Assembly (NCBI RefSeq): GCF_030818655.1
Contig: NZ_JAUTAN010000001.1
Span: forward strand, 992,001 to 1,056,000
DNA length: 64,000 bases
Direction of reading: 5' to 3'
Origin: Nocardioides zeae
GTDB taxonomy: Bacteria; Actinomycetota; Actinomycetes; Propionibacteriales; Nocardioidaceae
Under the pieces are notes generated by a model. The model was not told the origin of the DNA, made no database searches, and saw only the letters and a list, made by a program, of their open reading frames with translations. Below, piece by piece: positions 1 through 64,000 of the stretch. Every line of letters begins with the position of its first letter. The stretch's first letter is position 1. Made by a program: the position numbers and the translations under genes.

Positions 1-2414
1 CGGGCTCGATCGCGGCGTACGCGCTGCGGATCACCGACCTCTGCCCCCTCGAGCACGGCCTGATCTTCGAGCGCTTCCTCAACCCCGAGCGCCCCTCGAT
101 GCCCGACTTCGACATCGACTTCGACGAGCGCCGGCGCACCGAGGTCATCCAGTACGTCGTCAACAAGTACGGCTCGGAGTACGTGGCGTACATCGCGACG
201 TTCGGCCGGATCAAGGCCAAGCAGGCCATCAAGGACGCGGCCCGCGTCCTCGACTACGGCTTCGCCGTCAGCGACAAGATCACCAAGGCGCTGCCCGCCG
301 ACATCATGGGCAAGGGCGTGCCGCTCAAGGAGCTCTTCAACGAGGGCCACAAGCGCTACAACGACGGTGGCGAGTTCCGCGAGCTGCACGCCTCCGACCA
401 CGACGTGCGCACGATCTACGAGACGGCGGTCGGCCTCGAGGGCCAGATCCGCCAGTGGGGCGTGCACGCGGCCGGCGTCATCATGTCGAGCGCGCCGCTG
501 ATCGACGTCGTGCCGATCATGAAGCGCGAGCAGGACGGCGCGATCATCACGCAGTTCGACTACCCGATGTGCGAGTCGCTCGGGCTGGTCAAGATGGACT
601 TCCTCGGTCTGCGCAACCTCACCGTCCTCGACGACGCGGTGCGCAACATCGAGATGAACCGCGGCGAGAAGGTCGTGCTGGAGGAGCTGACCTTCGACGA
701 CCCGGCGACCTACGACCTGCTCTCCCGCGGCGACACGTTGGGTGTGTTCCAGCTCGACGGCGGCCCGATGCGGTCGCTGCTGCGCAGCATGCGTCCCGAC
801 AAGTTCGCCGACATCTCCGCGGTCGGCGCGCTCTACCGCCCGGGCCCGATGGGCGCGGACTCCCACAACAAGTACGCGCGGCGCAAGAACGGCCGGGAGC
901 CGATCGAGCCGATCCACCCCGAGCTCGAGAAGCCCCTCGAGTCGGTGCTGGGCGAGACCTACGGCCTGATCGTCTACCAGGAGCAGGTCATGGAGATCGC
1001 CCAGGTGCTGGCCGGCTTCAGCCTGGGACAGGCCGACAACCTCCGTCGCGCCATGGGCAAGAAGAAGAAGGAGGAGCTCGACAAGCAGTACGCCGGGTTC
1101 CAGGGCGGCATGCTCGAGCGGGGCTACTCGCAGGCGGCGATCACCGCGCTGTGGGAGATCCTGCTCCCCTTCTCCGACTACGCCTTCAACAAGGCGCACT
1201 CGGCGGCGTACGGCGTGGTGTCCTACTGGACGGCGTACCTCAAGGCGAACTACCCGGCGGAGTACATGGCCGCGCTGCTCACCTCGGTGAAGGACGACAA
1301 GGACAAGTCGGCCATCTACCTCAACGAGTGCCGCCGCATGAAGATCCAGGTGCTGCCGCCCGACGTCAACGAGTCGTCCCACAACTTCACCCCGGTCGGC
1401 ACCGACGTGCGCTTCGGTCTCACCGCGGTGCGCAACGTCGGCGCCAACGTCGTCGAGCAGGTCGTGCGGGCGCGGGAGGAGAAGGGGCGGTACACGGACT
1501 TCAACGACTTCATGTCGAAGGTGCCGCTGCAGGCGTGCAACAAGCGCGTCATCGAGTCCCTCATCAAGGCCGGCGCCTTCGACGACATGAAGCACCGTCG
1601 TCGGGCCCTCGTGGCGGTCCACGAGATGGCGGTGGACCAGTACGTCGACATCAAGAAGAACGAGGCCATCGGCCAGGACTCGCTGTTCGGGGGGCTGGAC
1701 GACGCCGACAGCGACGGCGGCGCCTTCGGCGTGACGGTGACGCTGCCGGACATCGACGAGTGGGACAAGATGACGCTGCTGGCCCACGAGCGCGACATGC
1801 TCGGCCTCTACGTCTCCGACCACCCGCTGATGGGTCTCGAGCACGTGCTCGCGCAGGGCACCGACACGACGGTGGGGCAGCTGCTGCTCGGGGAGGACCG
1901 GTCCCACGGCTCCCGCGTGACGGTGAGCGGGCTGGTGACGTCCGTGCAGCGCAAGATCACGAAGAAGGGCGACGCCTGGGCCACGATCACGCTGGAGGAC
2001 CTGGAGGGCGGCATCGAGGTGCTGTTCTTCCCGAGCTCCTACCAGCTCGTGGCGCAGCACCTCGCCCCCGACTCGATCATCCGCGTCACGGGCACGCTGT
2101 CGCGCGACAAGGAGCAGCCGGAGATCCGCGGGCAGGAGGTCAGCGTCCCCGACCTGAGCGACGGCCCGAGCGGTCCCGTGGTCGTCTCGATGCCCTCGAC
2201 GCGGTGCACGGCCCCGGTCGTGGCGCAGCTCAAGAGCGTGCTGGGCGACCACCCCGGGATGACGGAGGTGCACCTGCGCCTGCTGACGCGGGGCACGACG
2301 ACCCTGCTGCGGATCGACGACCGCCTGCGGGTGACCCCGAGCCCGGAGCTCTTCGCCGACCTCAAGCAGCTGCTGGGGCCGGGCTGCCTCGCGGTCGCCG
2401 ACTCCCGTGGCTGA
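1..2414 (+). CDS. dnaE: DNA polymerase III alpha subunit, 3' part
   Basis: This is the C-terminal 803 residues of the replicative polymerase; the reading frame enters the window at base 3 with no start, so the PHP domain and part of the palm lie upstream. The catalytic palm motif PDFDIDFD (from base 102) carries the metal-binding aspartates. A fingers region, a helix-hairpin-helix segment around LRRAMGKKKK (about base 1050) and an OB-fold near bases 1915-2090 (VTVSGLVTSVQRKITKKG) follow in the usual C-family order. The length and domain order fit the DnaE1 type. The stop overlaps the next gene by 8 bases, suggesting co-transcription. Family assignment is secure. Confidence 0.97.
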   Translation, partial: GSIAAYALRITDLCPLEHGLIFERFLNPERPSMPDFDIDFDERRRTEVIQYVVNKYGSEYVAYIATFGRIKAKQAIKDAARVLDYGFAVSDKITKALPADIMGKGVPLKELFNEGHKRYNDGGEFRELHASDHDVRTIYETAVGLEGQIRQWGVHAAGVIMSSAPLIDVVPIMKREQDGAIITQFDYPMCESLGLVKMDFLGLRNLTVLDDAVRNIEMNRGEKVVLEELTFDDPATYDLLSRGDTLGVFQLDGGPMRSLLRSMRPDKFADISAVGALYRPGPMGADSHNKYARRKNGREPIEPIHPELEKPLESVLGETYGLIVYQEQVMEIAQVLAGFSLGQADNLRRAMGKKKKEELDKQYAGFQGGMLERGYSQAAITALWEILLPFSDYAFNKAHSAAYGVVSYWTAYLKANYPAEYMAALLTSVKDDKDKSAIYLNECRRMKIQVLPPDVNESSHNFTPVGTDVRFGLTAVRNVGANVVEQVVRAREEKGRYTDFNDFMSKVPLQACNKRVIESLIKAGAFDDMKHRRRALVAVHEMAVDQYVDIKKNEAIGQDSLFGGLDDADSDGGAFGVTVTLPDIDEWDKMTLLAHERDMLGLYVSDHPLMGLEHVLAQGTDTTVGQLLLGEDRSHGSRVTVSGLVTSVQRKITKKGDAWATITLEDLEGGIEVLFFPSSYQLVAQHLAPDSIIRVTGTLSRDKEQPEIRGQEVSVPDLSDGPSGPVVVSMPSTRCTAPVVAQLKSVLGDHPGMTEVHLRLLTRGTTTLLRIDDRLRVTPSPELFADLKQLLGPGCLAVADSRG

Positions 2415-3021
2415 GCACGGGGCCGCGCGCCCGGCCGACCACCGGGCCGGCCGGACCGTGGGGCTGCGCGCCGACGCGGTGGGGGTCCTGCGGCTCGTGC
2501 ACGTCGGGGTGCAGGTGGGCGTCGTCGGCGCCCTGCTGTGGGTCTGGTGGTGGCACCCGGGGTCGGGTGTCGCGTCCGGAGGCGAGTTCTACCCGCGGGT
2601 GACGAGCATCGAGGGCACGATCACGGGCACGGCGGCCTACCTCGTGGTGGCCGGGGCCGCCGGTGGCGTGGTCGGCGCCGTCGCCGCCTGGTGGCACCGC
2701 GACCGTCCGTGGATGGGCCTGGTGGGCGCCGTCGTCGCGGCCGCCGTGGGCGGCGTCGTGCTGGCCTGGCTCGGTCACCTGCTCGGTCCGGAGGACCCGG
2801 CGACGGTCGCGGCCCGCAGCGCCGACGGCACGAGGGTCCCCTACGAGCTGGTCGTCGAGGGCTGGGGGCCCTACGCCGCGATGCCCGCCGGTGCGGTGAC
2901 GATCCTGGCGCTGGCGTTCCTCCTCCTGGGGAGGAGCAGCGACCGGGCGGTCGCCGAGGAGCCCACGGGCCCGAGGGACCCCACGGACCCCATGGACGCG
3001 GGCCGACGGGTCCACGCGTAG
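2407..3021 (+). CDS. Four-helix membrane protein of unknown function
   Basis: The product is 204 residues with about four hydrophobic segments (roughly residues 26-46, 72-94, 100-124 and 156-175) and a charged, Pro-rich C-tail. It starts with GTG inside the end of dnaE (8-base overlap), so translation is probably coupled to the polymerase gene. A Gly-Pro-Glu-Asp stretch between helices 3 and 4 is reminiscent of DUF2567-type actinobacterial membrane proteins, but I do not recognise the family with certainty. No catalytic motif is visible. Base and codon use match its neighbours. Confidence 0.75.
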   Translation: MAEHGAARPADHRAGRTVGLRADAVGVLRLVHVGVQVGVVGALLWVWWWHPGSGVASGGEFYPRVTSIEGTITGTAAYLVVAGAAGGVVGAVAAWWHRDRPWMGLVGAVVAAAVGGVVLAWLGHLLGPEDPATVAARSADGTRVPYELVVEGWGPYAAMPAGAVTILALAFLLLGRSSDRAVAEEPTGPRDPTDPMDAGRRVHA

Positions 3022-3099
3022 AGCGACCCCAGCAGGGGTAGGCCCCGTGCGTCGTGGCTGACCGGGGTCGCGACCGCACGGCGACGAGGGGGAAGCACG

Positions 3100-4884
3100 A
3101 TGAGCACGCAGCCACCGGACGGCACCGGCCGACCCGAGGACGGACCGACGCAGCCGTCGAGCCCGTCGGGCTGGCCCCCGCACCCGCAGCAGGGCTACCC
3201 GCAGCAGCCGGGCTATCCCCAGCGGCCCGGCTACCCGCAGGGCCCGCCGCCCCCGCCGTGGATCGGTCCGGGGGAGTACGGCCAGCACCCCGGACAGCAC
3301 CCTAGACAGCACCCGGGCCAGCACCCGGGCCAGCACCCGGCGCCGCGTCGCCGCGGCCGGTGGATCGCCGGCGGCGTCGCGGGCGTGCTCGGCCTGTCGC
3401 TGATCGGTGGGGGCGTCTGGGCGTGGCAGGCGTACTTCGCGACCGGCCCGCAGGCGGCCGAGGCGTTGCCGGCGGACACGTTGTTCTACGTCGGGCTCGA
3501 CCTCGACCCGAGCGGTCAGCAGAAGCTCGCGGCGCTCGACTTCCTCGAGAAGTTCCCGGCGTTCGACCAGGAGGTCGGCCTCGACCGGGACGACGACGTC
3601 CGCCGGGAGATCTTCGACGGCATCATCGGCGGCTCGCCCTGCGACGACCTCGACTTCGACGACGACGTGGCGCCCTGGCTGGGCGACCGCTTCGGCGTCG
3701 CCGTCGTGCCGGCGAGCGGGGACCGGCCGCAGGTGCCGGAGCTCGGCGGCGACGTCGTCGTCGTGGTGCAGGTCGACGACGCCGACGGCGCGGAGGCGGC
3801 GATGGACGACCTCGCCGACTGCTCGGGCGCGGGCGACGAGCTCGGCTGGGCGATCGACGGCGGCTGGATGGTCGTCACCGACTCCGACGACCTGGCCGAG
3901 GACGTGCTGGCGGACGCGGCCGACGACCCGCTGACGTCCGACGACACCTACCAGCGGTGGATCGACGAGGCCGGCGATGCCGGCATCCTCAGCGCCTACG
4001 CGGCGCCCGAGAGCGCCACGCGCGTCGTCCAGGGCCTCGTCGACGACGGGGTCATCGACGCGGCGTACGAGGACGAGGCCCTCGAGAGCGCGGAGGACTT
4101 CCAGGGTGCGGCGCTGACGCTCCGCTTCGCCGACGGCGGGCTCGAGCTCGAGACGGCGACGCAGGCCACGACGGACGGCGACGCGCCGCGGCTGACCGAC
4201 GGCACGGCCGGCGAGCTGGCGGGCGACCTGCCCGCGGACACGGCGGCGGTGGCGGCGGTGGGCCTGGCGGACGGGTGGTACGACGCGCTGCTCGACCAGG
4301 TCGAGGCGAGCGGCGTCGACCGGAGCGAGATCGACGACGCGGTCGCCGACCTCGAGGACGAGACCGGTTGGAGCCTGCCGGAGGACGTCGAGACGCTGCT
4401 CGGGCAGGGCGTCGCGCTGTCCGTCGGCGGGGGCGTCGACCTCGACGCGCTCGAGGACGGCGACATCGAGGGCGCCGAGGTCGGTGCGACCGTGCGCTCC
4501 GGTGACGCGGACGCCATCGCCGACCTGGTGGACGAGCTCCTCGACGCCACGGACGCGCCGAGCGACCTCGACCTCAACGTGACCGAGGGCGAGGACGGCA
4601 CGACGGTGGGGAGCCCCTCCTCGGGCTACGCCGACGACCTCGCGACGTCCGGGGGCCTGGACGGCTCCGACCTCTTCCGCGACGTGGTGCCGGAGACCGA
4701 CGACGTGCACGCCCTGCTGTTCGTCGACGTCACCGCGGACGGCGGGTGGCTGGCCGACCTGCTGCGTGAGGACGGCGACGACGAGCTCGCCGACAACGTG
4801 GAGCCGCTGGCCGCGCTGGGCCTGTCGGTGCGGGTCGACGGCGACGTCGCCCACACGCTCCTGCGGGTGACGACGACGGACTGA
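3100..4884 (+). CDS. DUF3352-type membrane-anchored protein
   Basis: The product is 594 residues. An N-terminal cytoplasmic tail of about 85 residues is rich in Pro, Gln, Gly and His and includes five tandem GQHP-like repeats. One transmembrane helix follows (about residues 87-108), then a long, very acidic extracytoplasmic domain that begins [20 protein letters not shown], typical of DUF3352 proteins. The start ATG has a purine-rich ribosome site (AGGGGGAAG). Function is unknown. The Asp/Glu content of the exported part suggests a cation-binding or wall-associated role, which is inference only. It converges on the ybaK-like gene. Confidence 0.82.
3280..3339 (+). repeat. 12-bp in-frame minisatellite, five copies
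   Basis: Five contiguous 12-base units, close to GGCCAGCACCCG, encode [16 protein letters not shown] and GQHP in the cytoplasmic tail of the DUF3352-type protein. Units 4 and 5 are identical and the others differ by one to three bases. Copy number could change by slippage without breaking the frame. Confidence 0.9.
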
Positions 4885-4886
4885 CG

Positions 4887-4902
4887 CGGCCGGCAGCGGC
4901 CG
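4887..4902. terminator. Small hairpin between convergent genes
   Basis: GGCCG-gcag-CGGCC, extended by one pair, lies in the 24-base gap between the DUF3352-type gene and the minus-strand ybaK-like gene. The stem is short and there is no T-run, so a terminator role is only plausible from position. Confidence 0.3.
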
Positions 4903-4908
4903 GGCGCC

Positions 4909-5407
4909 TCAGTCGCGCGCGACCGGCGCGACCACTGCGCCGGTCGCCGCGACGAGGTCGGCCGGTCGCAGCTCGATGTCGAGCCCGCGGCGGCCCCCGG
5001 AGACGAGCACGGTGGCGTGGTCGAGGGCCGGAGGCGTCGACGACCGTCCGCAGCGCGCGCTTCTGCCCCACGGGGGAGATGCCGCCGACGACGTACCCGG
5101 TGGTCCGCTCGGCGGCCGCCACCTCGGCGAGCCGTGCCCTGCGGGCTCCGAGCGCGGCGGCGACCGCCTTGAGGTCGAGCGTGCCCGCGACCGGCACGAC
5201 GCCGACGCAGAGCTCGCCGTCGGCGTCGACGACGATCGTCTTGAGCACGCGGGACGGGTCGACGCCGAGCGCCGTGGCGGCCTCGTCGCCGTAGGACTGC
5301 GCGCGGGGGTCGTGCTCGTAGGGGTGCAGCTCGAACCACGTGCCCGCCGCGGTGAGCGCGGCGGTTGCGGGGGTGCCACCGCTCCCGGTGCCGCGCTTCC
5401 TGGCCAC
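4909..5407 (-). pseudogene. ybaK: YbaK/EbsC-type Cys-tRNA(Pro) deacylase, frameshifted
   Basis: YbaK proteins hydrolyse mischarged Cys-tRNA(Pro). The frame from 5407 reads a good YbaK domain ([19 protein letters not shown], then [18 protein letters not shown]) and then turns to nonsense near base 5030. The expected C-terminus ([20 protein letters not shown] ... VAPVARD) continues in another frame to the stop at 4909. Removing one base in the GGGCCGG run at 5025-5031 restores a 165-residue protein of normal family length. It is therefore either a 1-base insertion inactivating the last quarter or a sequencing error. The clean 3' frame argues for an error or a very recent lesion. Confidence 0.88.
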
Positions 5408-5440
5408 GGGCCCGAGCGTAGGCCCGGAGGCGGCGGTCGA

Positions 5441-6148
5441 CTAGTTGGGGGACCAGCCGGTGCGGTTGAGGTGGGTGGCGGGCAGGGAGGGGATCACGTT
5501 GATCGCCCGCAGCTCGGACGAGAACATCTCGGCCAGCAGCGCGTAGCGCTCCTCCGGGTCGGACGTCTCCAGCAGCCGCTGGCGGTCGGACAGGGGGAGC
5601 GGCGCGACGGCCGACATCGCCCAGGAGCGGTAGACGGGGTCGGCGGGCAGCGAGCCCTCCACCACCGTGCCGCCGAGGTCGGCGATGACCGCCTGGTACG
5701 CCGCGAACAAGGCCCCGGTGTGCTCGACGGCGCCCTCCGTGGGCGGCGCCAGCCGTTCGGGCAGCACCGCGACGTCCCCGACGGGGAAGGGCCCGGAGAC
5801 GTCGAGGGCGTCGAGCCGGATCCGGTCGCGGCAGACGGCGACGACCTCGTAGGTCCCGTCGCCGGAGTCCTCGACCTCGGTCAGCTGCAGGCGGCACCCG
5901 ACGCGGTGCAGCGACTGGTTGCCCCGGCTGCCGACCTCGTAGCCGTCGCGGATCGCGACCGAGCCGAAGAGGCGCTGCGCCGGGTCGGGGATCGTCTCGA
6001 GGTGGCGGACGAGCGCGACGTACCGGTCCTCGAAGACGCGCAGCGGCACCGTCAGGCCCGGGAAGAGGACGGACCCGAGGGGGAACATGGGCAGGCGTTC
6101 GGTGGCGTCGCCCTCGGCCCCGCCGGCCCCGCCTGCGCTCTCGGTCAC
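5441..6148 (-). CDS. Lon N-terminal (substrate-binding) domain protein
   Basis: The product is 235 residues and consists of a LON substrate-binding domain without ATPase or protease parts. It opens [20 protein letters not shown], the hallmark of the domain, and contains [16 protein letters not shown]. Such stand-alone proteins are common in actinobacteria and their substrates are unknown. The GTG start is chosen because a TAGGGT hexamer lies 6 bases upstream, consistent with a leaderless transcript. It is divergent from hisD. Confidence 0.88.
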
Positions 6149-6154
6149 GTCCCG

Positions 6155-6160
6155 ACCCTA
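6155..6160 (-). promoter_or_regulatory. Leaderless -10 (TAGGGT) for the LON-domain gene
   Basis: TAGGGT is followed by six bases and the GTG start at 6148. The 15-base string TAGGGTCGGGACGTG is identical to the one before the TIGR03085 gene at 12691. Confidence 0.6.
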
Positions 6161-6213
6161 GGTGATGCGTCCCACCCGGAGGCCGCGGTGCGGCTCCGAC
6201 GGGCCCCGCGGCC

Positions 6214-6219
6214 TAGAAT
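6214..6219 (+). promoter_or_regulatory. Leaderless -10 (TAGAAT) for the his operon
   Basis: TAGAAT, one mismatch from TATAAT, ends 7 bases before the hisD ATG. There is no ribosome-binding sequence between them, so transcription probably starts at or next to the A of the start codon. Confidence 0.65.
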
Positions 6220-6226
6220 CGGGGCC

Positions 6227-7549
6227 ATGTCCTCATCCGCATCCGGCGCGCTGCTGCGCCGCATCGACCTGCGTGGAGCGACCCCCGGTTCCCTCGACTA
6301 CCGGGCCGTGGTGCCGCGCGCCGACTTCGACGTCGAGGCGGCCGTGCCGGCGGTGCATGCGATCACGGAGGCGGTGCGCGAGCGCGGCGTCGAGGCCATC
6401 CTCGAGCTGGGTGCCCGGTTCGACGGCGTGGAGCTCGACGACATCCGCGTGCCGGAGGGTGCGACGCAGCGCGCGCTCGCCGAGCTCGACCCGGCCATCC
6501 GCGCGGGGCTCGACGAGTCGATCGCGCGGCTGCGGAAGACGTCCGCCGCGGAGCTGGAGGCCGACGTCGTCACCGACCTCGGCCCCGGAGCGCGGGTGAC
6601 CCACCGCAAGGTCGCGGTCGACCGGGTCGGCCTCTACGTGCCCGGCGGCCTCGCGCCGCTGGTCTCGAGCGTGCTCATGAACGTCGTGCCGGCGCAGGTC
6701 GCGGGCGTCGGCTCCATCGCGCTGGCCAGCCCGCCGCAGAAGGAGTTCGGCGGCTCGGTGCACCCGACGATCCTCGCGGCCTGCGCGCTGCTGGGCGTCG
6801 ACGAGGTGTACGCGGTGGGCGGGGCCCAGGCGGTCGCCATGTTCGCCTACGGCACGGGCCCGTGCCGCAAGGTCGACCTGGTGACGGGGCCGGGCAACAT
6901 CTACGTCGTGACGGCGAAGCGCCTGCTCAAGGGCCTCGTCGGCATCGACTCCGAGGCGGGCCCCACGGAGATCGCCATCCTGGCCGACGACTCGGCGGAC
7001 CCGGCGTTCGTCGCCGCCGACCTCATCAGCCAGGCGGAGCACGACCCGCTGGCCGCGGCGGTGCTCGTCACGCCGAGCACGACGCTGGCCGACGACGTGG
7101 AGGCCGAGCTGGAGAGGCAGATCGGGGCCACGAAGCACACCGAGCGGATCCGCACGGCGCTGACGGGGGAGCAGTCCGGCGTCGTGCTGGTCGACGACCT
7201 CGAGCAGGGTGTCGCCGTGGTGGACGCCTACGCGGCGGAGCACCTCGAGATCCAGACCGTGGACGCGGCGGCGTGGGCGGCGCGCGTGCGCAACGCGGGC
7301 GCGATCTTCGTCGGCGGCTTCGCCCCGGTGAGCCTCGGCGACTACTGCGCCGGGTCCAACCACGTGCTGCCCACGGGCGGCTGTGCCTGCCACTCCTCGG
7401 GCCTGTCGGTGCGCGCGTTCACCAAGTCGGTGCACGTGGTCGAGTACGACCGCCAGGGTCTCGACGACGTCGCCGACCACGTCGTCACCCTCGCCGAGGC
7501 CGAGGACCTGCCCGGTCACGGCGCCGCGGTGAAGGTGCGGTTCTCGTGA
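6227..7549 (+). CDS. hisD: Histidinol dehydrogenase
   Basis: HisD carries out the last two oxidations of histidine synthesis (histidinol to histidine) with NAD and zinc. The protein is 440 residues, the normal size. Visible motifs are LYVPGG (dinucleotide region), [15 protein letters not shown] (zinc ligands), AAEHLEIQT (catalytic Glu-His) and [13 protein letters not shown] (zinc ligands). The ATG at 6227 fits the family N-terminus and is preceded by a TAGAAT box. It is first in the his operon and its stop overlaps hisC by four bases (GTGA). Confidence 0.97.
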
Positions 7550-8697
7550 CCGCGGGGGACACGGCGGCCGACGACACGAGCTGGCTCCCGCTCCGCGAGG
7601 AGCTCGCGGGCATCGCCCCGTACGGCGCGCCCCAGCTCGACGTGCCGGTGCAGCTCAACGTCAACGAGAACCCGTACGGCCCGTCCGAGGCCTGCGTCGC
7701 CGACATCGCCGAGGCGGTGGCGGAGGCGGCGCGCACGCTCAACCGCTACCCCGACCGGGAGTTCGTGGCGTTGCGGACCGCGCTCGCGGCGTACCTCTCC
7801 CGGGACGTGGCGGCCGGCCAGGCGCCGATCACGCCCGAGCAGGTGTGGGCCGCGAACGGCTCCAACGAGGTGATGCTGCAGCTCCTGCAGGCCTTCGGCG
7901 GACCGGGACGCACGGCGCTGAGCTTCGCGCCGACCTACTCGATGTACCCGGAGTACGCGCGCGACAGCAACACCGCGTGGGTGGCCGGGCGCCGCCGCGA
8001 GGACTTCGCGCTCGACCTCGACGCGGCGACGGGGCTCATCGCGGAGCACCGGCCCAGCGTCGTGCTCCTGCCGAGCCCCAACAACCCGACGGGCACGGCG
8101 CTGCCGCCCGCCGCGGTCGACGCCCTGTGCGCCGCCGCGGCCGAGCACGGCAACGACGGTCGCGGCGGTCTCGTGGTGGTCGACGAGGCGTACGGCGAGT
8201 TCCGGCGCGCCGGCACCCCGAGCGCCATCGAGCTGCTGCCGACCCACCGCAACCTCGTCGTGTCGCGCACCATGAGCAAGGCGTTCGCCGGTGCCGGGCT
8301 GCGGCTGGGCTACCTGGCCGCCGCCCCGGCCGTGACCGACGCGATCCGCGTCGTACGGCTGCCCTACCACCTGTCGGCGACCACGCAGGCCACGGCGCTC
8401 GCCGCCCTGCGCCACACCGACGAGCTGCTCGGCCAGGTCGACGCGCTCCGTGGCGAGCGCGACCTGCTCGTCGACTGGCTGCGGGAGCAGGGCCACGACG
8501 TGGCGGAGTCCGACGCCAACTTCGTGCTCTTCGGCCGGTTCGCCGACCGGCACGCCGTGTGGCGTGGCCTGCTCGACCACGGCGTCCTCATCCGCGAGAC
8601 CGGCCCCGACGGCTGGCTGCGCGTCTCGGTCGGCACCCCGGCCGAGATGGCGGCCTTCCGCGACGCCCTCACGATCGTCACCAAGGAGAACCAGTGA
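7546..8697 (+). CDS. hisC: Histidinol-phosphate aminotransferase
   Basis: HisC is a PLP enzyme that makes histidinol phosphate from imidazole acetol phosphate and glutamate. The 383-residue protein has the fold-type I signatures [11 protein letters not shown] near the N-terminus, [16 protein letters not shown], and the PLP-lysine segment [17 protein letters not shown]. It begins with GTG overlapping the hisD stop, giving translational coupling. It overlaps hisB in the same way. Confidence 0.96.
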
Positions 8698-9308
8698 GCA
8701 CCCCCCGCACCGCACGCCTCGAGCGCACCACGAGCGAGTCGAAGATCCTCGTCGAGATCGACGTCGACGGCTCGGGCACGCACGACATCTCGACCGGCGT
8801 CGGGTTCTATGACCACATGCTCACGGCCTTCGCCCGGCACGCGCTCGTCGACCTCACGGTCCGGGCCGAGGGCGACACCTGGATCGACGCCCACCACACG
8901 GTGGAGGACTCGGCGATCGTGCTGGGGCAGGCGATCCGGGAGGCGCTCGGGGACAAGAAGGGCACGCGGCGCTTCGGCGACGCGACCGTGCCGCTCGACG
9001 AGGCGCTCGTGCAGGCCGTCGTCGACATCTCCGGGCGGCCCTACTGCGTGCACACCGGGGAGCCGGAGGGGCAGCAGTACGTGCAGCTGGGCGGCTCGGG
9101 CGTGTCCTACCTCGGCTCGCTGACCAAGCACGTCTTCGAGACCATCGCCTTCCACGGCCACCTGGCGCTCCACGTGCGCGTGCTGGCCGGCCGGGAGCCG
9201 CACCACATCGTCGAGACGCAGTTCAAGGCGTTCGCCCGGGCCTTCCGCGACGCGGTCGCGCTCGACCCGCGCGAGACCGGCGTGCCCTCGACCAAGGGCA
9301 CGCTGTGA
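8694..9308 (+). CDS. hisB: Imidazoleglycerol-phosphate dehydratase
   Basis: HisB dehydrates imidazoleglycerol phosphate using manganese. The protein is 204 residues, the size of the monofunctional actinobacterial enzyme without the phosphatase domain. Both metal-binding repeats are present: HHTVEDS in the first half and HHIVETQ in the second, with GVGFYDHML before them. The GTG start overlaps the hisC stop. Histidinol phosphatase must be encoded elsewhere. Confidence 0.96.
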
Positions 9309-9964
9309 CGGCACCCGCACGCCCCGAGGGCGAGCGGCCCACCGTCGTCGTCCTCGACTACGGCTCGGGCAACCTCCGCTCGGCCGTGCGCGCCGTCGAG
9401 CGCGCCGGGGCCGAGGTCGTGCTGACCGCCGACAAGCAGGCGGCGCTCGACGCCGACGGCCTGCTGGTGCCGGGCGTGGGGGCGTACGCCGCGTGCATGG
9501 CCGGCCTGCGCGCCGTGAAGGGCGACGAGATCATCGGGCGGCGCCTCGCGGGCGGGCGCCCGGTCCTGGGCATCTGCGTGGGCATGCAGATCCTCTTCGG
9601 CCGGGGCATCGAGCACGGGGTCGAGACCGTCGGGTGCGACGAGTGGCCGGGCACGGTCGAGCGCCTCGAGGCGCCGGTGGTGCCGCACATGGGCTGGAAC
9701 ACGGTGCAGGTGCCGGAGGGCTCGGCGCTGTTCGCCGGCGTCGAGTCGGAGCGGTTCTACTTCGTGCACTCCTACGCGGCCCGCCGCTGGGAGCTCGTGA
9801 CCAACGACCGCACCCGCGCGCCCCTCGTCACGTGGGCCGAGCACGGGGGCGACCGGTTCGTCGCCGCCGTCGAGAACGGTCCCCTGTGGGCCACCCAGTT
9901 CCACCCCGAGAAGTCGGGCGACGCCGGCGCGGCCCTGCTGCGCAACTGGGTCGCCACGCTCTGA
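9305..9964 (+). CDS. hisH: Imidazole glycerol phosphate synthase, glutaminase subunit
   Basis: HisH supplies ammonia from glutamine to HisF. It is 219 residues, a class I glutamine amidotransferase with the nucleophile in [10 protein letters not shown] and the His-Glu of the triad in QFHPEKSGD. It begins with DYGSGNLRS as expected, and GTG overlaps the hisB stop. HisH and HisF are separated by priA, as is usual in this phylum. Confidence 0.96.
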
Positions 9965-10031
9965 CCTCCCGGCCGTCGCTCGGCCGATCGACACGGAACC
10001 GCGGGAAAGACCGCAAGAAAGGCAGGCCGCC

Positions 10032-10772
10032 GTGCCCGCGACGTACCTCGAGCTCCTCCCCGCCGTCGACATCAAGGGGGGACAGGCCGTCCAGCTCGTG
10101 CAGGGCATCGACGGGTCCGAGAAGCGCTTCGGCGACCCGATCGAGGCCGCCCTGCGCTGGCAGGACGCCGGCGCCGAGTGGCTGCACCTTGTCGACCTCG
10201 ACGGCGCCTTCGGCGTCGGGACCAACCGGGCGCTGCAGGCCGAGATCGTGGGCCGCCTCGACATCGCCGTCGAGATGAGCGGTGGCATCCGCGACGACGA
10301 GTCCCTCGAGGCGGCGCTGGCCACCGGCTGCCGTCGGGTGAACATCGGCACGGCTGCCATCGAGAACCCCGCGTGGTGCGCCCGCGCGATCGCGACGCAC
10401 GGCGACCGGATCGCGATCGGCCTCGACGTGCGCGGCCGCACGCTCGCCGCCCGGGGCTGGACGAGCGAGGGCGGCGACCTCTACGAGACGCTGGCCCGGC
10501 TCGACGCCGAGGGGTGCGCGCGCTACGTCGTCACCGACGTCAACAAGGACGGCATGCTCGCCGGGCCCAACCTGGAGCTGCTGCGCGACGTGTGCGCCGC
10601 GACGTCGCGTCCCGTCGTCGCGTCGGGAGGGGTGACCACGCTCGACGACATCCGGGCGCTCATGGAGCTCGTGCCGCTGGGCGTGGAGGGTGCGATCGCC
10701 GGCACGGCGCTGTACGAGGGTCGCTTCACGCTCGAGGACGCGCTGGTGCTGACGAAGGGCGCGGGCGCGTGA
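10032..10772 (+). CDS. priA: PriA: phosphoribosyl isomerase (HisA/TrpF)
   Basis: PriA isomerises both ProFAR (histidine) and PRA (tryptophan) in actinobacteria that lack a separate TrpF. The 246-residue barrel starts [17 protein letters not shown] with the catalytic Asp, and has [29 protein letters not shown] and a phosphate site in [12 protein letters not shown]. The sequence alone cannot prove dual activity; it is inferred from phylum and position. A 67-base gap separates it from hisH. The GTG start follows a purine-rich stretch about 12 bases upstream, so it may have some independent translation. Confidence 0.9.
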
Positions 10773-11542
10773 GCCTCGCCGTACGGGTCATCCCGTGCCT
10801 CGACGTCGACGGTGGCCGGGTGGTCAAGGGCATCAACTTCCGCGAGCTGCGCGACGCCGGCGACCCGGTGGAGCTGGCCCGCACCTACGACGCGGAGGGC
10901 GCCGACGAGCTGACGTTCCTCGACATCTCCGCCTCGCACGAGGGCCGCGCGACGACGCTCGAGATCGTCGCGCGCACGGCCGAGCAGGTGTTCATCCCGC
11001 TGACCGTGGGCGGTGGCATCTCGAGCGTCGAGGACGTCGACCGGCTGCTGCGGGCCGGGGCCGACAAGATCGCCGTCAACACGGCCGCGATCCGGCGCCC
11101 GGAGCTGGTGGCCGAGATCGCCGACCGCTTCGGCAACCAGGTGCTCGTGCTCTCCGTCGACGCCCGCCGGGTGCCGGCCGGCGGCGAGGGCACCGCGTCG
11201 GGCTTCGAGGTGACCACCCACGGCGGCCGGCGCTCCGCCGGGCTCGACGCGATCGAGTGGGCCGCGCGCGCCGCGGCGCTGGGCGCGGGCGAGATCCTGC
11301 TCAACGCCATGGACGCCGACGGCACCCAGGACGGCTTCGACCTCGAGCTGCTCCGGGCGGTGCGCCGCGAGGTCTCCGTGCCGGTCATCGCCTCCGGCGG
11401 CGCCGGCGCCGTGGAGCACTTCGCCCCCGCGGTCGAGGCCGGAGCGGATGCGGTGCTCGCCGCGACGGTCTTCCACTTCGGCACGCTGCGCGTCGGTCAG
11501 GTCAAGGACGCCATCGCCGGGGCCGGCTACCCGGTGCGATGA
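10769..11542 (+). CDS. hisF: Imidazole glycerol phosphate synthase, cyclase subunit
   Basis: HisF condenses PRFAR with ammonia from HisH to form imidazole glycerol phosphate and AICAR. The 257-residue barrel has both catalytic aspartates: [13 protein letters not shown] near the N-terminus and VLSVDARRV mid-protein, plus TVGGGISS and [11 protein letters not shown] phosphate-binding loops. The GTG start overlaps the priA stop. The stop overlaps the start of a small unknown gene. Confidence 0.96.
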
Positions 11543-11793
11543 CGCCGGTGGCCGGCATCGACTGCTGGTGCCCGGAGGTGGCGCTGGGACGCCCCGTGCG
11601 CCGGGGACGGCCGCGGGTCTTCCACGCCGACGCGGGGGCGGTGCACGAGCACGTGGGGGCCGGGCGCGTCGAGCTGCTCGAGACGGCCGGACGGGCTGCG
11701 GGCCGCGTGCCCGTGGGCGGCGCTGCCCTCGAGGCGGTCGAGCTGCGGGACGACGACCGCGGCGTCGCGCTCCTCGTCATGGAGAGCTGCTGA
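11539..11793 (+). CDS. Small unknown protein at the end of the his operon
   Basis: This 84-residue frame starts at an ATGA overlap with the hisF stop, and nearly every third codon position is G or C, so it looks translated. I recognise no family. The N-terminus is notable for GIDCWCPEV and the protein ends VMESC, giving three Cys; there is no signal peptide or helix. It could be a small his-linked protein, but the call rests on coupling and codon bias only. Confidence 0.5.
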
Positions 11794-11801
11794 CGCGGGC
11801 C

Positions 11802-11860
11802 GGAAATGTGCGGCAACGACCTGTCAGAGGGGCCCGAGACGTGCCCCAGCTGAACAGTTC
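11802..11860. repeat. 59-nt intergenic element, copy A
   Basis: This stretch shares its two ends with 37124-37181: the 5' GGAAATGTGCGGC differs by one base, and the 3' TGCCCCAGCTGAACAGTTC matches at 16 of 19 bases. Total lengths are 59 and 58. The middle is diverged, though both contain CCCGAG. It lies directly after the his operon and may be an operon-end RNA structure or a dispersed element. Confidence 0.5.
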
Positions 11861-11917
11861 GGGCGGTGGCTGCGTCGGACCCAGCCGATCGCTGTCAGGG
11901 CTGCGGCGGTCACCCAG

Positions 11918-12056
11918 CTCGACGCTCGCACCGCGGCGTACGTGACAACTCGACGCGCGAGCCGCGGCGTACGACCCATCTCGACGCGCGAGCCGCGGCG
12001 TACGACCCATCTCGACGCGCGAGCCGCGGCGTACGACCCAACTCGACGACGCTCAG
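11918..12056 (+). repeat. 31-bp tandem array 1 (four units plus a partial)
   Basis: Four contiguous 31-base units start at 11918, 11949, 11980 and 12011, with a partial fifth running into the next gene's end. Units 2-4 are nearly identical (CTCGACGCGCGAGCC, then GCGGCGTACGACCCA). Unit 1 is diverged and ends CGTACGTGACAA. Array 2 at 54243-54366 has the same unit, length and copy number in the opposite orientation. There are no spacers, so it is not a CRISPR. Confidence 0.92.
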
Positions 12057-12691
12057 AAGCCGAGGGTGGCGATCTGGAAGCGGCGCACGGCGAGGTCGGG
12101 GCCGGAGACGTCGACGTCGTGGGCCTGCTCGCGGCCCAGCAGGCGCAGCACCAGCTCCTGCGGGCGGCCCGTGACCACCGCGGGGCCGTCGCCGCGGCGG
12201 AGCACGGTGCGGCGGCCGTTGCGGGCGTCGACGGCCACGAGGGGGGCGCCCACCTTGCGCGTGGCCATCACGGCGACCGGCTTGAACAGCCGCCACAGCT
12301 CGTCCTCGGCCTCGTCGGGGAGGTCGCGGGGCGTCCAGCCGGGCTGGGCGCGCCGCACGTCCTCGTGGTGCACGAAGAGCTCGACCGTGTTGACGAGGCG
12401 GTCGACGGGACCGATCGCCGCCCACGTGAGGAACGGGCGCCGCAGCTGGTCGGCGAGCAGCGGCAGGTCGGCGCGCCCCCACCGCTCCGTGGCGCGCTTG
12501 GTCAGCGGCGACAGGGGCGGGACGAGCTCACCGGCCTGGGCCAGCGGGTTCCGCTCCCGCACCAGGAGGTGGACGACGAGGTCCTTCACCGTCCAGCCGC
12601 CGCACAGCGTCGGGGCGTCGGGGCCGACCTCGACGGCGAGGTCGGCGAGGGCGGAGCGCTCGGCGCGCGCGAAGGTGGGGAAGGTCGACAC
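12053..12691 (-). CDS. TIGR03085-type DinB-like metal-binding protein
   Basis: The 212-residue protein has the DinB/maleylpyruvate isomerase-like N-terminal fold: ERSALADLA, then LCGGWTVKDLVVHLLVRER, which holds the first metal-ligand His, and later ELFVHHEDVRRAQPGW. This layout matches TIGR03085 actinobacterial proteins, a branch of the mycothiol-dependent DinB-like superfamily. Activity is unknown. The GTG start sits 6 bases after a TAGGGT box that overlaps the stop codon of the upstream peptidase gene. The 3' end abuts array 1. Confidence 0.85.
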   Translation of the reverse strand: MSTFPTFARAERSALADLAVEVGPDAPTLCGGWTVKDLVVHLLVRERNPLAQAGELVPPLSPLTKRATERWGRADLPLLADQLRRPFLTWAAIGPVDRLVNTVELFVHHEDVRRAQPGWTPRDLPDEAEDELWRLFKPVAVMATRKVGAPLVAVDARNGRRTVLRRGDGPAVVTGRPQELVLRLLGREQAHDVDVSGPDLAVRRFQIATLGF

Positions 12692-12697
12692 GTCCCG

Positions 12698-12703
12698 ACC
12701 CTA
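12698..12703 (-). promoter_or_regulatory. Leaderless -10 (TAGGGT) overlapping a stop codon
   Basis: The TAG of TAGGGT is the stop codon of the P1 peptidase gene. Six bases follow before the GTG at 12691, so this gene can be transcribed independently of the peptidases. Confidence 0.6.
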
Positions 12704-13813
12704 CGTGCCCGTGCCGCGCGGACCGGTGGCGGCGGCCGCGAAGGCGCTGGGGAACGCCTCGCGGTAGCTGCGCATCGTGCCCCACGGCGTCGTCACCGAC
12801 GTGGCGGCGAGCATCGCGCGCACCACCGCCCGCGCGACCGTCGTGGCGGCGGCGTCGAGGAGCTCGTGGAACCGGAGGGGATGGGTCGCGGGATCGGGCG
12901 CCGGCGCGTCCGGCGGCGCCGTCGACAGCGCGAACAGGGTGTCGCCGTCGAACATCGAGTGCACCGGACGGATGGCGCGCGCGAGGCCGTCGTGCGCCAC
13001 CCCCGCGACCTTCGCGCAGGCCGCCTTCGTGAGGGGGACGTCGGTGGCGACGACGCCGATGGTGGTCGCGAGGGGCGCCCGGCGCGACGGGTCGAGCCCG
13101 GCCGCCAGGTCGTGCGCCGCCCGCAGGTCAGCGGCGTCGGGCCGACGGAGCCCCGCGGCCGGCAGGTCGGCGGGGAGGCAGTGGGGGAGACCCCACAGCT
13201 CGCCCGTCGTCGGGTCGACGCAGGAGCCGACCGCGTTGACCGCCACCAGCGCCCCGACGGTCCCGCCACCGGGCAGCACGGTCGACGCGGAGCCGACACC
13301 GCCGCGCAGGCCACCGGCCCGGGCGCCCGTGCCCGCGCCGACCGGCCCGACGAGCGCGGTCGGTGCGTCGGCGCGTGCCGCGTCGTGCGCCGCCGCCCCC
13401 AGCGCCGCGTCCGGGTGGTGCCGGAACACCCCGCCGCGGCCGAGGTCGAACAGGATCGCCGCCGGCACGATGGGCACGACATCGGCCGGGTCGGCGCCCA
13501 TCGGGAACCCCACGCGGGCGTCGAGGAGCCGCTGCACGACCCCGTCCACCGCCGCCAGGCCGAGCGCCGAACCGCCGCCGAGCACCACCGCGTGGACCCG
13601 CTCGACCAGGTTGCGCGGGTCCAGCAGGTCGGTCTCCCGCGTGCCGGGACCACCCCCGCGGACGTCGACGCCGGCGACCGCGCCGTACGGCGGCGGCAGC
13701 ACCACCGTCGTGCCGGTGAGCCAGCCGGGGTCGGTGCGCTGGGCGTGGCCCACGCGGATGCCCGGCACGTCGAGGACCGAGTTGGTGGGCCCGGTCGGAC
13801 CGGCGGCGTTCAC
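12701..13813 (-). CDS. P1 family (DmpA/S58-like) peptidase
   Basis: The 370-residue protein belongs to the N-terminal-nucleophile P1 peptidases, which self-cleave and act as aminopeptidases. It begins SVLDVPGIRVGHAQR, contains VLGGGSALGLAA, and has LRGGVGSAS, where the self-cleavage and nucleophile Ser is expected. The nucleophile comes from alignment memory of the family, not from proof. It starts 4 bases after the DUF885 gene, so both peptidases are probably one operon. Peptide or beta-amino substrates are possible. Confidence 0.87.
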   Translation of the reverse strand: MNAAGPTGPTNSVLDVPGIRVGHAQRTDPGWLTGTTVVLPPPYGAVAGVDVRGGGPGTRETDLLDPRNLVERVHAVVLGGGSALGLAAVDGVVQRLLDARVGFPMGADPADVVPIVPAAILFDLGRGGVFRHHPDAALGAAAHDAARADAPTALVGPVGAGTGARAGGLRGGVGSASTVLPGGGTVGALVAVNAVGSCVDPTTGELWGLPHCLPADLPAAGLRRPDAADLRAAHDLAAGLDPSRRAPLATTIGVVATDVPLTKAACAKVAGVAHDGLARAIRPVHSMFDGDTLFALSTAPPDAPAPDPATHPLRFHELLDAAATTVARAVVRAMLAATSVTTPWGTMRSYREAFPSAFAAAATGPRGTGT

Positions 13814-13817
13814 GGCG

Positions 13818-15515
13818 TCAGATCCGGGCGAGCGCGGCGACGAGCGGGTCGAGGCCGAGCGAGCCCAGGTCGAGCGCAGACCGGTGGAACGCCTTCAGGT
13901 CGAACGCGTCCCCGTGGCGGGCACGGGCCGCCTCCCGGGCCTCGAGCCAGATGCGCTCACCCACCTTGTAGGACGGCGCCTGCCCGGGCCAGCCGAGGTA
14001 GCGGTTGACCTCGAACCGGATCGTCGCGTCGTCGTCGCGCGAGTGCTGGCGCATGAACGCGAGGCCGAGGTCCGGCGTCCACCGCTCGCCCGGGTGGAAC
14101 CCGAACGGGTTGTCGGCGGGGATCTCGAGCTGCAGGTGCATCCCGATGTCGACGATGACCCGTGCCGCGCGGAACCCCTGGGCGTCCAGCATGCCGAGCC
14201 GGTCGGCCGGGTCGTCGAGGTAGCCCAGCTCGTCCATGAGCCGCTCCGCGTAGAGCGCCCACCCCTCGCCGTGACCCGACACCCAGCACATGGTGCGCTG
14301 CCAGCGGTTGAGCAGCGAGGACCGGTAGGCCGTCTGGCCGATCTGCAGGTGGTGCCCCGGCACGCCCTCGTGGAACACCGTCGTGGTCTCGCGCCACGGG
14401 TGGAACTGCTCGATGCCGTCCGGCACCGACCACCACATGCGGCCCGGTCGGGAGAAGTCCTCGCTGGGGCCCGTGTAGTAGATGCCGCCGTCGTTCGTCG
14501 GCGCCAGGCAGCACTCGATGCGGCGGACCGGCTCGGGGATGTCGAAGTGGACGTCCGCCAGCTCGCCGACCACCCGGTCGGCGAGCTCCTGCATCCAGGC
14601 GCGGAACGGCTCACGGCCCTCGATGCGTCGCGCCGGGTCGCCCTCGAGGTGGGCCACGGCCACGTCGATCGCGTCGGGGCCGGTCGCGTCCGGCGTGATC
14701 CGCGCGGCCGTCGCCCGCATGTCCGCCTCGATGCGGGCCAGCTCCTCCCAGCCCCAGGCGTAAGTCTCTTCCAGGTCGATGGTCGCGCCGAGGAAGAGGC
14801 GCGAGGCCAGCGCGTAGTGGTCGCGGCCGACGGCCTCGACCGCGCGACCCCGGGGCTCCATCTCGTCGGAGAGGAAGAGGCCGAGGGAGGCGAAGGCCGC
14901 CGTTGCCTCGCGCGCCCCGCGCTCGAGCGACGACCGCAGCCCCGCGGGCACCGTGCCCGCCGCCACGCCGCGTCCGACCAGGTCGGCGAACACGCTGCCG
15001 CCGCCCGTCTGGCCGGTCCACCGCTCCAGCTGGGCGGCCACCTCGGCGTACTGCCGCGCCGCGCTCACCCGCCCGTGCGCCGCCTCCTCGGCCAGCGTCA
15101 CCCGCAGGCCCGCGAGGGCACCCGGCACGCCCGCGAGCCGGGCGTCCACCGCCTCCCAGTCCTCGGCGGTCGCGGTCGGCATCAGGTCGAACACCTGCCG
15201 CAGCTCGTGGATCGGCGAGGCGATGACGTTCACCTCGCTGCGGGTGAAGCCCGCCTCGTCGTGCTCGACCCGGAGGCCGACCCGCTCCAGGAACGCCGCG
15301 CGGGCCACGGCCTCCCGGTCGTCGACCGGCGTGGCCGCCCGCACGTCGGCCAGCGCCGCGCGCGCCAGCCGGAGCCGCTCGTCGAACCCCTCGGGGGAGT
15401 AGTCGGTCAGCTCGTGCTCGTGGCCGGCCACCCCGATGCCGGTGGCGGTCACGGGGTCGGCCGCCGCGTGGTCCGCCACGTAGCGCTCGGACCGTTCGTC
15501 AACGCTTCTGCTCAT
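13818..15515 (-). CDS. DUF885 family metallopeptidase
   Basis: The 565-residue protein shows the DUF885 zinc site FHEGVPGHHLQIGQ and downstream GHGEGWALYAERLMDELGY, the expected ligand and active-site pair. No signal peptide is visible, so it is probably cytoplasmic. I chose the ATG at 15515 over an in-frame GTG at 15524 because a TAGGGT box ends 7 bases before it and a GGAGG would be too close to act as a ribosome site. It is the first gene of a peptidase pair and divergent from the GH6 gene. Confidence 0.88.
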   Translation of the reverse strand: MSRSVDERSERYVADHAAADPVTATGIGVAGHEHELTDYSPEGFDERLRLARAALADVRAATPVDDREAVARAAFLERVGLRVEHDEAGFTRSEVNVIASPIHELRQVFDLMPTATAEDWEAVDARLAGVPGALAGLRVTLAEEAAHGRVSAARQYAEVAAQLERWTGQTGGGSVFADLVGRGVAAGTVPAGLRSSLERGAREATAAFASLGLFLSDEMEPRGRAVEAVGRDHYALASRLFLGATIDLEETYAWGWEELARIEADMRATAARITPDATGPDAIDVAVAHLEGDPARRIEGREPFRAWMQELADRVVGELADVHFDIPEPVRRIECCLAPTNDGGIYYTGPSEDFSRPGRMWWSVPDGIEQFHPWRETTTVFHEGVPGHHLQIGQTAYRSSLLNRWQRTMCWVSGHGEGWALYAERLMDELGYLDDPADRLGMLDAQGFRAARVIVDIGMHLQLEIPADNPFGFHPGERWTPDLGLAFMRQHSRDDDATIRFEVNRYLGWPGQAPSYKVGERIWLEAREAARARHGDAFDLKAFHRSALDLGSLGLDPLVAALARI

Positions 15516-15522
15516 GTCCTCC

Positions 15523-15528
15523 ACCCTA
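15523..15528 (-). promoter_or_regulatory. Leaderless -10 (TAGGGT) for the DUF885 gene
   Basis: Seven bases separate the hexamer from the ATG at 15515. It is back-to-back with the GH6 promoter only 15 bases away, forming a compact divergent promoter. Confidence 0.55.
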
Positions 15529-15543
15529 GGAGGAACCGCCGAC

Positions 15544-15549
15544 TACCCT
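15544..15549 (+). promoter_or_regulatory. Leaderless -10 (TACCCT) for the GH6 gene
   Basis: Eight bases separate TACCCT from the ATG at 15558. No ribosome-binding sequence is present in that interval. Confidence 0.5.
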
Positions 15550-15557
15550 CACCCCTC

Positions 15558-16778
15558 ATGAACAGCGGCTCGGGCGACGACGAGGCTCCGGCCCGTCCCG
15601 GCAACCCCCGTCGTCCCTCCGGCGACCTCCCCGGCCACGTGCGTCGGCCCGAGCACGTGCGGCGCGCCGACCCCGCCGCCGTGGCCGCGGCGAACCGGAC
15701 CGGTCGGCAGCAGCGCTCGGGGCCGTCGCCGTCCGAGGTGGCCGAGGCTCGCCGCCAGCAGCGACGCCGGCGACGCCGGACGTGGCTCGTCGGCGCCGTC
15801 GTCGTGCTCCTGGCGGCCGTCGTCATCGGGCTCTCGCTCCGGCACGGCCCCCTGGCCCGCAACCTCCCCGGCGCGGCCGACCCCCAGGAGACGAACCCCT
15901 TCGAGGGGCGTGACCTGTACGTCGCGAGCGGCACCCAGGCGGCCGGCGCCGCCGACGCGGCACGGTCGGCGGGCCGGACGCGGGACGCCGAGGTGCTGGA
16001 CCGGCTCGCCGACGTGCCGACCGCGACCTGGTTGACCCCCGAGGCGCTCCCGCGCGGGCAGGTCGGGACCTTCGTGCGAGGGATCGCCCAGGCGGCGCTG
16101 GAGGCCGACGACGCGGCCGTGCTCGTCGTCTACGGCATCACCGACCGCGACTGCTCGGGCGACTTGTCCGCGGGCGGCCTGCCGCCGGACGACTACGCCG
16201 CGTGGGTGGGGGAGATCGCGTCCGCCGCCGGGGTCGCGGAGGGGCACGTCGCCGTCGTGCTCGAGCCGGACGGCCTGGCCTCCACGTTCGACTGCGGCAA
16301 CACCGACCAGCGGGTCGGCCAGCTGGCGGGGGCGCTCGGCAGCCTCGTCGACGCGGACGTGCCGACGTACGTCGACGCCGGGCACTCCAACTGGCGCTCG
16401 GTCGACGAGATGGCCGACCTCCTGCGTCGCGTCGACGTCTCCCGGGTGCGTGGGTTCTCCACCAACGTCGCGGCCTACCAGTCCGACGCCGACGAGCGCG
16501 CGTACGCCGAGGCGCTCAGCTCGGCGCTGGGCGGCACCCACTACGTGATCGACAGCGGACGCAACGGCGCGCCCTCGCCGGCGTCGGGCGACTGGTGCAA
16601 CCCGTCGGCCCGCCTCCTCGGCCAGGACCCTGCCGCGGTGACGGACGGGAGCCGCCAGGACGCGCGGCTCTGGATCAAGCCGCCGGGGGAGAGCGACGGC
16701 ACCTGCAACGGGGGGCCGGACGCCGGCACCTTCTGGGTGGACCGGGCGCTCGAGATGGCCTTCGCCAGCGGCTGGTGA
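15558..16778 (+). CDS. Membrane-anchored GH6 glucanase (cellulase family)
   Basis: The 406-residue protein has a basic cytoplasmic N-terminus (RRQQRRRRRRTW), one membrane helix at about residues 74-95 and an exported GH6 domain. Family motifs are in order: ATWLTPEA, VVYGITDRDCSG (conserved Asp), VVLEPDGLAS (Asp of the general acid), YVDAGHSNW, GFSTNVAAYQ, YVIDSGRNG, WCNPSARLLG and LWIKPPGESDG. GH6 enzymes cleave beta-1,4-glucan. There is no carbohydrate-binding module and a retained anchor, so a role in processing self-made glucan is as likely as cellulose digestion. Its neighbours include a GT2 synthase. Confidence 0.92.
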   Translation: MNSGSGDDEAPARPGNPRRPSGDLPGHVRRPEHVRRADPAAVAAANRTGRQQRSGPSPSEVAEARRQQRRRRRRTWLVGAVVVLLAAVVIGLSLRHGPLARNLPGAADPQETNPFEGRDLYVASGTQAAGAADAARSAGRTRDAEVLDRLADVPTATWLTPEALPRGQVGTFVRGIAQAALEADDAAVLVVYGITDRDCSGDLSAGGLPPDDYAAWVGEIASAAGVAEGHVAVVLEPDGLASTFDCGNTDQRVGQLAGALGSLVDADVPTYVDAGHSNWRSVDEMADLLRRVDVSRVRGFSTNVAAYQSDADERAYAEALSSALGGTHYVIDSGRNGAPSPASGDWCNPSARLLGQDPAAVTDGSRQDARLWIKPPGESDGTCNGGPDAGTFWVDRALEMAFASGW

Positions 16779-16865
16779 CGCGCCCACGGGCGTCCATGGC
16801 ACGACCTGAGTGCAACGCCACGGCAATCTTGCGGAACGAAGCCTCGGGTCATGCGGCCCCGTTGC

Positions 16866-16871
16866 TAGCCT
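16866..16871 (+). promoter_or_regulatory. Leaderless -10 (TAGCCT) for the response regulator
   Basis: Six bases separate TAGCCT from the GTG at 16878. The 99-base gap after the GH6 gene shows no ribosome-binding site at the start. Confidence 0.55.
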
Positions 16872-16877
16872 GAGCGG

Positions 16878-18050
16878 GTGGAACAGCCTCCCGCCCGCCG
16901 CGTCGCCGTCATCATCGAGGACGACCCGGACGTCGCCGACCTCCTCGACCTCGTGCTCACCCAGAGCGGGTACGTCACCCACGTGACCCGCAACGGGGTC
17001 GACGGCCTCGCCGCGGTGCGTGAGCACGACCCGGTGCTGACGACGCTCGACGTGTCGATGCCGGGCATGGACGGGTTCGCCGTGGCGCGACGCATCCGCG
17101 ACTTCAGCTCGACGTACCTCATCATGATCACGGCGCTGAGCGACGAGATCGACGTCGTGATGGGCCTCGAGGCCGGCGCCGACGACTACCTGACGAAGCC
17201 GTTCCGCCCCCGCGAGCTGCGCGCCCGCGCCGAGTCGATGCTGCGGCGCCCGCGCGACCGGGGCGAGACCGGTCGTGGCGACGGTCCCGAGAACGACCCG
17301 CAGCCGCAGCACGACGCCACGCCGGCGGTGCCCGAGCGCGAGGCCACCGGCTGGGCCGTCGACACGCGGCGCCAGTTCAGCGAGGGCAACCGGGCGACGA
17401 TCGGGCCCGTGCCGACGGAGCCGGAGCCCCAGCAGGCCCCGCGCCACGTGACGCCGCCCCCGGCCGAGCAGCCCGAGCCGCAGCTCCCCCCGATCCCGCC
17501 GCTGCCGCCGGTCCCGCCGACGGCGCCGACGTACGCCGAGCCCCTGCCCGCGGCGTACGAGCAGCCGGCGCAGCAGCAGGTGACCCCGCCGGTGCAGCAG
17601 CCTCCCTACCAGCAGCAGGTGCCCCCGCCCGTCCAGCAGCCCGTCGCGGCCGCGCCGGCCATCGGCACGACCCCGGCGTCCGCGATGGCGGCGGGCGCGG
17701 CGCAGCAGGTCGTCGCGAGCGACGGCTGGGTCCGCCACAACAACCTGGCGCTCAACCCGACCTCGCGCGTCGTGCTCGTCGACGGGCGGGGCGTGGACCT
17801 GACGACGGTGGAGTTCGACCTCCTCGCGTCGCTGGTCAGCACGGGCCGTCGGGTGCGCTCCAAGGCCGACCTGGTGCTCACCATGCGCGGCCAGGACTAC
17901 GTGACGGCGTACTTCGTCAACGAGGCCGACAAGCGCACCGTGGAGGCCCACCTGGAGGACCTGCGACGCAAGCTCGGCGACGTCGGTGCCGTGCCCCGGC
18001 TCATCGAGCCCGTCCGCGGTGTCGGCTACCGCATGGCGGCGACCATCTGA
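16878..18050 (+). CDS. OmpR-type response regulator with long Pro/Gln-rich linker
   Basis: The 390-residue protein starts with a receiver domain (IIEDDPDVADLL acidic pocket; LDVSMPGMDG phospho-acceptor Asp; MITALSDE; DDYLTKPF Lys) to about residue 125. A segment of roughly 150 residues then has very high Pro, Gln and Ala content. A winged-helix DNA-binding domain ends the protein (TTVEFDLLASLVS ... TVEAHLEDLRRKLGD ... RGVGYRM). OmpR-type linkers are normally under 20 residues, so this one is remarkable. No histidine kinase gene lies nearby. Its target may be the adjacent GH6 and GT2 genes; that is inference from position. Confidence 0.9.
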   Translation: MEQPPARRVAVIIEDDPDVADLLDLVLTQSGYVTHVTRNGVDGLAAVREHDPVLTTLDVSMPGMDGFAVARRIRDFSSTYLIMITALSDEIDVVMGLEAGADDYLTKPFRPRELRARAESMLRRPRDRGETGRGDGPENDPQPQHDATPAVPEREATGWAVDTRRQFSEGNRATIGPVPTEPEPQQAPRHVTPPPAEQPEPQLPPIPPLPPVPPTAPTYAEPLPAAYEQPAQQQVTPPVQQPPYQQQVPPPVQQPVAAAPAIGTTPASAMAAGAAQQVVASDGWVRHNNLALNPTSRVVLVDGRGVDLTTVEFDLLASLVSTGRRVRSKADLVLTMRGQDYVTAYFVNEADKRTVEAHLEDLRRKLGDVGAVPRLIEPVRGVGYRMAATI

Positions 18051-18083
18051 TCCCGGTGCCGTCCGGGCACCGCCCCGACGTGA

Positions 18084-18118
18084 CGAGGCCCCTCCGACCG
18101 GTGGTCGGAGGGGTCTCG
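18084..18118. terminator. Strong bidirectional hairpin terminator
   Basis: A 16-base-pair stem (one G-T pair, loop of three) lies between the convergent response-regulator and lipoprotein genes. CGAGGCCCCTCCGACC pairs with GGTCGGAGGGGTCTCG. There is no long T-run, as is common in GC-rich actinobacteria. Confidence 0.8.
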
Positions 18119-18137
18119 TGCTGTGCCCGCGGGGCGG

Positions 18138-18878
18138 TCAGTTGGCGTTGACCGGGATCTCCTGCGCGACGGTGGGGTCGTCGGAGGGGAAGATCGCGAT
18201 CGGCACCTTCTGGGTGATGGTCTGCTCGACGTAGCGGTTGGAGCCGGCGCTCGACTCCATCTGCACGGTCGCCGTGAAGGTCAGGTCGATGCCGATCGTC
18301 GCCGGGTCGGTCGGGTTGATCTGCTGGTTGCGCAGCTCGAACGAGCCCTTGGGCGACGTGATGAGCATGCCGTAGGAGTTGCCGAGGGGCTCGGGGTCGA
18401 GCGTGATGGTGCGCGCGTCGGCGTCGAGCGTGTACGGCGACTCCGACGGCCCCCCGTCCGACCGGGTCGTCGTCGAGGTCACCTGGATGCGGCCGAGGAA
18501 GACCTTGCGCTTCGTGTTGAAGGGCGCGCGCAGCTCCTGGTTGAGGTCGTAGGCCTGGAAGGTGAAGGAGAAGTACTTGTTGCCGAGGGGGTACCACTCG
18601 TTCGTGCGGGGCGTCGACTTCGTCGGGTAGAGCGTGTAGACGAAGTCCAGTCCCGCGACGTCGATGTGCGACTGGAACGTGCCGTCGCGCGTGAACTGCG
18701 ACTGGTAGTACTCCGTCGTCGCGGTGGTGGTCGGGGTGGCGGTGGGCTCCGCCTCGTCGTTGCCGTTCGTGAGGTCCTCGACGACTGAGCACGAGGACAG
18801 CACGACGCTGAGCAGCAGCACGGCGGGCAGGACGAGGAGACGGCTGCGGCGACGGGGCCGGCGGGTCGTGGTGGACAT
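18138..18878 (-). CDS. Lipoprotein of unknown function downstream of GT2
   Basis: The 246-residue protein has a lipoprotein signal: basic N-terminus, hydrophobic stretch, and lipobox LSSC at about residue 29. A short Thr/Glu linker and a beta-rich domain follow (DGTFQSHIDVAGLDFVYTLY, then NEWYPLGNKYFSFTFQAYD). I do not recognise the family. The ATG has a GGAAGAGAG ribosome site and is 44 bases after the GT2 gene, so the two are probably one operon. It is likely a periplasmic-face partner of the synthase. Confidence 0.8.
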   Translation of the reverse strand: MSTTTRRPRRRSRLLVLPAVLLLSVVLSSCSVVEDLTNGNDEAEPTATPTTTATTEYYQSQFTRDGTFQSHIDVAGLDFVYTLYPTKSTPRTNEWYPLGNKYFSFTFQAYDLNQELRAPFNTKRKVFLGRIQVTSTTTRSDGGPSESPYTLDADARTITLDPEPLGNSYGMLITSPKGSFELRNQQINPTDPATIGIDLTFTATVQMESSAGSNRYVEQTITQKVPIAIFPSDDPTVAQEIPVNAN

Positions 18879-18922
18879 GCTCTCTTCCGAGGTGGGGGCG
18901 GGCAGGACGGGGACGGCGGGCC

Positions 18923-20401
18923 TCACGCCTTGAACCCCTTGTAGCGGCGCAGCACCTTCGTCATCATCCAGCCCGTCTGCAGGATGGTGATGACGCCCAG
19001 GATGGGCCAGCCGACGGCCAGGATGTCGGACTTGGCGTCGATGGGGATCTGCAGCCAGATGGCGGCGAGCACCGCGAGGATGACGAGCAGCACCGCGAGC
19101 GGGGCCAGGTAGCCCTGGCCGGCGCCGCGCTCCGCCTTGGCCTGGGCGGCCCAGTTGTCGGTCTGCGCACGCGAGGCGAACTTCGTCCAGGAGCGGAGGA
19201 AGTGCCCGATCCGGATCCACATGTAGACCTCGGCCGGTGCGAGCAGCAGGGCGAACAGGTAGTCACGCCGGTTCCCGTAGTACATGGACCGCGCGACGCG
19301 GAAGTTCAGCAGGATCGCCGCCGCCGGCGGGAGGAGCCACCAGGGCGAGAAGACGAAGGCGTTGATGGACAGCGACCCGAGCAGCAGCGTCAGGAACATG
19401 AGCCGGGTCGTGATGTTGATGACCATCGAGATGTGCTCGAACCAGCGCAGGCGCAGGTTCGGGTGCAGCGGCTGGCCCGGGGTGTCGCCCCGCTGGCCCG
19501 GCCACATCAGGTCGATGGCGCCGAAGTTCCACTTCACCTGCTGCGCGTCGAGGGACCGCAGGGTGGTCATGCCGCCCACGTGCGCGCGGGCCGCGGCGGA
19601 GATCTTCGTCAGGTAGCCGGCGCTCTTGATCTGCAGCGACAGCAGGGAGTCCTCGACCTCGGAGTCCTTCACCCAGGGGGTGCGCTGGTGGCTGTCCTCG
19701 AGCACGTCGCGCAGGGCGCGGGTCGCGAAGATCGAGAACTGGCCGCCCAGCACCGCCATGTTGCGGCCGCGCAGGAGGTTCTGCATGTTGAACGCCGAGA
19801 ACTGCGCCCGCTGGCCGGCGATGAGGAACTTGGCCATCGGGCCGTCGAGCGCCGAGTCGTCGATGCTGTAGATCGCCGAGATGCCGCCGATGCGGTCGTC
19901 GCTCGCGATCTCGTTGACGAGCTCCTCGACGGCGTCGGGCTCGGGCGTGGTGTCGCCGTCGACGCCGAGGAGGTAGTCGTAGCCCTCCACGAGCGAGTAG
20001 CCGTAGTTGAGCGCGCCGACCTTCTTGTCCGGGTTCTTGCCGATGTCGTGGACGAAGATCTCGGTCATCTGCTCGCCGTTGCGGGTCATCCGCACGTGCT
20101 CGCCGGCGTAGTAGCCCGCGACCTCGACCGTGTCGTCCGTCGTGTTGTTGACGATGACGTGGATGACGTCCGGCAGGCGCGTCTGCGCGAGCAGCGAGTC
20201 GAGCACGCCCGCGATCGTCTCGGCCTCGTTGTAGGCCGGGATCACGCACCCGATCGTCGGACGGTAGGTCGGCAGGTCCTCCACGCCGGCGAGGAACTCG
20301 TCCGCGTAGGCAGCCATCGTCGGGTCCGGCACGCGGACGTACTGGTTCGGCGTCACGTTGCCCGTCACGGGGCCACCGGGCACGTCGGGAGGGAGGGTCA
20401 C
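18923..20401 (-). CDS. Processive-type GT2 glycosyltransferase (polysaccharide synthase-like)
   Basis: The 492-residue protein has an inverting GT-A domain: GCVIPAYNEAETIAGVL, GVDGDTTPEPD (the DxD), SEVEDSLLSLQI (acid-base Asp) and QQVKW, a conservative variant of the QxxRW motif of processive synthases. C-terminal membrane segments follow (about residues 325-375 and 425-475). This resembles cellulose, hyaluronan or NodC-type enzymes; the product cannot be read from sequence. The GTG at 20401 has a GGGGAAGGA ribosome site. It is co-directional with a lipoprotein and opposite a GH6 gene. Confidence 0.88.
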   Translation of the reverse strand: MTLPPDVPGGPVTGNVTPNQYVRVPDPTMAAYADEFLAGVEDLPTYRPTIGCVIPAYNEAETIAGVLDSLLAQTRLPDVIHVIVNNTTDDTVEVAGYYAGEHVRMTRNGEQMTEIFVHDIGKNPDKKVGALNYGYSLVEGYDYLLGVDGDTTPEPDAVEELVNEIASDDRIGGISAIYSIDDSALDGPMAKFLIAGQRAQFSAFNMQNLLRGRNMAVLGGQFSIFATRALRDVLEDSHQRTPWVKDSEVEDSLLSLQIKSAGYLTKISAAARAHVGGMTTLRSLDAQQVKWNFGAIDLMWPGQRGDTPGQPLHPNLRLRWFEHISMVINITTRLMFLTLLLGSLSINAFVFSPWWLLPPAAAILLNFRVARSMYYGNRRDYLFALLLAPAEVYMWIRIGHFLRSWTKFASRAQTDNWAAQAKAERGAGQGYLAPLAVLLVILAVLAAIWLQIPIDAKSDILAVGWPILGVITILQTGWMMTKVLRRYKGFKA

Positions 20402-20493
20402 GGGAGCATCCTTCCCCGCGACCTGCTCGTTGCGCCGGAGTTGACGCGAACTTCTCCTCAGTTTTCCGTCAAACGCCTGCTCAGCGGCTCCCC

Positions 20494-20736
20494 TCAGCGG
20501 GGGAGCCCCGACGCCCGCCACGCGCCGGCGCCGGCGTGGTGGGGACCCCGGAGGGCGCGACGCGGCGCCGCCCACTCCGGCGTGCGCCGCGCGGCGGGGG
20601 CGGGAGCGGCGCTGCCGAGCGCGGCGAACACCGCGACGACGGCCGCGACCTCCTCCGGCGTCGCGTCGCCGTTGACGACGCGCAGCAGGGGCCGCGCGGT
20701 CGTCTCCGCCGCCGCGGGGGTCTCCTCGCCGCTCAC
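20494..20736 (-). CDS. accE: Acyl-CoA carboxylase epsilon subunit
   Basis: The 80-residue protein begins with an Ala/Thr/Glu-rich head and contains [18 protein letters not shown], the signature of AccE, then a Trp-Arg-rich tail (RTPEWAAP). AccE stabilises the alpha-beta carboxylase complex in actinobacteria. GTG overlaps the stop of the beta subunit, as expected for obligate partners. It was probably missed by length-based gene calls in other genomes. Confidence 0.9.
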
Positions 20737-22349
20737 AGCGGGATGTTCCCGTGCTTCTTGGGCGGCAGCGTCTCCCGCTTGCTGCGGAGGAGGCGCAGGG
20801 CCCGCACGACCTCGGCCCGCGTCTCGTGCGGCGCGATGACGGCGTCGATGTAGCCCCGCTCCGCGGCGAGGTACGGGTTGGCCAGGTGCTTGTCGTACTC
20901 CTCGACGAGCTCGGCGCGCTTCGCGTCGACGGTGCCGTCGGCGGTCGCGTCCTTGATCTCCTTGCGGTAGAGGATGTTGATCGCGCCCTGCGCGCCCATG
21001 ACCGCGATCTGCGCCGTCGGCCAGGCGATGTTGATGTCGGCGCCGAGGTGCTTGGAGCCCATGACGTCGTAGGCGCCGCCGTAGGCCTTGCGGGTGATGA
21101 TCGTGACGAGCGGGACGGTCGCCTCGGCGTACGCGTAGATGAGCTTCGCGCCGCGGCGGATGATGCCGTTGTACTCCTGGTCGGTGCCCGGCAGGAACCC
21201 GGGAACGTCGACGAAGGTCAGGACCGGGATGTTGAAGGCGTCGCAGGTGCGGACGAAGCGGGCGGCCTTCTCGGAGGCGTCGATGTCGAGCGTGCCCGCG
21301 AACTGCATGGGCTGGTTGGCCACGATGCCGACGCTGCGGCCCTCGACGCGGCCGTAGCCGACGACGATGTTGGGCGCGAACAGCGGCTGGACCTCGAGGA
21401 AGTCCTCGTCGTCCACGATGGCCTCGATGACCTCGCGCATGTCGTAGGGCTGGTTCGGGCTGTCCGGGATGATCGTGTCGAGCGTGCGGTCGAGGTCGTT
21501 GACCTCGAGGTCCGCGACCTCGTCGAAGACCGGCGGCTCGTCCAGGTTGTTCTGCGGCAGGTAGCTCAGCAGGTTCTTGACGAACTCGAGCGCGTCGTCC
21601 TCGTCGGCACCCATGTAGTGCGCGTTGCCCGACTTGGTGTTGTGGGTGCGGGCGCCGCCGAGCTCCTCGATGGTGACGTCCTCGCCGGTGACCGTCTTGA
21701 TGACGTCGGGGCCGGTGATGAACATGGCCGAGGTCTTGTCGACCATCACGGTGAAGTCGGTGACCGCGGGGGAGTAGACGTGCCCGCCGGCGCAGTTGCC
21801 CATGATGAGGCTGATCTGCGGGATGACGCCCGACGCGTGGACGTTGCGGCGGAAGATCTCGCCGTAGAGGCCCAGGGAGACGACGCCCTCCTGGATGCGC
21901 GCGCCGGCGCCCTCGTTGATGCCGATGATGGGGCAGCCGGTCTTGATCGCGAGGTCCATGACCTTGGTGATCTTCTCGCCGTAGACCTCGCCCAGGGAGC
22001 CGCCGAAGACGGTGAAGTCCTGGCTGAAGACGCAGACCTGACGGCCGTCGATCGTGCCGTAGCCGGTCACGACGCCGTCGCCGTAGGGACGCTTCTTCTC
22101 GAGGCCGAACGCCGTCGACCGGTGGCGGGCGAGCTCGTCGAGCTCCACGAAGCTGCCCTCGTCGAAGAGCTGCTCGATGCGCTCGCGCGCGGTCTGGCGA
22201 CCACGCGCGTGCTGCTTCTCGACCGCCTTGGCCGACCCGGAGTGGACGGCCTCGTCCAGCCGTCGCTCGAGGTCCGCCAGCTTGCCCGCGGTCGTGCTGA
22301 CGTCGATGTCGGCCGGCACCTCGGTGCCCTCGCCCACCTGTGCGCTCAT
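20733..22349 (-). CDS. accD: Acyl-CoA (propionyl/acetyl-CoA) carboxylase beta subunit
   Basis: The 538-residue carboxyltransferase transfers CO2 from biotin-BCCP to acyl-CoA, making malonyl- or methylmalonyl-CoA for lipid synthesis. Motifs include [22 protein letters not shown], the acyl-CoA region [11 protein letters not shown] and [17 protein letters not shown]. The start at 22349 fits the family and a TACATT box 7 bases upstream suggests a leaderless message. The biotinylated alpha subunit is not in the window, but biotin ligase is 1.5 kb away. It resembles AccD5/PccB. Confidence 0.95.
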
Positions 22350-22356
22350 GGGCCGC

Positions 22357-22362
22357 AATGTA
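22357..22362 (-). promoter_or_regulatory. Leaderless -10 (TACATT) for accD-accE
   Basis: Seven bases separate TACATT from the accD ATG at 22349. No ribosome-binding site is seen between them. Confidence 0.55.
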
Positions 22363-22435
22363 GCGGGCGATCGGTCGGTCGGTGCAGGGGGTCCCGCGTA
22401 CCGGACGGTAGGAACTGCGTCCCACTCCCGTGCGG

Positions 22436-23800
22436 TCAGCGGTAGAGCCACCGCGCGGCGGCGCGGCGCCGGGCGCGGTACTCGGGGCTCGCACCCGCAA
22501 GCAGGTGCTCCACCGGCTGCTCCGGCCCGACGGGGTCGTGCTCCTCCGTCACGAGCGGTACGCCGCGGCGCGCCCCCGCCGCCGCGAGCGCCGGTCGGCG
22601 CCAGGCGGGGGGACCGGCGGGTGCCGGGCGATCCACGGCCGGCCGGTCCGCGCCGAGCCGGGCGAGGAGGTCCGCGACCTCGCGCGCCCCGTCGGCGGGG
22701 GGCAGGTCGGCACAGGCGGCCCGGACCTCCGCGCGCACCCCCGGGTCGAGGAGCCGGTCGAGGCCGGACCGCAGGCCGGCCCCGTCGGTCGCGACCAGCG
22801 CCGCACCGAGGTCGGCCACCCCGTGGCTGCGGGCCACCTGGTCGTCGGTCTCGTGCCCGGTGCTCGGCACGAGCAGGGTGGGGAGCCCGACGGAGACGTG
22901 CTCGTGCACCGCGTTGTAGCCCGCCGCCCCGACCGCGGCGTCGAACGCCCCGAGGAGCGGCGCGAGGGGGTAGACGTCGCGGAGCACGACCAGCGACCCG
23001 TCTGTCCCGTCTGGCCCGTCCGTCACGTCCGCCGCGTGCCGGGCGATCGCCTGCCGGGTCACGGCGACCTGCCAGTCCGGTGCGGCGTCGCGCACGTCCC
23101 GCACGACGGTGCGCAGGAGGGTCGAGACGTCGGCGTACGCCCCCGAGCCCGGCGCCAGGAGGAGGGCCGGCCGCGCGGGGTCGAGGCCGAGCCGCTCGCG
23201 CGCCTCGGCGCGGGGGAGCGCGGGGAGCACGGAGGTCAGCGAGATCGGGGCGGTGCGCACCACGCCCGGCAGCCCCGCCGTCGGCCCGGTGTCGGCGGCG
23301 CCCCCGACGTCGCCCGGTTCCACGACCGCGTCGAAGTGCGCGGCGCGCGCGAGCCACGCCGCGCCGACGCCGGGTCGCCACATGCCGCGTCGTACCCACA
23401 CAAAGGCGGTGCGGGGGAGGGCCTGCCGGGCGCGCAGGAGGCCCGCGTAGGGGACGACGCCGTCGAACGCCACGACGCGGGCGCCGGTCTCGGCGACGAG
23501 GGCGACGAGGCGGTCGGCGAGGTAGGGGTCCCAGTGGGTGCGCCAGGCGACCTTGGCGGCGCCGGCGCCCTGCCACGGGCTGGTGCGGCTGGGGCAGTAC
23601 TCGAACCGCAGGCGGTCGGCCCCCGGCAACCGGCCGTCGCCCGCGGCGCGCGCGACCGTCGGCAGGGCGGCGGAGAGCGAGAGGAGGGTGACGTCCAGCC
23701 GGTCCGCGCCGGCGAGGGCGACCGTCACCTGCCGCGTGAGGTGGCCCATGCCCACGCCGTTGCTGGTGGCGAGCAGGACGGGCACGCGGATCTCGGCCAT
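22436..23800 (-). CDS. Glycosyltransferase of the MurG/GT-B type
   Basis: The 454-residue protein begins [18 protein letters not shown], the Gly-rich donor-acceptor loop of MurG/MGDG-synthase-like GT-B enzymes. Later it has [13 protein letters not shown], and a sugar-nucleotide region around [27 protein letters not shown] that closely follows the GT28 pattern. Donor and acceptor are unknown. A TAGACT box ends 8 bases before the ATG. It lies between the carboxylase and biotin ligase, and is not obviously linked to either. Confidence 0.83.
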
Positions 23801-23808
23801 GGTGGGCG

Positions 23809-23814
23809 AGTCTA
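23809..23814 (-). promoter_or_regulatory. Leaderless -10 (TAGACT) for the GT-B gene
   Basis: Eight bases separate TAGACT from the ATG at 23800, and no ribosome-binding site is present. Confidence 0.5.
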
Positions 23815-23885
23815 GGGTTCTCGCGCCGGTCGTCGTGCCCGACGCCGCGCCGGCGTCCGGGCAGCACCGCGGGAAGGGGAGAGCC

Positions 23886-24713
23886 GTGACGGAGCAGGAG
23901 GGACGCGCGCCGCTGCGCGTCGAGGAGCTGGCGGACGTCCCGGGCGCGGTCGGCTGGCGGGTCGAGGTCGTGGAGTCCTCCCCGTCGACGAACGCCGAGC
24001 TCGCCGCCCGCGCCCGCGACGGCGCGCCGGGCGGGCTCGTGCTGGTCGCCGAGCACCAGACCGCGGGGCGGGGACGCATCGACCGCACGTTCCACACGCC
24101 GGCCCGGGCGGCGCTCACGTTCTCGGTGCTGCTGCGCCCGTCCGCGCCGGCCCAGCAGTGGCCGTGGCTCCCGCTCGTGACCGGACTGGCCGCCCGCAGC
24201 GCGCTGGCCCGGCTGCACCCCGCGGTCGACGTGTCGCTGAAGTGGCCCAACGACGTGCTCGTCGCGCCGGCCGCGCACCCCGACGAGCCGGGCAAGGTCG
24301 CGGGAATCCTCGCGGAGCGGGTCGACACGCCGGCCGGCCCGGCCGCGGTCCTCGGCATCGGCATCAACGCCGCCACCACCCGCGAGGAGCTCCCCGTGCC
24401 CACGGCCGCCTCGCTGCGCACCGTGGGCGTCCCCGCGGCCGCGATCGACCGCACGCTCCTCCTGCGTGAGCTGCTCACCGACCTCTCCGCGCTGCTGGTG
24501 CGCTGGGAGCGCGGCGACCTGGCGAGCCTGCGGGCCTCGTACGGCGCGGCCTGCGCCACGGTGGGCCGACGCGTCCGCGTCGAGCTGCCCCAGGGCGACG
24601 CCCTCGTCGGCGACGCCGTCGACGTCGACGGCAGCGGCTGCCTCGTGGTGGAGGCCGGGGGACGACGCCACACCGTCGGTGCGGGGGACGTCATCCACGT
24701 GCGACCGGCCTGA
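23886..24713 (+). CDS. birA: Biotin--protein ligase
   Basis: BirA attaches biotin to the carrier domain of acyl-CoA carboxylases. The 275-residue protein is the monofunctional form with no N-terminal helix-turn-helix, so it does not repress biotin genes itself. Motifs are [12 protein letters not shown] (biotinyl-AMP loop), [15 protein letters not shown] and a small C-terminal SH3-like domain. The GTG start has GGGAAGGGGAG upstream. It heads a gene run with the PH protein and cyclase, next to accD as in mycobacteria. Confidence 0.94.
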
Positions 24714-24721
24714 GGGGGTGA

Positions 24722-24727
24722 GAGGAT
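24722..24727 (+). promoter_or_regulatory. Possible leaderless -10 (GAGGAT) for the PH gene
   Basis: GAGGAT ends 7 bases before the GTG at 24735, just after the birA stop. The same bases could be a ribosome site, so this is weaker than the TANNNT cases. Confidence 0.35.
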
Positions 24728-24734
24728 CACCACC

Positions 24735-25247
24735 GTGTCGTTCCCCCAGAGGCTCCTCAACCCCGGCGAGCACGTCGTCGTGAGCACGCGCACGCACGTC
24801 AAGGAGCTCTTCGGGCCCGCCACCGTGCTGCTGCTCGCGATCGCGCTGGGTGTGGTGGCCACGGTCTCGCTGCCCGAGCAGACCGCCGCGAACGTGCTCG
24901 AGATCCTCGTCTGGGTGGCCGTGGTCGCCACGCTCGTCTGGTTCGTGCTCCGTCCGCTGGTCGGGTGGCTGACGACCACCTACACGTTCACCAACCGCCG
25001 GTTCATCGCGCGCTCGGGCTTCATCGCGAAGGAGGGCCGCACGATCCCGCTCAACCGCATCAGCGGCGTCGACTTCGAGATCGGCGTCGTCGACCGGATC
25101 TTCGGCTGCGGCACGCTCGTGGTCTCGGACGCCAGCGAGCAGGGCCGGGTCGAGCTCACCGACATCCCCCGCGTGGAGAAGGTGCAGCTGCTGGTCTCCG
25201 AGGAGCTGCACCGCATCTCCGGCGTCTCCCACGACGATGGCACCTGA
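24735..25247 (+). CDS. Bacterial PH-domain membrane protein
   Basis: The 170-residue protein has two membrane helices (about residues 28-48 and 55-77) and then a bPH2 (DUF304) domain: [17 protein letters not shown], ending in a strand-helix. Family members are membrane-associated with unknown ligands. The birA-PH order is the same as recalled for M. tuberculosis Rv3279c-Rv3278c. Its stop is immediately followed by the cyclase start (TGAATG), so the two are surely co-translated. Confidence 0.9.
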
Positions 25248-26273
25248 ATGGCACCTGATCCGCAGGGGGCCCCGGCCCCCGGACCCCAGGACCCGGACGG
25301 GACCGAGCGCCCGACCGTCTTCGACCTCGAGCGGGCGATCCTCGGCGAGGTGCCCGTCTTCACCGCCCACGACCTCGACGAGGGCGGCATCCCGATCGCC
25401 GACGTCCGCCGCTTGTGGCGGGCCCTCGGCCTCCCGCTCAACGAGGAGTCGGTGACCTTCACGGGGGCCGACGCGACCACGATGGGCGCGCTGCTCGACG
25501 CGGTGGACCGGGGAGGCATCCCCATGGACGCGGCCGTCAACCTCACCCGGGCGATCGGCCAGACCATGGCCCGGCTCGCCGACTGGGAGATCTCCGTGCT
25601 CGTCCCGCTGGTCGAGGCCATCGACGCCGGACCGGGGGCCTCGAACGGCCGGCTGGGTGCCGCCACCCAGCTCGTCGAGGAGCTGAGCGACGTCTTCGAG
25701 CGCGTGATGGTCAACGCCTGGCGCCGCCACCTCGCCGCGGCCGCGAGCCGGATGGAGGGCGTCGACGAGCTCGACGAGGAGGCGGACACCTGGCAGATCA
25801 CCGTGGGCTTCGCCGACCTCGTGAGCTTCACCGCCCTGTCCAACGAGCTGGACGAGGCGCGGATCGGCGACCTGGTCGAGCTCTTCGAGTCGCGGTGCCA
25901 CGACGTCGTGCAGGGCCACCACGGGCGCATCATCAAGTCCCTCGGCGACTCCGTGCTCTTCGTCAACGACGATCCGCTCCGGGCCTACGAGACGGCCGAG
26001 GGCATCATCAAGGTGATCGGTCGTGACGCCCGGATGCCCGACGTCCACGTCGGGATGGCGACGGGCCACGTGGTGACGCGCATGGGCGACGTCTTCGGAC
26101 CGCCGGTCAACCTCGCCTCGCGGCTCACCAACATCGCCCGCCGCAACCGGATCATCCTCGACCAGGCGACGGCCGACCTGCTGCCGGCGCGGGAGTTCGA
26201 GAGCCGCCGCCTGCCGGCGCGTCCCGTGCGCGGCTTCGGCCTCCTGGAACCGGTCACCGTGCGCCGCACGTGA
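25248..26273 (+). CDS. Class III adenylate cyclase with N-terminal regulatory domain
   Basis: The 341-residue soluble protein has an N-terminal helical domain (about residues 22-180; [15 protein letters not shown], many conserved helices) like the autoinhibitory, pH-responsive domain of M. tuberculosis Rv1264. The catalytic domain has the metal Asp in FADLVSFT and GDSVLF, substrate Lys in IIKSLGDS, and transition-state Asn/Arg in NLASRLTN, so it should be active and make cAMP. The Rv1264 likeness is from memory and needs alignment. It is translationally coupled to a PH-domain protein. Confidence 0.9.
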
Positions 26274-26334
26274 GAGCGGTCACCGCGAAGGCAAAATTTC
26301 GATCGTTCGGCTCACCTCGACGCGCGGGCGTTCC

Positions 26335-26340
26335 TACCGT
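26335..26340 (+). promoter_or_regulatory. Leaderless -10 (TACCGT) for the stand-alone winged-helix gene
   Basis: Six bases separate TACCGT from the GTG at 26347. An AT-richer patch (CAAAATTTCGATC) lies about 45 bases upstream and could hold an operator. Confidence 0.55.
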
Positions 26341-26346
26341 GAGCCC

Positions 26347-26679
26347 GTGTTCGTCGTCCAGGGTGTGCGCCTCGACCCCGACACGCGCCGTGCGTGGTCC
26401 GGTGACGTGGAGGTGACCCTGTCGCGCAAGGAGTTCGACCTGCTGCACGCGCTCATCGCGCGCGCGGGCGAGGTGGTCTCGCGCGAGGAGCTCATGCACA
26501 CCGTGTGGCAGACCACCTTCTGGACGTCGTCGAAGACCATCGACGTCCACCTGGGCTGGCTGCGGCGCAAGCTGGGCGACGACAGCCGCGCGCCCCACCT
26601 GATCACGACGGTGCGGGGCAAGGGCCTGCGGTTCGAGCTGGCACCGCCCGTGCGGGCCGAGGAGCGCGTGCCCTCCTAG
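26347..26679 (+). CDS. Stand-alone OmpR/PhoB-type winged-helix protein
   Basis: The 110-residue product is essentially one winged-helix domain: TLSRKEFDLLHALIARAGEV, REELMHTVWQ, TIDVHLGWLRRKLGDD and RGKGLRFEL. There is no receiver domain, so it is not controlled by phosphorylation through the usual route. It has its own leaderless promoter and sits just before three glycosyltransferase genes, so it might regulate envelope genes. Autonomous members of this type occur across actinobacteria. Confidence 0.88.
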   Translation: MFVVQGVRLDPDTRRAWSGDVEVTLSRKEFDLLHALIARAGEVVSREELMHTVWQTTFWTSSKTIDVHLGWLRRKLGDDSRAPHLITTVRGKGLRFELAPPVRAEERVPS

Positions 26680-26791
26680 CGCGCCCTGTTTGGGCCCGGA
26701 TGGACCGCTGTGGCAGGTTAGGCGCGGCCGTCCGTCGGACGGGCCCGCCCGGGCGAGACCGGGCCGCGTCGCCGAGCTGGAGAGGGAGCCG

Positions 26792-27742
26792 ATGCGCACA
26801 GCCGCCGTGGTGCTCAACTACGGAGACCCCAGCGACACCCTGGAGTGCGTGGAGAGCCTCGAGCTCTCCGACGACCTCGACATCGATCTCTACGTGGTGG
26901 ACAACGGCCCGGCCGACGCCCGGCACGACGCGCTGCGGGACGCCATCGGCGACCGCGGCCAGGTGATCGCCACGGGCGAGAACCTCGGCTACGCGGGCGG
27001 CAACAACGTGGGGGTCCGGCGGGCGCTCGAGACCGACGTCGACCTCGTCTGGATCCTCAACCCCGACACGCGGGTCAAGCGGCGCACGCTCCCGACGCTC
27101 AAGGAGCACATGGCGGCCTACCCGGACTGCGGTGTCGTCAGCGCCCGCATCCTCTACGGCCCGCCCGGCAACCGCATCTGGTTCGACGGCGCGACGATCG
27201 ACCGCGCGACCGGCGCGACGTCGCACATGAACAACGGCAAGAGCACGGACGCGGTCGGCGGCCGGAAGATCCTCGACGTCGGCTACGTCACCGGTGCCGC
27301 GCCGCTCATCCGGCGCACGACGCTGGAGCGGGTCGGCCTGCTCCCGGAGCACTACTTCCTCTACTTCGAGGAGACGCACTGGTGCGTCACGGTGCAGGAG
27401 GCCGGCTGGCGCACGATGGTCAACCGCGACGCCGAGATGGTGCACCTCAAGCGCTCCAGCGGCGTGCTCCCGCAGCCCTACTACGTCTACTACATGACGC
27501 GGAACCGCTACGGGTTCGCGCGCGACGCCCTCCGCATCGACCCCGAGGCGGCCATGGCGCACCACCAGACGACGTTCCTCGACCCGTGGCGGGCCAAGGT
27601 CGCCGACAAGGCGCCCGCGTGGCTGGACCGCTTCGACGAGCTCGTCGAGATGGGACGCGCGGACGCCGTGGCGGGCCGCTTCGGCCGCAACGACACCGTG
27701 ACGAGCTTCCCGACCGCGGAGTCGACGCTTGCCGCTGGCTGA
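26792..27742 (+). CDS. GT2 glycosyltransferase, rhamnosyltransferase-like
   Basis: The 316-residue protein has the GT-A fold: AAVVLNYGDPSDTLECVESL, NLGYAGGNNVGVRRAL, and WILNPDTRVK with the metal-binding DxD-like motif. EETHWCVTVQEAGW holds the catalytic acidic residues. No membrane helix is present. It resembles WbbL/RfbF enzymes that add rhamnose to wall glycans. The ATG has a GAGAGGGAG ribosome site. The downstream gene starts inside its 3' end, so it leads a polysaccharide-assembly operon. Confidence 0.88.
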   Translation: MRTAAVVLNYGDPSDTLECVESLELSDDLDIDLYVVDNGPADARHDALRDAIGDRGQVIATGENLGYAGGNNVGVRRALETDVDLVWILNPDTRVKRRTLPTLKEHMAAYPDCGVVSARILYGPPGNRIWFDGATIDRATGATSHMNNGKSTDAVGGRKILDVGYVTGAAPLIRRTTLERVGLLPEHYFLYFEETHWCVTVQEAGWRTMVNRDAEMVHLKRSSGVLPQPYYVYYMTRNRYGFARDALRIDPEAAMAHHQTTFLDPWRAKVADKAPAWLDRFDELVEMGRADAVAGRFGRNDTVTSFPTAESTLAAG

Positions 27743-28769
27743 CGACGGGGCGGGCTCCGCTCCCGGGACGCACGCCGCTGCGCTCGCCGAGGCCAGGGCC
27801 GAGGCCGTGCGCCGGCTGCTGCCGGCGACGGCCGACCGCGTGCGCGTGCTCGGCGACCGGGACGTCGCGCACGCCCTCGCGACGCTGCTCCACGCCGCCG
27901 ACCCCGCCGTGACGGTGGTGGCCGACGCCCCGTCGGAGGAGCCCTCCGACGTCGTCGTGCTGGCCCTCGCGGGACCGGGCGGAGCGGGCGTCGACCTCCC
28001 GCGTGCCCTCGGCCGCCTGCGCGCCGGAGCGCTCCCGCCGGACGGTACGCTCCTCGTCTGTGTCGACCCGGTGCGCGGGCCCGACGTGCACGCGGAGCTG
28101 CTGGCCGGCACCGCGACGTACGCGGAGACCGTCACCATCGGCGCGGACGGTGTCCACCGCCGCACCCTCCACCAGCTCCGGCGCCTGCTGGAGCGGCACG
28201 GGTTCGCGGTGACGGGCCGACGGCGGGTCGCCACGACCGGCGACGGCGCCGACCTCGACCAGCACCACCACGAGCCAGAGACCGACCAGGAGAGGATCCG
28301 AGGCGCCATGCCTGAGCTGTCCGACGACGAGAACACCGCCGAGACCGTCGTGTCCGCGACCCCGGCAGCCGCGGGGGGTGCCGGTCGGGACGAGGAGTGG
28401 CAGCAGCTCTTCGACTCGCGCGAGCGCCTCCGCGCCCAGGTCGCCCAGCTCGAGCGGGAGCTGGAGACCGTGCGGTCGCTGCTGGTCGCCGAGCGCGCCC
28501 ACTTCCAGTCCGAGCTGCGCCTCGGCGCCGCCGAGGTCTCGGGCATGCAGAGCGAGATCGAGCGGCACCTCGAGAGCCGCGTCGCGATCCAGAAGCAGCT
28601 CGACAAGTGGCAGCGCGAGTACGAGCGGCTCGTCAGCGTCGACGGCAAGCCGCTGGCGGTCAAGGTCGCCTACCGGCGCGCCCGGCGCCGCGCCGCGGAC
28701 GTCGTGCGCTCCGACCCGCGCCTCGAGCGGGCGGCGCGGCGGGTGCTGGACCGCGTCCGGAGCCGCTGA
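27729..28769 (+). CDS. Unknown protein with coiled coil, in glycosyltransferase operon
   Basis: The 346-residue frame starts with TTG, overlapping the previous gene by 14 bases. The first 180 residues are Ala/Val-rich with alternating strands and helices, like a degenerate Rossmann domain. A linker follows, then a heptad-rich stretch at about residues 228-300 (RERLRAQVAQLERELETV) and a very basic tail (YRRARRRAAD). An internal ATG at 28309 could start a separate 153-residue coiled-coil protein. It probably acts as a scaffold for the flanking transferases, which is inference. Confidence 0.65.
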   Translation: MPLADDGAGSAPGTHAAALAEARAEAVRRLLPATADRVRVLGDRDVAHALATLLHAADPAVTVVADAPSEEPSDVVVLALAGPGGAGVDLPRALGRLRAGALPPDGTLLVCVDPVRGPDVHAELLAGTATYAETVTIGADGVHRRTLHQLRRLLERHGFAVTGRRRVATTGDGADLDQHHHEPETDQERIRGAMPELSDDENTAETVVSATPAAAGGAGRDEEWQQLFDSRERLRAQVAQLERELETVRSLLVAERAHFQSELRLGAAEVSGMQSEIERHLESRVAIQKQLDKWQREYERLVSVDGKPLAVKVAYRRARRRAADVVRSDPRLERAARRVLDRVRSR

Positions 28770-30853
28770 TGTCCGCCCGCACGCTGACGCCCGCCCGGCG
28801 AGCGGCCTACGACGCCCTCGTCGCCGGCGAGCACGCCACGGGCAAGCTGCCCACCATCGCGTTCTGCGTCTACACCGACGACCTCGACGAGGGTCGCGGC
28901 GACATCTACGTGGCCGCCGGCATGGGCCTCGAGCTGGTGCGGCTCGGCCACGGCGTGCGCCTCGTCCCCAAGTGGGAATGGTCGACGATCGACGACGCCG
29001 ACGTGGTCGTCGCGATGCTGCCCGACCTGGACCCCTCGGTGCTGCGTGCCGGCGTGCGCCGCGTGGCGTGGGTGCGCAACGAGGTCGAGCGGTGGTGCCG
29101 GATGGGCTCCCTGCCCGGCTACCACCAGGTCTTCGCGTCGTCCTCGATGGCCGTGGAGCGCCTCGCGCAGGTGACCGACCGCGTCTGGCCCGAGCCGCTG
29201 CCGATCGCTGCCGACGAGCAGCTCTTCGTGCTCCCCGAGCCCGGGACGACCCGCCGGGCCACCGCGGTCACCACCGCGAACTTCTGGGGCTCCCTGCGCG
29301 ACGTGCACAAGGTGCTCGTCTCCCTCCCCTCGGACGCGGACGTCCTCATGTACGGCGAGGCCCGCCGCGCCCCCGCCCGGCTGCGTCGCTGGCACGGCGG
29401 CGTGCGTTCCTACTTCGACCTGCCCGCGGTCTACGGCGAGCACGCCTACGTCATCGACGACGTCAACCGCTCCAACGTCGGTTTCGGCGCGCTCAACTCG
29501 CGGCTCTACGAGAGCGCCGCGTCGGGCGCGCTGCCCATCGTCAACACGCGGCTGGGTCTCGAGGAGCAGGGCTTCGGCCACCTGCCGACCTACCGGGACG
29601 CCCGCGAGCTGTCGGAGGTGCTCACCGCGCTGCGCGCCGATCCCGCCCGCACGGCACTCCTCGCGGAGCAGACCCGCAACGTGGTCCTCGAGCGCCACAC
29701 CTGGACGACGCGGGCACGGCAGCTCACGGCGGCACTCGCCGAGGGCGCGGCCCGGTACGACGCGCCCCCGGCGCCGCGGGCCGTGCACTTCTTCCCGGAC
29801 TACTCCAACAACCCGTACCAGCGGATGCTGTTCTCGGGGCTGGAGGCCGACGGTGGCTACCCGGTGCCCGTGACCGACGCGCTCGGGCACCTCAAGACCC
29901 GCCTCGCGGCGCCGGGCGCCCCCGGCATCCTCAACATCCACTGGACCGACCCGATCCTCCAGCCGTCCCGGGGCCCCTTCTCGGCCCGGCTGGTGCTCGA
30001 CGACTTCGCCGCGACCCTGCGGGAGTTCAAGGCCCGGGGCGGTCACCTGATCTGGACCGTCCACAACGTGCTGCCGCACGAGGGCAAGTTCCAGTGGGGT
30101 GAGATCGAGCTGGCCCAGCTGCTCGCCGACGAGGCGGACGCGGTCCACCTCCTGTCGGAGGAGACGATCGAGCAGGCGGCGCCGTTCTACCGGATCGAGC
30201 CGTCGAAGGCCGTCGTCATCGAGCACTCCAGCTATGACGGGATCTACCCGACGTGGGTGTCCCGGGAGGGCGCGCGTGCCCGGCTCGGCATCCAGCCGGG
30301 GGAGCGGGCGATCATCGCGCTCGGCGGCGTGCGTCCCTACAAGGGGCTCGACCGCCTCGTCTCCGTCTTCGACGAGCTGCACCGGGACGACCCGTCGCTG
30401 CGCCTGCTCATCGCCGGCCGGCCGGGCCGCCTGGCGCGTTCCGCGCGGTTCGAGGCGCAGTGCCTCGCCGACCCGCGGATCGTCGCCAAGTTCGAGTTCG
30501 TGCCCGACGACCAGCTGCAGGTGTGGATGAAGGCCGCCGACCTCGCCGTCCTGGCCTACCGCAACATCCTCAACTCGGGCTCGTTCCTGCTCTCGCAGAC
30601 GTTCGGCCTGCCCGTCGTGGCCCCCCGCGCCGGAGCGATCGCGGCCTTCGACGGACGTCCCCAGGTGCGGCTCTTCGAGCCGAAGGACGACGGCTCGCTG
30701 GCGACTTCGATCAAGGCGGCCCTCGACGAGATCCTCGCCGACCCGACCGCCACGCAGGAGGCCCGGGCCGCGGCCGCGGCCCTCGCCGCCGAGCGCTCCC
30801 CGGAGCGCATGGGCCGGCAGTTCGCCTCGCTCGTCGCTGGTCTCGATGTCTGA
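28769..30853 (+). CDS. Two-domain glycosyltransferase (CgeB-like plus GT4-like)
   Basis: The 694-residue protein joins two GT-B modules. The first (residues about 25-330) has LNSRLYESAASGALPIVNT, a CgeB/DUF3880-like donor region. The second (about 340-690) has FFPDYSNNPYQRML, then GGVRPYKGLDRLVSVFDEL and a GT4-type tail with LNSGSFLLSQTFGLPVVAPR. Substrates are unknown. ATGA overlaps the preceding gene, and the purK start overlaps its end, so expression is linked to purine genes. A fused transferase suggests two successive sugar additions to one acceptor. Confidence 0.84.
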   Translation: MSARTLTPARRAAYDALVAGEHATGKLPTIAFCVYTDDLDEGRGDIYVAAGMGLELVRLGHGVRLVPKWEWSTIDDADVVVAMLPDLDPSVLRAGVRRVAWVRNEVERWCRMGSLPGYHQVFASSSMAVERLAQVTDRVWPEPLPIAADEQLFVLPEPGTTRRATAVTTANFWGSLRDVHKVLVSLPSDADVLMYGEARRAPARLRRWHGGVRSYFDLPAVYGEHAYVIDDVNRSNVGFGALNSRLYESAASGALPIVNTRLGLEEQGFGHLPTYRDARELSEVLTALRADPARTALLAEQTRNVVLERHTWTTRARQLTAALAEGAARYDAPPAPRAVHFFPDYSNNPYQRMLFSGLEADGGYPVPVTDALGHLKTRLAAPGAPGILNIHWTDPILQPSRGPFSARLVLDDFAATLREFKARGGHLIWTVHNVLPHEGKFQWGEIELAQLLADEADAVHLLSEETIEQAAPFYRIEPSKAVVIEHSSYDGIYPTWVSREGARARLGIQPGERAIIALGGVRPYKGLDRLVSVFDELHRDDPSLRLLIAGRPGRLARSARFEAQCLADPRIVAKFEFVPDDQLQVWMKAADLAVLAYRNILNSGSFLLSQTFGLPVVAPRAGAIAAFDGRPQVRLFEPKDDGSLATSIKAALDEILADPTATQEARAAAAALAAERSPERMGRQFASLVAGLDV

Positions 30854-32015
30854 GCGCGCACCCCGGCTCGCCGTCATCGGCGGCGGCCAGCTCGCCCGCA
30901 TGATGGCCGAGCCGGCCGCCGCCCTCGGCGTGCCGCTCCGCCTGCTCGCCGAGGGCCCCGACGTCTCCGCGGCGCAGGTCGTCCCCGACCAGCTCGTGGG
31001 CGACCACCGCGACCTCGACGACCTGCGGGCGGTGACCGCCGGGTGCGTGGCCGTCACGTTCGACCACGAGCACGTGCCCACCGAGCACCTGCGGGCCCTC
31101 GCGGCCGACGGCGTCGCCGTACGGCCCGGTCCCGACGCGCTCGTCCACGCCCAGGACAAGTCCGTCATGCGACGCCGGCTCGCGGAGCTGGGCGTGCCCT
31201 GCCCGCGCAACGCGGTGGTGGCCTCGCCCGCCGAGGTGGCAGAGTTCGGGTTGCCGTGCGTGCTCAAGACCACGCGCGGCGGCTACGACGGCAAGGGCGT
31301 CTGGGTGGTCCGCGCGCTGGCGGACGCCGACGCCGCCTTCGCGGCGGCCGACGAGGCGGGCGTCGAGGTGCTCGCCGAGGAGCTCGTCGACTTCGTGCGC
31401 GAGCTCTCCGCGCTGGTGGCGCGGTCGCCGAGCGGCCAGGCCGCGGCGTACCCCGTCGTCGAGACCGTCCAGCGCGACGGGATCTGCCACGAGGTGACCG
31501 CCCCCGCTCCTGACCTCGCCGAGGGACTGGCCACGCACGCGCAGGAGATCGCGCTGCGGGTGGCCGGCGAGCTCGGCGTCGTCGGCATCCTCGCGGTCGA
31601 GCTGTTCGAGACCGCCGACGGGCGCGTGCTGGTCAACGAGCTGGCGATGCGGCCCCACAACACGGGCCACTGGACGCAGGACGGGGCGGTGACGTCGCAG
31701 TTCGAGAACCACCTGCGCGCCGTGCTCGACCTGCCCCTGGGCTCGCCCGCGACCCGCGCGCGGTGGAGCGTCATGGTCAACATCCTCGGCTCGGCGAGCG
31801 TCGAACCGGCGACCGCGGGCCGGCTCTACGACGGCTACCCCCACGCGTTGGCGCGCGACCCGGGGCTGCGGGTGCACCTGTACGGCAAGGACCTGCGGCC
31901 CGGCCGCAAGGTCGGCCACGTCAACGTCTACGGCGACGACCTCGAGGAGTGCCGCGAGCGGGCCCGCCACGCGGCGGCCTGGTTCGCCGGCGACCTCGGC
32001 AACGAGAGCGAGTGA
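30846..32015 (+). CDS. purK: 5-(carboxyamino)imidazole ribonucleotide synthase
   Basis: PurK uses ATP and bicarbonate to carboxylate AIR to N5-CAIR in purine synthesis. The 389-residue ATP-grasp protein opens [17 protein letters not shown] and has [14 protein letters not shown] (ATP loop) and [15 protein letters not shown] (Mg and substrate site). The ATG overlaps the end of the glycosyltransferase gene by 8 bases, and purE follows after 1 base. Confidence 0.96.
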
Positions 32016-32016
32016 G

Positions 32017-32556
32017 ATGAGCGAGTCCACCGGGCGTCCGGCCCCCCGCGTCGGCATCGTGATGGGGTCGGACTCCGACTGGCCCGTCATGGAGGCCGCG
32101 GCCACCGCGCTGGCCGAGTTCGACGTGCCCTTCGAGGCCGACGTCGTCTCGGCGCACCGGATGCCCGACGAGATGCTGGCCTACGGCCGCGAGGCGCACG
32201 GCCGCGGGCTGGCGGCGATCATCGCCGGCGCCGGCGGGGCCGCCCACCTCCCGGGCATGCTCGCGGCCGTGACGCCGCTGCCGGTGATCGGCGTGCCGGT
32301 GCCGCTGCGCTACCTCGACGGCATGGACTCGCTGCTGTCCATCGTGCAGATGCCCGCGGGTGTGCCCGTGGCGACGGTGGCGGTCGGCAACGCCCGCAAC
32401 GCGGGCCTGTTGGCCGTGCGGATCCTGGCGGCGACCGACCCGGCGCTCGCCGAGCGGATGGTCGCCTTCCAGGCCTCCCTGCGCGACGCCGCCCACGCGA
32501 AGGGCGAGGTCGTGCGCTCGGCGTCCGCCGCCGGCGCGCCGCGCGCCGGCTTCTGA
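32017..32556 (+). CDS. purE: N5-carboxyaminoimidazole ribonucleotide mutase
   Basis: PurE converts N5-CAIR to CAIR. The 179-residue protein has the class I signature [22 protein letters not shown] with the catalytic His, and [13 protein letters not shown]. The pairing with purK confirms the two-step, ATP-dependent route. The ATG is one base after the purK stop. Confidence 0.96.
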
Positions 32557-32581
32557 CGGAGCCGGGTCCCCGACCGGGGCG

Positions 32582-33010
32582 TCAGCCCCGGCGGTTCCAC
32601 TCGATCGCGGGGCAGGTGTCCATGACGGCCACCAACCCTGCGGCCCGGGCCCGGTCGATCGCCTCCTGGTCGACGACGCCGAGCTGCAGCCACACGCCCT
32701 TCGCGCCCACGGCGATCGCCTCGTCGACGACGGCGCCGGCGAACTCCGAGCGCCGGAACACGTCGACCACGTCGATCGGGAACGGCACGTCGGCGAGGCT
32801 CGCGTAGCCCTGCTCGCCGTGCACCGTGGGCGCCTTCGGGTGCACGGGCACGATCCGCTTGCCGCGCTGCTGGAGCAGCTGCGCGATGCGCCACGCCGTG
32901 CGGCTCGGGTCGTCGGAGAGTCCCACGACCGCCCACGTCTCGAGCTCGTCGAGCATCAGCGCGACGGCGGCGGGGTCCTGGGGGCCGGGGTCCTTGCCGG
33001 GGTCGCTCAT
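32582..33010 (-). CDS. CoA-binding domain protein (YccU-like)
   Basis: The 142-residue Rossmann protein has TWAVVGLSDDPSRTAWRIA, IVPVHPKA and a C-terminal DTCPAIEWNRR, the signature of small CoA-binding YccU-type proteins. The role in the cell is unknown. Its ATG overlaps the crotonase stop by four bases (ATGA), which together with the fold suggests an acyl-CoA context. It is convergent with purE. Confidence 0.87.
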   Translation of the reverse strand: MSDPGKDPGPQDPAAVALMLDELETWAVVGLSDDPSRTAWRIAQLLQQRGKRIVPVHPKAPTVHGEQGYASLADVPFPIDVVDVFRRSEFAGAVVDEAIAVGAKGVWLQLGVVDQEAIDRARAAGLVAVMDTCPAIEWNRRG

Positions 33011-33903
33011 CGGGCGTCCCCGAAGACGTCGGGGATGCGCGAGGCGGGGGCCTCGAACGCCGGGTCGCGCTTCTCGAGGAAGGCGGCCACGCCTTCCTTG
33101 CCGTCCGCGACGGAGGCGTAGAACATCGCCAGCGAGTCGGCCCGGTGGGCGTCCACCGGGTGCGGGGCCCCGGCGCCGCGGTAGAGCAGCTGCCGGGCGA
33201 GCGCCACGCCGTACGGGGAGCGGTGGCGGGTGAAGCGCCGCGCCAGCTCGTACGCCGCGGGGAGCAGGTCCTCCGGCTCGTGCACCGACCGCACGAGACC
33301 GCCCTCGAGGAGCTCGGCGGGCTCGAGGATGTCGGCGGTGTAGACCCACTCCAGCGCGCGGGGCAGGCCGACGAGGCGGGGGAGGAACCACGACGAGCAG
33401 GCCTCGGGCACGATGCCGATGCGGCCGAAGACGAAGCCGACCCGGGCCTTCGTGGAGACCAGCCGCACGTCCATCGGCAGCGTCATCGTGGCGCCGATGC
33501 CCACGGCCGCGCCGTTGATGGCCGCGATCACCGGCTTGCGGCAGTCGAAGATCGCGAGCGAGACCCGGCCGCCGGTGTCGCGGACGCCGTCCTTGATCTC
33601 GGGGGCGTCGAAGCGGTCGACGAGGTCCTGCGGCGTCGGCGCGAGGGACTCGTCGAGGCCGAAGACGTTGCCCTCGCGGGTCAGGTCCATGCCGGCGCAG
33701 AAGGCGCGGCCCGCGCCCGTCACGACGACGGCACGCACCTCGTCGTGGTCGTTGACGCGGCGGAACGCGTCCTCCAGCTCGTCCGCCATCGTCACGGTGA
33801 ACGAGTTCAGCGCGTCGGGTCGGTCGAGCGTCAGCGTGAGGATGCCGTCCTCGTCGACGGACCAGGCGAGGGTCTCGTAGCGGGGGGCGTCGGGGGTGGT
33901 CAC
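33007..33903 (-). CDS. Enoyl-CoA hydratase/isomerase family protein
   Basis: The 298-residue crotonase-fold protein has LDRPDALNSF, AGRAFCAGMDL (CoA oxyanion loop) and AAINGAAVGIGATM, with the Glu region RIGIVPEACSSWFLPRLVG. That last Glu is where hydratases carry a catalytic residue, so activity is plausible. The GTG start is 5 bases upstream of the LCP stop's reach, so it may be the second gene of that transcript. It feeds into the CoA-binding protein gene by an ATGA overlap. Confidence 0.9.
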   Translation of the reverse strand: MTTPDAPRYETLAWSVDEDGILTLTLDRPDALNSFTVTMADELEDAFRRVNDHDEVRAVVVTGAGRAFCAGMDLTREGNVFGLDESLAPTPQDLVDRFDAPEIKDGVRDTGGRVSLAIFDCRKPVIAAINGAAVGIGATMTLPMDVRLVSTKARVGFVFGRIGIVPEACSSWFLPRLVGLPRALEWVYTADILEPAELLEGGLVRSVHEPEDLLPAAYELARRFTRHRSPYGVALARQLLYRGAGAPHPVDAHRADSLAMFYASVADGKEGVAAFLEKRDPAFEAPASRIPDVFGDAR

Positions 33904-33907
33904 GGGA

Positions 33908-35218
33908 TCAGGGCTCCAGTCCGGTCGCGGTGCAGAGGTCGTCGGTGATGCTGTCGGTCTCGTCGGAGGCGATGGCCTCGAAGAGGGCGGTGGAGCGGGT
34001 CTCGTCCCACGACTCGGCGGACGAGTCGGCGAGCGGCACCGTGCAGTTGCGCGCGCCGCCCCCGATGGCCCGCAGCGCGAGCCCCATGCGGGCCGCCTCG
34101 ACGACGTTCGTCTGCTCGTCGACGGCGATGAAGGAGGTCGCGGCCTTGTTGAGCGCCACGTAGCGCCACGGCAGCAGCACGTTGAGCGGGTCCGCGGCCG
34201 TGCTGCCGACCGCCGATACGACCTCGCGCTGGTTCTGCACGCGGTCGAGGTCGGATCGCACCAGGGGGCACTCCGGCGGACCGTTCTTGGAGCAGCGGGC
34301 GCGGGAGTAGTTGAGGGCCGTGGTGCCGTCGACCTCCTGGCAGCCCGCCGGGATGTCGAGGTGCGCCCCGTCGTCCTTGATCGCGTCCTCCGGGCAGATC
34401 TCGATGCCACCGATGGCGTCGACGACCTGCGCGACGCCGCCCATGCCGATCTCGGCGTAGTGGTCGATGCGGATGCCGGTGTTCTGCTCGATCGTCTGCA
34501 CGAGGTACTGCGCGCCCGCGTCACCCCCGCCGCCCTCGGCGAAGACCGCGTTGATCTTGCTGGAGCCGCCGTCGGGGAGGTCGACGACGGTGTCGCGGGG
34601 GAACGACACGACGACCGGCTGGCCGCCGCCGGTGTGGATCATGATGATCGTGTCGGTGCGGTCGCCCCCGACGTCGCCCGTGCCGAGCGTGCGGCGCTCC
34701 TCCTCGCTGAGGCCGGCGCGCGAGTCGCTGCCGACGACGAGGTAGGTGGTGCCGGGCTGGTCACCCGGGCGGTCGCCCGTCGGCATCGCGTCGATCCGCT
34801 CCACGTTGTTCCACGCCCAGATCGGCACGGCGACGAGGAAGACCAGCCACAGCACGAGCAGCAGCAGGAGCACCCGCAGGACGGGGAACCGACGCCGCCG
34901 GCGGGGAGCACCGGCCGCCGGTCGCCCGGGGGCGCGACCCGGCGGAGGCCCCGGGGGCGGGACGGGCGGGCCCTGCGGCGTACGGGGCGGGGGTGCGGCG
35001 CGGCGGCGACCCTGCGGGGGCTGCTGGGGCGGGGGAGCGGGGTAGAGCCCCGCGTCGTCGCCTCCCGTGGCCATGAGCCGGGTGGCCTCGTCCTCGTGCC
35101 CGGAAGCCCGGCGCCGCGGCTCCGTCGGCTGCGGACCGCGGTTGCCGCCGGAGCCGTAGAGCCACTCGTACTCGGGCGTGCCCTCGCGAGGGCGGCCGCC
35201 GGACTGACCGTCTGCCAT
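33908..35218 (-). CDS. LytR-CpsA-Psr (LCP) family wall-polymer ligase
   Basis: LCP enzymes transfer lipid-linked glycopolymers to peptidoglycan outside the membrane. The 436-residue protein has a Pro/Arg-rich cytoplasmic tail (about 1-110), one helix (about 113-136) and an LCP domain. GSDSRAGLS, the Arg of VVSFPRDTVV, GGDRTDTIIM and YSRARCSKNG supply the expected acidic and Arg residues. Several Cys probably form disulfides. A leaderless TAGCGT box precedes the ATG. It is divergent from a second LCP gene 111 bases away. Confidence 0.93.
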   Translation of the reverse strand: MADGQSGGRPREGTPEYEWLYGSGGNRGPQPTEPRRRASGHEDEATRLMATGGDDAGLYPAPPPQQPPQGRRRAAPPPRTPQGPPVPPPGPPPGRAPGRPAAGAPRRRRRFPVLRVLLLLLVLWLVFLVAVPIWAWNNVERIDAMPTGDRPGDQPGTTYLVVGSDSRAGLSEEERRTLGTGDVGGDRTDTIIMIHTGGGQPVVVSFPRDTVVDLPDGGSSKINAVFAEGGGGDAGAQYLVQTIEQNTGIRIDHYAEIGMGGVAQVVDAIGGIEICPEDAIKDDGAHLDIPAGCQEVDGTTALNYSRARCSKNGPPECPLVRSDLDRVQNQREVVSAVGSTAADPLNVLLPWRYVALNKAATSFIAVDEQTNVVEAARMGLALRAIGGGARNCTVPLADSSAESWDETRSTALFEAIASDETDSITDDLCTATGLEP

Positions 35219-35225
35219 GAGGGGG

Positions 35226-35231
35226 ACGCTA
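35226..35231 (-). promoter_or_regulatory. Leaderless -10 (TAGCGT) for the first LCP gene
   Basis: Seven bases separate TAGCGT from the ATG at 35218. The gap to the divergent LCP gene is only 111 bases, so the two promoters share it. Confidence 0.55.
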
Positions 35232-35329
35232 CCGCGCCGTCGTCCGGCGTGGCGTCACCGCTGGGACCGGTGTGGCTGGTGGGATGCAGCACGCAGCCAA
35301 CGTCTCTTCCCCGGCGAGAAAGGTCTGCC

Positions 35330-36937
35330 ATGTCCCCCACGGACCCCTCGGCACCGTCGCGTTCGCACCCCGCGCGCGCAGCGGCGACCCCGGCCGACGA
35401 CGCGCGGTCCCGCGGTGCGCGCGCTCCCCGCGCCGTACGGGCCGGCAGGACCACGCGCGAGCGCGCCCAGGGCGTGCACCTCCGACGGGCGCTGACGCTG
35501 CTGCTGATGACGCTCGTCCTGCCGGGATCGGCCCAGCTGGTCGCCGGCAACAAGAGCGTCGGGCGCGTGGCCCTGCGGATCTGGCTCGGCCTGCTGGCCC
35601 TCGTGGTCCTCGTCGCGCTCGTGGCGTCCGTCTGGAACGGCCTGCTGCTCAAGCTCGGCGCCAACATGGCCCTCCTCGGCGTCATCCGGTTGGCGCTCGT
35701 CGTGCTGGCCGTCGCCTGGGCTGCGCTGTTCGTGGACGCGTGGCGGATCGCGGCCCCGGGTGCCCTGCAGCGTCGGCAGCGGGTCGCCCTGGTCACGCTC
35801 AACGGCGTCCTCTGCTTCTCCGTGGTGGGCGGCCTCCTCTTCTCCGCCCACGCGATCGAGGTCGGCCGTGGCTTCGTCACCAGCGTCTTCACCGGCGAGG
35901 AGGTCACGGAGCCGACCGCCGGCCGCTACAACGTGCTCCTCATCGGCGCGGACGCGGGCGAGGGCCGCATCGGGCTGCGCGCGGACTCCATGACCGTGGC
36001 GAGCATCGACCAGGAGTCGGGCCGCACCGTGCTCATCTCGCTGCCGCGCAACATGCAGCGCTTCCCGTTCCGCGAGGGCTCCGTCATGGACGAGCAGTTC
36101 CCCGACGGGTTCGACTGCGAGGGGTGCTACCTCAACGGTGTCACCACGTGGGCGACCGACCACCCCGACCTCTTCGGCCTCCCGGCGGACGCCAGCCACG
36201 ACCAGCTCTTCGACGCCGGCATGGACGCGACCATCTCCGCGATCGAGGGCGTCACCGACCTCGACGTGAACTACTGGGCCATGGTGGACATGCGGGGCTT
36301 CGAGGACCTGGTCGACGCCGTCGGCGGCGTCGAGCTGAACGTCCGCGGGCGCATCCCGATCGGCGGGGTCGGCGCCCCCATCTCGGGCTACATCGAGCCC
36401 GGCGTGCAGCAGCTCGACGGCTACCGGGCCCTGTGGTTCGCACGGTCCCGCGCGGACTCCGACGACTATTCGCGGATGGCGCGGCAGAAGTGCGTCATGA
36501 GCGCCATGCTCCAGCAGATGGACCCCACGACGGTGCTCACCAGCTTCGGCCAGATCGCCGACGCCGGCGCGAACATGCTGGAGACGAGCATCCCGCCCGG
36601 CGAGGTCGACCGGTTCGTCGACCTGGCGCTCAAGGCGCGCAACGAGCCCATCTCGACCGTGTCGATCGTGCCGCCCGCCGTGAACACGGCCGACCCGGAC
36701 ATGGACGTCGTGCACCAGATGATCGCCGCCGGGATCGCCGGCGACACGGGCGAGGCCGACGAGGCCCCGGCGACCGAGGCACCCTCGACGGAGGCTGCGG
36801 CGGGGTCGGGCTCCGGCGCGAGTGGCTCGGGCGGCGGCGAGGCCGCTGCTCCCGACACCGTGACCGGCGGCTCGATCGGCTCCCGCGACGAGGGCTACTC
36901 CGCCAACGAGACCAGCGACCTCGGCTCGGCCTGCTGA
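35330..36937 (+). CDS. LCP family protein with extra membrane helices
   Basis: The 535-residue protein has an N-terminal cytoplasmic segment, four hydrophobic helices (about residues 55-190) and then an LCP domain: NVLLIGADAGEG, LRADSMTVASID, ISLPRNMQRFPF and LWFARSRADSDDYSRMARQ. A long Ala/Glu/Ser/Gly tail ends in Cys. The GEGRIGLRADSM variant matches one actinobacterial LCP subgroup. The ATG has an AGAAAGG ribosome site. Two LCP genes side by side suggest different polymers or a division of labour. Confidence 0.92.
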   Translation: MSPTDPSAPSRSHPARAAATPADDARSRGARAPRAVRAGRTTRERAQGVHLRRALTLLLMTLVLPGSAQLVAGNKSVGRVALRIWLGLLALVVLVALVASVWNGLLLKLGANMALLGVIRLALVVLAVAWAALFVDAWRIAAPGALQRRQRVALVTLNGVLCFSVVGGLLFSAHAIEVGRGFVTSVFTGEEVTEPTAGRYNVLLIGADAGEGRIGLRADSMTVASIDQESGRTVLISLPRNMQRFPFREGSVMDEQFPDGFDCEGCYLNGVTTWATDHPDLFGLPADASHDQLFDAGMDATISAIEGVTDLDVNYWAMVDMRGFEDLVDAVGGVELNVRGRIPIGGVGAPISGYIEPGVQQLDGYRALWFARSRADSDDYSRMARQKCVMSAMLQQMDPTTVLTSFGQIADAGANMLETSIPPGEVDRFVDLALKARNEPISTVSIVPPAVNTADPDMDVVHQMIAAGIAGDTGEADEAPATEAPSTEAAAGSGSGASGSGGGEAAAPDTVTGGSIGSRDEGYSANETSDLGSAC

Positions 36938-36979
36938 TCCGACGAGCTCGACCGGTCGACCGGCCCCCCGACCCCCGAG

Positions 36980-37058
36980 GGGCGTAGTCCCTGACGTTCT
37001 GCACGCGACACGCCGTCCTCCGGGCACGGCACGCTGCGGAACGTCAGGGACTACGCCC
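36980..37058. repeat. Perfect 20-bp inverted repeat, 39-nt loop
   Basis: GGGCGTAGTCCCTGACGTTC at 36980-36999 is repeated as its exact reverse complement at 37039-37058. One G-T pair extends the stem to 24 bases. It is 43 bases after the second LCP gene. There is no T-run, and the loop is much larger than in usual terminators. Two more inverted repeats with similar geometry lie at 54.4-54.5 kb. Confidence 0.9.
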
Positions 37059-37092
37059 GTACGGCGCGGGATCGCCCGTACGGCGCGGGATC
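37055..37092 (+). repeat. 19-bp tandem repeat, two copies
   Basis: GCCCGTACGGCGCGGGATC occurs twice in a row (37055-37073 and 37074-37092). It shares the core CGTACGGCGCGG with the 31-bp unit of array 2, so it may be a related family member. Confidence 0.75.
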
Positions 37093-37493
37093 GGCCGTGC
37101 CGGGGGGCGCCTGGGCCTGTCGCGGAAGTGTGCGGCTGGTGCGGTCCCGAGCGTGACGGTCCTGCCCCAGCCGCACTGTTCCTGCCCCGGCGGCCGCGGC
37201 CCCGCCAGGACCTGCGCCCAGCAGCCACCTCGACGGGTGGCGCGTGACACGTTCGCCTCGGATCGCGGCGAGGCCTGCCGACGGGGGAGAGGTACGGAAA
37301 ACCGGGCCCCGTCGGCGTGTCATGCTCCGAAACGGCTCGGTTTGACGAATCATCTCGGAAGTGCACGGCGTGGCGGCTTGATAATCACACCGTTGTAGTT
37401 CTCGCGTTCGGCTTGCCTGTTACTCATGTGACGTGTGTGATGTCCGACGTCTCGTGTGAACAACTTCCCCCGTCGCGCGCAGGAGCCCTCTCG
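37093..37493. other. 401-base gap before the amidase gene
   Basis: The first 90 bases hold the 58-nt element. From about 37260 the base composition becomes markedly less GC-rich, with GATAAT at 37380-37385, and stretches such as CATGTGACGTGTGTGATG near 37428 that could be an operator. No -35 at the right distance is clear. Small frames on both strands here have no homology I recognise. Confidence 0.45.
37124..37181. repeat. 58-nt intergenic element, copy B
   Basis: This is the partner of 11802-11860. GTGCGGCTGG (37130-37139) pairs perfectly with CCAGCCGCAC (37167-37176), and outer GAA/TTC ends can pair across a 2x2 bulge. Together they form a hairpin with a 27-nt loop. The ends are better conserved between the copies than the middle. 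Confidence 0.5.
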
Positions 37494-40400
37494 ATGTCAG
37501 CCAGCAAGTCTCGATACGTCAGCGTCTGCCAACAGGCGCTGACGCTCCTCGCGGTGGCCGCCGTGCTCGCTCCCGCGGCCAACGTCGTCTCCCTCGACAT
37601 CTCGCACTCGCCCGAGGTCGCGCCGACGGTGCCCATCGCTGCCGGACCCGGCGACGAGGCCCCCGTCGAGTCGGCCCCGGTCGAGTCGACCGTCGAGGAG
37701 GTGGCGCTGACGGCGACCGAGGACGCCGTGCCCGCCGAGCCGACGGCTCCCGAGGCGCAGCGGGCCCCGGCGCCGGAGGACGCGACCGACGGCGTGACCG
37801 AGGAGCCGAGCGAGGAGCCGACGGAGGAGCCGACCGAGGAGCCGACCGAAGAGCCGAGCGCGGAGCCGACCGAGGAGCCGACGGAGACGCCGACCGAGGA
37901 GCCGACGGGGACGCCGAGCGAGGAGCCCGCCGCGCCGGCCACCACCGACGCCGACGGCCTGGCCCTCCCGGGCGTCACGACCGAGCTGCTCAGCGACCCC
38001 CAGCCCGTCACCGGCTTCGGCGCCGTGGGCGTGACGTGGGACCCCGCGACCCCCGTCGCGGGCGACGCGATCACGTTCCTGGTGCGCACGGCCACCGACG
38101 GCGTGTGGAGCGACTGGGAGACGATGCCCTACGAGGCCGAGCAGGAGGAGGCCACGACCGCCGCGGAGAACGCGGACGCCGGCAGCGGCGAGGAGGCCGA
38201 CGCGCGGCCCGGGACGGAGCTCGTCTTCGTGGGCGAGGTCGACGAGGCCCAGGTGCAGGTGACGGCCCCGGAGGGGCTGCCGGCCGACCTCACGGTCGCC
38301 GTGATCGACCCCGGCACGTCGCAGGTCGTCGAGGAGGCGCCGGAGTACGCCGCGCCCGCCGCCGACCCGGCTGCTACCGCCGACCCGGCCGCCACCACCG
38401 ACCCGGCCGACGCGACCACCGGCGACAGTGCCGACACGAGCGCGCCCGCCGACGACGCCATCGCGTTGCAGGCCGCCGCGAGCGGCGTGTCGCAGCCGTC
38501 GATCTACTCCCGCGCCCAGTGGGGGGCCGACGAGGGCATGCGTGACGGGTCGCCCCGCTACGCCGCCGTCAAGGGCGCCGTCATCCACCACACGGTGAAC
38601 GCGAACAACTACACGGCCGACCAGGTGCCGGGGATCATCCGGGGCATCTACGCCTACCACGTGAAGTCCCAGGGCTGGTCCGACATCGGCTACAACTTCC
38701 TCGTCGACAAGTTCGGCCGCCTGTGGGAGGGCCGCTACGGCGGGATCACGAAGGCCGTCCGCGGGGCGCACATCTCGGCCTACAACGACTACACCTTCGG
38801 CATCAGCGCGATCGGCAACTACGAGACCGCCCAGCCGACGCAGGCGATGCTGAACTCGATCGCGCACCTGATCGCGTGGAAGCTGAAGATCCACGGCATC
38901 GACGCGACCTCGACGCAGAGCTTCGGCGGCGACCGCTACCCGGCGATCATCGGCCACCGCGACGGCGGCCAGACGGCGTGCCCCGGCAAGTACCTCTACG
39001 CCAAGCTCGGCTGGATCCGCACGGAGGCCAAGAGCATCCAGAGCTCGGGCGGCTCCACCAGCCCGACGCCGGCGCCCACCCCGGGCAGCAACGCGTCCCG
39101 CCCGGCGATCGCCAAGGCCAACCTCATCGGTAACGACCGCCCCGACCTGGTGTTCCGCCAGTCCGACGGCCGGGTCTGGATCCTGCCCACGGGCGGCCTC
39201 AACGCCTACGGCAGCCGCATCGCGGTCGGCACCTTCCCCGGTGCGCAGGGCGTGACGATCTCCCCGGACCTCACCGGCGACGGTCGGCAGGACCTCGTGG
39301 TGGTGGACAGCCGCGGCCACGCCCTGCTCTACCCGGGCACGGCGCAGGCGGGGAAGTTCGGCTCGCCGCGCAGCATCAGCGCCAGCATGTTCAAGGACAC
39401 CGAGAACCTCATCGGGGTCGGCGACCTCGACGGCGACGGCAAGAACGACCTCATCGCCCGGAAGTCCGCGACCGGCCAGACGCTCCTCTACCGGGGTGAC
39501 GGCAAGGGAAAGTTCTCCGCCGTCTCCATCGCCCGCGACTGGAGGGCCTACGCGCTCTTCACGGTCATCGGCGACGTCACCGGCGACGGCGTGCGCGACC
39601 TCATCGCGAAGGACACCTCGGGCAAGATGTGGGTGCTCCCCACCGGGGTGCGCCGCAACGGCACCGAGCGCCAGTTCGTGGTCGGCACCCGCAAGTCGAT
39701 CCCCGGTGACTTCTCCGCGGTCGCCGCCATGGGCGGCTGGGGTGACGTCAACGCCGACGGCAAGCCCGACCTGCTGCTCCGCCTGACCAGCGGCTCGCTC
39801 TACCTGATGCCCTACAACGGCGGCAACGCCCGGTTCGGGCCCACCCGCGGTCCACTCTCCGGTGGGGGCAAGTTCCGCGAGATCACCAGCGCGGGCAACC
39901 TCAAGGGGAGCAGCGCGAGCGACCTCCTGGGCCGGATCGGCGACACCGTCTACATCGTCCCCCACGCCGGCACGGTCGACCACTACGCCGCGAAGGCCAC
40001 CAACATCGTCGTGCCCAGCGGCACCGCGGTCTTCAACGTCGGCGACTGGAACAAGGACGGCAAGGGCGACATCGTCACCCGGGCCTCCGACGGCGCCCTC
40101 ACGCTGTGGCGGGGCGACGGCCAGGGCCAGTTCGCCGCGGGCGTCGCGCTCGGGTCCGGCTTCGGCTCGGTGACCAAGCTCCGCTTCGTCGGCGACGTCA
40201 CCGGTGACGGCCTGCCGGACTTCTACGGGCGGAACGCGGCCGGGAAGCCGACCATCTTCCCGGGCAACGGGGCGACGGGCTTCAAGACGTCGCTGACGGC
40301 CAGCAAGGCGATGGACGAGTTCTGGTACTTCCGCGGGACCGACCTGAGCGCCTACGACCTGGTGACCGCCACGGCGTCGCTGACCGGCAAGACAACGACC

Positions 40401-40523
40401 GACATCGTGCTGCGGCACAAGGCGACGGGCATCCTGCGGCTGCTGCAGTACGACGCCTCCGGACGCGTCATCACCAACCGCACCATCGCCGAGCCGTCGA
40501 AGGGCATCACGTCGCTGGGCTGA
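37494..40523 (+). CDS. Secreted PGRP-type N-acetylmuramoyl-L-alanine amidase with VCBS/FG-GAP repeats
   Basis: The 1009-residue exported protein has a signal peptide (about 1-32), a Glu/Pro/Thr-rich stretch of EPTEEPTE repeats (about residues 100-145), and a beta domain. A PGRP/amidase-2 domain follows (about 335-520): YSRAQWGADEGM, AVIHHTVNAN, FLVDKFGRLWEGRYGG, and IIGHRDGGQTACPGKYL with the zinc His and Cys. Six or seven FG-GAP/VCBS repeats follow to the end (GDLDGDGKNDLI, GDVTGDGVRDLI). I chose the ATG at 37494 because AGGAG lies 8-9 bases before it, rather than an upstream in-frame start. It likely cleaves wall peptides. Confidence 0.93.
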   Translation: MSASKSRYVSVCQQALTLLAVAAVLAPAANVVSLDISHSPEVAPTVPIAAGPGDEAPVESAPVESTVEEVALTATEDAVPAEPTAPEAQRAPAPEDATDGVTEEPSEEPTEEPTEEPTEEPSAEPTEEPTETPTEEPTGTPSEEPAAPATTDADGLALPGVTTELLSDPQPVTGFGAVGVTWDPATPVAGDAITFLVRTATDGVWSDWETMPYEAEQEEATTAAENADAGSGEEADARPGTELVFVGEVDEAQVQVTAPEGLPADLTVAVIDPGTSQVVEEAPEYAAPAADPAATADPAATTDPADATTGDSADTSAPADDAIALQAAASGVSQPSIYSRAQWGADEGMRDGSPRYAAVKGAVIHHTVNANNYTADQVPGIIRGIYAYHVKSQGWSDIGYNFLVDKFGRLWEGRYGGITKAVRGAHISAYNDYTFGISAIGNYETAQPTQAMLNSIAHLIAWKLKIHGIDATSTQSFGGDRYPAIIGHRDGGQTACPGKYLYAKLGWIRTEAKSIQSSGGSTSPTPAPTPGSNASRPAIAKANLIGNDRPDLVFRQSDGRVWILPTGGLNAYGSRIAVGTFPGAQGVTISPDLTGDGRQDLVVVDSRGHALLYPGTAQAGKFGSPRSISASMFKDTENLIGVGDLDGDGKNDLIARKSATGQTLLYRGDGKGKFSAVSIARDWRAYALFTVIGDVTGDGVRDLIAKDTSGKMWVLPTGVRRNGTERQFVVGTRKSIPGDFSAVAAMGGWGDVNADGKPDLLLRLTSGSLYLMPYNGGNARFGPTRGPLSGGGKFREITSAGNLKGSSASDLLGRIGDTVYIVPHAGTVDHYAAKATNIVVPSGTAVFNVGDWNKDGKGDIVTRASDGALTLWRGDGQGQFAAGVALGSGFGSVTKLRFVGDVTGDGLPDFYGRNAAGKPTIFPGNGATGFKTSLTASKAMDEFWYFRGTDLSAYDLVTATASLTGKTTTDIVLRHKATGILRLLQYDASGRVITNRTIAEPSKGITSLG

Positions 40524-41271
40524 TCCGCTCGTCACGCTCGATGACCGCGCGCCGCTCGTCCCACCACGGGGCGGGCGGCGCGTCGTCGTCCGCGAGCACG
40601 ACGGACCCGCCGGCCGCCAGGACCGCGACGGTACGCCGCAACGCGGCCCGCTCCGCCAGCCCGGCGAGCAGCACCCGGCCACCGGGCGCGGCGGCGGGAG
40701 CGGGCGCGTCGCCGAGGAGCTCGGCCTGGCTCACGTCCGGCAGGGCGGCGTCGTCGGCGGTCGGGGGGTCGAGCGCGACGTACCCGTCCGGCTGCCCCCA
40801 CACCTCGACGCCGAGGTCGTGGACGCCCCCGGGCACGCCGTCCGCGAACGGTCGGGCAAGGGGCGTCAGGGCGGCGGCGACGACGACCCGGTCGTCGGCC
40901 TCGGGCGCCCAGCGGTCCAGGGTGGCGGGGCCGCACAGCACCGCGTCGGGTGCCGCGGCCGCCGGGTCGCCCGGCTGGACGACCACGAGGCCGGCGGACC
41001 AGGCCGCCCCCCAGGCCACCGGCGTCAGCCAGTGCGTCGGCAGGTCCACGAGCAGGGTGTCGCCCCGCTCGAGGTCGAGCGCGTCCGTGAGCAGGCCGGC
41101 GGTCTTGGCGACCCAGTTGGCGTAGGTCACGACGGAGAGCTCGACGCGCTCGGTGACGGCACCGGAGGCGTCGTGGGCGTACCACGTCACGAGGGGGCGA
41201 CCGGCGTCGGCGGCGACGAGGCCGGCCAGCAGGTCGGGGAAGACGGCGGGGCGGCGCGGGGAGGCGGTCAC
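40507..41271 (-). CDS. TIGR03089-type protein (AMP-binding-like)
   Basis: The 254-residue protein resembles the N-terminal part of acyl-adenylating enzymes (LLVDLPTHWLTPVAWGAAWSAG) but lacks the AMP loop and the C-terminal lid, so it is probably not a ligase. TIGR03089 proteins are found in actinobacteria beside LCP genes, as here. The product is probably cytoplasmic. Its stop overlaps the end of the convergent amidase gene by 17 bases. Confidence 0.85.
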   Translation of the reverse strand: MTASPRRPAVFPDLLAGLVAADAGRPLVTWYAHDASGAVTERVELSVVTYANWVAKTAGLLTDALDLERGDTLLVDLPTHWLTPVAWGAAWSAGLVVVQPGDPAAAAPDAVLCGPATLDRWAPEADDRVVVAAALTPLARPFADGVPGGVHDLGVEVWGQPDGYVALDPPTADDAALPDVSQAELLGDAPAPAAAPGGRVLLAGLAERAALRRTVAVLAAGGSVVLADDDAPPAPWWDERRAVIERDERISPAT

Positions 41272-41277
41272 CCCGTC

Positions 41278-41283
41278 ATCCTC
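41278..41283 (-). promoter_or_regulatory. Possible leaderless -10 (GAGGAT) for the TIGR03089 gene
   Basis: GAGGAT ends 6 bases before the GTG at 41271, the same spacing as the TANNNT cases. It is followed by a hairpin terminator for the upstream gene, which supports independent transcription. Confidence 0.4.
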
Positions 41284-41300
41284 GCAGCCGGTCCGGAACG

Positions 41301-41334
41301 CCGAGAGCCCCGGCCGTGGGGCCGGGGCTCTCGG
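41301..41334. terminator. Hairpin terminator after the DUF3105 gene
   Basis: A 15-base-pair perfect stem with a four-base loop: CCGAGAGCCCCGGCC pairs with GGCCGGGGCTCTCGG. It lies 22 bases after the DUF3105 stop on the minus strand. There is no T-run, typical for this phylum. Confidence 0.8.
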
Positions 41335-41355
41335 GTCACGCGGTGACCGGGGGGA

Positions 41356-42213
41356 TCACATGGCGTTGGGCTCGGTCGAGTTGGTGTAGGGCCAGCGGAG
41401 CATGAACTCCTTGAGCGCCTCGCCGCTGGGGGCGCTGCAGTACTGGATGACGCCGTAGCTCGTGGGCTCCTCCTCGCCCTCGGCCGTCGGCGCGACGAGC
41501 TCCGGCGCGTCGCCGACCGCGGGCTCGGGGTCGATCGCCCAGTGGGTGAGGGCCACGTGCACGCCGCCCTCGAGCTCGGGCGCCTCGTTGCCGGTCAGCT
41601 CGGCGATCTGCTCCATGCCGGCCTGCATGTCGGTCGCCCACTCGGTCTGGTCGCCCTCGGCCTCCTCCGCGCCGTACCACGGCACGGCCTTGAACTTGAG
41701 GCGGAAGTTGTCGGTGCCCTGGAGCTTCTTGCCGATGCCCTCGATCTCGTCGACCTCGTCGCTGTTGTCCTCGACGGTCTGGTCGTACCAGAGGAACGTG
41801 TAGCCGTGCTCGGAGTTGTGCACGAGCTGCTCGAGCTCCGAGCGGTCGTCCCAGCCGTAGAACTTGCGCTCCATCGCCGCGGGGACCGACCGGTGGGGAC
41901 CGAAGATCGGGGGCGACGTCGTGTACTCGATCGAGCCGGAGTCGCGGTGGTCCTGCTCGCCCGTCGCCGGGATGACCATCTCGGGGCCGCACACCGTGGC
42001 CGGCGCACCGATGCTGGCGAGGTCGATGTCGTCGAACTTGCGCAGGTCCCACCAGTTCGCGACGGGCCGGTAGGCCGCGGCGCCGACGATGAGCAGGGCG
42101 ACCACGGCGCACACGCCGACGATCATGAAGCTGCCGCGCCGCTCGGCGCGCTGGTGCGCCTTGAGCTGCTTCTTGGCCTTGGCAGCACGGTCGTTGCTCG
42201 GGGTCTTCGCCAC
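41356..42213 (-). CDS. DUF3105 membrane-anchored protein
   Basis: The 285-residue protein has a basic N-terminus, one helix (about residues 27-49) and an exported domain with HNSEHGYTFLWYD, the His-rich signature of DUF3105. Three His and acidic residues make a metal site plausible, but the function is unknown. The N-terminal repeats of Lys/Gln/Arg fit a signal anchor. The GTG start has GAGGATTGCC upstream, either a ribosome site or a weak -10. Confidence 0.86.
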   Translation of the reverse strand: MAKTPSNDRAAKAKKQLKAHQRAERRGSFMIVGVCAVVALLIVGAAAYRPVANWWDLRKFDDIDLASIGAPATVCGPEMVIPATGEQDHRDSGSIEYTTSPPIFGPHRSVPAAMERKFYGWDDRSELEQLVHNSEHGYTFLWYDQTVEDNSDEVDEIEGIGKKLQGTDNFRLKFKAVPWYGAEEAEGDQTEWATDMQAGMEQIAELTGNEAPELEGGVHVALTHWAIDPEPAVGDAPELVAPTAEGEEEPTSYGVIQYCSAPSGEALKEFMLRWPYTNSTEPNAM

Positions 42214-42286
42214 GGTCTGGCAATCCTCACGGGGTCGGGACGAGGGCAGGTCGACGTGCGCCGCGCTGGGCGCACGAGAGGGGAGT

Positions 42287-43252
42287 TTACGGACTACCCG
42301 GGACGAAGCGGACCTCCGAGGTCCCCGCGGGTTCCCAGGACCACCCCAGCACCCGGGTCAGCGCGTCGAGCGAGACCCGCGCCGCGTGGAGGTCGGCGAC
42401 GGGCGTGGTGACCCCCGCGTCGTCCACGAGCACCGGTACGGCGAACACGCGGGTGAGCGCGTCGGCGACGTCGGCGGCCGCGGCGGGTCCGCCGAACCCG
42501 TCCCGCAGCTCGGCCTCGTTGACGCGGGCGGCGAGGGCGGCGACGACGGCCTCGCGCGCGCCGTACCCGAACATGTCGCGCTCGGGCGCCCGCACCAGCC
42601 CGGCGGCGCCGGGCCCGTCCTCGTCGGCGGGCAGCACGAGGTCGGCGCGTCCGCGCAGGAGCGCGAGGGGGCGCCCGCCGAGCTTGCCCTGGGCGAGCTC
42701 GGCGGCGGACGCGATCTCGTCCGCGACGGCCGGTGCCGTCACGGCGAGGGGGTTGCCGTAGGAGTCGACGCGGCCGGCGTGGTCGTCGAGCACCCGGAGG
42801 CCGGCGGCCCCCACGGCGATGTCCGTCTGGCCCTCGCGCCACGCGCGCCCGGCCGTGTCCGTGACCACCACGCCGACGACGGCGCCGGTGCGGCGGCGTA
42901 CCTCGGCGCGCAGCGCCCGGGCCGAGGCGTCCGGGTCGAGGGGGAGCGGCACGACACTGCCCGCGACCACGTTGGAGTTGTCGACGCCGGCGGCGGCGAG
43001 GGTGAGGCCGTGGCGCGTGCGCGCGATGCGGGTCGGGCCGCGGCGGGCCACCACCCGCACGGTCTCCTCGTCGATGACCGACTCGCGGTCGGAGGCGACG
43101 ACCCGTCCCTCGGCCTTCGCGACCGCCTTGCTGGTGACGACGACGACGTCCCCGTCGCGGGGGGCGAGGTGGGTGACGACGAGCGCGGCCAGGTCGGTGC
43201 CGGCCGCGACCTCGCCGATGCCGTCCGGGGCGTGGACCTCGAGCCCGCTCAC
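42287..43252 (-). CDS. cofE: Coenzyme F420-0:L-glutamate ligase without FMN domain
   Basis: CofE adds glutamates to F420-0 using GTP. The 321-residue protein has the ligase domain (about 1-245): DGDVVVVTSKAVAKAEGR, GVVVTDTAGRAWREGQTDIA and GQTDIAVGAAG. In many actinobacteria FbiB carries a nitroreductase-like reductase domain of about 200 residues after it. Here only about 75 residues follow, with no such motif. GTG overlaps the cofD stop (GTGA). The reductase needed to finish F420 must be elsewhere, and a stand-alone nitroreductase lies 2.7 kb away. Confidence 0.9.
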   Translation of the reverse strand: MSGLEVHAPDGIGEVAAGTDLAALVVTHLAPRDGDVVVVTSKAVAKAEGRVVASDRESVIDEETVRVVARRGPTRIARTRHGLTLAAAGVDNSNVVAGSVVPLPLDPDASARALRAEVRRRTGAVVGVVVTDTAGRAWREGQTDIAVGAAGLRVLDDHAGRVDSYGNPLAVTAPAVADEIASAAELAQGKLGGRPLALLRGRADLVLPADEDGPGAAGLVRAPERDMFGYGAREAVVAALAARVNEAELRDGFGGPAAAADVADALTRVFAVPVLVDDAGVTTPVADLHAARVSLDALTRVLGWSWEPAGTSEVRFVPGSP

Positions 43253-44298
43253 GACGGGCGCCCGGCGAACGCCGCCTCGACCGCGGCGGCCGCCATCCGG
43301 GCGGTCGCGTCGTGGTCGGTCATCATGAGCGGCACCGCGCGGCTGGTGAGCCCGGCGGACTCCAGCTCCGGCAGCTGCGCGGCGTCGCGCTCGTCGACGA
43401 GCCACGCGTCCAGCACGCCGGTGCTCCCGGGGCCGCGGGCGCCGTAGTGCCGACCGACCGCCCCCGCCGACACCTCGACGCCGATCGCCTCGAGCACCTG
43501 CCGCGCCATCCCGCGCACCGGCCCGTCGCCGACGATGGGGGAGAGGCCCACGACGCGCGCGTCGGTGGTGGCGACCGCGTCGCGCACCCCCGGTACGCCG
43601 AGGATCGTGCCGACCGAGACGACGGGGTTCGACGGGGGCAGCACGACGAGGTCGGCGTCCGCGATGGCCTCGAGGACGCCCGGGGCCGGCGTGGACCCCT
43701 CGAGGCCCACGACGACGACCGTCTCGGCCGGCACCTCGGCGCGCAGGCGCACCCAGTACTCCTGGAAGTGGACGACGCGGCGGCCGCTGGGCGCGTCCTC
43801 GTCGGCGATCGCCACGTGGGTCTCGACCCGGTCGTCCGTCATGGGCAGCAGGCGCAGCCGGGCGCCGAGGGGCTCGAGCCAGCGACGGCACAGGGCCCGC
43901 GTCACGTCGGAGAGCGGGTAGCCGGCGGCCAGCATCTGCGTGCGCACCAGGTGGGTGGCGACGTCGCGGTCGCCGAGGCCGAACCAGGTCGGCTCGACGC
44001 CGTACGCCGCGAGCTCGGTCTTGACGCTCCACGTCTCGTCGCGCCGACCCCACCCGCGGTCGGGGTCGATGCCGTCGCCGAGGGTGTACATGACGGTGTC
44101 GAGGTCGGGGCAGACCTTGAGGCCGTGGACCCAGATGTCGTCCGCAGTGTTGGCCACCACGGTCACCTCCGTGGCGGCGGACCCGCCGGGCACCTGGCCG
44201 GTGGCGAGGCCGTGCAGCAGACCCTGGAGGAAGCGGGCGCCGCCCATGCCTCCGGAGAGGACGGTGATGCGCTGCAGGGTGGGGGGCGTCGTGCTCAT
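43249..44298 (-). CDS. cofD: 2-phospho-L-lactate (or PEP) transferase of F420 synthesis
   Basis: CofD/FbiA joins the deazaflavin Fo to the phospho-lactyl (or phosphoenolpyruvyl) guanosine donor. The 349-residue protein opens VLSGGMGGARFLQGL, has VANTADDIWVHGLKVCPDLDTVMYTLGD, the family's donor site, and PSNPVVSVGTILGVPG. The ATG has AGGGTGG upstream. Downstream cofE overlaps it, forming a two-gene F420 operon. It is divergent from whiB. Confidence 0.94.
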   Translation of the reverse strand: MSTTPPTLQRITVLSGGMGGARFLQGLLHGLATGQVPGGSAATEVTVVANTADDIWVHGLKVCPDLDTVMYTLGDGIDPDRGWGRRDETWSVKTELAAYGVEPTWFGLGDRDVATHLVRTQMLAAGYPLSDVTRALCRRWLEPLGARLRLLPMTDDRVETHVAIADEDAPSGRRVVHFQEYWVRLRAEVPAETVVVVGLEGSTPAPGVLEAIADADLVVLPPSNPVVSVGTILGVPGVRDAVATTDARVVGLSPIVGDGPVRGMARQVLEAIGVEVSAGAVGRHYGARGPGSTGVLDAWLVDERDAAQLPELESAGLTSRAVPLMMTDHDATARMAAAAVEAAFAGRPS

Positions 44299-44374
44299 GG
44301 GACCACCCTGCCGGACGGGTCGGCAGGCCCGTCCATCGGGCTCTCTAGCAGACTGCTTGTAACACACGGTGGGC

Positions 44375-44403
44375 TTGACTTACGGGTACGACAGGCATGT
44401 AAT
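44375..44403 (+). promoter_or_regulatory. Classical promoter upstream of whiB
   Basis: TTGACT (44375-44380), a 17-base spacer, and TGTAAT (44398-44403) make the best sigma-A type promoter in the window. Transcription would start near 44410, giving a leader of about 130 bases. That is in contrast to the leaderless genes around it and may allow post-transcriptional control. Confidence 0.75.
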
Positions 44404-44540
44404 TCCCACAGTGTCTTCCCCTTCAGACGCGACGGCGTCGGCCGAAGGGGAGGGCGAGCAGGAGCCGGGGTGCGGCGGACGGTGGCGTGTGGACGTCGCC
44501 GAGGTGTGCCGAATGGGTCGAGGAACCGGGGAAGGGGCGG

Positions 44541-44804
44541 GTGGCGTTGATCGAGCTCAATCTCGTTGACGGGGACGCCGGGGAACCGGGCTGGCAGGAG
44601 CGTGCGCTCTGCGCGCAGACCGACCCGGAGGCGTTCTTCCCGGAGAAGGGCGGGTCCACGCGCGAGGCCAAGAAGGTCTGTCTCACGTGTGAGGTGCGGG
44701 ACGAGTGCCTGGAGTACGCGCTGATGAACGACGAGCGCTTCGGGATCTGGGGCGGTTTGTCCGAGCGCGAGCGGCGCAAGCTGAAGAAGCGCGCCGTCGT
44801 CTGA
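44541..44804 (+). CDS. whiB2: WhiB-family iron-sulfur regulator (WhiB2/WhmD type)
   Basis: Wbl proteins bind a 4Fe-4S cluster and control septation and differentiation with sigma-A. The 87-residue product carries all four Cys (RALCAQTDPEAFF, VCLTCEVRDEC), the GIWGG turn and a basic end (RERRKLKKRAV). The long identical stretch with WhmD and its place after cofD match M. tuberculosis whiB2-fbiA. I chose the GTG at 44541 over an upstream in-frame ATG (44487) because a GGGGAAGGGG ribosome site lies just before it. Confidence 0.9.
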   Translation: MALIELNLVDGDAGEPGWQERALCAQTDPEAFFPEKGGSTREAKKVCLTCEVRDECLEYALMNDERFGIWGGLSERERRKLKKRAVV

Positions 44805-44823
44805 ACGGGGAAGGGGGTCGGCC

Positions 44824-45870
44824 GTGACCGACCTCGTCCCCGTCCTGGTCGTCGCCGGCCCGTTGGGTGCGGGCAAGACGACCCTGGTCAACCACCTGCT
44901 CAGCCACAGCGCCGACACGCGCGTGGGTGTCATCGTCAACGACTTCGGTGACATCGACGTCGACGGTCTCCTCGTGGCCGGCCAGGCCGACATGCTCTTC
45001 TCGGCGAGCGGCGGGTGTCTCTGCTGCGCCACCGACGACGGAGCCGTCGCGGACTTCGTGGCCCGGTTGACCGCTCCGCGGGCCGGGATCGACGTCGTGG
45101 TCGTCGAGGCCAGCGGCGTCGCCGACCCCGTCGCCCTCGTGCACCGGGTGACCACCAGCCTGTCCCGCCGCGCACGCTTCGGCGGCCTCGTCGTGCTGCT
45201 CGACGCCGAGCACGTCGCCCCCGACCTCGCCGACCTCGCCGCGGGCGGCGAGCGCCACGCCCAGCTGGCCCACGCCGACCTCGTCGTCCTCACCAAGACC
45301 GACCGCGTCGACGCCGGGCACCTCGCCCGCCTGCGGGCCCGTCTGCGCGTGCTCCTGCCCGGGCGCCCGGTGACGACCGCCGTGCAGGGGGCGCTCGACC
45401 CGACCCTGCTCTTCGACCTCCGGCACGACCCCGCCCGGCAGCTCACGCTGGGCGACATCCGCGCCGGGGAGAACGAGCACCTGCACGCGGCGTACCGGTC
45501 CGTGAGCTGGACCAGCGCCGCGCCCCTCCACCCGCGCCGTCTCGCGGCGTTCCTGGGCGAGGGGGTGCCCGAGGCGTTCCGCATCAAGGGGTTCGTGACC
45601 ATCGACGTGCCCGGGGCGACGTCGCGCTGGACGGTGCACCGCGTCGGTCGACACGTCCGCGTCACCCCCGGGGCGCCGGGCGCCCCGGGGCGCCGCGCGG
45701 GCACCGAGCTGGTGCTCATCGGTCCGGAGCTGGGCGGGTCGGCCTACGACGAGCTCGCGGCGATGGTGGCCACGCCCGACGAGCGGCCCGACCTCGAGGA
45801 CCTCTGGGGTCTCGAGCGCCTGGTGCCGGCCGAGCTGCGCGCCGACCACCTGCCCAGCGCCGCGGGCTGA
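44824..45870 (+). CDS. CobW/COG0523 family GTPase (metallochaperone)
   Basis: The 348-residue protein has VAGPLGAGKTTLVNHLL (Walker A), GGCLCCATDDGAV, the Cys-X-Cys-Cys metal site of the COG0523 family, and a TKTD-type guanine motif. A C-terminal CobW domain follows. Family members deliver zinc or other metals. The start is 19 bases after whiB, so they may be one transcript, although no functional link is known. An adjacent nitroreductase and acyl-CoA dehydrogenase follow. Confidence 0.91.
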   Translation: MTDLVPVLVVAGPLGAGKTTLVNHLLSHSADTRVGVIVNDFGDIDVDGLLVAGQADMLFSASGGCLCCATDDGAVADFVARLTAPRAGIDVVVVEASGVADPVALVHRVTTSLSRRARFGGLVVLLDAEHVAPDLADLAAGGERHAQLAHADLVVLTKTDRVDAGHLARLRARLRVLLPGRPVTTAVQGALDPTLLFDLRHDPARQLTLGDIRAGENEHLHAAYRSVSWTSAAPLHPRRLAAFLGEGVPEAFRIKGFVTIDVPGATSRWTVHRVGRHVRVTPGAPGAPGRRAGTELVLIGPELGGSAYDELAAMVATPDERPDLEDLWGLERLVPAELRADHLPSAAG

Positions 45871-45929
45871 ACCGGCGCGATCCGGGAGGGGTGCTGTCGC
45901 GGCGGGCCCCGGTGGGGCAAGGTGTCCTC

Positions 45930-46640
45930 GTGACCCACGCCACCGATCCCACCTTCGCGCGGGTGCTCGACGAGCGCTTCAGCTGCCGCGCGTTCCTGCC
46001 CGAGCCGGTCGAGCCGGAGCTGCTCGACCAGCTGTTCCGCCTGGCGCAGCGCACGCCGTCCTGGTGCAACACGCAGCCCTGGCAGGTCCACCTCGTCACG
46101 GGCGCGGCGCGCGACGACTTCGCGGCCCACCTGGCTGCCGCCGTCACGAGCGCCCCCGGATCCTCGGACCTGCCGACCCCGGAGCGCTACGAGGGCGTCT
46201 ACCGGGAGCGGCGCCGCGCGTCCGGCTTCGCGCTCTACGAGAGCCTCGGCATCGCGCGGGAGGACACGGCGGCCCGCGGCGCGCAGATGCTCCGCAACTT
46301 CGAGTTCTTCGGCGCCCCCCACGTCGCGATCGTGACGAGCGACCGCCTGCAGGGCACCTACGGCGCGATCGACTGTGGGGGGTACGTCGCGACCCTGACC
46401 CACGCGGCCACCGCGCTGGGCCTCGCCACGTGCGCCCAGGCGGCGCTGGCGATGTACTCCGACGCCGTGCGGTCGTTCCTCGGCCTCCCGGAGGACCGCG
46501 TGATCGTCTGCGGCGTCTCCCTCGGCCGCGCCGACCTCGACCACCCGGCCAACGGGTTCCGCACCGAACGGGCAGCGGTGGCGGAGGCGGTCACCGTCGT
46601 GGACCGGCGGCCCGCCGACCGCGAGGAGGGGGCGGCATGA
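45930..46640 (+). CDS. FMN nitroreductase-family oxidoreductase
   Basis: The 236-residue protein opens RFSCRAFLPEPVEPELLDQLFR, then RTPSWCNTQPWQVHLVTG, the FMN-phosphate site of nitroreductases. A GYVATLTHAATALGLATC stretch near the C-terminus is typical of the same fold. The GTG start has an AAGGTG site. The stop overlaps the start of the acyl-CoA dehydrogenase gene, suggesting joint expression. Substrate is unknown. It is a candidate, by position only, for the missing dehydro-F420 reductase. Confidence 0.88.
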   Translation: MTHATDPTFARVLDERFSCRAFLPEPVEPELLDQLFRLAQRTPSWCNTQPWQVHLVTGAARDDFAAHLAAAVTSAPGSSDLPTPERYEGVYRERRRASGFALYESLGIAREDTAARGAQMLRNFEFFGAPHVAIVTSDRLQGTYGAIDCGGYVATLTHAATALGLATCAQAALAMYSDAVRSFLGLPEDRVIVCGVSLGRADLDHPANGFRTERAAVAEAVTVVDRRPADREEGAA

Positions 46641-47893
46641 CCACGTTCGCACCGGGCGACGACCCGTTCGACGTCGCCGGTCTCGACCTGACCCCCTCGC
46701 CGCGGGCGCAGGAGCTGCGCGCGTCGCTCGTCGAGTTCATGAACGAGCACGTGTTCCCCGCGGAGGCGGACTACCACGCGTTCCGCCACTCGGTCGGGCC
46801 CCAGGACCACACCCCGGCGCCCGTGCTGGAGACCCTCAAGTCGGAGGCGCGCCGCCGCGGCCTGTGGAACCTGTTCCTGCCCGACGTCGCGGGGATCAGC
46901 CAGCTCGACTACGCGGGCCTCGCGGAGATCACCGGCTGGAGCCTCGAGCTGGCCCCGGAGGCCACGAACGGCGCGGCACCCGACACCGGCAACATGGAGC
47001 TGCTCCACATGTTCGGCACGCCCGAGCAGCAGGCGCGGTGGCTCCGGCCGCTGCTCGAGGGCACCATCCGCTCCGGCTTCGCGATGACGGAGAAGGCGGT
47101 CGCGAGCAGCGACGCGACCAACATCGAGACGCGCATCGAGCGCGACGGCGACGAGTACGTCATCAACGGCCGCAAGTGGTGGACCTCCGGCGCGGCCGAC
47201 CCGCGCTGCGCCCTGCTCATCGTGATGGGCAAGACCGACCCCGAGGCGCCGAAGCACCGTCAGCAGTCGATGGTGCTCGTGCCGACCGACACCCCCGGCG
47301 TCGAGATCGTGCGGGACCTCCCCGTGTTCGGTCGTCACGATCAGCACGGCCACTGCGAGGTGCTGCTCCGCGACGTACGGGTGCCGGTGACGTCCGTGCT
47401 GGGGGAGGAGGGGGCGGGGTTCGCGCTGGCGCAGGCCCGCCTCGGTCCGGGCCGCATCCACCACTGCATGCGCGCCCTGGGCGCGGCGGAGCGGGCGCTC
47501 GACCTGCTGGTACGGCGCGCCCACGACCGTGTCGCCTTCGGCAAGCCCCTCGCCGAGCAGGGCATGGTGCAGCGCGACATCGCCGAGTCGCGGATCGCCA
47601 TCGACCAGGCCCGGCTGCTGTGCCAGCATGCGGCGGCGGTGATCGACGCCCACGGCAACAAGGCCGCCGCCTCGCTGGTCTCGATGGCGAAGGTGGCCGT
47701 GCCGCGGGCGGCGCTCGAGGTCATCGACCGCGCCATCCAGGTGCACGGCGGCGCGGGGATCAGCGACGACGTGCCGCTCGCGATGATGTATGGCTGGCAC
47801 CGCGCCATGCGGATCTTCGACGGTCCCGACGAGGTGCACCTGCGCGGCGTCGCGCGGGCCGAGCCCGGACGGGAGCGGGTGCTCAGGCCCTGA
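46637..47893 (+). CDS. Acyl-CoA dehydrogenase
   Basis: The 418-residue FAD protein has FAMTEKAVASSDATNIET, INGRKWWTSGAADPRCALLIVMGKT (FAD site), and VHGGAGISDDVPLAMMYG near the end. It resembles long-chain or branched-chain FadE enzymes such as those next to acyl-CoA synthetases. ATGA overlap with the nitroreductase gene indicates one operon. Its 3' end overlaps the convergent phosphatase gene by 11 bases. Confidence 0.93.
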   Translation: MTTFAPGDDPFDVAGLDLTPSPRAQELRASLVEFMNEHVFPAEADYHAFRHSVGPQDHTPAPVLETLKSEARRRGLWNLFLPDVAGISQLDYAGLAEITGWSLELAPEATNGAAPDTGNMELLHMFGTPEQQARWLRPLLEGTIRSGFAMTEKAVASSDATNIETRIERDGDEYVINGRKWWTSGAADPRCALLIVMGKTDPEAPKHRQQSMVLVPTDTPGVEIVRDLPVFGRHDQHGHCEVLLRDVRVPVTSVLGEEGAGFALAQARLGPGRIHHCMRALGAAERALDLLVRRAHDRVAFGKPLAEQGMVQRDIAESRIAIDQARLLCQHAAAVIDAHGNKAAASLVSMAKVAVPRAALEVIDRAIQVHGGAGISDDVPLAMMYGWHRAMRIFDGPDEVHLRGVARAEPGRERVLRP

Positions 47894-48398
47894 GGTCGGG
47901 CGCCCCGGGCGGTCGCCCGGCCGCGCGGAGGGTCGCCGAGCCGAAGCGGGCGTGGACGTGCACGTCGTCCCACCCGCCCTCCCAGCTCAGCCAGGCCAGC
48001 GCCGACGTGGGCATCTCGACGTCGGTCCCCGCGAGGGTGGAGGCCAGGTCGGTGAGACCCGGGTCGTGGCCGACGACGACCACGGCGTGGTGCTCGTCGG
48101 CCAGGTCCGCCACCAGCGCGGCCAGGTGGCCCGCGTCGAACGTGTAGACGCGCTCGTGCGGCACCGGCGGCGGGGGCGCGGCGAGATGTGCCGCCGCCAG
48201 GTCCCACGTCGTGCTCGCCCGCACGGCGGGCGAGACCAGCGCGAGGTCGAGTCGCGGGCCGTGGGCGGCGAGCCAGGCGCCCGCCTCGGCCGCCTGCCGT
48301 CGTCCACGGCCTCCGATGGGCCGTTCCCGGTCGGTCGTCCCCGTGGACCAGTCCGACTTCCCGTGGCGCAGGAGCACCAGGTCGCGGGTCGGGGACAT
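47883..48398 (-). CDS. SixA-type histidine phosphatase
   Basis: The 171-residue protein begins DLVLLRHGKSDWSTG with the phospho-His RHG motif and has VVGHDPGLTDLA with the second active-site His. This is a branch-2-like histidine phosphatase; SixA removes phosphate from histidine phosphocarriers, but the substrate here is unknown. A TACCCT box 7 bases before the ATG suggests a leaderless start. Confidence 0.9.
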   Translation of the reverse strand: MSPTRDLVLLRHGKSDWSTGTTDRERPIGGRGRRQAAEAGAWLAAHGPRLDLALVSPAVRASTTWDLAAAHLAAPPPPVPHERVYTFDAGHLAALVADLADEHHAVVVVGHDPGLTDLASTLAGTDVEMPTSALAWLSWEGGWDDVHVHARFGSATLRAAGRPPGAPDLRA

Positions 48399-48405
48399 GG
48401 CCCGC

Positions 48406-48411
48406 AGGGTA
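48406..48411 (-). promoter_or_regulatory. Leaderless -10 (TACCCT) for the SixA gene
   Basis: Seven bases separate TACCCT from the ATG at 48398. The gene is 30 bases from the end of the aldehyde oxidoreductase gene, so it must have its own promoter. Confidence 0.55.
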
Positions 48412-48440
48412 GCGGGGTCGGGCGTCGGGCGGGTGTCGGC

Positions 48441-50568
48441 TCAGATGTCGAGGAAGTGGTCTGCCGTGATCGGCAGCGACCGCACCCGCACCCCCGGTGG
48501 CGTGGAACGTAGCGTTGGCGACCGCGGCCGAGGTGCCGACGATCCCGATCTCCCCGATGCCGCGCGAGCCCATCGGGGTGGCGAGGTGGTCCTCCTCCTC
48601 CAGCCACTCCGCCTGCAGGTCGAGCACGTCGGCGTGGGCCGCGACGTGGTAGGTCGCGAGGTCCTGGGTGACGACGTGACCGGTGCGCGGGTCGCGCCAG
48701 CCCTCCTCGTGCAGCGCGGCGGACAGGCCCATCGTCAGGGCCCCCAGCAGCTGGGACCGCGCGGTCATGGGGTTGATGACGCGGCCGACCGAGTAGACGC
48801 CGTGCAACCGGGAGACCCGCACCTCGCCGGTCCAGCGGTGCACGCGGGCCTCGGCGAACACCGCGCCGAAGGAGTGCATCGCGTGGCCGTCGGTGTCGGT
48901 GTAGGCGCCGCTCGCGGCGGTGGTGTGGAGCCCGGGGTCGGGGGTGGCGCCGTGGTCGTGGCGGAACTGCTGCGCGGCCGCGGCGATGGCGCTGCCCCAC
49001 GACGAGGTGCCGGACGAGCCGCCGGCCACCGTCGCGAACGGGAGGTCGGTGTCGCCGATCGCGAGGTCAATGCAGTCCGGCGCGACCCGCAGCGCGTCGG
49101 CGGCGATCTGCACCAGGACGGTGCGGGCGCCGGTGCCGAGGTCGACCGCGCCGACGTCGACCCCGTACCGACCCTCGCCGAGCGACCGGATCCGCGCGGT
49201 GTTGCCCGGCGAGAACAGCATGGGGTACGTCGCCGACGAGACCCCCGTGCCGACCCACCAGTCGCCCTCGGCCCGGGAGCGGGGCCGGGCCGGTCGCTCC
49301 GACCAGCCGAACCGCTCGGCGCCGAGACGCAGGCACTCGACGAGACGGCGCCCGTTGAACGGCTTGCCGCTCTCGGGGTCGACCTCCGGCTCGTTCCGCT
49401 CCCGCAGGTCGATCGGGTCGACGTCCGTGGCCACGGCGAGCTCGTCCAGTGCCACCTCGTGGGCGTGCATGCCCGGCATCTCCCCGGGCGCGCGCATCCA
49501 GGACGGCACGGGCACGTCGAGCGCGGCCACGCGGTGGGTCGTGGCGCGGTGGGGCGCGGCGTACATCATGCGGGCCGCGGTGGCGGACTGCTCGGCGAAC
49601 TCCTTGATGCGCGACGTCTGCGACGTCGTGTCGTGGCGGAGCACGACGAGGGTGCCGTCGGGCTCGGCGCCGAGGCGCACGCGCGAGCGGGTGGCGGTGC
49701 GGTAGCCGGTGAGCGCGAACATCTGCTGCCGCGTCACGGCGAGGCGCACCGGGTGGCCGGGGAACGCCAGGGCGGCGAGGGCCGCCGCGACCTCGGGGGC
49801 GTGGGGGAGGCCCTTGCTGCCGAAGCCGCCACCGACGTACGGCGCGAGCACGCGCACCTGCTCCGGCTCGAGGCCCAGCACCGGCGCGAGCGTGGCGCGC
49901 ACCGCGTGCACGGCCTGGGTGGAGTCGTGGAGGGTGAGCAGCGCGCCGTCCCAGGTGGCAGTGGCGGCGTGCGGCTCCATCGGGCTGTTGAACTCGTGGG
50001 GCGTGGTGTAGGTCGCGTCGACGTTCACGGGGGCGGCGGCGAGCGCCGCGTCGGGGTCACCGTCGACGGTGTCCGTCTCCGCGCCCGCGTTGACCTCCTC
50101 GGGGGCGTAGGTCGCGCTGTGCTCGTCGAAGACGACCTCGGCCGCCTCCTCGTCCTGGTGCACCCGCACGAGGAGGGCGCCCTCGCGGGCGGCCTCCGAC
50201 GAGGTCGCGACGACGAGCGCGACGATCTGCCCGCGGAAACCGATGTGCTCGTCCTGGAGCACGGCGAGCTCGCGGTCCTCGGTGTCGGCGAGCCGGGGGG
50301 CGCTGGTGTGGTCGAGCACGCGCCGCACGCCCCGGTGCGCGAGCGCGTCGCTCGCGTCCACCCGCAGCACCCGTCCGCGGGCGGTGGTCGAGGTGACGAG
50401 CCAGGCGTGCAGCACGTCGCCGTCCACCGGGTGCTCGACCGCGTACGTCGCCGCGCCGGTCACCTTCGCGACGCCGTCCTGCCGGTCGAGGTGCCGTCCC
50501 ATCGCCCGGGCCGGCACCTGCTCGGGGACGATCTGCGTGACGGCTGCCGTGCTGTCAGGGCTGCTCAT
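48441..50568 (-). pseudogene. paoC: Molybdenum aldehyde oxidoreductase large subunit, 3' frameshift
   Basis: This is the Mo-MCD subunit of the xanthine oxidase family (PaoC/CoxL-like). The frame from 50568 covers nearly all of the protein, including GGGFGSKGLPHAPEV, MRAPGEMPGMHAHE and GSRGIGEIGIVG with the active-site Glu. After NATFHATG the frame turns to nonsense. Deleting one base in the GGGGG run (48491-48495) restores VRVRSLPITADHFLDI and a stop at 48441, giving 708 residues, the family length. As sequenced, translation would run on about 1.1 kb through the phosphatase and dehydrogenase genes. It is either an assembly error or a recent lesion losing only the last 17 residues. Confidence 0.92.
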
Positions 50569-51554
50569 CGCGCACCGCCCGCGAGCCGGAGGAGCGTGTG
50601 GGCCGTCAGGTTGCGCACCATCGCCACCTTGTAGGCGGTCTGGTCGGTCGTCACGGCCGCCGCCAGCTCCGCGGAGGCCGCCGCCCGGGCGCTGTCCTCG
50701 GTGAGCACGGCGCCGCGGAGGGCCTCCTCCGCGACGTACGCCCGCCAGGGGCGGTGGGCCACGCCGCCCCACGCGAGCCGGACGTCCCGCACCACGTCGC
50801 CGTCGAGGTCGAGGGCTGCGGCGACGGAGACGAGCGCGAAGGCGTAGGACGCGCGGTCCCGCGCCTTGGCGTACGTCGAGGCCGGGGCCACCGCGCTGCC
50901 GGGCAGCTCGACGGCCGTGATGAGGTCGCCGTGCCGGAGGACCGTGTCGTGCTCGGGATGGTGGCCCGGCAGGCGGTGCAGCTCCGTCATCGGCACACGG
51001 CGCTCGCCGTCGGGACCGAGCACCACGACGGCCGCGTCGAGCGCGGTCAGCGCGACGGCGAGGTCGGACGGGTGGGTGGTCACGCACGCCTCGCTCGCGC
51101 CGAGGATCGCGTTGTAGCGGCCGTAGCCCTCGAGGGCCGAGCACCCGGTGCCCGGCTCGCGCTTGTTGCAGGCCGTGGTGACGTCCTGGAAGTAGACGCA
51201 GCGCGTGCGCTGGAGCAGGTTGCCGGCGGTGGTCGCCTGGTGGCGGATCTGGCCCGACGCTCCCGCCAGCAGGGCCCGCGCGACGGCGGGGAACCCGCGA
51301 CGGACCGCGGGGTGGGCGGCCAGGTCGCTGTTGCGGACGGCGGCGCCGACGCGGAGCCCGCCGCCCGGGAGCTCCTCGACGGTGTCGAGGGGGAGGCGGG
51401 AGACGTCGACGAGCGTGCCCGGGCGTGCGACGCCGAGCTTGAGGTGGTCGACCAGGTTGGTCCCGCCCCCGAGGAAGCGGGCGTCGGGGTCGTCCGCGAC
51501 GAGCGCGACGGCCGCGGCCGCGTCGGTCGCGCGGTGGTAGGTCAGCTCCTTCAT
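50565..51554 (-). CDS. paoB: Aldehyde oxidoreductase FAD subunit (YagS/PaoB-like)
   Basis: The 329-residue protein has the FAD-binding CO-dehydrogenase fold: RFLGGGTNLVDHLKLG, TAGNLLQRTRC, and GTGCSALEG. Four Cys in RTRCVYFQDVTTACNKREPGTGC agree with the extra 4Fe-4S cluster of PaoB. It passes electrons between the 2Fe-2S and Mo subunits. Overlaps of four bases join it to both other subunits, giving stoichiometric expression. Confidence 0.93.
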   Translation of the reverse strand: MKELTYHRATDAAAAVALVADDPDARFLGGGTNLVDHLKLGVARPGTLVDVSRLPLDTVEELPGGGLRVGAAVRNSDLAAHPAVRRGFPAVARALLAGASGQIRHQATTAGNLLQRTRCVYFQDVTTACNKREPGTGCSALEGYGRYNAILGASEACVTTHPSDLAVALTALDAAVVVLGPDGERRVPMTELHRLPGHHPEHDTVLRHGDLITAVELPGSAVAPASTYAKARDRASYAFALVSVAAALDLDGDVVRDVRLAWGGVAHRPWRAYVAEEALRGAVLTEDSARAAASAELAAAVTTDQTAYKVAMVRNLTAHTLLRLAGGAR

Positions 51555-52084
51555 GCCCGCACCTCCCGGTCGGTCGTCTGCTGGCCCGCCTGGCGGACCG
51601 CCGCGAGGATGCCGGCGTAGGCACCGCAGCGGCAGAGGTTGCCGCTCATGCGCTCGCGGATCTCGTCGTCGCCGTCGGGGTCCTCGGCCGCGAGGTCGTC
51701 CGTCACCAGGCTCGGGTGCCCGGCGCGCAGCTCGTCGAGCACGCCGACGGCGGAGCACACCTGCCCCGGGGTGCAGTAGCCGCACTGGTAGCCGTCGTGG
51801 TCGAGGAACGCCTGCTGCACCGGGTGGAGGTCGCCGTCCGGGGAGGCGAGGCCGCCCGCGGTGACGATCTCGGCGCCGTCGTGGGCCACGGCGAGGGCGA
51901 GGCACGTGAGGTGGCGGCGACCGTCGAGGAGCACGGTGCAGGACCCGCACTGGCCGTGGTCGCAACCCTTCTTCGGCTGCGTCACGCCGAGCCGCTCACG
52001 CAGCGCGTCGAGCAGGGTCGTGCGGGTGTCGACGGTGACGGCGCACCGCTCCCCGTCCACGGTGAGGGCGATGTCGGCGTCCAT
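51551..52084 (-). CDS. paoA: Aldehyde oxidoreductase 2Fe-2S subunit (YagT/PaoA-like)
   Basis: The 177-residue protein has a plant-type ferredoxin site GCDHGQCGSCTVLLDG and a second 2Fe-2S domain with QCGYCTPGQ and NLCRCGAY. I start at 52084 (MDADIALTV) because a TACCGT box ends 6 bases before it, although the frame is open further upstream. It is the first gene of paoA-paoB-paoC. No Tat signal like that of E. coli PaoA is visible, so the enzyme is probably cytoplasmic. Aromatic or small aldehydes are likely substrates. Confidence 0.93.
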   Translation of the reverse strand: MDADIALTVDGERCAVTVDTRTTLLDALRERLGVTQPKKGCDHGQCGSCTVLLDGRRHLTCLALAVAHDGAEIVTAGGLASPDGDLHPVQQAFLDHDGYQCGYCTPGQVCSAVGVLDELRAGHPSLVTDDLAAEDPDGDDEIRERMSGNLCRCGAYAGILAAVRQAGQQTTDREVRA

Positions 52085-52154
52085 GCGGCGACGGTACCCA
52101 CGGGGCCACAAGCCGCCCGGTGCGTGAACGGGGCGTGGGTACCGTCGCGGCATG
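52082..52154. promoter_or_regulatory. Mirror-image divergent leaderless promoters
   Basis: CATGCGGCGACGGTACCCACG at 52082-52102 and its near-exact reverse complement at 52134-52154 differ in one of 21 positions. Each arm contains a TACCGT box (52091-52096 minus, 52140-52145 plus), six bases, and an ATG, so two oppositely oriented leaderless starts sit in an inverted repeat with a 31-base centre. The symmetry could also bind a dimeric regulator. Confidence 0.8.
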
Positions 52155-52373
52155 AGCGACTACACGGACGAGCAGATCGAGACCATCCAGGCCGTCGTGG
52201 ACCGCGTGAGCTCCTGGCAGGACGGAGCGACCGAGGGCACCGTGGCGGACGAGCTGGCCAAGGGCTTCAACGAGGCCGGCATCGGGGTGCCCGCCGACGA
52301 CCAGGCCCGCCTGGCCGACGCCATCCAGGACGCCCACGGCGAGGTGAAGGCCGCGGAGGTCCTCGGCCCCTGA
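52152..52373 (+). CDS. Small acidic protein of unknown function
   Basis: The 73-residue, soluble, acidic protein (EQIETIQAVVDRVSSW, DELAKGFNEAGIGV) is likely helical with no Cys. I do not recognise a family. The ATG is fixed by the TACCGT box and by the mirrored promoter shared with paoA, which implies it is expressed in the same condition. It could be a small regulator or stability factor, but this is speculation. Confidence 0.7.
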   Translation: MSDYTDEQIETIQAVVDRVSSWQDGATEGTVADELAKGFNEAGIGVPADDQARLADAIQDAHGEVKAAEVLGP

Positions 52374-52388
52374 CCGCTGGTTTCACGC

Positions 52389-52428
52389 GGCATAGGAACT
52401 TGCCTATGCCTCATAGGAAATTGCATGA
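52389..52428. promoter_or_regulatory. TetR-type operator cluster
   Basis: GGCATAGG-aacttg-CCTATGCC (52389-52410) is a perfect 8-bp palindrome. The adjacent CATAGGAAATTGCATG (52412-52427) repeats a half-site. The region is AT-rich for this genome and lies 43 bases before the TetR start, so the regulator probably binds here and controls its own operon. Confidence 0.8.
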
Positions 52429-52470
52429 TCCTCCCCGTCCGGCACCGTGCCGGGCGGGGAGGAGTGCGTC

Positions 52471-53049
52471 GTGCCCCGGGTCGGACTGACCCCTGACCGT
52501 GTCACCGTCGCCGGTGCCGAGCTCGCCGACGAGGTGGGCTTCGCGTCGCTGACCGTCACGGCGGTCGCCCAGCGCCTCGGTGTCCAGCAGGCGAGCGTCT
52601 ACGCGCACGTCGGCGGCGTGCGGGACCTGCAGGTGCGCATCGCGCACCTCGCGCTGGCCGAGCTGGCCGACGCGACGGCCGAGGCCGTGGCCGGGCGGTC
52701 CGCCGGTGCGGCGCTGACGGCGTACGCCGCCGCGTTCCGCGCCTATGTGCGTGCACACCCGGGGCGGTACGCCGCGATGCGGATGCCGCTCGAGCCGACC
52801 GAGGCCGCGAGCAGTGCGGGGCCGCGGTACGCCGCGACCACGCGGGCGCTGCTCCGCGGGTACGCGGTGCCCGAGGAGGACGCGAACCACGCCGTACGGC
52901 TGGTCGGGGCGTTGCTCCACGGGTTCGTCAGCCTCGAGCTGGGCGGGTCGTTCGACCACAGCGAGCCGCCGGCGGAGCAGTCCTGGCACCGTGCCGTGGC
53001 CGCGCTCGACACCCTCCTCACGACGTGGAACGCCCCGGAGGACGCATGA
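52471..53049 (+). CDS. TetR/AcrR family transcriptional regulator
   Basis: The 192-residue protein has an N-terminal helix-turn-helix (GFASLTVTAVAQRLGVQQASVYAHVGG) and a C-terminal ligand domain of the WHG type (FRAYVRAHPGRYAAMRM; LHGFVSLELGGSFD). I chose the GTG at 52471 because GGGGAGGAG lies at proper distance before it, over an upstream in-frame GTG at 52447. It overlaps the SGNH hydrolase start by four bases (ATGA), so it likely controls that gene. Confidence 0.88.
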   Translation: MPRVGLTPDRVTVAGAELADEVGFASLTVTAVAQRLGVQQASVYAHVGGVRDLQVRIAHLALAELADATAEAVAGRSAGAALTAYAAAFRAYVRAHPGRYAAMRMPLEPTEAASSAGPRYAATTRALLRGYAVPEEDANHAVRLVGALLHGFVSLELGGSFDHSEPPAEQSWHRAVAALDTLLTTWNAPEDA

Positions 53050-54230
53050 CCGGCTTGCTCGACGTACCCCTGACGCCTGCGCACCTGCGCGGAGCGGTCG
53101 AGGTGGAGCGCACCCCGCGGGGCGGCCTGCTGCCGCACCGCCTGCCCGCGTGGGCGCGGACCCGCCTGCCCGACCCCCAGCTGCTCATGGTCGAGGCACA
53201 GCCGTCGGGGGTGCGGCTCGCGCTGCGCACGGCGGCCACCGTGCTCGAGCTGGAGACGCGGGCGACGAAGCGGGTCTACGTGGGGATGCCCCCGCGGCCC
53301 GACGGTGTCTACGAGGTCGCGGTCGGGGGCGAGGTCGTCGCGTCGGGCTCGGTCGGCGGCGGCGACGTGCTCACCGTCGACCTGGGCGCCGGCACGATGA
53401 CCCCGAGCGACGGCGGCACCGGGCTCGTGCGGTTCGCGGGGCTGCCGGGTGGTCCGGGCGGGACCGGTGGGGTGCGGGACCTCGAGGTCTGGCTGCCGCA
53501 CGACGAGCAGACCGAGCTGGTGGCGCTGCGGGCGGACGCGCCGGTGGAGGCTGCCCCGCCGGACGGGCGGCGCCGGTGGCTGCACCACGGCAGCTCGATC
53601 AGCCACGGGTCCAACGCGGCGACCCCGACGGGCACGTGGCCGGCGGTGGCCGCGGCGCTCGCCGACGTCGACCTGCTCAACCTGGGGTTCGGCGGCAGCG
53701 CGCTGCTCGACCCGTCGACGGCGCGGACCATGCGGGACCTCCCCGCCGACGTCATCAGCGTCAAGCTCGGCATCAACCTGGTCAACCTCGACCTCATGCG
53801 GCTGCGCGCGCTCGGTCCGGCGGTCCACGGGTTCCTCGACGTGCTGCGCGACGGTCATCCCACGACGCCGCTGCTCGTGGTCTCGTCGATCTACTGCGGG
53901 ATCCACGAGGAGACGCCCGGACCGTCGGTGCCGGACGTCGAGGCGGCACGGGAGGGCCGGCTGCGGTTCGTCGCGGCGGGCGACCCGGCCGAGGTGGCGC
54001 AGGGGCGGCTCACGCTCGAGGTCGTCCGCGAGCAGCTCGCCGCAGTCGTGGCGCAGCGGTCGGTCGACGACCCGCACCTGGCGTACCTCGACGGGACGGT
54101 CCTCTACGGCGCCGCCGACGCCGAGGCCCTGCCCCTGCCCGACGGCCTGCACCCCGACGCCGCGACCCACCGCCTCATCGGCGAGCGCTTCGCCGCGGCC
54201 GCCTTCGGCGTCGGTGGCCCGCTGGCGTAG
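53046..54230 (+). CDS. SGNH/GDSL-type hydrolase with N-terminal beta domain
   Basis: The 394-residue protein has a beta-sandwich-like first half and an SGNH second half: HHGSSISHGSNA (nucleophile Ser), NLGFGGSALLD (Gly and Asn), VKLGINLVN and GLHPDAATH with the Asp-His pair. The layout resembles GDSL esterases acting on sugar esters or lipids. No signal peptide is visible. It is translationally coupled to the TetR regulator, so the regulator's ligand may be its substrate or product. Confidence 0.85.
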   Translation: MTGLLDVPLTPAHLRGAVEVERTPRGGLLPHRLPAWARTRLPDPQLLMVEAQPSGVRLALRTAATVLELETRATKRVYVGMPPRPDGVYEVAVGGEVVASGSVGGGDVLTVDLGAGTMTPSDGGTGLVRFAGLPGGPGGTGGVRDLEVWLPHDEQTELVALRADAPVEAAPPDGRRRWLHHGSSISHGSNAATPTGTWPAVAAALADVDLLNLGFGGSALLDPSTARTMRDLPADVISVKLGINLVNLDLMRLRALGPAVHGFLDVLRDGHPTTPLLVVSSIYCGIHEETPGPSVPDVEAAREGRLRFVAAGDPAEVAQGRLTLEVVREQLAAVVAQRSVDDPHLAYLDGTVLYGAADAEALPLPDGLHPDAATHRLIGERFAAAAFGVGGPLA

Positions 54231-54242
54231 TCGCGCGCCGAG

Positions 54243-54366
54243 TTGTCACGTACGGCGCGGCTCACGCGTCGAGGTGGGTCGTACGGCGCGGCTCACGCGT
54301 CGAGGTGGGTCGTACGGCGCGGCTCACGCGTCGAGGTGGGTCGTACGGCGCGGCTCACGCGTCGCG
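54243..54366 (-). repeat. 31-bp tandem array 2 (four units)
   Basis: Four contiguous 31-base units start at 54243, 54274, 54305 and 54336. Read on the minus strand they match array 1 at 28 of 31 positions. Three units end GTACGACCCAC and one ends CGTACGTGACAA, as in array 1, but the odd unit is at the opposite end. This is 13 bases after the hydrolase stop. Confidence 0.92.
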
Positions 54367-54380
54367 ACCAACGGCCCGCG

Positions 54381-54433
54381 AAGGGTCACGAACGACAGTC
54401 GAGTGTCGCCATCCGCCGTCGTACGTGACCCTT
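54381..54433. repeat. 16-bp inverted repeat, 21-nt loop
   Basis: AAGGGTCACGAACGAC at 54381-54396 is mirrored at 54418-54433 with one mismatch. It follows array 2 directly, between convergent genes. It may be a bidirectional terminator, though the loop is long and there is no T-run. Confidence 0.85.
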
Positions 54434-54466
54434 TCCTGAGGTGGGACGCCCTGCGCTGCTCACCCT

Positions 54467-54524
54467 CCCCGGGACGTCATGCATCCCGGTCGCCCCGAGC
54501 ACCACGACGCATGACGTCCCGGGG
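54467..54524. repeat. Perfect 16-bp inverted repeat, 26-nt loop
   Basis: CCCCGGGACGTCATGC at 54467-54482 is mirrored exactly at 54509-54524. It ends 18 bases before the YidC-like stop on the opposite strand. It resembles the repeats at 54381 and 36980 in architecture but not in sequence. Confidence 0.88.
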
Positions 54525-54541
54525 TGGCCTGCGCCCGCCGG

Positions 54542-55402
54542 TCAGGCCGCGTCGGGCAGGGCCGTGGCCCGGGACTCGTGCCGCAGCGCGGCCGGCGACC
54601 CCGGCGTCGGGAACCAGCGCCACACGACGGCCGACTGGGCGCAGGTCCAGGCGGCGTTGACGACCCAGTAGACGAGCAGGGCGACGGGGACGACGGACGC
54701 CGCGACGAGCATCCCGCCGGCCGAGAGCAGCGGCATCATCCGCTGGGCGCTGACGACGGCCTCGGGCGCGTCGGCGAGCGCCATGTTCGGCAGCACCAGG
54801 AAGTGCTGCGTGACGAACGACAGCAGGGCGGCCACGCCGGCCAGCAGCGCGACGACGGCGAGGTGTCCGGCGCCGGCGCCGAGGTAGCCGTGGTCCGCGA
54901 GCGGTACGCCGGCGAGGGTGGCAGCGCCCAGCGAGGCCACCAGTCCGGCGTCGAGCGCGCCGATGGCCCGGCCGCGGGCCGCGCCGCCGATGAGGTGGTA
55001 GAGGCCGATCCAGATCGGCATCTGGAGCAGCATCGGCAGGCAGCCGAGGCGGGAGACGCCGTGCTCGGCGGAGATGCGGCGGCGCTCCTCCATCAGCTCG
55101 CGCATCGCCTCCGGGTCGGGGCGCGCGCCGGCGCCCCCCTTCTTCCGCGCCTTCTCCTGGGCCTCGCGGAACTTCTTCTGCACCTCGGCGAGGTGGGGCC
55201 GGGCGCGGGCGCCGGCGTGGGCCTGCTTGACGCCGCGGACCACGAGGGGCAGCAGCAGGAGGCGCACGGTGACGACGACGGAGACGAGGGCGACGAGCCA
55301 GGCGCCGACGCCGTCAGGCGCGGCGCCGAGATCGGTGGCGGCGGAGTGGGCGGTGGCGACGACGGCCGCGAGGGCATGGGTGATGGGGTCGAGCACGGAC
55401 AC
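54542..55402 (-). CDS. YidC/Oxa1-family membrane insertase paralogue
   Basis: The 286-residue protein has the YidC core: a first helix with the groove Arg (VVTVRLLLLPLVV), a cytoplasmic coiled loop rich in Lys/Arg/Glu (EVQKKFREAQEKARKK), the LGCLPMLLQMPIWIGLYHLI helix and two more helices. The usual large periplasmic domain is absent, as in Gram-positive forms. Actinobacteria have a main YidC near the origin; this is likely a second copy. The adjacent membrane protein suggests a conserved pair. Confidence 0.9.
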   Translation of the reverse strand: MSVLDPITHALAAVVATAHSAATDLGAAPDGVGAWLVALVSVVVTVRLLLLPLVVRGVKQAHAGARARPHLAEVQKKFREAQEKARKKGGAGARPDPEAMRELMEERRRISAEHGVSRLGCLPMLLQMPIWIGLYHLIGGAARGRAIGALDAGLVASLGAATLAGVPLADHGYLGAGAGHLAVVALLAGVAALLSFVTQHFLVLPNMALADAPEAVVSAQRMMPLLSAGGMLVAASVVPVALLVYWVVNAAWTCAQSAVVWRWFPTPGSPAALRHESRATALPDAA

Positions 55403-55456
55403 GGAGAGCTCCTGGGGACGTGACGGACAGGCGGTCGGAGCGCGCGGGTGCGCGCG

Positions 55457-55777
55457 TCAGACCGCTTCCGGTGCACGCGGCTGGAGCGGGTGGTGCGGGG
55501 TGTCGGTGGCGTCGCCACGGCGCGACGGGGCCGGGGGACCCGCCGTGGTGGGGCTGAGCGCGGATGCACGGGCCCGCGGTACGGCGGCGGCCCGGGCGTG
55601 CGCGAGCAGGGAGAGCGTCGCCGTGAGGAGTGCCGCCGCGAGCGGGGCGACGAGCGACGACCCCGAGTCGCCGGGGCTGGAACCGGCGACCAGGCCCGCC
55701 AGCAGCACGACCGGCAGCAGGAGCGCGAGCAGCGCGGGCAGGACGGTGCCCTGCCGGGGGCTGCGCGCGGTGGACAT
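55457..55777 (-). CDS. Small membrane protein beside YidC (DUF6412-like)
   Basis: The 106-residue protein has two hydrophobic stretches (about residues 13-32 and 44-62) and a Pro/Arg/Ser-rich tail. It resembles small proteins found next to YidC paralogues, which I believe correspond to DUF6412, but I cannot verify this. I start at 55777 rather than 55786 because a TAGGAT box ends 7 bases before it. The stop is 54 bases before the YidC gene, so they form an operon. Confidence 0.68.
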   Translation of the reverse strand: MSTARSPRQGTVLPALLALLLPVVLLAGLVAGSSPGDSGSSLVAPLAAALLTATLSLLAHARAAAVPRARASALSPTTAGPPAPSRRGDATDTPHHPLQPRAPEAV

Positions 55778-55784
55778 GCGGCCC

Positions 55785-55790
55785 ATCCTA
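55785..55790 (-). promoter_or_regulatory. Leaderless -10 (TAGGAT) for the small membrane protein
   Basis: Seven bases separate TAGGAT from the ATG at 55777. TAGGAT closely matches the sigma-A -10 consensus of actinobacteria. Confidence 0.6.
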
Positions 55791-55817
55791 GGCCGTCCCG
55801 ACGGGATCGGGCCTGTC

Positions 55818-57446
55818 TCAGCCCAGCCCGAGCTCCGCCGTCGACCGCTCGCGCATCTCGACCTTGCGGACCTTGCCGGTCACGGTCATGGGGAACTCGT
55901 CCACGACGAGCACGTAGCGCGGCACCTTGTAGTGCGCGAGCCGTCCGTCGCAGAAGGCCTTCACGGCGGCCGCGTCGAGGGGCGGTCGTCCGGGTCGCAC
56001 GCGGATCCAGGCGCACAGCTCCTCGCCGTACTTCTCGTCGGGGACCCCCACCACCTGGACGTCCTCGACGTCGGGGTGGGTGTAGAGGAAGTCCTCCACC
56101 TCGCGCGGGTAGATGTTCTCGCCGCCCCGGATGACCATGTCCTTGATGCGGCCGACGACGACGCAGTAGCCGTCCTCCCGCATGACGGCGAGGTCGCCGG
56201 TGTGCATCCAGCCGTCGGCGTCGATCGCCTCGGCGGTCTTCTCCGGGTCCTCGTGGTAGCCGAGCATCACCGAGTAGCCCCGCGTGCAGAACTCGCCGGC
56301 CTCGCCACGCGGCAGCGTCTCCCCGGTGACGGGGTCGACGATCTTGACCTCCACGTGGGGGTGGACGCGGCCGATGGTGGCGGTGCGGCGCTCCAGGTCG
56401 TCGTCCACCCGCGTCTGGCAGGAGACGGGCGAGGTCTCGGTCATCCCGTAGGCGATCGCCACCTCGGCCATGTGCATCTCCTCGACGCACCGCTTCATCA
56501 CCTCGATGGGGCACACGGAGCCGGCCATGACGCCGGTGCGCAGGCTGCTGAGGTCGTGGGAGGCGAAGTCGGGGTGGTTCTGCATCGCGATGAACATGGT
56601 GGGCACCCCGTAGAGCGCAGTGCAGCGCTCGCTCGCGACCGCCTCCAGCGTCGTCACGGGGTCGAACGCGGGCCCCGGGATGACCATGGTCGCGCCGTGG
56701 GTGACGCAGCCGAGGTTGGCCATCACCATCCCGAAGCAGTGGTAGAAGGGCACCGGGATGCAGAGCCGGTCCTCCGCCGTGAGGTTGATCAGCTCGGTCG
56801 TGAAGAACCCGTTGTTGAGGATGTTGCGGTGGCTGAGCGTGGCGCCCTTGGGACGCCCCGTCGTGCCGGACGTGTACTGGATGTTGATCGGGTCCTCGGG
56901 CCGCAGCGTCGCGGCCCGCTCGGCGACGGCCCCCGCGAGCTCGTCCGCACGGGCGTCGCCCTCCCCGCGCAGCTCCTCGAGGTCGTCGGTGTCGAGGAGG
57001 ACGGTGCGCTCGAGCCCCGGGCACTCGGCCGCCGTGGAGGCCACGATCGCCGCGTAGTCGCTGGTCTTGAACCGCGACGCCGCGAACAGCAGCCGCAGCC
57101 CGGACTGGTTCACGGCGTAGGCGAACTCGTGGCTCCGGTACGCCGGGTTGATCGTCACGAGCACCGCACCGACCCGCGCGGTGGCGAGCTGGACGATCGT
57201 CCACTCGGCGCAGTTGGGCGACCAGATGCCGACGCGGTCGCCGGCCGCGATGCCGATCGCGAGCAGCGCCCGCGCGGTGCGGTCGACCTCGGCGTCGAGC
57301 TCCCGCCAGGTCCAGCGGCGTCCGCTGGCCACCTCGACGAGGGCCTCGCGGTCGCCGCGCTCCGCCACGGTGCGCGCCAGGGCGGCGCCGATGGTCTCCT
57401 CCAGCAGGCCCGGGGTGGTCTCTCCCCGGGCGTAGGACTCGCTCAC
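55818..57446 (-). CDS. Acyl-CoA synthetase (AMP-binding, FadD type)
   Basis: The 542-residue protein activates fatty acids or other carboxylic acids with ATP and CoA. Motifs are [16 protein letters not shown] (AMP loop), [25 protein letters not shown] and [16 protein letters not shown], with the C-terminal Lys region near [10 protein letters not shown]. The GTG at 57446 is chosen because GAGGAG lies 8 bases upstream. It is divergent from a Fis-type regulator, 151 bases away, which may control it. Substrate length cannot be told. Confidence 0.93.
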
Positions 57447-57597
57447 GTGCACGGCTCCTCGAGATCGGATCAGACGGGCGTGTGCCAGGTCACAGTCCAG
57501 CATGCCTCGCTGTCCCCGCTGTGCAGAAACTGGACAGGGGGCGCCGCTCCCCGCGGCGTACCCTGTGGTCCTCCTCACAGGGGAACGGAGGCAACGG

Positions 57598-59280
57598 ATG
57601 CGCCCGAGCGGACTCGCCGAGCGGCGGGACGACCCGTCCATGCGGCGGACGATCGCGGACTCGTGGCGCCGCGCCGAGCTCGCCGGTCTCACGCCGGCGA
57701 CGGCCTTCGACGGTCTCCGGTACGACGCGGTCGACTCCGCCAGCGCCCTCGTGGTGGCCGCGGCGCCCGTGCTCGACAACCTCAACGAGCGGCTGACCGG
57801 CACCGGGTTCACCACGCTGCTGGTCGACCGCGACGGTCGGGTCGCGCGACGCTGGAGCAGCGACGACCAGGCGGGCCGCGCGTTCGACGCGCTCGGCGTG
57901 CACACCGGCGCCAGCCTGCTCGAGGACCGCATCGGCACGAACGCCCCGGGGACCGTGCTCGAGACCCGGGGCAGCGTGCTGGTGAACAGCGACGAGCACT
58001 TCGCGGAGCCGTTGCGGGCGGTGAGCTGCTACGGGCACCCGATCGTCCATCCCGTGACCCGCCGCATCGAGGGCGTGCTCGACGTCTCCGCGCTGATGAG
58101 CGCGGTCAACCCCCTCGTGCCGCCGCTGGTGGCGGGCGTCGTCACCGAGATCGAGCAACGGCTGCTCGACGGCAGCCGCGTCTCCGAGCGCCGGCTCCTC
58201 GGGGCCTTCCAGGCCGCGGCCCACCGGCGTCGTGCGGTCGTGGCCCTGCACGGCGACACGCTGATCTGCAACCAGGCCGCGACCGACCTGCTGAGCGCGA
58301 CCGACATCGCGCTGCTCCGCATCCTCGCGGCGGACCTGCCCTCCACGGGCACGCCGCGGCTCCCGCTGACGCTGGAGTCGGGGGAGCGTGTCGAGGTGCA
58401 CGGGCTCCCCGTGGACGCGGTGCGCGACGGGGTGGTGCTCCAGATCGAGCGGGTACGCGGCGGGGGGCGTGCCGACGGCGCGGCCGGGTCCGCGACGGGC
58501 GGCGCGCGTCTCGACGCCCCGCCGAGCGTGGCGCCGGTGCTGGTCTCCGGTCCGCCCGGCAGCGGTCGCACGACGCAGGCCCGCGCGGCGGCCCGCTCGA
58601 CCCCGATCACCGTCCTCACGGCGACCTCCGCCCTCCTCGACGGGCCCGCGGAGTGGGCGCGCCGCCTCGACGCGCTCGTGCGGGCCCGCCAGGGCGTGGT
58701 GTGCGTCGAGGGCGTCGACCTCCTCGCGGCCGACCTCGTCGCCCTCGTGGCGGCGCACGCCGCGTCCGGCCACGCTCCGCAGCTCGTGCTGACGAGCGGT
58801 CCGGCCGAGACCCTCGACGGCCCGGTGGCCGCACTGGCCGCGACCTGCATCGACCGCCGCGAGCTCGCCCCGCTGGCGGCGCGGACCGCCGAGCTGCCCG
58901 AGCTGGTGGCCGCGATGATCGACGACCTCGGGGCCGGCGCCGGGCGGGAGCCGGGGGAGTCGGTGCACCTCGGTCCGGGCGTGCTGCGGGTGCTCTCGGC
59001 CCACGACTGGCCCGGCAACCTGCGCGAGCTGCGCGCGGTGGTGGAGCACGCGGTGCGCCGACGTCGCCGCGGGGCGATCACCGTGGACGACCTGCCCGAG
59101 AGCCACCGGGTGCCGGGAGCGAGCCGCACGCTCTCGCCCATGGAGCGGGCGGAGCGCGACGCCGTCGTCGCCGCGCTGCGCGAGGCCGCCGGCAACAAGG
59201 TGCAGGCGGCGCGGGCGCTGGGCATCTCGCGCACGACGCTCTACGCGAAGATGCGCACCCTCCGCGTCACGCTGGACTGA
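57598..59280 (+). CDS. AcoR/MimR-like transcriptional regulator (GAF, degenerate AAA+, Fis HTH)
   Basis: The 560-residue protein has an N-terminal GAF-like sensor ([28 protein letters not shown]), a C-terminal Fis helix-turn-helix ([19 protein letters not shown]), and a middle region with only part of an AAA+ domain: [10 protein letters not shown] as a Walker A-like loop and [18 protein letters not shown] near the end. The GAFTGA loop for sigma-54 is absent, as in actinobacterial homologues that work without sigma-54. The ATG has GGAGG 7 bases before it. It likely controls the divergent acyl-CoA synthetase. Confidence 0.87.
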
Positions 59281-59341
59281 CAGCGCCCGGCGTCGCCGCC
59301 GTGACCTCCATCGATCCGATCCCGGCTTTCTCGTTCCCCCG

Positions 59342-60292
59342 TCAGGAGATCAGCTCGTCCAGCCGCGCGTAGGCCCGCGCGTCGCCCTGGAGCACCACGG
59401 AGCGCTCGCCGTCGACGGAGACCGGTACGTCGCCGGCGACCGTGATGCGCCGCATCTCGCGGGGGTGCTCGTCGAAGTCGGCGACGGCGTAGTGCTGCGT
59501 CGCGCGGTTGTCCCAGATGGCGACGTCACCGGGCTGCCACGACCAGCGGAGCGTGTTCTCGAGCCGCGTGATGCGGTTCTGGAACAGGTGGAAGACCTGG
59601 TGGGACTCGGCGGAGGTCAGGCCCTCGATCCGCTTGACGAAGTTGCCGAGCACCAGCGACCGCTCGCCGGTCTCCGGGTGCACCCGCACGACGGGGTGGC
59701 GCGTCTCGAAGACCGTCGAGGTGAAGTCGTCGCGGCTGTAGTTCGCGTCGGGCTGGTCGTGCTCCTCGTCCAGCTGCGCGTAGTCGTAGGAGTTGGTGTG
59801 GACCGCCCACAGCCCGTCCGCGAGGGCCCGCAGCGGCGCGGGGAGGGACGCGTAGGCCGCCGCGGTGTTGGCCCAGACGGTGGTGCCGCCGTAGGGCGGG
59901 AGCGTGACCGCCCGCAGCACGCTGATGGCGGGCACGCGGTCGACGAACGTGACGTCGGTGTGCCAGCTGTTCGCGGCCATGCCGCGGTTCGCGGTCACGC
60001 GCAGCACGCGGGCGCTGCCGGTGTTGACCGTCGGGTGGGCCGTCGTGAGGGGGCCGAGGCGCTCGGCGAACCGCGCGTGGGCGTCGTCGTCGAGGTCGTG
60101 CTGGTCGCGGAGGAAGACCACCTTGTGCGTGAGCAGGGCGGCCCGGATCGTCGCGACCTGCTCCGCGGTGAGGTCGTCGCCGAGGTGGACCCCGTCGATG
60201 CGGGCGCCCAGCTGCCCGCCGAGCTGGTGGACCGCGGGGGCGGCAACCCCGGGAGCCCCGGCGGCGGCGGGGCGGTCGGCGGTGAGCGTCAC
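59342..60292 (-). CDS. TauD/TfdA-family Fe(II)/2-oxoglutarate dioxygenase
   Basis: The 316-residue protein has the facial triad: SWHTDVTF (His and Asp) and [13 protein letters not shown] (distal His), and a 2-oxoglutarate Arg in MRRITVAGD. Family members release sulfite or acetate from taurine, alkyl sulfonates or aryloxyacids. I chose GTG at 60292 (GAGGAGG six bases before) over an upstream ATG. A CTTGATCG-like direct repeat around 60310-60340 could be an operator. There is no sulfonate transporter nearby. Confidence 0.88.
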
Positions 60293-60375
60293 GGGTCCTC
60301 CTCGGTTAGTCGACAAGACCGATCAAGATTATCGACCGAGAGCGTCCGGTCGGGCCCGTCTCACCCCGCGGGCAC

Positions 60376-60699
60376 TCAGGGGTGCGTCGCGCCGAGCTCG
60401 ATCATCACGACCCCGACCACGACGAGGAGCAGGCCGCCGACCTGGACGGGGGAGAGCGACTCGCCGAACAGCACGATCCCGAGGACGGCGATCGCGGCGA
60501 TCCCCAGGGCGCACCACACCGCGTACGCCTGCCCCAGCGGCATCCCGCGCACCAGCGCCTGCGACAGGGCGTAGAACGCCGAGCAGTAGCCCACGACCAC
60601 CAGCGCGGACCACCCCAGCCGGGTGAAGCCCTCGGAGGCGCGCAACGACGTGGTCGCGACGACCTCGCTCAGCACCGCGGCCAGCAACCAGCCCCACAT
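60376..60699 (-). CDS. SMR-family small multidrug transporter (QacE/SugE-like)
   Basis: The 107-residue protein has four helices, begins MWGWLLAAVLSEVVATTSLRAS with the essential membrane Glu in helix 1, and contains YALSQALVRGMPLGQAYAVW. It exports cationic compounds such as quaternary ammonium or guanidinium ions. A GGGAGG site precedes the ATG. Whether it prefers guanidinium (Gdx) or drugs (Qac) cannot be told here; no guanidine riboswitch is seen upstream. Confidence 0.9.
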   Translation of the reverse strand: MWGWLLAAVLSEVVATTSLRASEGFTRLGWSALVVVGYCSAFYALSQALVRGMPLGQAYAVWCALGIAAIAVLGIVLFGESLSPVQVGGLLLVVVGVVMIELGATHP

Positions 60700-60993
60700 G
60701 ACGCCTCCCGACGACGCGACGCGCGGTGGCGGTCCACCGCGGCGCGACCGATCCCACCACGCGCTCCCGGACCCGGCGGCGGTACGACGCGTGGCGTGTC
60801 CCACACGCGTCGTACCCGCGTCGAAGCGGTGACGTGCGGGTCCGGCGGTTACGCTCGTACCTGCCAGCTCGTCCGGCTCCCGCCGCGGGCTGTCTGCACG
60901 TCGAGCACCTGTCGGTGACTCCGTGCGTGGCCGGCCCGAGACCTCGGAGCCCCGGCTGTCGGCGGGACACGTTGCACAGATAGTGGTTCCTCC
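60700..60993. other. 294-base gap with two perfect hairpins before the helicase
   Basis: CGCGGTGG-cggt-CCACCGCG lies at 60722-60741. GGTACGACGCGTG (60781-60793) pairs perfectly with CACGCGTCGTACC (60804-60816) across a 10-nt loop. TTACGCT near 60850 might be a -10. The rest of the gap shows no gene. The second hairpin shares the ACGCGTCG motif with array 2. Confidence 0.7.
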
Positions 60994-62508
60994 TTGTCTT
61001 CCTTCATCGATCTCGGCGTCCCCGCACGCCTGGCCGACGTCCTCTCCGGTCTCGGCATCGACACCCCCACCCCGATCCAGGCGGCGACCCTGGGCGACTC
61101 CCTCGCGGGTCGCGACGTGCTGGGCCGCGGCCGCACCGGCTCCGGCAAGACCTACGCGTTCCTCCTCCCGCTCGTGGCCCGGCTGTCCGGCGGCGCGAGC
61201 GCCCGTCCCGGCGCGCCGCGGGCCCTGGTCCTGGCGCCCACCCGTGAGCTGGTCGGCCAGATCGAGGCCTCCCTCGCCCCGCTCGCCGAGGCCGCCGGCC
61301 TCACGACGCGCACCGTCTTCGGTGGCGTCGGCCAGAACCCCCAGGTCACCGCGCTGCGCCGTGGCGTCGACATCGTCGTCGCCTGCCCCGGCCGGCTCGA
61401 GGACCTCATCGGTCAGGGCCACTGCTCGCTCGGTTCCGTCGAGGTGACGGTGCTGGACGAGGCCGACCACATGGCCGACCTCGGCTTCCTGCCCGCCGTC
61501 CGACGCCTCCTGGGGCAGACCCCGAAGCAGAGCCAGCGCCTGCTGTTCTCCGCCACGCTCGACAAGGCGATCGACGCGCTGGTCAAGCAGTTCCTCACGA
61601 AGCCCGTCACCCACGAGGCCGACTCGGCGCAGTCGCCCGTCGCGGCCATGACCCACCACGTGCTGCACGTCGAGCGCGACCACCGCCTGCCGGTGCTCGT
61701 CGACCTCACCAGCGCCCCCGGGCGCACGGTGGTCTTCACGCGCACGAAGCACGGCGCCAAGGCCCTCGCCCGCCAGCTCAACCGCAGCGGCGTCCCGGCC
61801 GTCGAGCTCCACGGCAACCTCGGCCAGAACGCGCGCACGCGCAACATGGAGGCCTTCCACGACGGCCGCGCCACGGCGCTCGTGGCGACCGACATCGCCG
61901 CGCGCGGCATCCACGTCGACGACGTGGCCCTCGTCGTCCACGCGGACCCGCCGACCGAGCACAAGGCCTACCTGCACCGCTCTGGCCGCACCGCCCGGGC
62001 CGGCAACGCGGGCACGGTCGTGACGCTGATGACCACCGAGCAGAAGCGGGACGTCCGCGACCTCACGCGCGCCGCGGGCATCAACCCGACGACGACGCGG
62101 GTCACCGGGACCGACCACCCCGTGCTGGTCGAGCTCGCCCCCGGCGAGCGCAGCCTCCCCGGCGCGTTCGAGCCGGTCGTCGCGGCGCCCGCTCCGGCGC
62201 GCACCTCGACCCGCTCCTCGGACGAGCCGGGCTCCGGCGGCGGCCGTCGGCGCAACCGCCGCCGGGGCGGCGGCTCCGGCTCCGGCTCCGGCCCCGCCTC
62301 GGGTGGCGGTCCGGGTGCCGGTGGCTCCGCCACGAGTGGTCAGCGGTCGGGTGGCGGTCGCTCCGGGGGGACCCGCTCGGGCGGTGCGCGCTCCGGCGGC
62401 GGTCGTTCCGGCGGCCAGCGTTCCGGTGGGCAGCGCTCGGGCGCGGCGTCCAGCGGTGCGGGCTCGAGCTCGCACAGCGCGGCGTCGTTCAGCTCGCGGG
62501 CCCGCTGA
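60994..62508 (+). CDS. DEAD-box RNA helicase (RhlE-like)
   Basis: The 504-residue protein has a Q-motif (TPIQAATLGDSLAG), GRTGSGKT (I), PTRELVGQI (Ia), VLDEADHMADLGF (DEAD), SAT (III), VATDIAARGIHVDD (V) and HRSGRTARAG (VI). The last 100 residues are a Gly/Ser/Arg-rich tail (GRSGGTRSGGARSGG) suited to RNA binding or phase separation. It starts with TTG, and no good ribosome site is seen. Helicases of this type unwind RNA in cold or ribosome assembly. The long leader with hairpins could be cold-responsive. Confidence 0.93.
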   Translation: MSSFIDLGVPARLADVLSGLGIDTPTPIQAATLGDSLAGRDVLGRGRTGSGKTYAFLLPLVARLSGGASARPGAPRALVLAPTRELVGQIEASLAPLAEAAGLTTRTVFGGVGQNPQVTALRRGVDIVVACPGRLEDLIGQGHCSLGSVEVTVLDEADHMADLGFLPAVRRLLGQTPKQSQRLLFSATLDKAIDALVKQFLTKPVTHEADSAQSPVAAMTHHVLHVERDHRLPVLVDLTSAPGRTVVFTRTKHGAKALARQLNRSGVPAVELHGNLGQNARTRNMEAFHDGRATALVATDIAARGIHVDDVALVVHADPPTEHKAYLHRSGRTARAGNAGTVVTLMTTEQKRDVRDLTRAAGINPTTTRVTGTDHPVLVELAPGERSLPGAFEPVVAAPAPARTSTRSSDEPGSGGGRRRNRRRGGGSGSGSGPASGGGPGAGGSATSGQRSGGGRSGGTRSGGARSGGGRSGGQRSGGQRSGAASSGAGSSSHSAASFSSRAR

Positions 62509-62522
62509 GCGCGGTCCCTGCG

Positions 62523-63005
62523 ATGTCCGACGACGTGACCGGCACGGTCTTCGACTGCCAGATCCAGGCGCGGCTGCGCGACATCAACCTCGCGGGCCAC
62601 GTCGACAACGTCGAGGCGCTGCGGATCGTCGACGAGGCACGGCTGCTGTTCCTCCACTTCGCCCCCGACGTGCTGTCGGGGGCGGAGCGGCCGGGCCTGC
62701 TCGGCACGGCGCCGGAGCACGTCACGGAGCTCATGGGCGCCCAGCGCATCGAGTACCACGCCGAGATGCGCTTCGTCGCGTTCCAGCCGTTCCTGGTGCG
62801 CCTCTGGGTGCACCGCATCGGCCGCACCTCGTTCGGCCTCGGCGTCGAGCTGCGCGTCGCGGCGGACCACCCGCCGGCCCTCGTGGCGGAGCTGTCGCTG
62901 GTCCTGTGGGACCACGAGGCCGGCACGGCGTGGCCGATCTCCGACGACGTGCGGGCCGCGCTCACGACGTACGAGGGCCCGGGCGTCACCTTCCGCTCGC
63001 GCTGA
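62523..63005 (+). CDS. Hotdog-fold acyl-CoA thioesterase
   Basis: The 160-residue protein has the 4HBT-like motif RDINLAGHVDNVEALRIVDEARLLFL, with the catalytic Asp, and ELMGAQRIEYHAEMRF strands. Such thioesterases hydrolyse acyl-CoAs. It is 14 bases after the helicase gene and same-strand, so it may be transcribed with it. The physiological substrate is unknown. Confidence 0.86.
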   Translation: MSDDVTGTVFDCQIQARLRDINLAGHVDNVEALRIVDEARLLFLHFAPDVLSGAERPGLLGTAPEHVTELMGAQRIEYHAEMRFVAFQPFLVRLWVHRIGRTSFGLGVELRVAADHPPALVAELSLVLWDHEAGTAWPISDDVRAALTTYEGPGVTFRSR

Positions 63006-63026
63006 CGCGCAGGGGCGGCGGGGAGG

Positions 63027-63464
63027 TCAGCGCTCCAGCCGCGGCGCCCCGGGGCCACGGTCGGCGAGCTCGTCGCCGGGGTTGGCCAGCGCGCAGGACC
63101 GCAGCGACAGGCAGCCGCAGCCGATGCACTCGTCGAGGGTGTCGCGCAGCGCCTCCAGCTGCGCGATGCGGGCCTCCAGCTCGCCCCGCCACGTGCGGGA
63201 CAGGCGTGTCCAGTCGCGCCGTGTCGGGGTGCGGCCCTCGGGCAGCGTCGCCAGGGCGCGCCCGATGTCGGCGAGGGGGATGCCCACCCGCTGCGACACC
63301 CGGATGAACGCGAGCCGCCGCAGCACGTCGCGGGCGTAGCGGCGCTGGCCGCCGGAGGTGCGCTCGCTCGTGATGAGCCCGTTGCGCTCGTAGAAGTGCA
63401 GGGCGGAGACGGCGACCCCCGAGCGGGTCGCCACCTCGCCGGGCGTCAGGGGTGCGGCACTCAT
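63027..63464 (-). CDS. soxR: SoxR, redox-sensing MerR-family activator
   Basis: The 145-residue protein has a MerR helix-turn-helix ([20 protein letters not shown]), a coiled linker and a C-terminal Cys cluster [12 protein letters not shown] with the C-x2-C-x-C-x5-C spacing that holds a 2Fe-2S centre. It senses superoxide or redox-active antibiotics and activates targets. A perfect palindrome lies immediately upstream. It is convergent with the thioesterase gene. Confidence 0.94.
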
Positions 63465-63466
63465 GT

Positions 63467-63488
63467 GACCTGAACCTTAGTTCAGGTC
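63467..63488. promoter_or_regulatory. SoxR-type operator
   Basis: GACCTGAAC-ctta-GTTCAGGTC is a perfect 9-bp palindrome with a 4-base centre, 3 bases before the soxR start. On the plus strand GTGACC and AAGGAT flank it with a 19-base spacer, the distorted spacing of MerR-family promoters. On the minus strand it overlaps the soxR promoter, so self-control is expected. Confidence 0.78.
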
Positions 63489-63542
63489 GAAGGATCCCGT
63501 CCCGTGACCCTCGTCGACTCCGGGCCTCGCGCTGATCGCCCG

Positions 63543-63932
63543 TCAGGGTGCAGCGACGGACCCGGCCCCGGCGTCGAGCGTCGCGCGGTGCTCGAGGTTG
63601 GCGGCGATCAGCCGCTCGAGCGCGTCGCGGGTGGCGGCCAGCTCGGCGATGTGGGCGTCGATCCGGTCGCGTTCCGCCACGAGGCGCTCGAAGGCCGTCG
63701 CCGCGGTCTGCGTCGTCGGCGTCTCCACGCAGGGGAGCACCTCGGCGATCGCGCGGCTGGACAGGCCCGCGGCGTACATGCGCTGGAGGAAGCGCACCCG
63801 CTCCACGTCGTCCTCGGTGTAGTGCCGCTGCCCGCTCGCGCTCCGGCTGCTGGTCAGCAGCCCCTGCTCCTCGTAGTAGCGCAGGGAGCGCACGCTCACG
63901 TCCGCCTGCGCCGCCAGCTCCCCGATCCGCAC
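63543..63932 (-). CDS. MerR-family transcriptional regulator
   Basis: The 129-residue protein begins MRIGELAAQADVSVRSLRYY, the MerR helix-turn-helix and wing, then a coiled coil of about 40 residues. There is no Cys-rich metal site except a single Cys (LPCVET), so it is not clearly a metal sensor. The type with LRYYEEQGLL often controls a divergent oxidoreductase or efflux gene. The GTG has GAGGGAGG upstream. Its target probably lies just beyond the right edge. Confidence 0.87.
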   Translation of the reverse strand: MRIGELAAQADVSVRSLRYYEEQGLLTSSRSASGQRHYTEDDVERVRFLQRMYAAGLSSRAIAEVLPCVETPTTQTAATAFERLVAERDRIDAHIAELAATRDALERLIAANLEHRATLDAGAGSVAAP

Positions 63933-63966
63933 CGGTGTGACCTCCCTCTCGACCGCCCCTGGACCC

Positions 63967-63998
63967 TTGCCCCTGACGTCAGTGTCAGGTTCTAGCGT
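63967..63998 (+). promoter_or_regulatory. MerR-type promoter directed off the right end
   Basis: TTGCCC (63967-63972), a 20-base spacer and TAGCGT (63993-63998) enclose the palindrome CCTGAC-gtcagt-GTCAGG (63972-63989). The over-long spacer is the hallmark of MerR-activated promoters. It points rightwards, so the regulated gene starts just outside the window. Confidence 0.8.
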
Positions 63999-64000
63999 AG

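Follow-up and report, generated by a model that had tools for sequence, protein, structure and literature searches.

To our knowledge, it is poorly settled by what means GC-rich actinobacteria terminate transcription between closely packed convergent genes when U-tract terminators are absent. The window analysed here, a stretch of 64,000 nucleotides from a Nocardioides genome of 4.38 Mb in one contig, raises this question at two loci, where short tandem arrays directly follow the 3′ ends of genes. What these arrays are, and what they might do at such positions, is addressed below.

Two oriented arrays in the window

Both arrays have a period of 31 bp, with TRF scores of 211 and 232. A 25-bp core with up to three mismatches yields eight matches, four per array and none elsewhere in the window, and no match in 100 dinucleotide shuffles, which confirms the positions given in the first-pass annotation. 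The arrays and their neighbours are as follows.

11539..11793, plus strand: ORF beyond array 1, running convergently, without a Pfam match
11918..12049, minus strand: array 1, four 31-bp units with an additional partial CTCGACG, in sense with the minus-strand gene
11930..11956, minus strand: type A unit, stop-distal in array 1, sense ...GTTGTCACGTACG...
12053..12691, minus strand: gene with its 3′ end abutting array 1, weak MDMPI_N match (PF11716, E 1.7e-4; 22.8 bits, under the Pfam cut-off of 24.2)
53046..54230, plus strand: GDSL/SGNH-type hydrolase gene, stop codon abutting array 2
54235..54366, plus strand: array 2, four units of 31 bp, in sense with the plus-strand gene; the stop of that gene precedes the first 27-mer by 4 nt
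54235..54261, plus strand: type A unit, stop-proximal in array 2
54380..54435, unstranded: hairpin GAAGGGTCACG...CGTGACCCTTTC, lying past array 2 and before the convergent gene
54467..54524, unstranded: hairpin CCCCGGGACGTCATGC...GCATGACGTCCCGGGG with a 16-bp perfect stem, neighbouring array 2
54542..55402, minus strand: convergent 60KD_IMP (YidC-like) gene beyond array 2

The ORF at 11539..11793 is preceded by a His_biosynth gene (PF00977). Units of the two arrays agree at 28 of 31 bases, and each array comprises three units ending in ACCCA(A/C/T) and one ending in TGACAA, as first described. This odd unit had been placed at opposite ends of the arrays, which holds in unit orientation only; by coordinate it occupies the low-coordinate end of both. 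The arrays do lie just past gene 3′ ends, the stop codon being 3 nt from array 1 and 4–12 nt from array 2, depending on the choice of unit start. Searching the window against Rfam gave no match at the gathering threshold and, near array 1, a sub-threshold match only (11735–11795, E 0.69).

A dispersed family at gene 3′ ends

Genome-wide, the unit is found with up to three mismatches at 159 + 148 places, compared with 3 + 2 for a reversed control pattern. The repeat is therefore not confined to the two loci of the window, and the dispersed intergenic family that had been proposed is borne out by both counts and positions. The stretches counted comprise 305 unit copies in 77 half-arrays at 52 sites. 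A collapsed assembly is an unlikely source of the arrays, because the genome forms one contig and two relatives, each assembled separately, have the element at the orthologous positions too. Many copies occur in just three of 294 genomes of the family, namely the window genome (G000) and two relatives rich in units (G298 and G299), one of which is N. zeae.

Neighbouring units are spaced by exactly 31 bp in 216 of 228 cases, and 76 of these 216 differ at two or more of four variable bases. Between arrays, identity amounts to 0.40 at the four variable bases versus 0.83 at the other 27. A CRISPR, already discounted at first pass, is ruled out: just 4 nt separate the 27-bp repeats, identical in 97 of the 216 neighbours, and unique spacers of repeat length are absent. 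A 27-bp conserved sequence at such fixed spacing, despite four variable bases, would suit phased sites for a sequence-specific DNA-binding protein, which might be nucleoid-associated or might block RNA polymerase in a polar manner, as at rDNA terminator arrays. Against this, the 51 site positions compared show an even distribution over the chromosome (KS p = 0.74), and the half-arrays are balanced between the strands (40 vs 37). As judged by this layout, which has neither position nor strand bias, the nucleoid or segregation role suggested in the first-pass annotation receives no positive support and was rejected. Moreover, a roadblock 2–10 nt past the stop would be expected to end the RNA before the stop codon.

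Among the half-arrays whose outer end faces a gene 3′ end, this end lies -1 to 16 nt from the stop codon, and in a single orientation, in 45 of 52 in G000; the same distance is found in 24 of 28 in G298 and 18 of 25 in G299. The inner end comes that near to a gene 3′ end in 2 of 74, 1 of 40 and 1 of 37 half-arrays, respectively. We propose, with moderate confidence, that the arrays derive from a dispersed palindromic 3′-end element by expansion of its arms, and that this element may act at the RNA level as clustered-hairpin terminators or insulators; termination or insulation is the most likely role. Counting against a terminator, 12 of the 74 G000 half-arrays are located between divergent genes, where termination of the outer neighbour makes no sense, and five of these are the main arrays of DUF222 genes.

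Pairing and folding of the repeat

Of the roles first suggested for the repeat, RNA hairpins fit best. In 39 paired sites (38 distinct) the two arms co-vary: 89.4% of cells pair, compared with 82.8% in shuffles, and 62 cells are changed on both sides, compared with 31.1 (sd 3.7) in shuffles and at most 21 in slid controls. Each of these two measures was reached by none of 500 shuffles, while measures counting pairs or types are not unusual (reached in 55 and 81 of 500). Gene conversion between arms could be another source of this covariation. Inner arms of the same site share variable columns at 0.78 versus 0.56 for arms of different sites (G000; 0 of 2000 permutations); the test is weaker in the relatives, where 56 (G298) and 125 (G299) of 2000 permutations reach the observed value.

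Consecutive units can pair as well, and preferentially on the sense strand. Column 21 pairs with column 4′ in 81% of 216 neighbours in sense and 12% in antisense in G000, with corresponding values of 88% and 6% in G298 (64 neighbours) and 50% and 18% in G299 (22 neighbours). The four variable bases constitute the loop of this inter-unit pairing. Type B units carry G21 more often when another unit follows than when they are last (167/199 vs 25/42 in G000, p = 0.001; 54/55 vs 33/40 in G298, p = 0.009), with the caveat that G21 versus C21 largely tracks unit type. The loop accounts for a fixed length combined with free sequence, which, together with the co-varying arms, argues against the DNA-binding protein.

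Predicted folding depends on the architecture of the site. In G000, z is below -2 at 19 of 21 paired sites, in G298 at 9 of 9 and in G299 at 10 of 11; the two arrays with two arms that were folded from other genera (L340 and L341) also fall below this value. A stable hairpin 3′ of the stop codon is also predicted for array 2 (sense z = -5.0, antisense -0.5) and not for array 1, whose sense transcript shows no significant structure (z = +1.0) and thus counts against the hairpin reading. The same applies to the single-arm arrays, which, in contrast to the two-armed sites, are not palindromes and fold just modestly: the mean sense z is -1.8 in G000 (11 of 30 below -2), -2.4 in G298 (9 of 14) and about 0 in G299 (0 of 6). 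In addition, sequence conservation exceeds what hairpin function alone would need. By eye, no U-tract follows the hairpins in the element sequences inspected.

In the favoured reading, transcription leaving a gene would run into the element no more than a few nucleotides past the stop codon. A two-armed transcript is predicted to fold into a hairpin of about 20–25 bp and a tandem arm into a chain or rod of hairpins formed between units, on the sense strand only and with the four variable bases looped out. The folded RNA might then end transcription or protect the mRNA 3′ end, each arm serving its own gene where genes converge. Extra units would have arisen by tandem duplication of arms, mostly in G000.

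Orthologous sites, DUF222 genes and known systems

At orthologous sites the relatives mostly carry fewer units and now and then a single palindromic hairpin. Over 40 sites shared by G000 and G298, the totals are 233 and 90 units, a difference presumably due to slippage having added units in G000 and not to the relatives having lost them. At locus L183 of N. zeae a 26-bp stem with a 6-nt loop sits between convergent stops (z = -7.4), and hairpins of this type are likely the ancestral form of the element. Six of the 40 G298 sites lack a unit at up to four mismatches, two of them with nearly nothing between the flanks. These empty sites, the strong lineage difference and the restriction to three of 294 genomes would also fit a selfish or neutral REP-like palindrome that spreads without serving the host, its stop-proximal position reflecting tolerated insertion in short convergent gaps. 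We regard such a repeat as unlikely: conserved columns are held while the four loop bases are much freer, the arms co-vary, and no direct target duplication is visible at the two empty sites compared, the flanks of which have diverged. Furthermore, the RAYT profile (Y1_Tnp, PF01797) found nothing in six genomes at E <= 0.01 and matched 6 of 14 control genomes, E. coli included; on this basis a RAYT-mobilised REP was rejected.

An array lies directly upstream of 17 of the 24 DUF222 genes of G000, all 17 main arrays having the same orientation to the gene (P of at least 17 about 1e-27 under random placement). Among the other seven, five are free of units nearby even at low stringency, and in two cases another called gene separates the array from the DUF222 gene. 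The adjoining proteins fall into three divergent families sharing a single array type: family A matches the DUF222 profile at the borderline (24.1–27.1 bits, cut-off 24.4), family B clearly (88.3 bits), and family C has no Pfam match. The HNH profile (PF01844) stays below cut-off: one A protein matches at E 0.043, and one protein of G013, a further genome, at E 0.53. The promoter boxes of the DUF222 genes resemble damage-type boxes, to which we presume they belong, and the genes are probably damage-inducible. The orientation of the array before such a gene would let it act on RNA polymerase approaching that gene, and it would thereby insulate the gene from read-through. A little-understood multi-copy family, DUF222/13E12, is hereby tied to a specific upstream DNA element.

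This association could also mean that the array is the target or end sequence of a mobile, homing-type DUF222 (HNH-like) gene, arrays without a gene being empty or vacated sites. Accordingly, the array 2 site holds a DUF222 gene in G298 (L146) and, by eye, its apparent 3′ tail in G299, and in G013 a 22-bp repeat precedes 9 of the 18 DUF222 loci that were examined. We nevertheless consider homing decidedly improbable, given that 35 of 52 array sites have no directly adjoining DUF222 gene, that three divergent protein families use one array type and that the HNH matches are weak. Of the 13 sites of families A and C, the 10 compared all have the gene in the orthologous G298 locus too, so these copies are not recent, and some 50 arrays beside 24 nuclease-like genes would presumably be self-damaging unless protected.

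Similar 21–22 bp units with the core CGAGNNGTCAC adjoin stop codons in other members of Nocardioidaceae, and apparently do so in Kineosphaera as well. The 22-bp repeats of G013 have position, core and gene association in common with the 31-bp family and do not fold (8 of 8 with sense z between -1.0 and -0.1), which counts against the hairpin reading. These periods are likewise near whole helical turns and, as the unfolded repeats do, favour protein sites, which on balance we still rate quite improbable. Rather unlikely, in our estimate, is a broader, undescribed actinobacterial 3′-end system built on tandem CGAGNNGTCAC units that repeat at whole helical turns (21, 22 and 31 bp) and start a few bases from stops. 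A trans-acting factor co-evolving with the units would recognise them as a polar signal to halt transcription, one dedicated purpose being the insulation of damage-inducible DUF222 (HNH-like) genes, and RNA hairpins would have been added later, in the N. zeae group.

The 22 DUF222 loci fetched from G073 and G028 have no comparable upstream repeat, TRF reporting three other short repeats. A class-wide scan for the tandem core matched 17 of 394 genomes, the reversed control also matching in a few, with flanks read at seven loci, five of them from three family genomes other than that of the window. Four matches within Nocardioidaceae (G000, G097, G150 and G204) look related; the other 13 seem to be coding or chance repeats by their matched strings. 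The exact two-unit pattern had no match in a contig collection from which records of this or very near genomes are possibly absent. A looser core pattern matched 38 stretches, 21 from N. zeae, three from Kineosphaera limosa and 14 others; the five read among these 14 (Antrihabitans, Rhodococcus and three MAGs) are chance or coding by eye. The repeat is not described in the literature searched, weak evidence of novelty because the search covered open-access texts only and had no synonym matching.

With its dozens of oriented, sequence-tagged elements, which vary in copy number and occupy orthologous positions in three close species, the family makes termination, mRNA end protection and insulation directly testable. 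Among known systems, MIRU are tandem intergenic repeats of an actinobacterium that differ in copy number between relatives; their unit length and sequence differ from the 31-bp unit, which is here the arm of a palindrome. REP13E12 likewise has DUF222 genes in multiple copies, their C-terminus weakly HNH-like, and differs in that 17 of 24 genes here stand behind an oriented tandem array. In the Sal-box (TTF-I) terminator arrays of rDNA, oriented tandem sites lie right past a gene end, as do the 31-bp arrays; no binding protein is known here, and RNA pairing is better supported than Sal-box-like protein binding. TRIT denotes the tuberculosis Rho-independent terminator.

REP/BIME elements of enterobacteria and Pseudomonas are likewise dispersed intergenic palindromes lying partly near stop codons; the present elements differ by their 31-bp direct arrays, their sequence and their DUF222 association. 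According to PMC12306157, 260 of 496 E. coli REPs were proposed to act on translation, a later study counted 446 of 4,072 no more than 15 nt from a stop, and REPs near stops are reported to stall ribosomes. TRIT, of which a model is mentioned in PMC3526491, and hairpin-cluster terminators share hairpins 3′ of genes, clustered near stop codons; according to PMC8355165, about 58–66% of hairpin units are found no further than 20 nt from the stop, GC-rich genomes favour hairpin clusters and a U-trail is unnecessary. The present family, with its tandem arm expansion and lineage-specific conserved sequence, is best read as one of clustered-hairpin terminators or insulators that resemble REP and TRIT but have neither a RAYT gene nor a visible U-tract.

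Repeat unit, copy number and distribution

Both tandem arrays are present in the window as the first-pass annotation had described them, each consisting of four 31-bp units that adjoin a gene stop codon. The genome under study, G000, is a single contig (C1) of 4,380,404 bases, and the features concerned are:

G000:C1:992001-1056000, the window
window 11918..12049 (-), array 1
window 54235..54366 (+), array 2

In sense orientation to the neighbouring gene, the type B unit is composed of GCGTCGAGTTGGGTCGTACGGCGCGGC followed by four variable bases, while in the type A unit GTTGGGTCG is replaced by GTTGTCACG. Neighbouring units of G000 are spaced by exactly 31 bases in 216 of 228 pairs, including 76 whose members are unlike at two or more variable bases. 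Between arrays of G000, identity amounts to 0.83 at the 27 conserved columns versus 0.40 at the four variable columns; within arrays the values are 0.88 and 0.67. Many G000 sites display two arms pointing inwards. In mixed arms a type A unit is often innermost (e.g. BBBA), and the order ABBB is also found, array 2 being an example.

The suggestion that the unit belongs to a dispersed family is borne out by whole-genome totals for G000, in which the core with four free bases and up to 3 mismatches gave 159 + 148 matches versus 3 + 2 for a reversed control. A mismatch-limited scan of 47 G000 stretches (46 fetched around listed matches plus the window; 543,660 bases) yielded at least 305 units in at least 77 half-arrays (arms of units in one direction) of 1 to 12 units each. 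A second scan with another pattern and limit gave at least 76 half-arrays, forming at least 52 sites; as the stretches were drawn from the matches listed, more sites may exist. Among 294 genomes of the family, just three carry the type A pattern at high frequency, namely G000 (61 places) and its close relatives G298 (29) and G299 (81); five further genomes have one or two places each, at 2 mismatches. The core pattern occurs at 0 to 14 places per genome in 146 other genomes of the genus Nocardioides, a set that excludes G298 and G299, and judged by eye these places, among the matches listed, look like chance.

Further repeats lie in the window. The hairpin GAAGGGTCACG...CGTGACCCTTTC (54380-54435), found as an inverted pair just once in the G000 stretches, and the type A unit have GTCACG(T/A)ACG in common. 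At 36980-37098 a perfect inverted repeat of 20 bp, whose loop measures 39 nt, adjoins a 19-bp tandem repeat, CGCCCGTACGGCGCGGGAT.

Position relative to genes

Genes were called with a purpose-written simple codon-usage caller, not a published gene finder. By these calls, 74 of 76 G000 half-arrays lie outside genes, the remaining two both being situated in stretch L140, in which element and called gene overlap. Of the 74, 52 have their outer end directed towards the 3' end of a gene, at a distance of -1 to 16 nt in 45 of these 52; the inner end is equally close to a gene 3' end in just 2/74. Corresponding numbers are 24/28 (outer) and 1/40 (inner) in G298, and 18/25 and 1/37 in G299. The other 22 in G000 are directed towards a start codon, 14 to 241 bp away. 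Convergent regions harbor 30 and divergent regions 12 of the 74 half-arrays; among the 251 intergenic regions of 30 bp or more in these loci, a background that contains the array regions themselves, 48 are convergent and 55 divergent.

Profile A1, built from array-adjacent DUF222-type proteins, gave 26 matches in G000, corresponding to 24 genes, two of them in two pieces. An array is located directly upstream of 17 of the 24, with no called gene intervening, and past another called gene at two (L117 and L137); no array was found at five. The outer end of the main array is directed away from the gene in all 17 and at L117 and L137, an orientation that fits a role in insulation. The array-adjacent proteins fall into three families, of which A and C are about 30% identical and B is clearly DUF222 (45% identical to a protein of the congeneric genome G013). 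These genes likely encode nucleases, a tentative label because all Pfam matches to an HNH domain were below cut-off. Promoter boxes at array-linked DUF222 loci resemble, by eye, what we take to be SOS or RecA-NDp types. Downstream of a DUF222 gene in G298 a short CCCGCCGCCCGGCT-type repeat was observed (L146, about 11800-11990).

A second dispersed hairpin, GACGTCATG...CATGACGTC, is situated at window 54467-54524 and in L100, L119, L120, L132, L177 and L178. The G000 stretches contain 7 inverted pairs against 0 direct pairs as control, G299 has 9 against 2, and G298 has 13 against 3; all seven G000 sites lie outside called genes, five in convergent regions. Beside array sites, a hairpin-like motif, GAAATGTGCG...GCACATTTC, can be seen in L118 (about 5090), L262 (about 9650) and the window (11800-11870), the G298 convergent gap of array 1 being among the sites, with few copies by a strict pattern.

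Orthologous sites and related repeats

Within the stretches fetched, 40 of the 52 G000 sites could be matched through both flanks to G298 and 20 to G299. The 40 sites hold 233 units in G000 versus 90 in G298, and G000 exceeds G298 at 32 of them, matches it at 6 and falls below it at 2. The 20 sites hold 130 units in G000 versus 57 in G299, with G000 exceeding G299 at 18 and matching it at 2. At the site of array 2, G298 carries 9 units and G299 carries 4; at that of array 1, G298 carries a single unit. In this comparison, which takes in no outgroup, the higher unit numbers of G000 are read as expansion, and units may instead have been lost from the relatives. Six of the 40 G298 sites contain no unit with up to 4 mismatches allowed. 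At two of these, L125 and L101, the flanks nearly abut and no target duplication is clearly visible. Some orthologous sites carry a single hairpin; one in N. zeae, for example, has a stem of 26 bp and a loop of 6 nt. Integrase-core (rve) ORFs of equal length lie between both arms in L122 (5173-5952) and L123 (5682-6461); in G298 the orthologous gaps are far shorter.

In G013, a 22-bp tandem repeat is located upstream at 9 of 18 fetched DUF222 loci, in most cases starting, by eye, a few bases past the stop of the preceding gene. Its unit occurs 34 times at up to 3 mismatches, partly outside the examined loci; in L281, away from them, arms begin directly after stop-like codons on both sides. The same core is found in arrays of the Nocardioidaceae genomes G097 (22 bp), G150 (22 bp) and G204 (21 bp), and in L332, L341 and L340 a TGA, located by eye and not through gene calls, precedes the array by a few bases. 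In Kineosphaera limosa three places are similar, one of which begins a few bases past a TGA; their 8-kb loci gave no match to the array-adjacent DUF222-type proteins. From core, position and arrangement we infer that all these repeats and the 31-bp repeat may share a common ancestry.

Predicted folding and possible function

Pairing was assessed at 39 sites with two arms, 38 of them distinct, using the inner arms without their loops. There, 89.4% of cells pair, and 62 cells are altered on both sides versus 31.1 (sd 3.7) in shuffles and at most 21 in slid controls. Neither the number of pairs with a double change (10 versus 7.9 in shuffles) nor that of further pair types (21 versus 18.8) is unusual at these sites, and the A-to-B switch, shared by the two arms of a site, is the most frequent double change. 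A unit in a tandem arm can pair through its columns 19-24 with columns 1-6 of the unit that follows, which places the four variable bases within the 7-nt loop. The middle inter-unit pair is possible in 81% of G000 neighbours in sense versus 12% in antisense (G298, 88% versus 6%; G299, 50% versus 18%). Folding z-scores below -2 against shuffles were obtained for 19/21, 9/9 and 10/11 two-armed sites and for 11/30, 9/14 and 0/6 single arms of at least 3 units in G000, G298 and G299, respectively. Array 2 has z -5.0 in sense versus -0.5 in antisense and is predicted to form one rod of inter-unit pairs, not separate small hairpins; array 1 shows no significant fold against shuffles (z +1.0).

In the simplest account, the element is a predicted 3'-end hairpin that would end transcription or protect the mRNA 3' end and, where arms have expanded, would act as clusters. 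We give this account an even chance, because the 22-bp relatives in G013 do not fold and some arrays lie between divergent genes. As to known hairpins, one study locates 66% of those in clusters' class and 58% of the single ones no more than 20 nt from stops and describes U-trails as dispensable (PMC8355165), and another reports ribosome stalling for E. coli REPs at most 15 nt from stops (PMC12306157).
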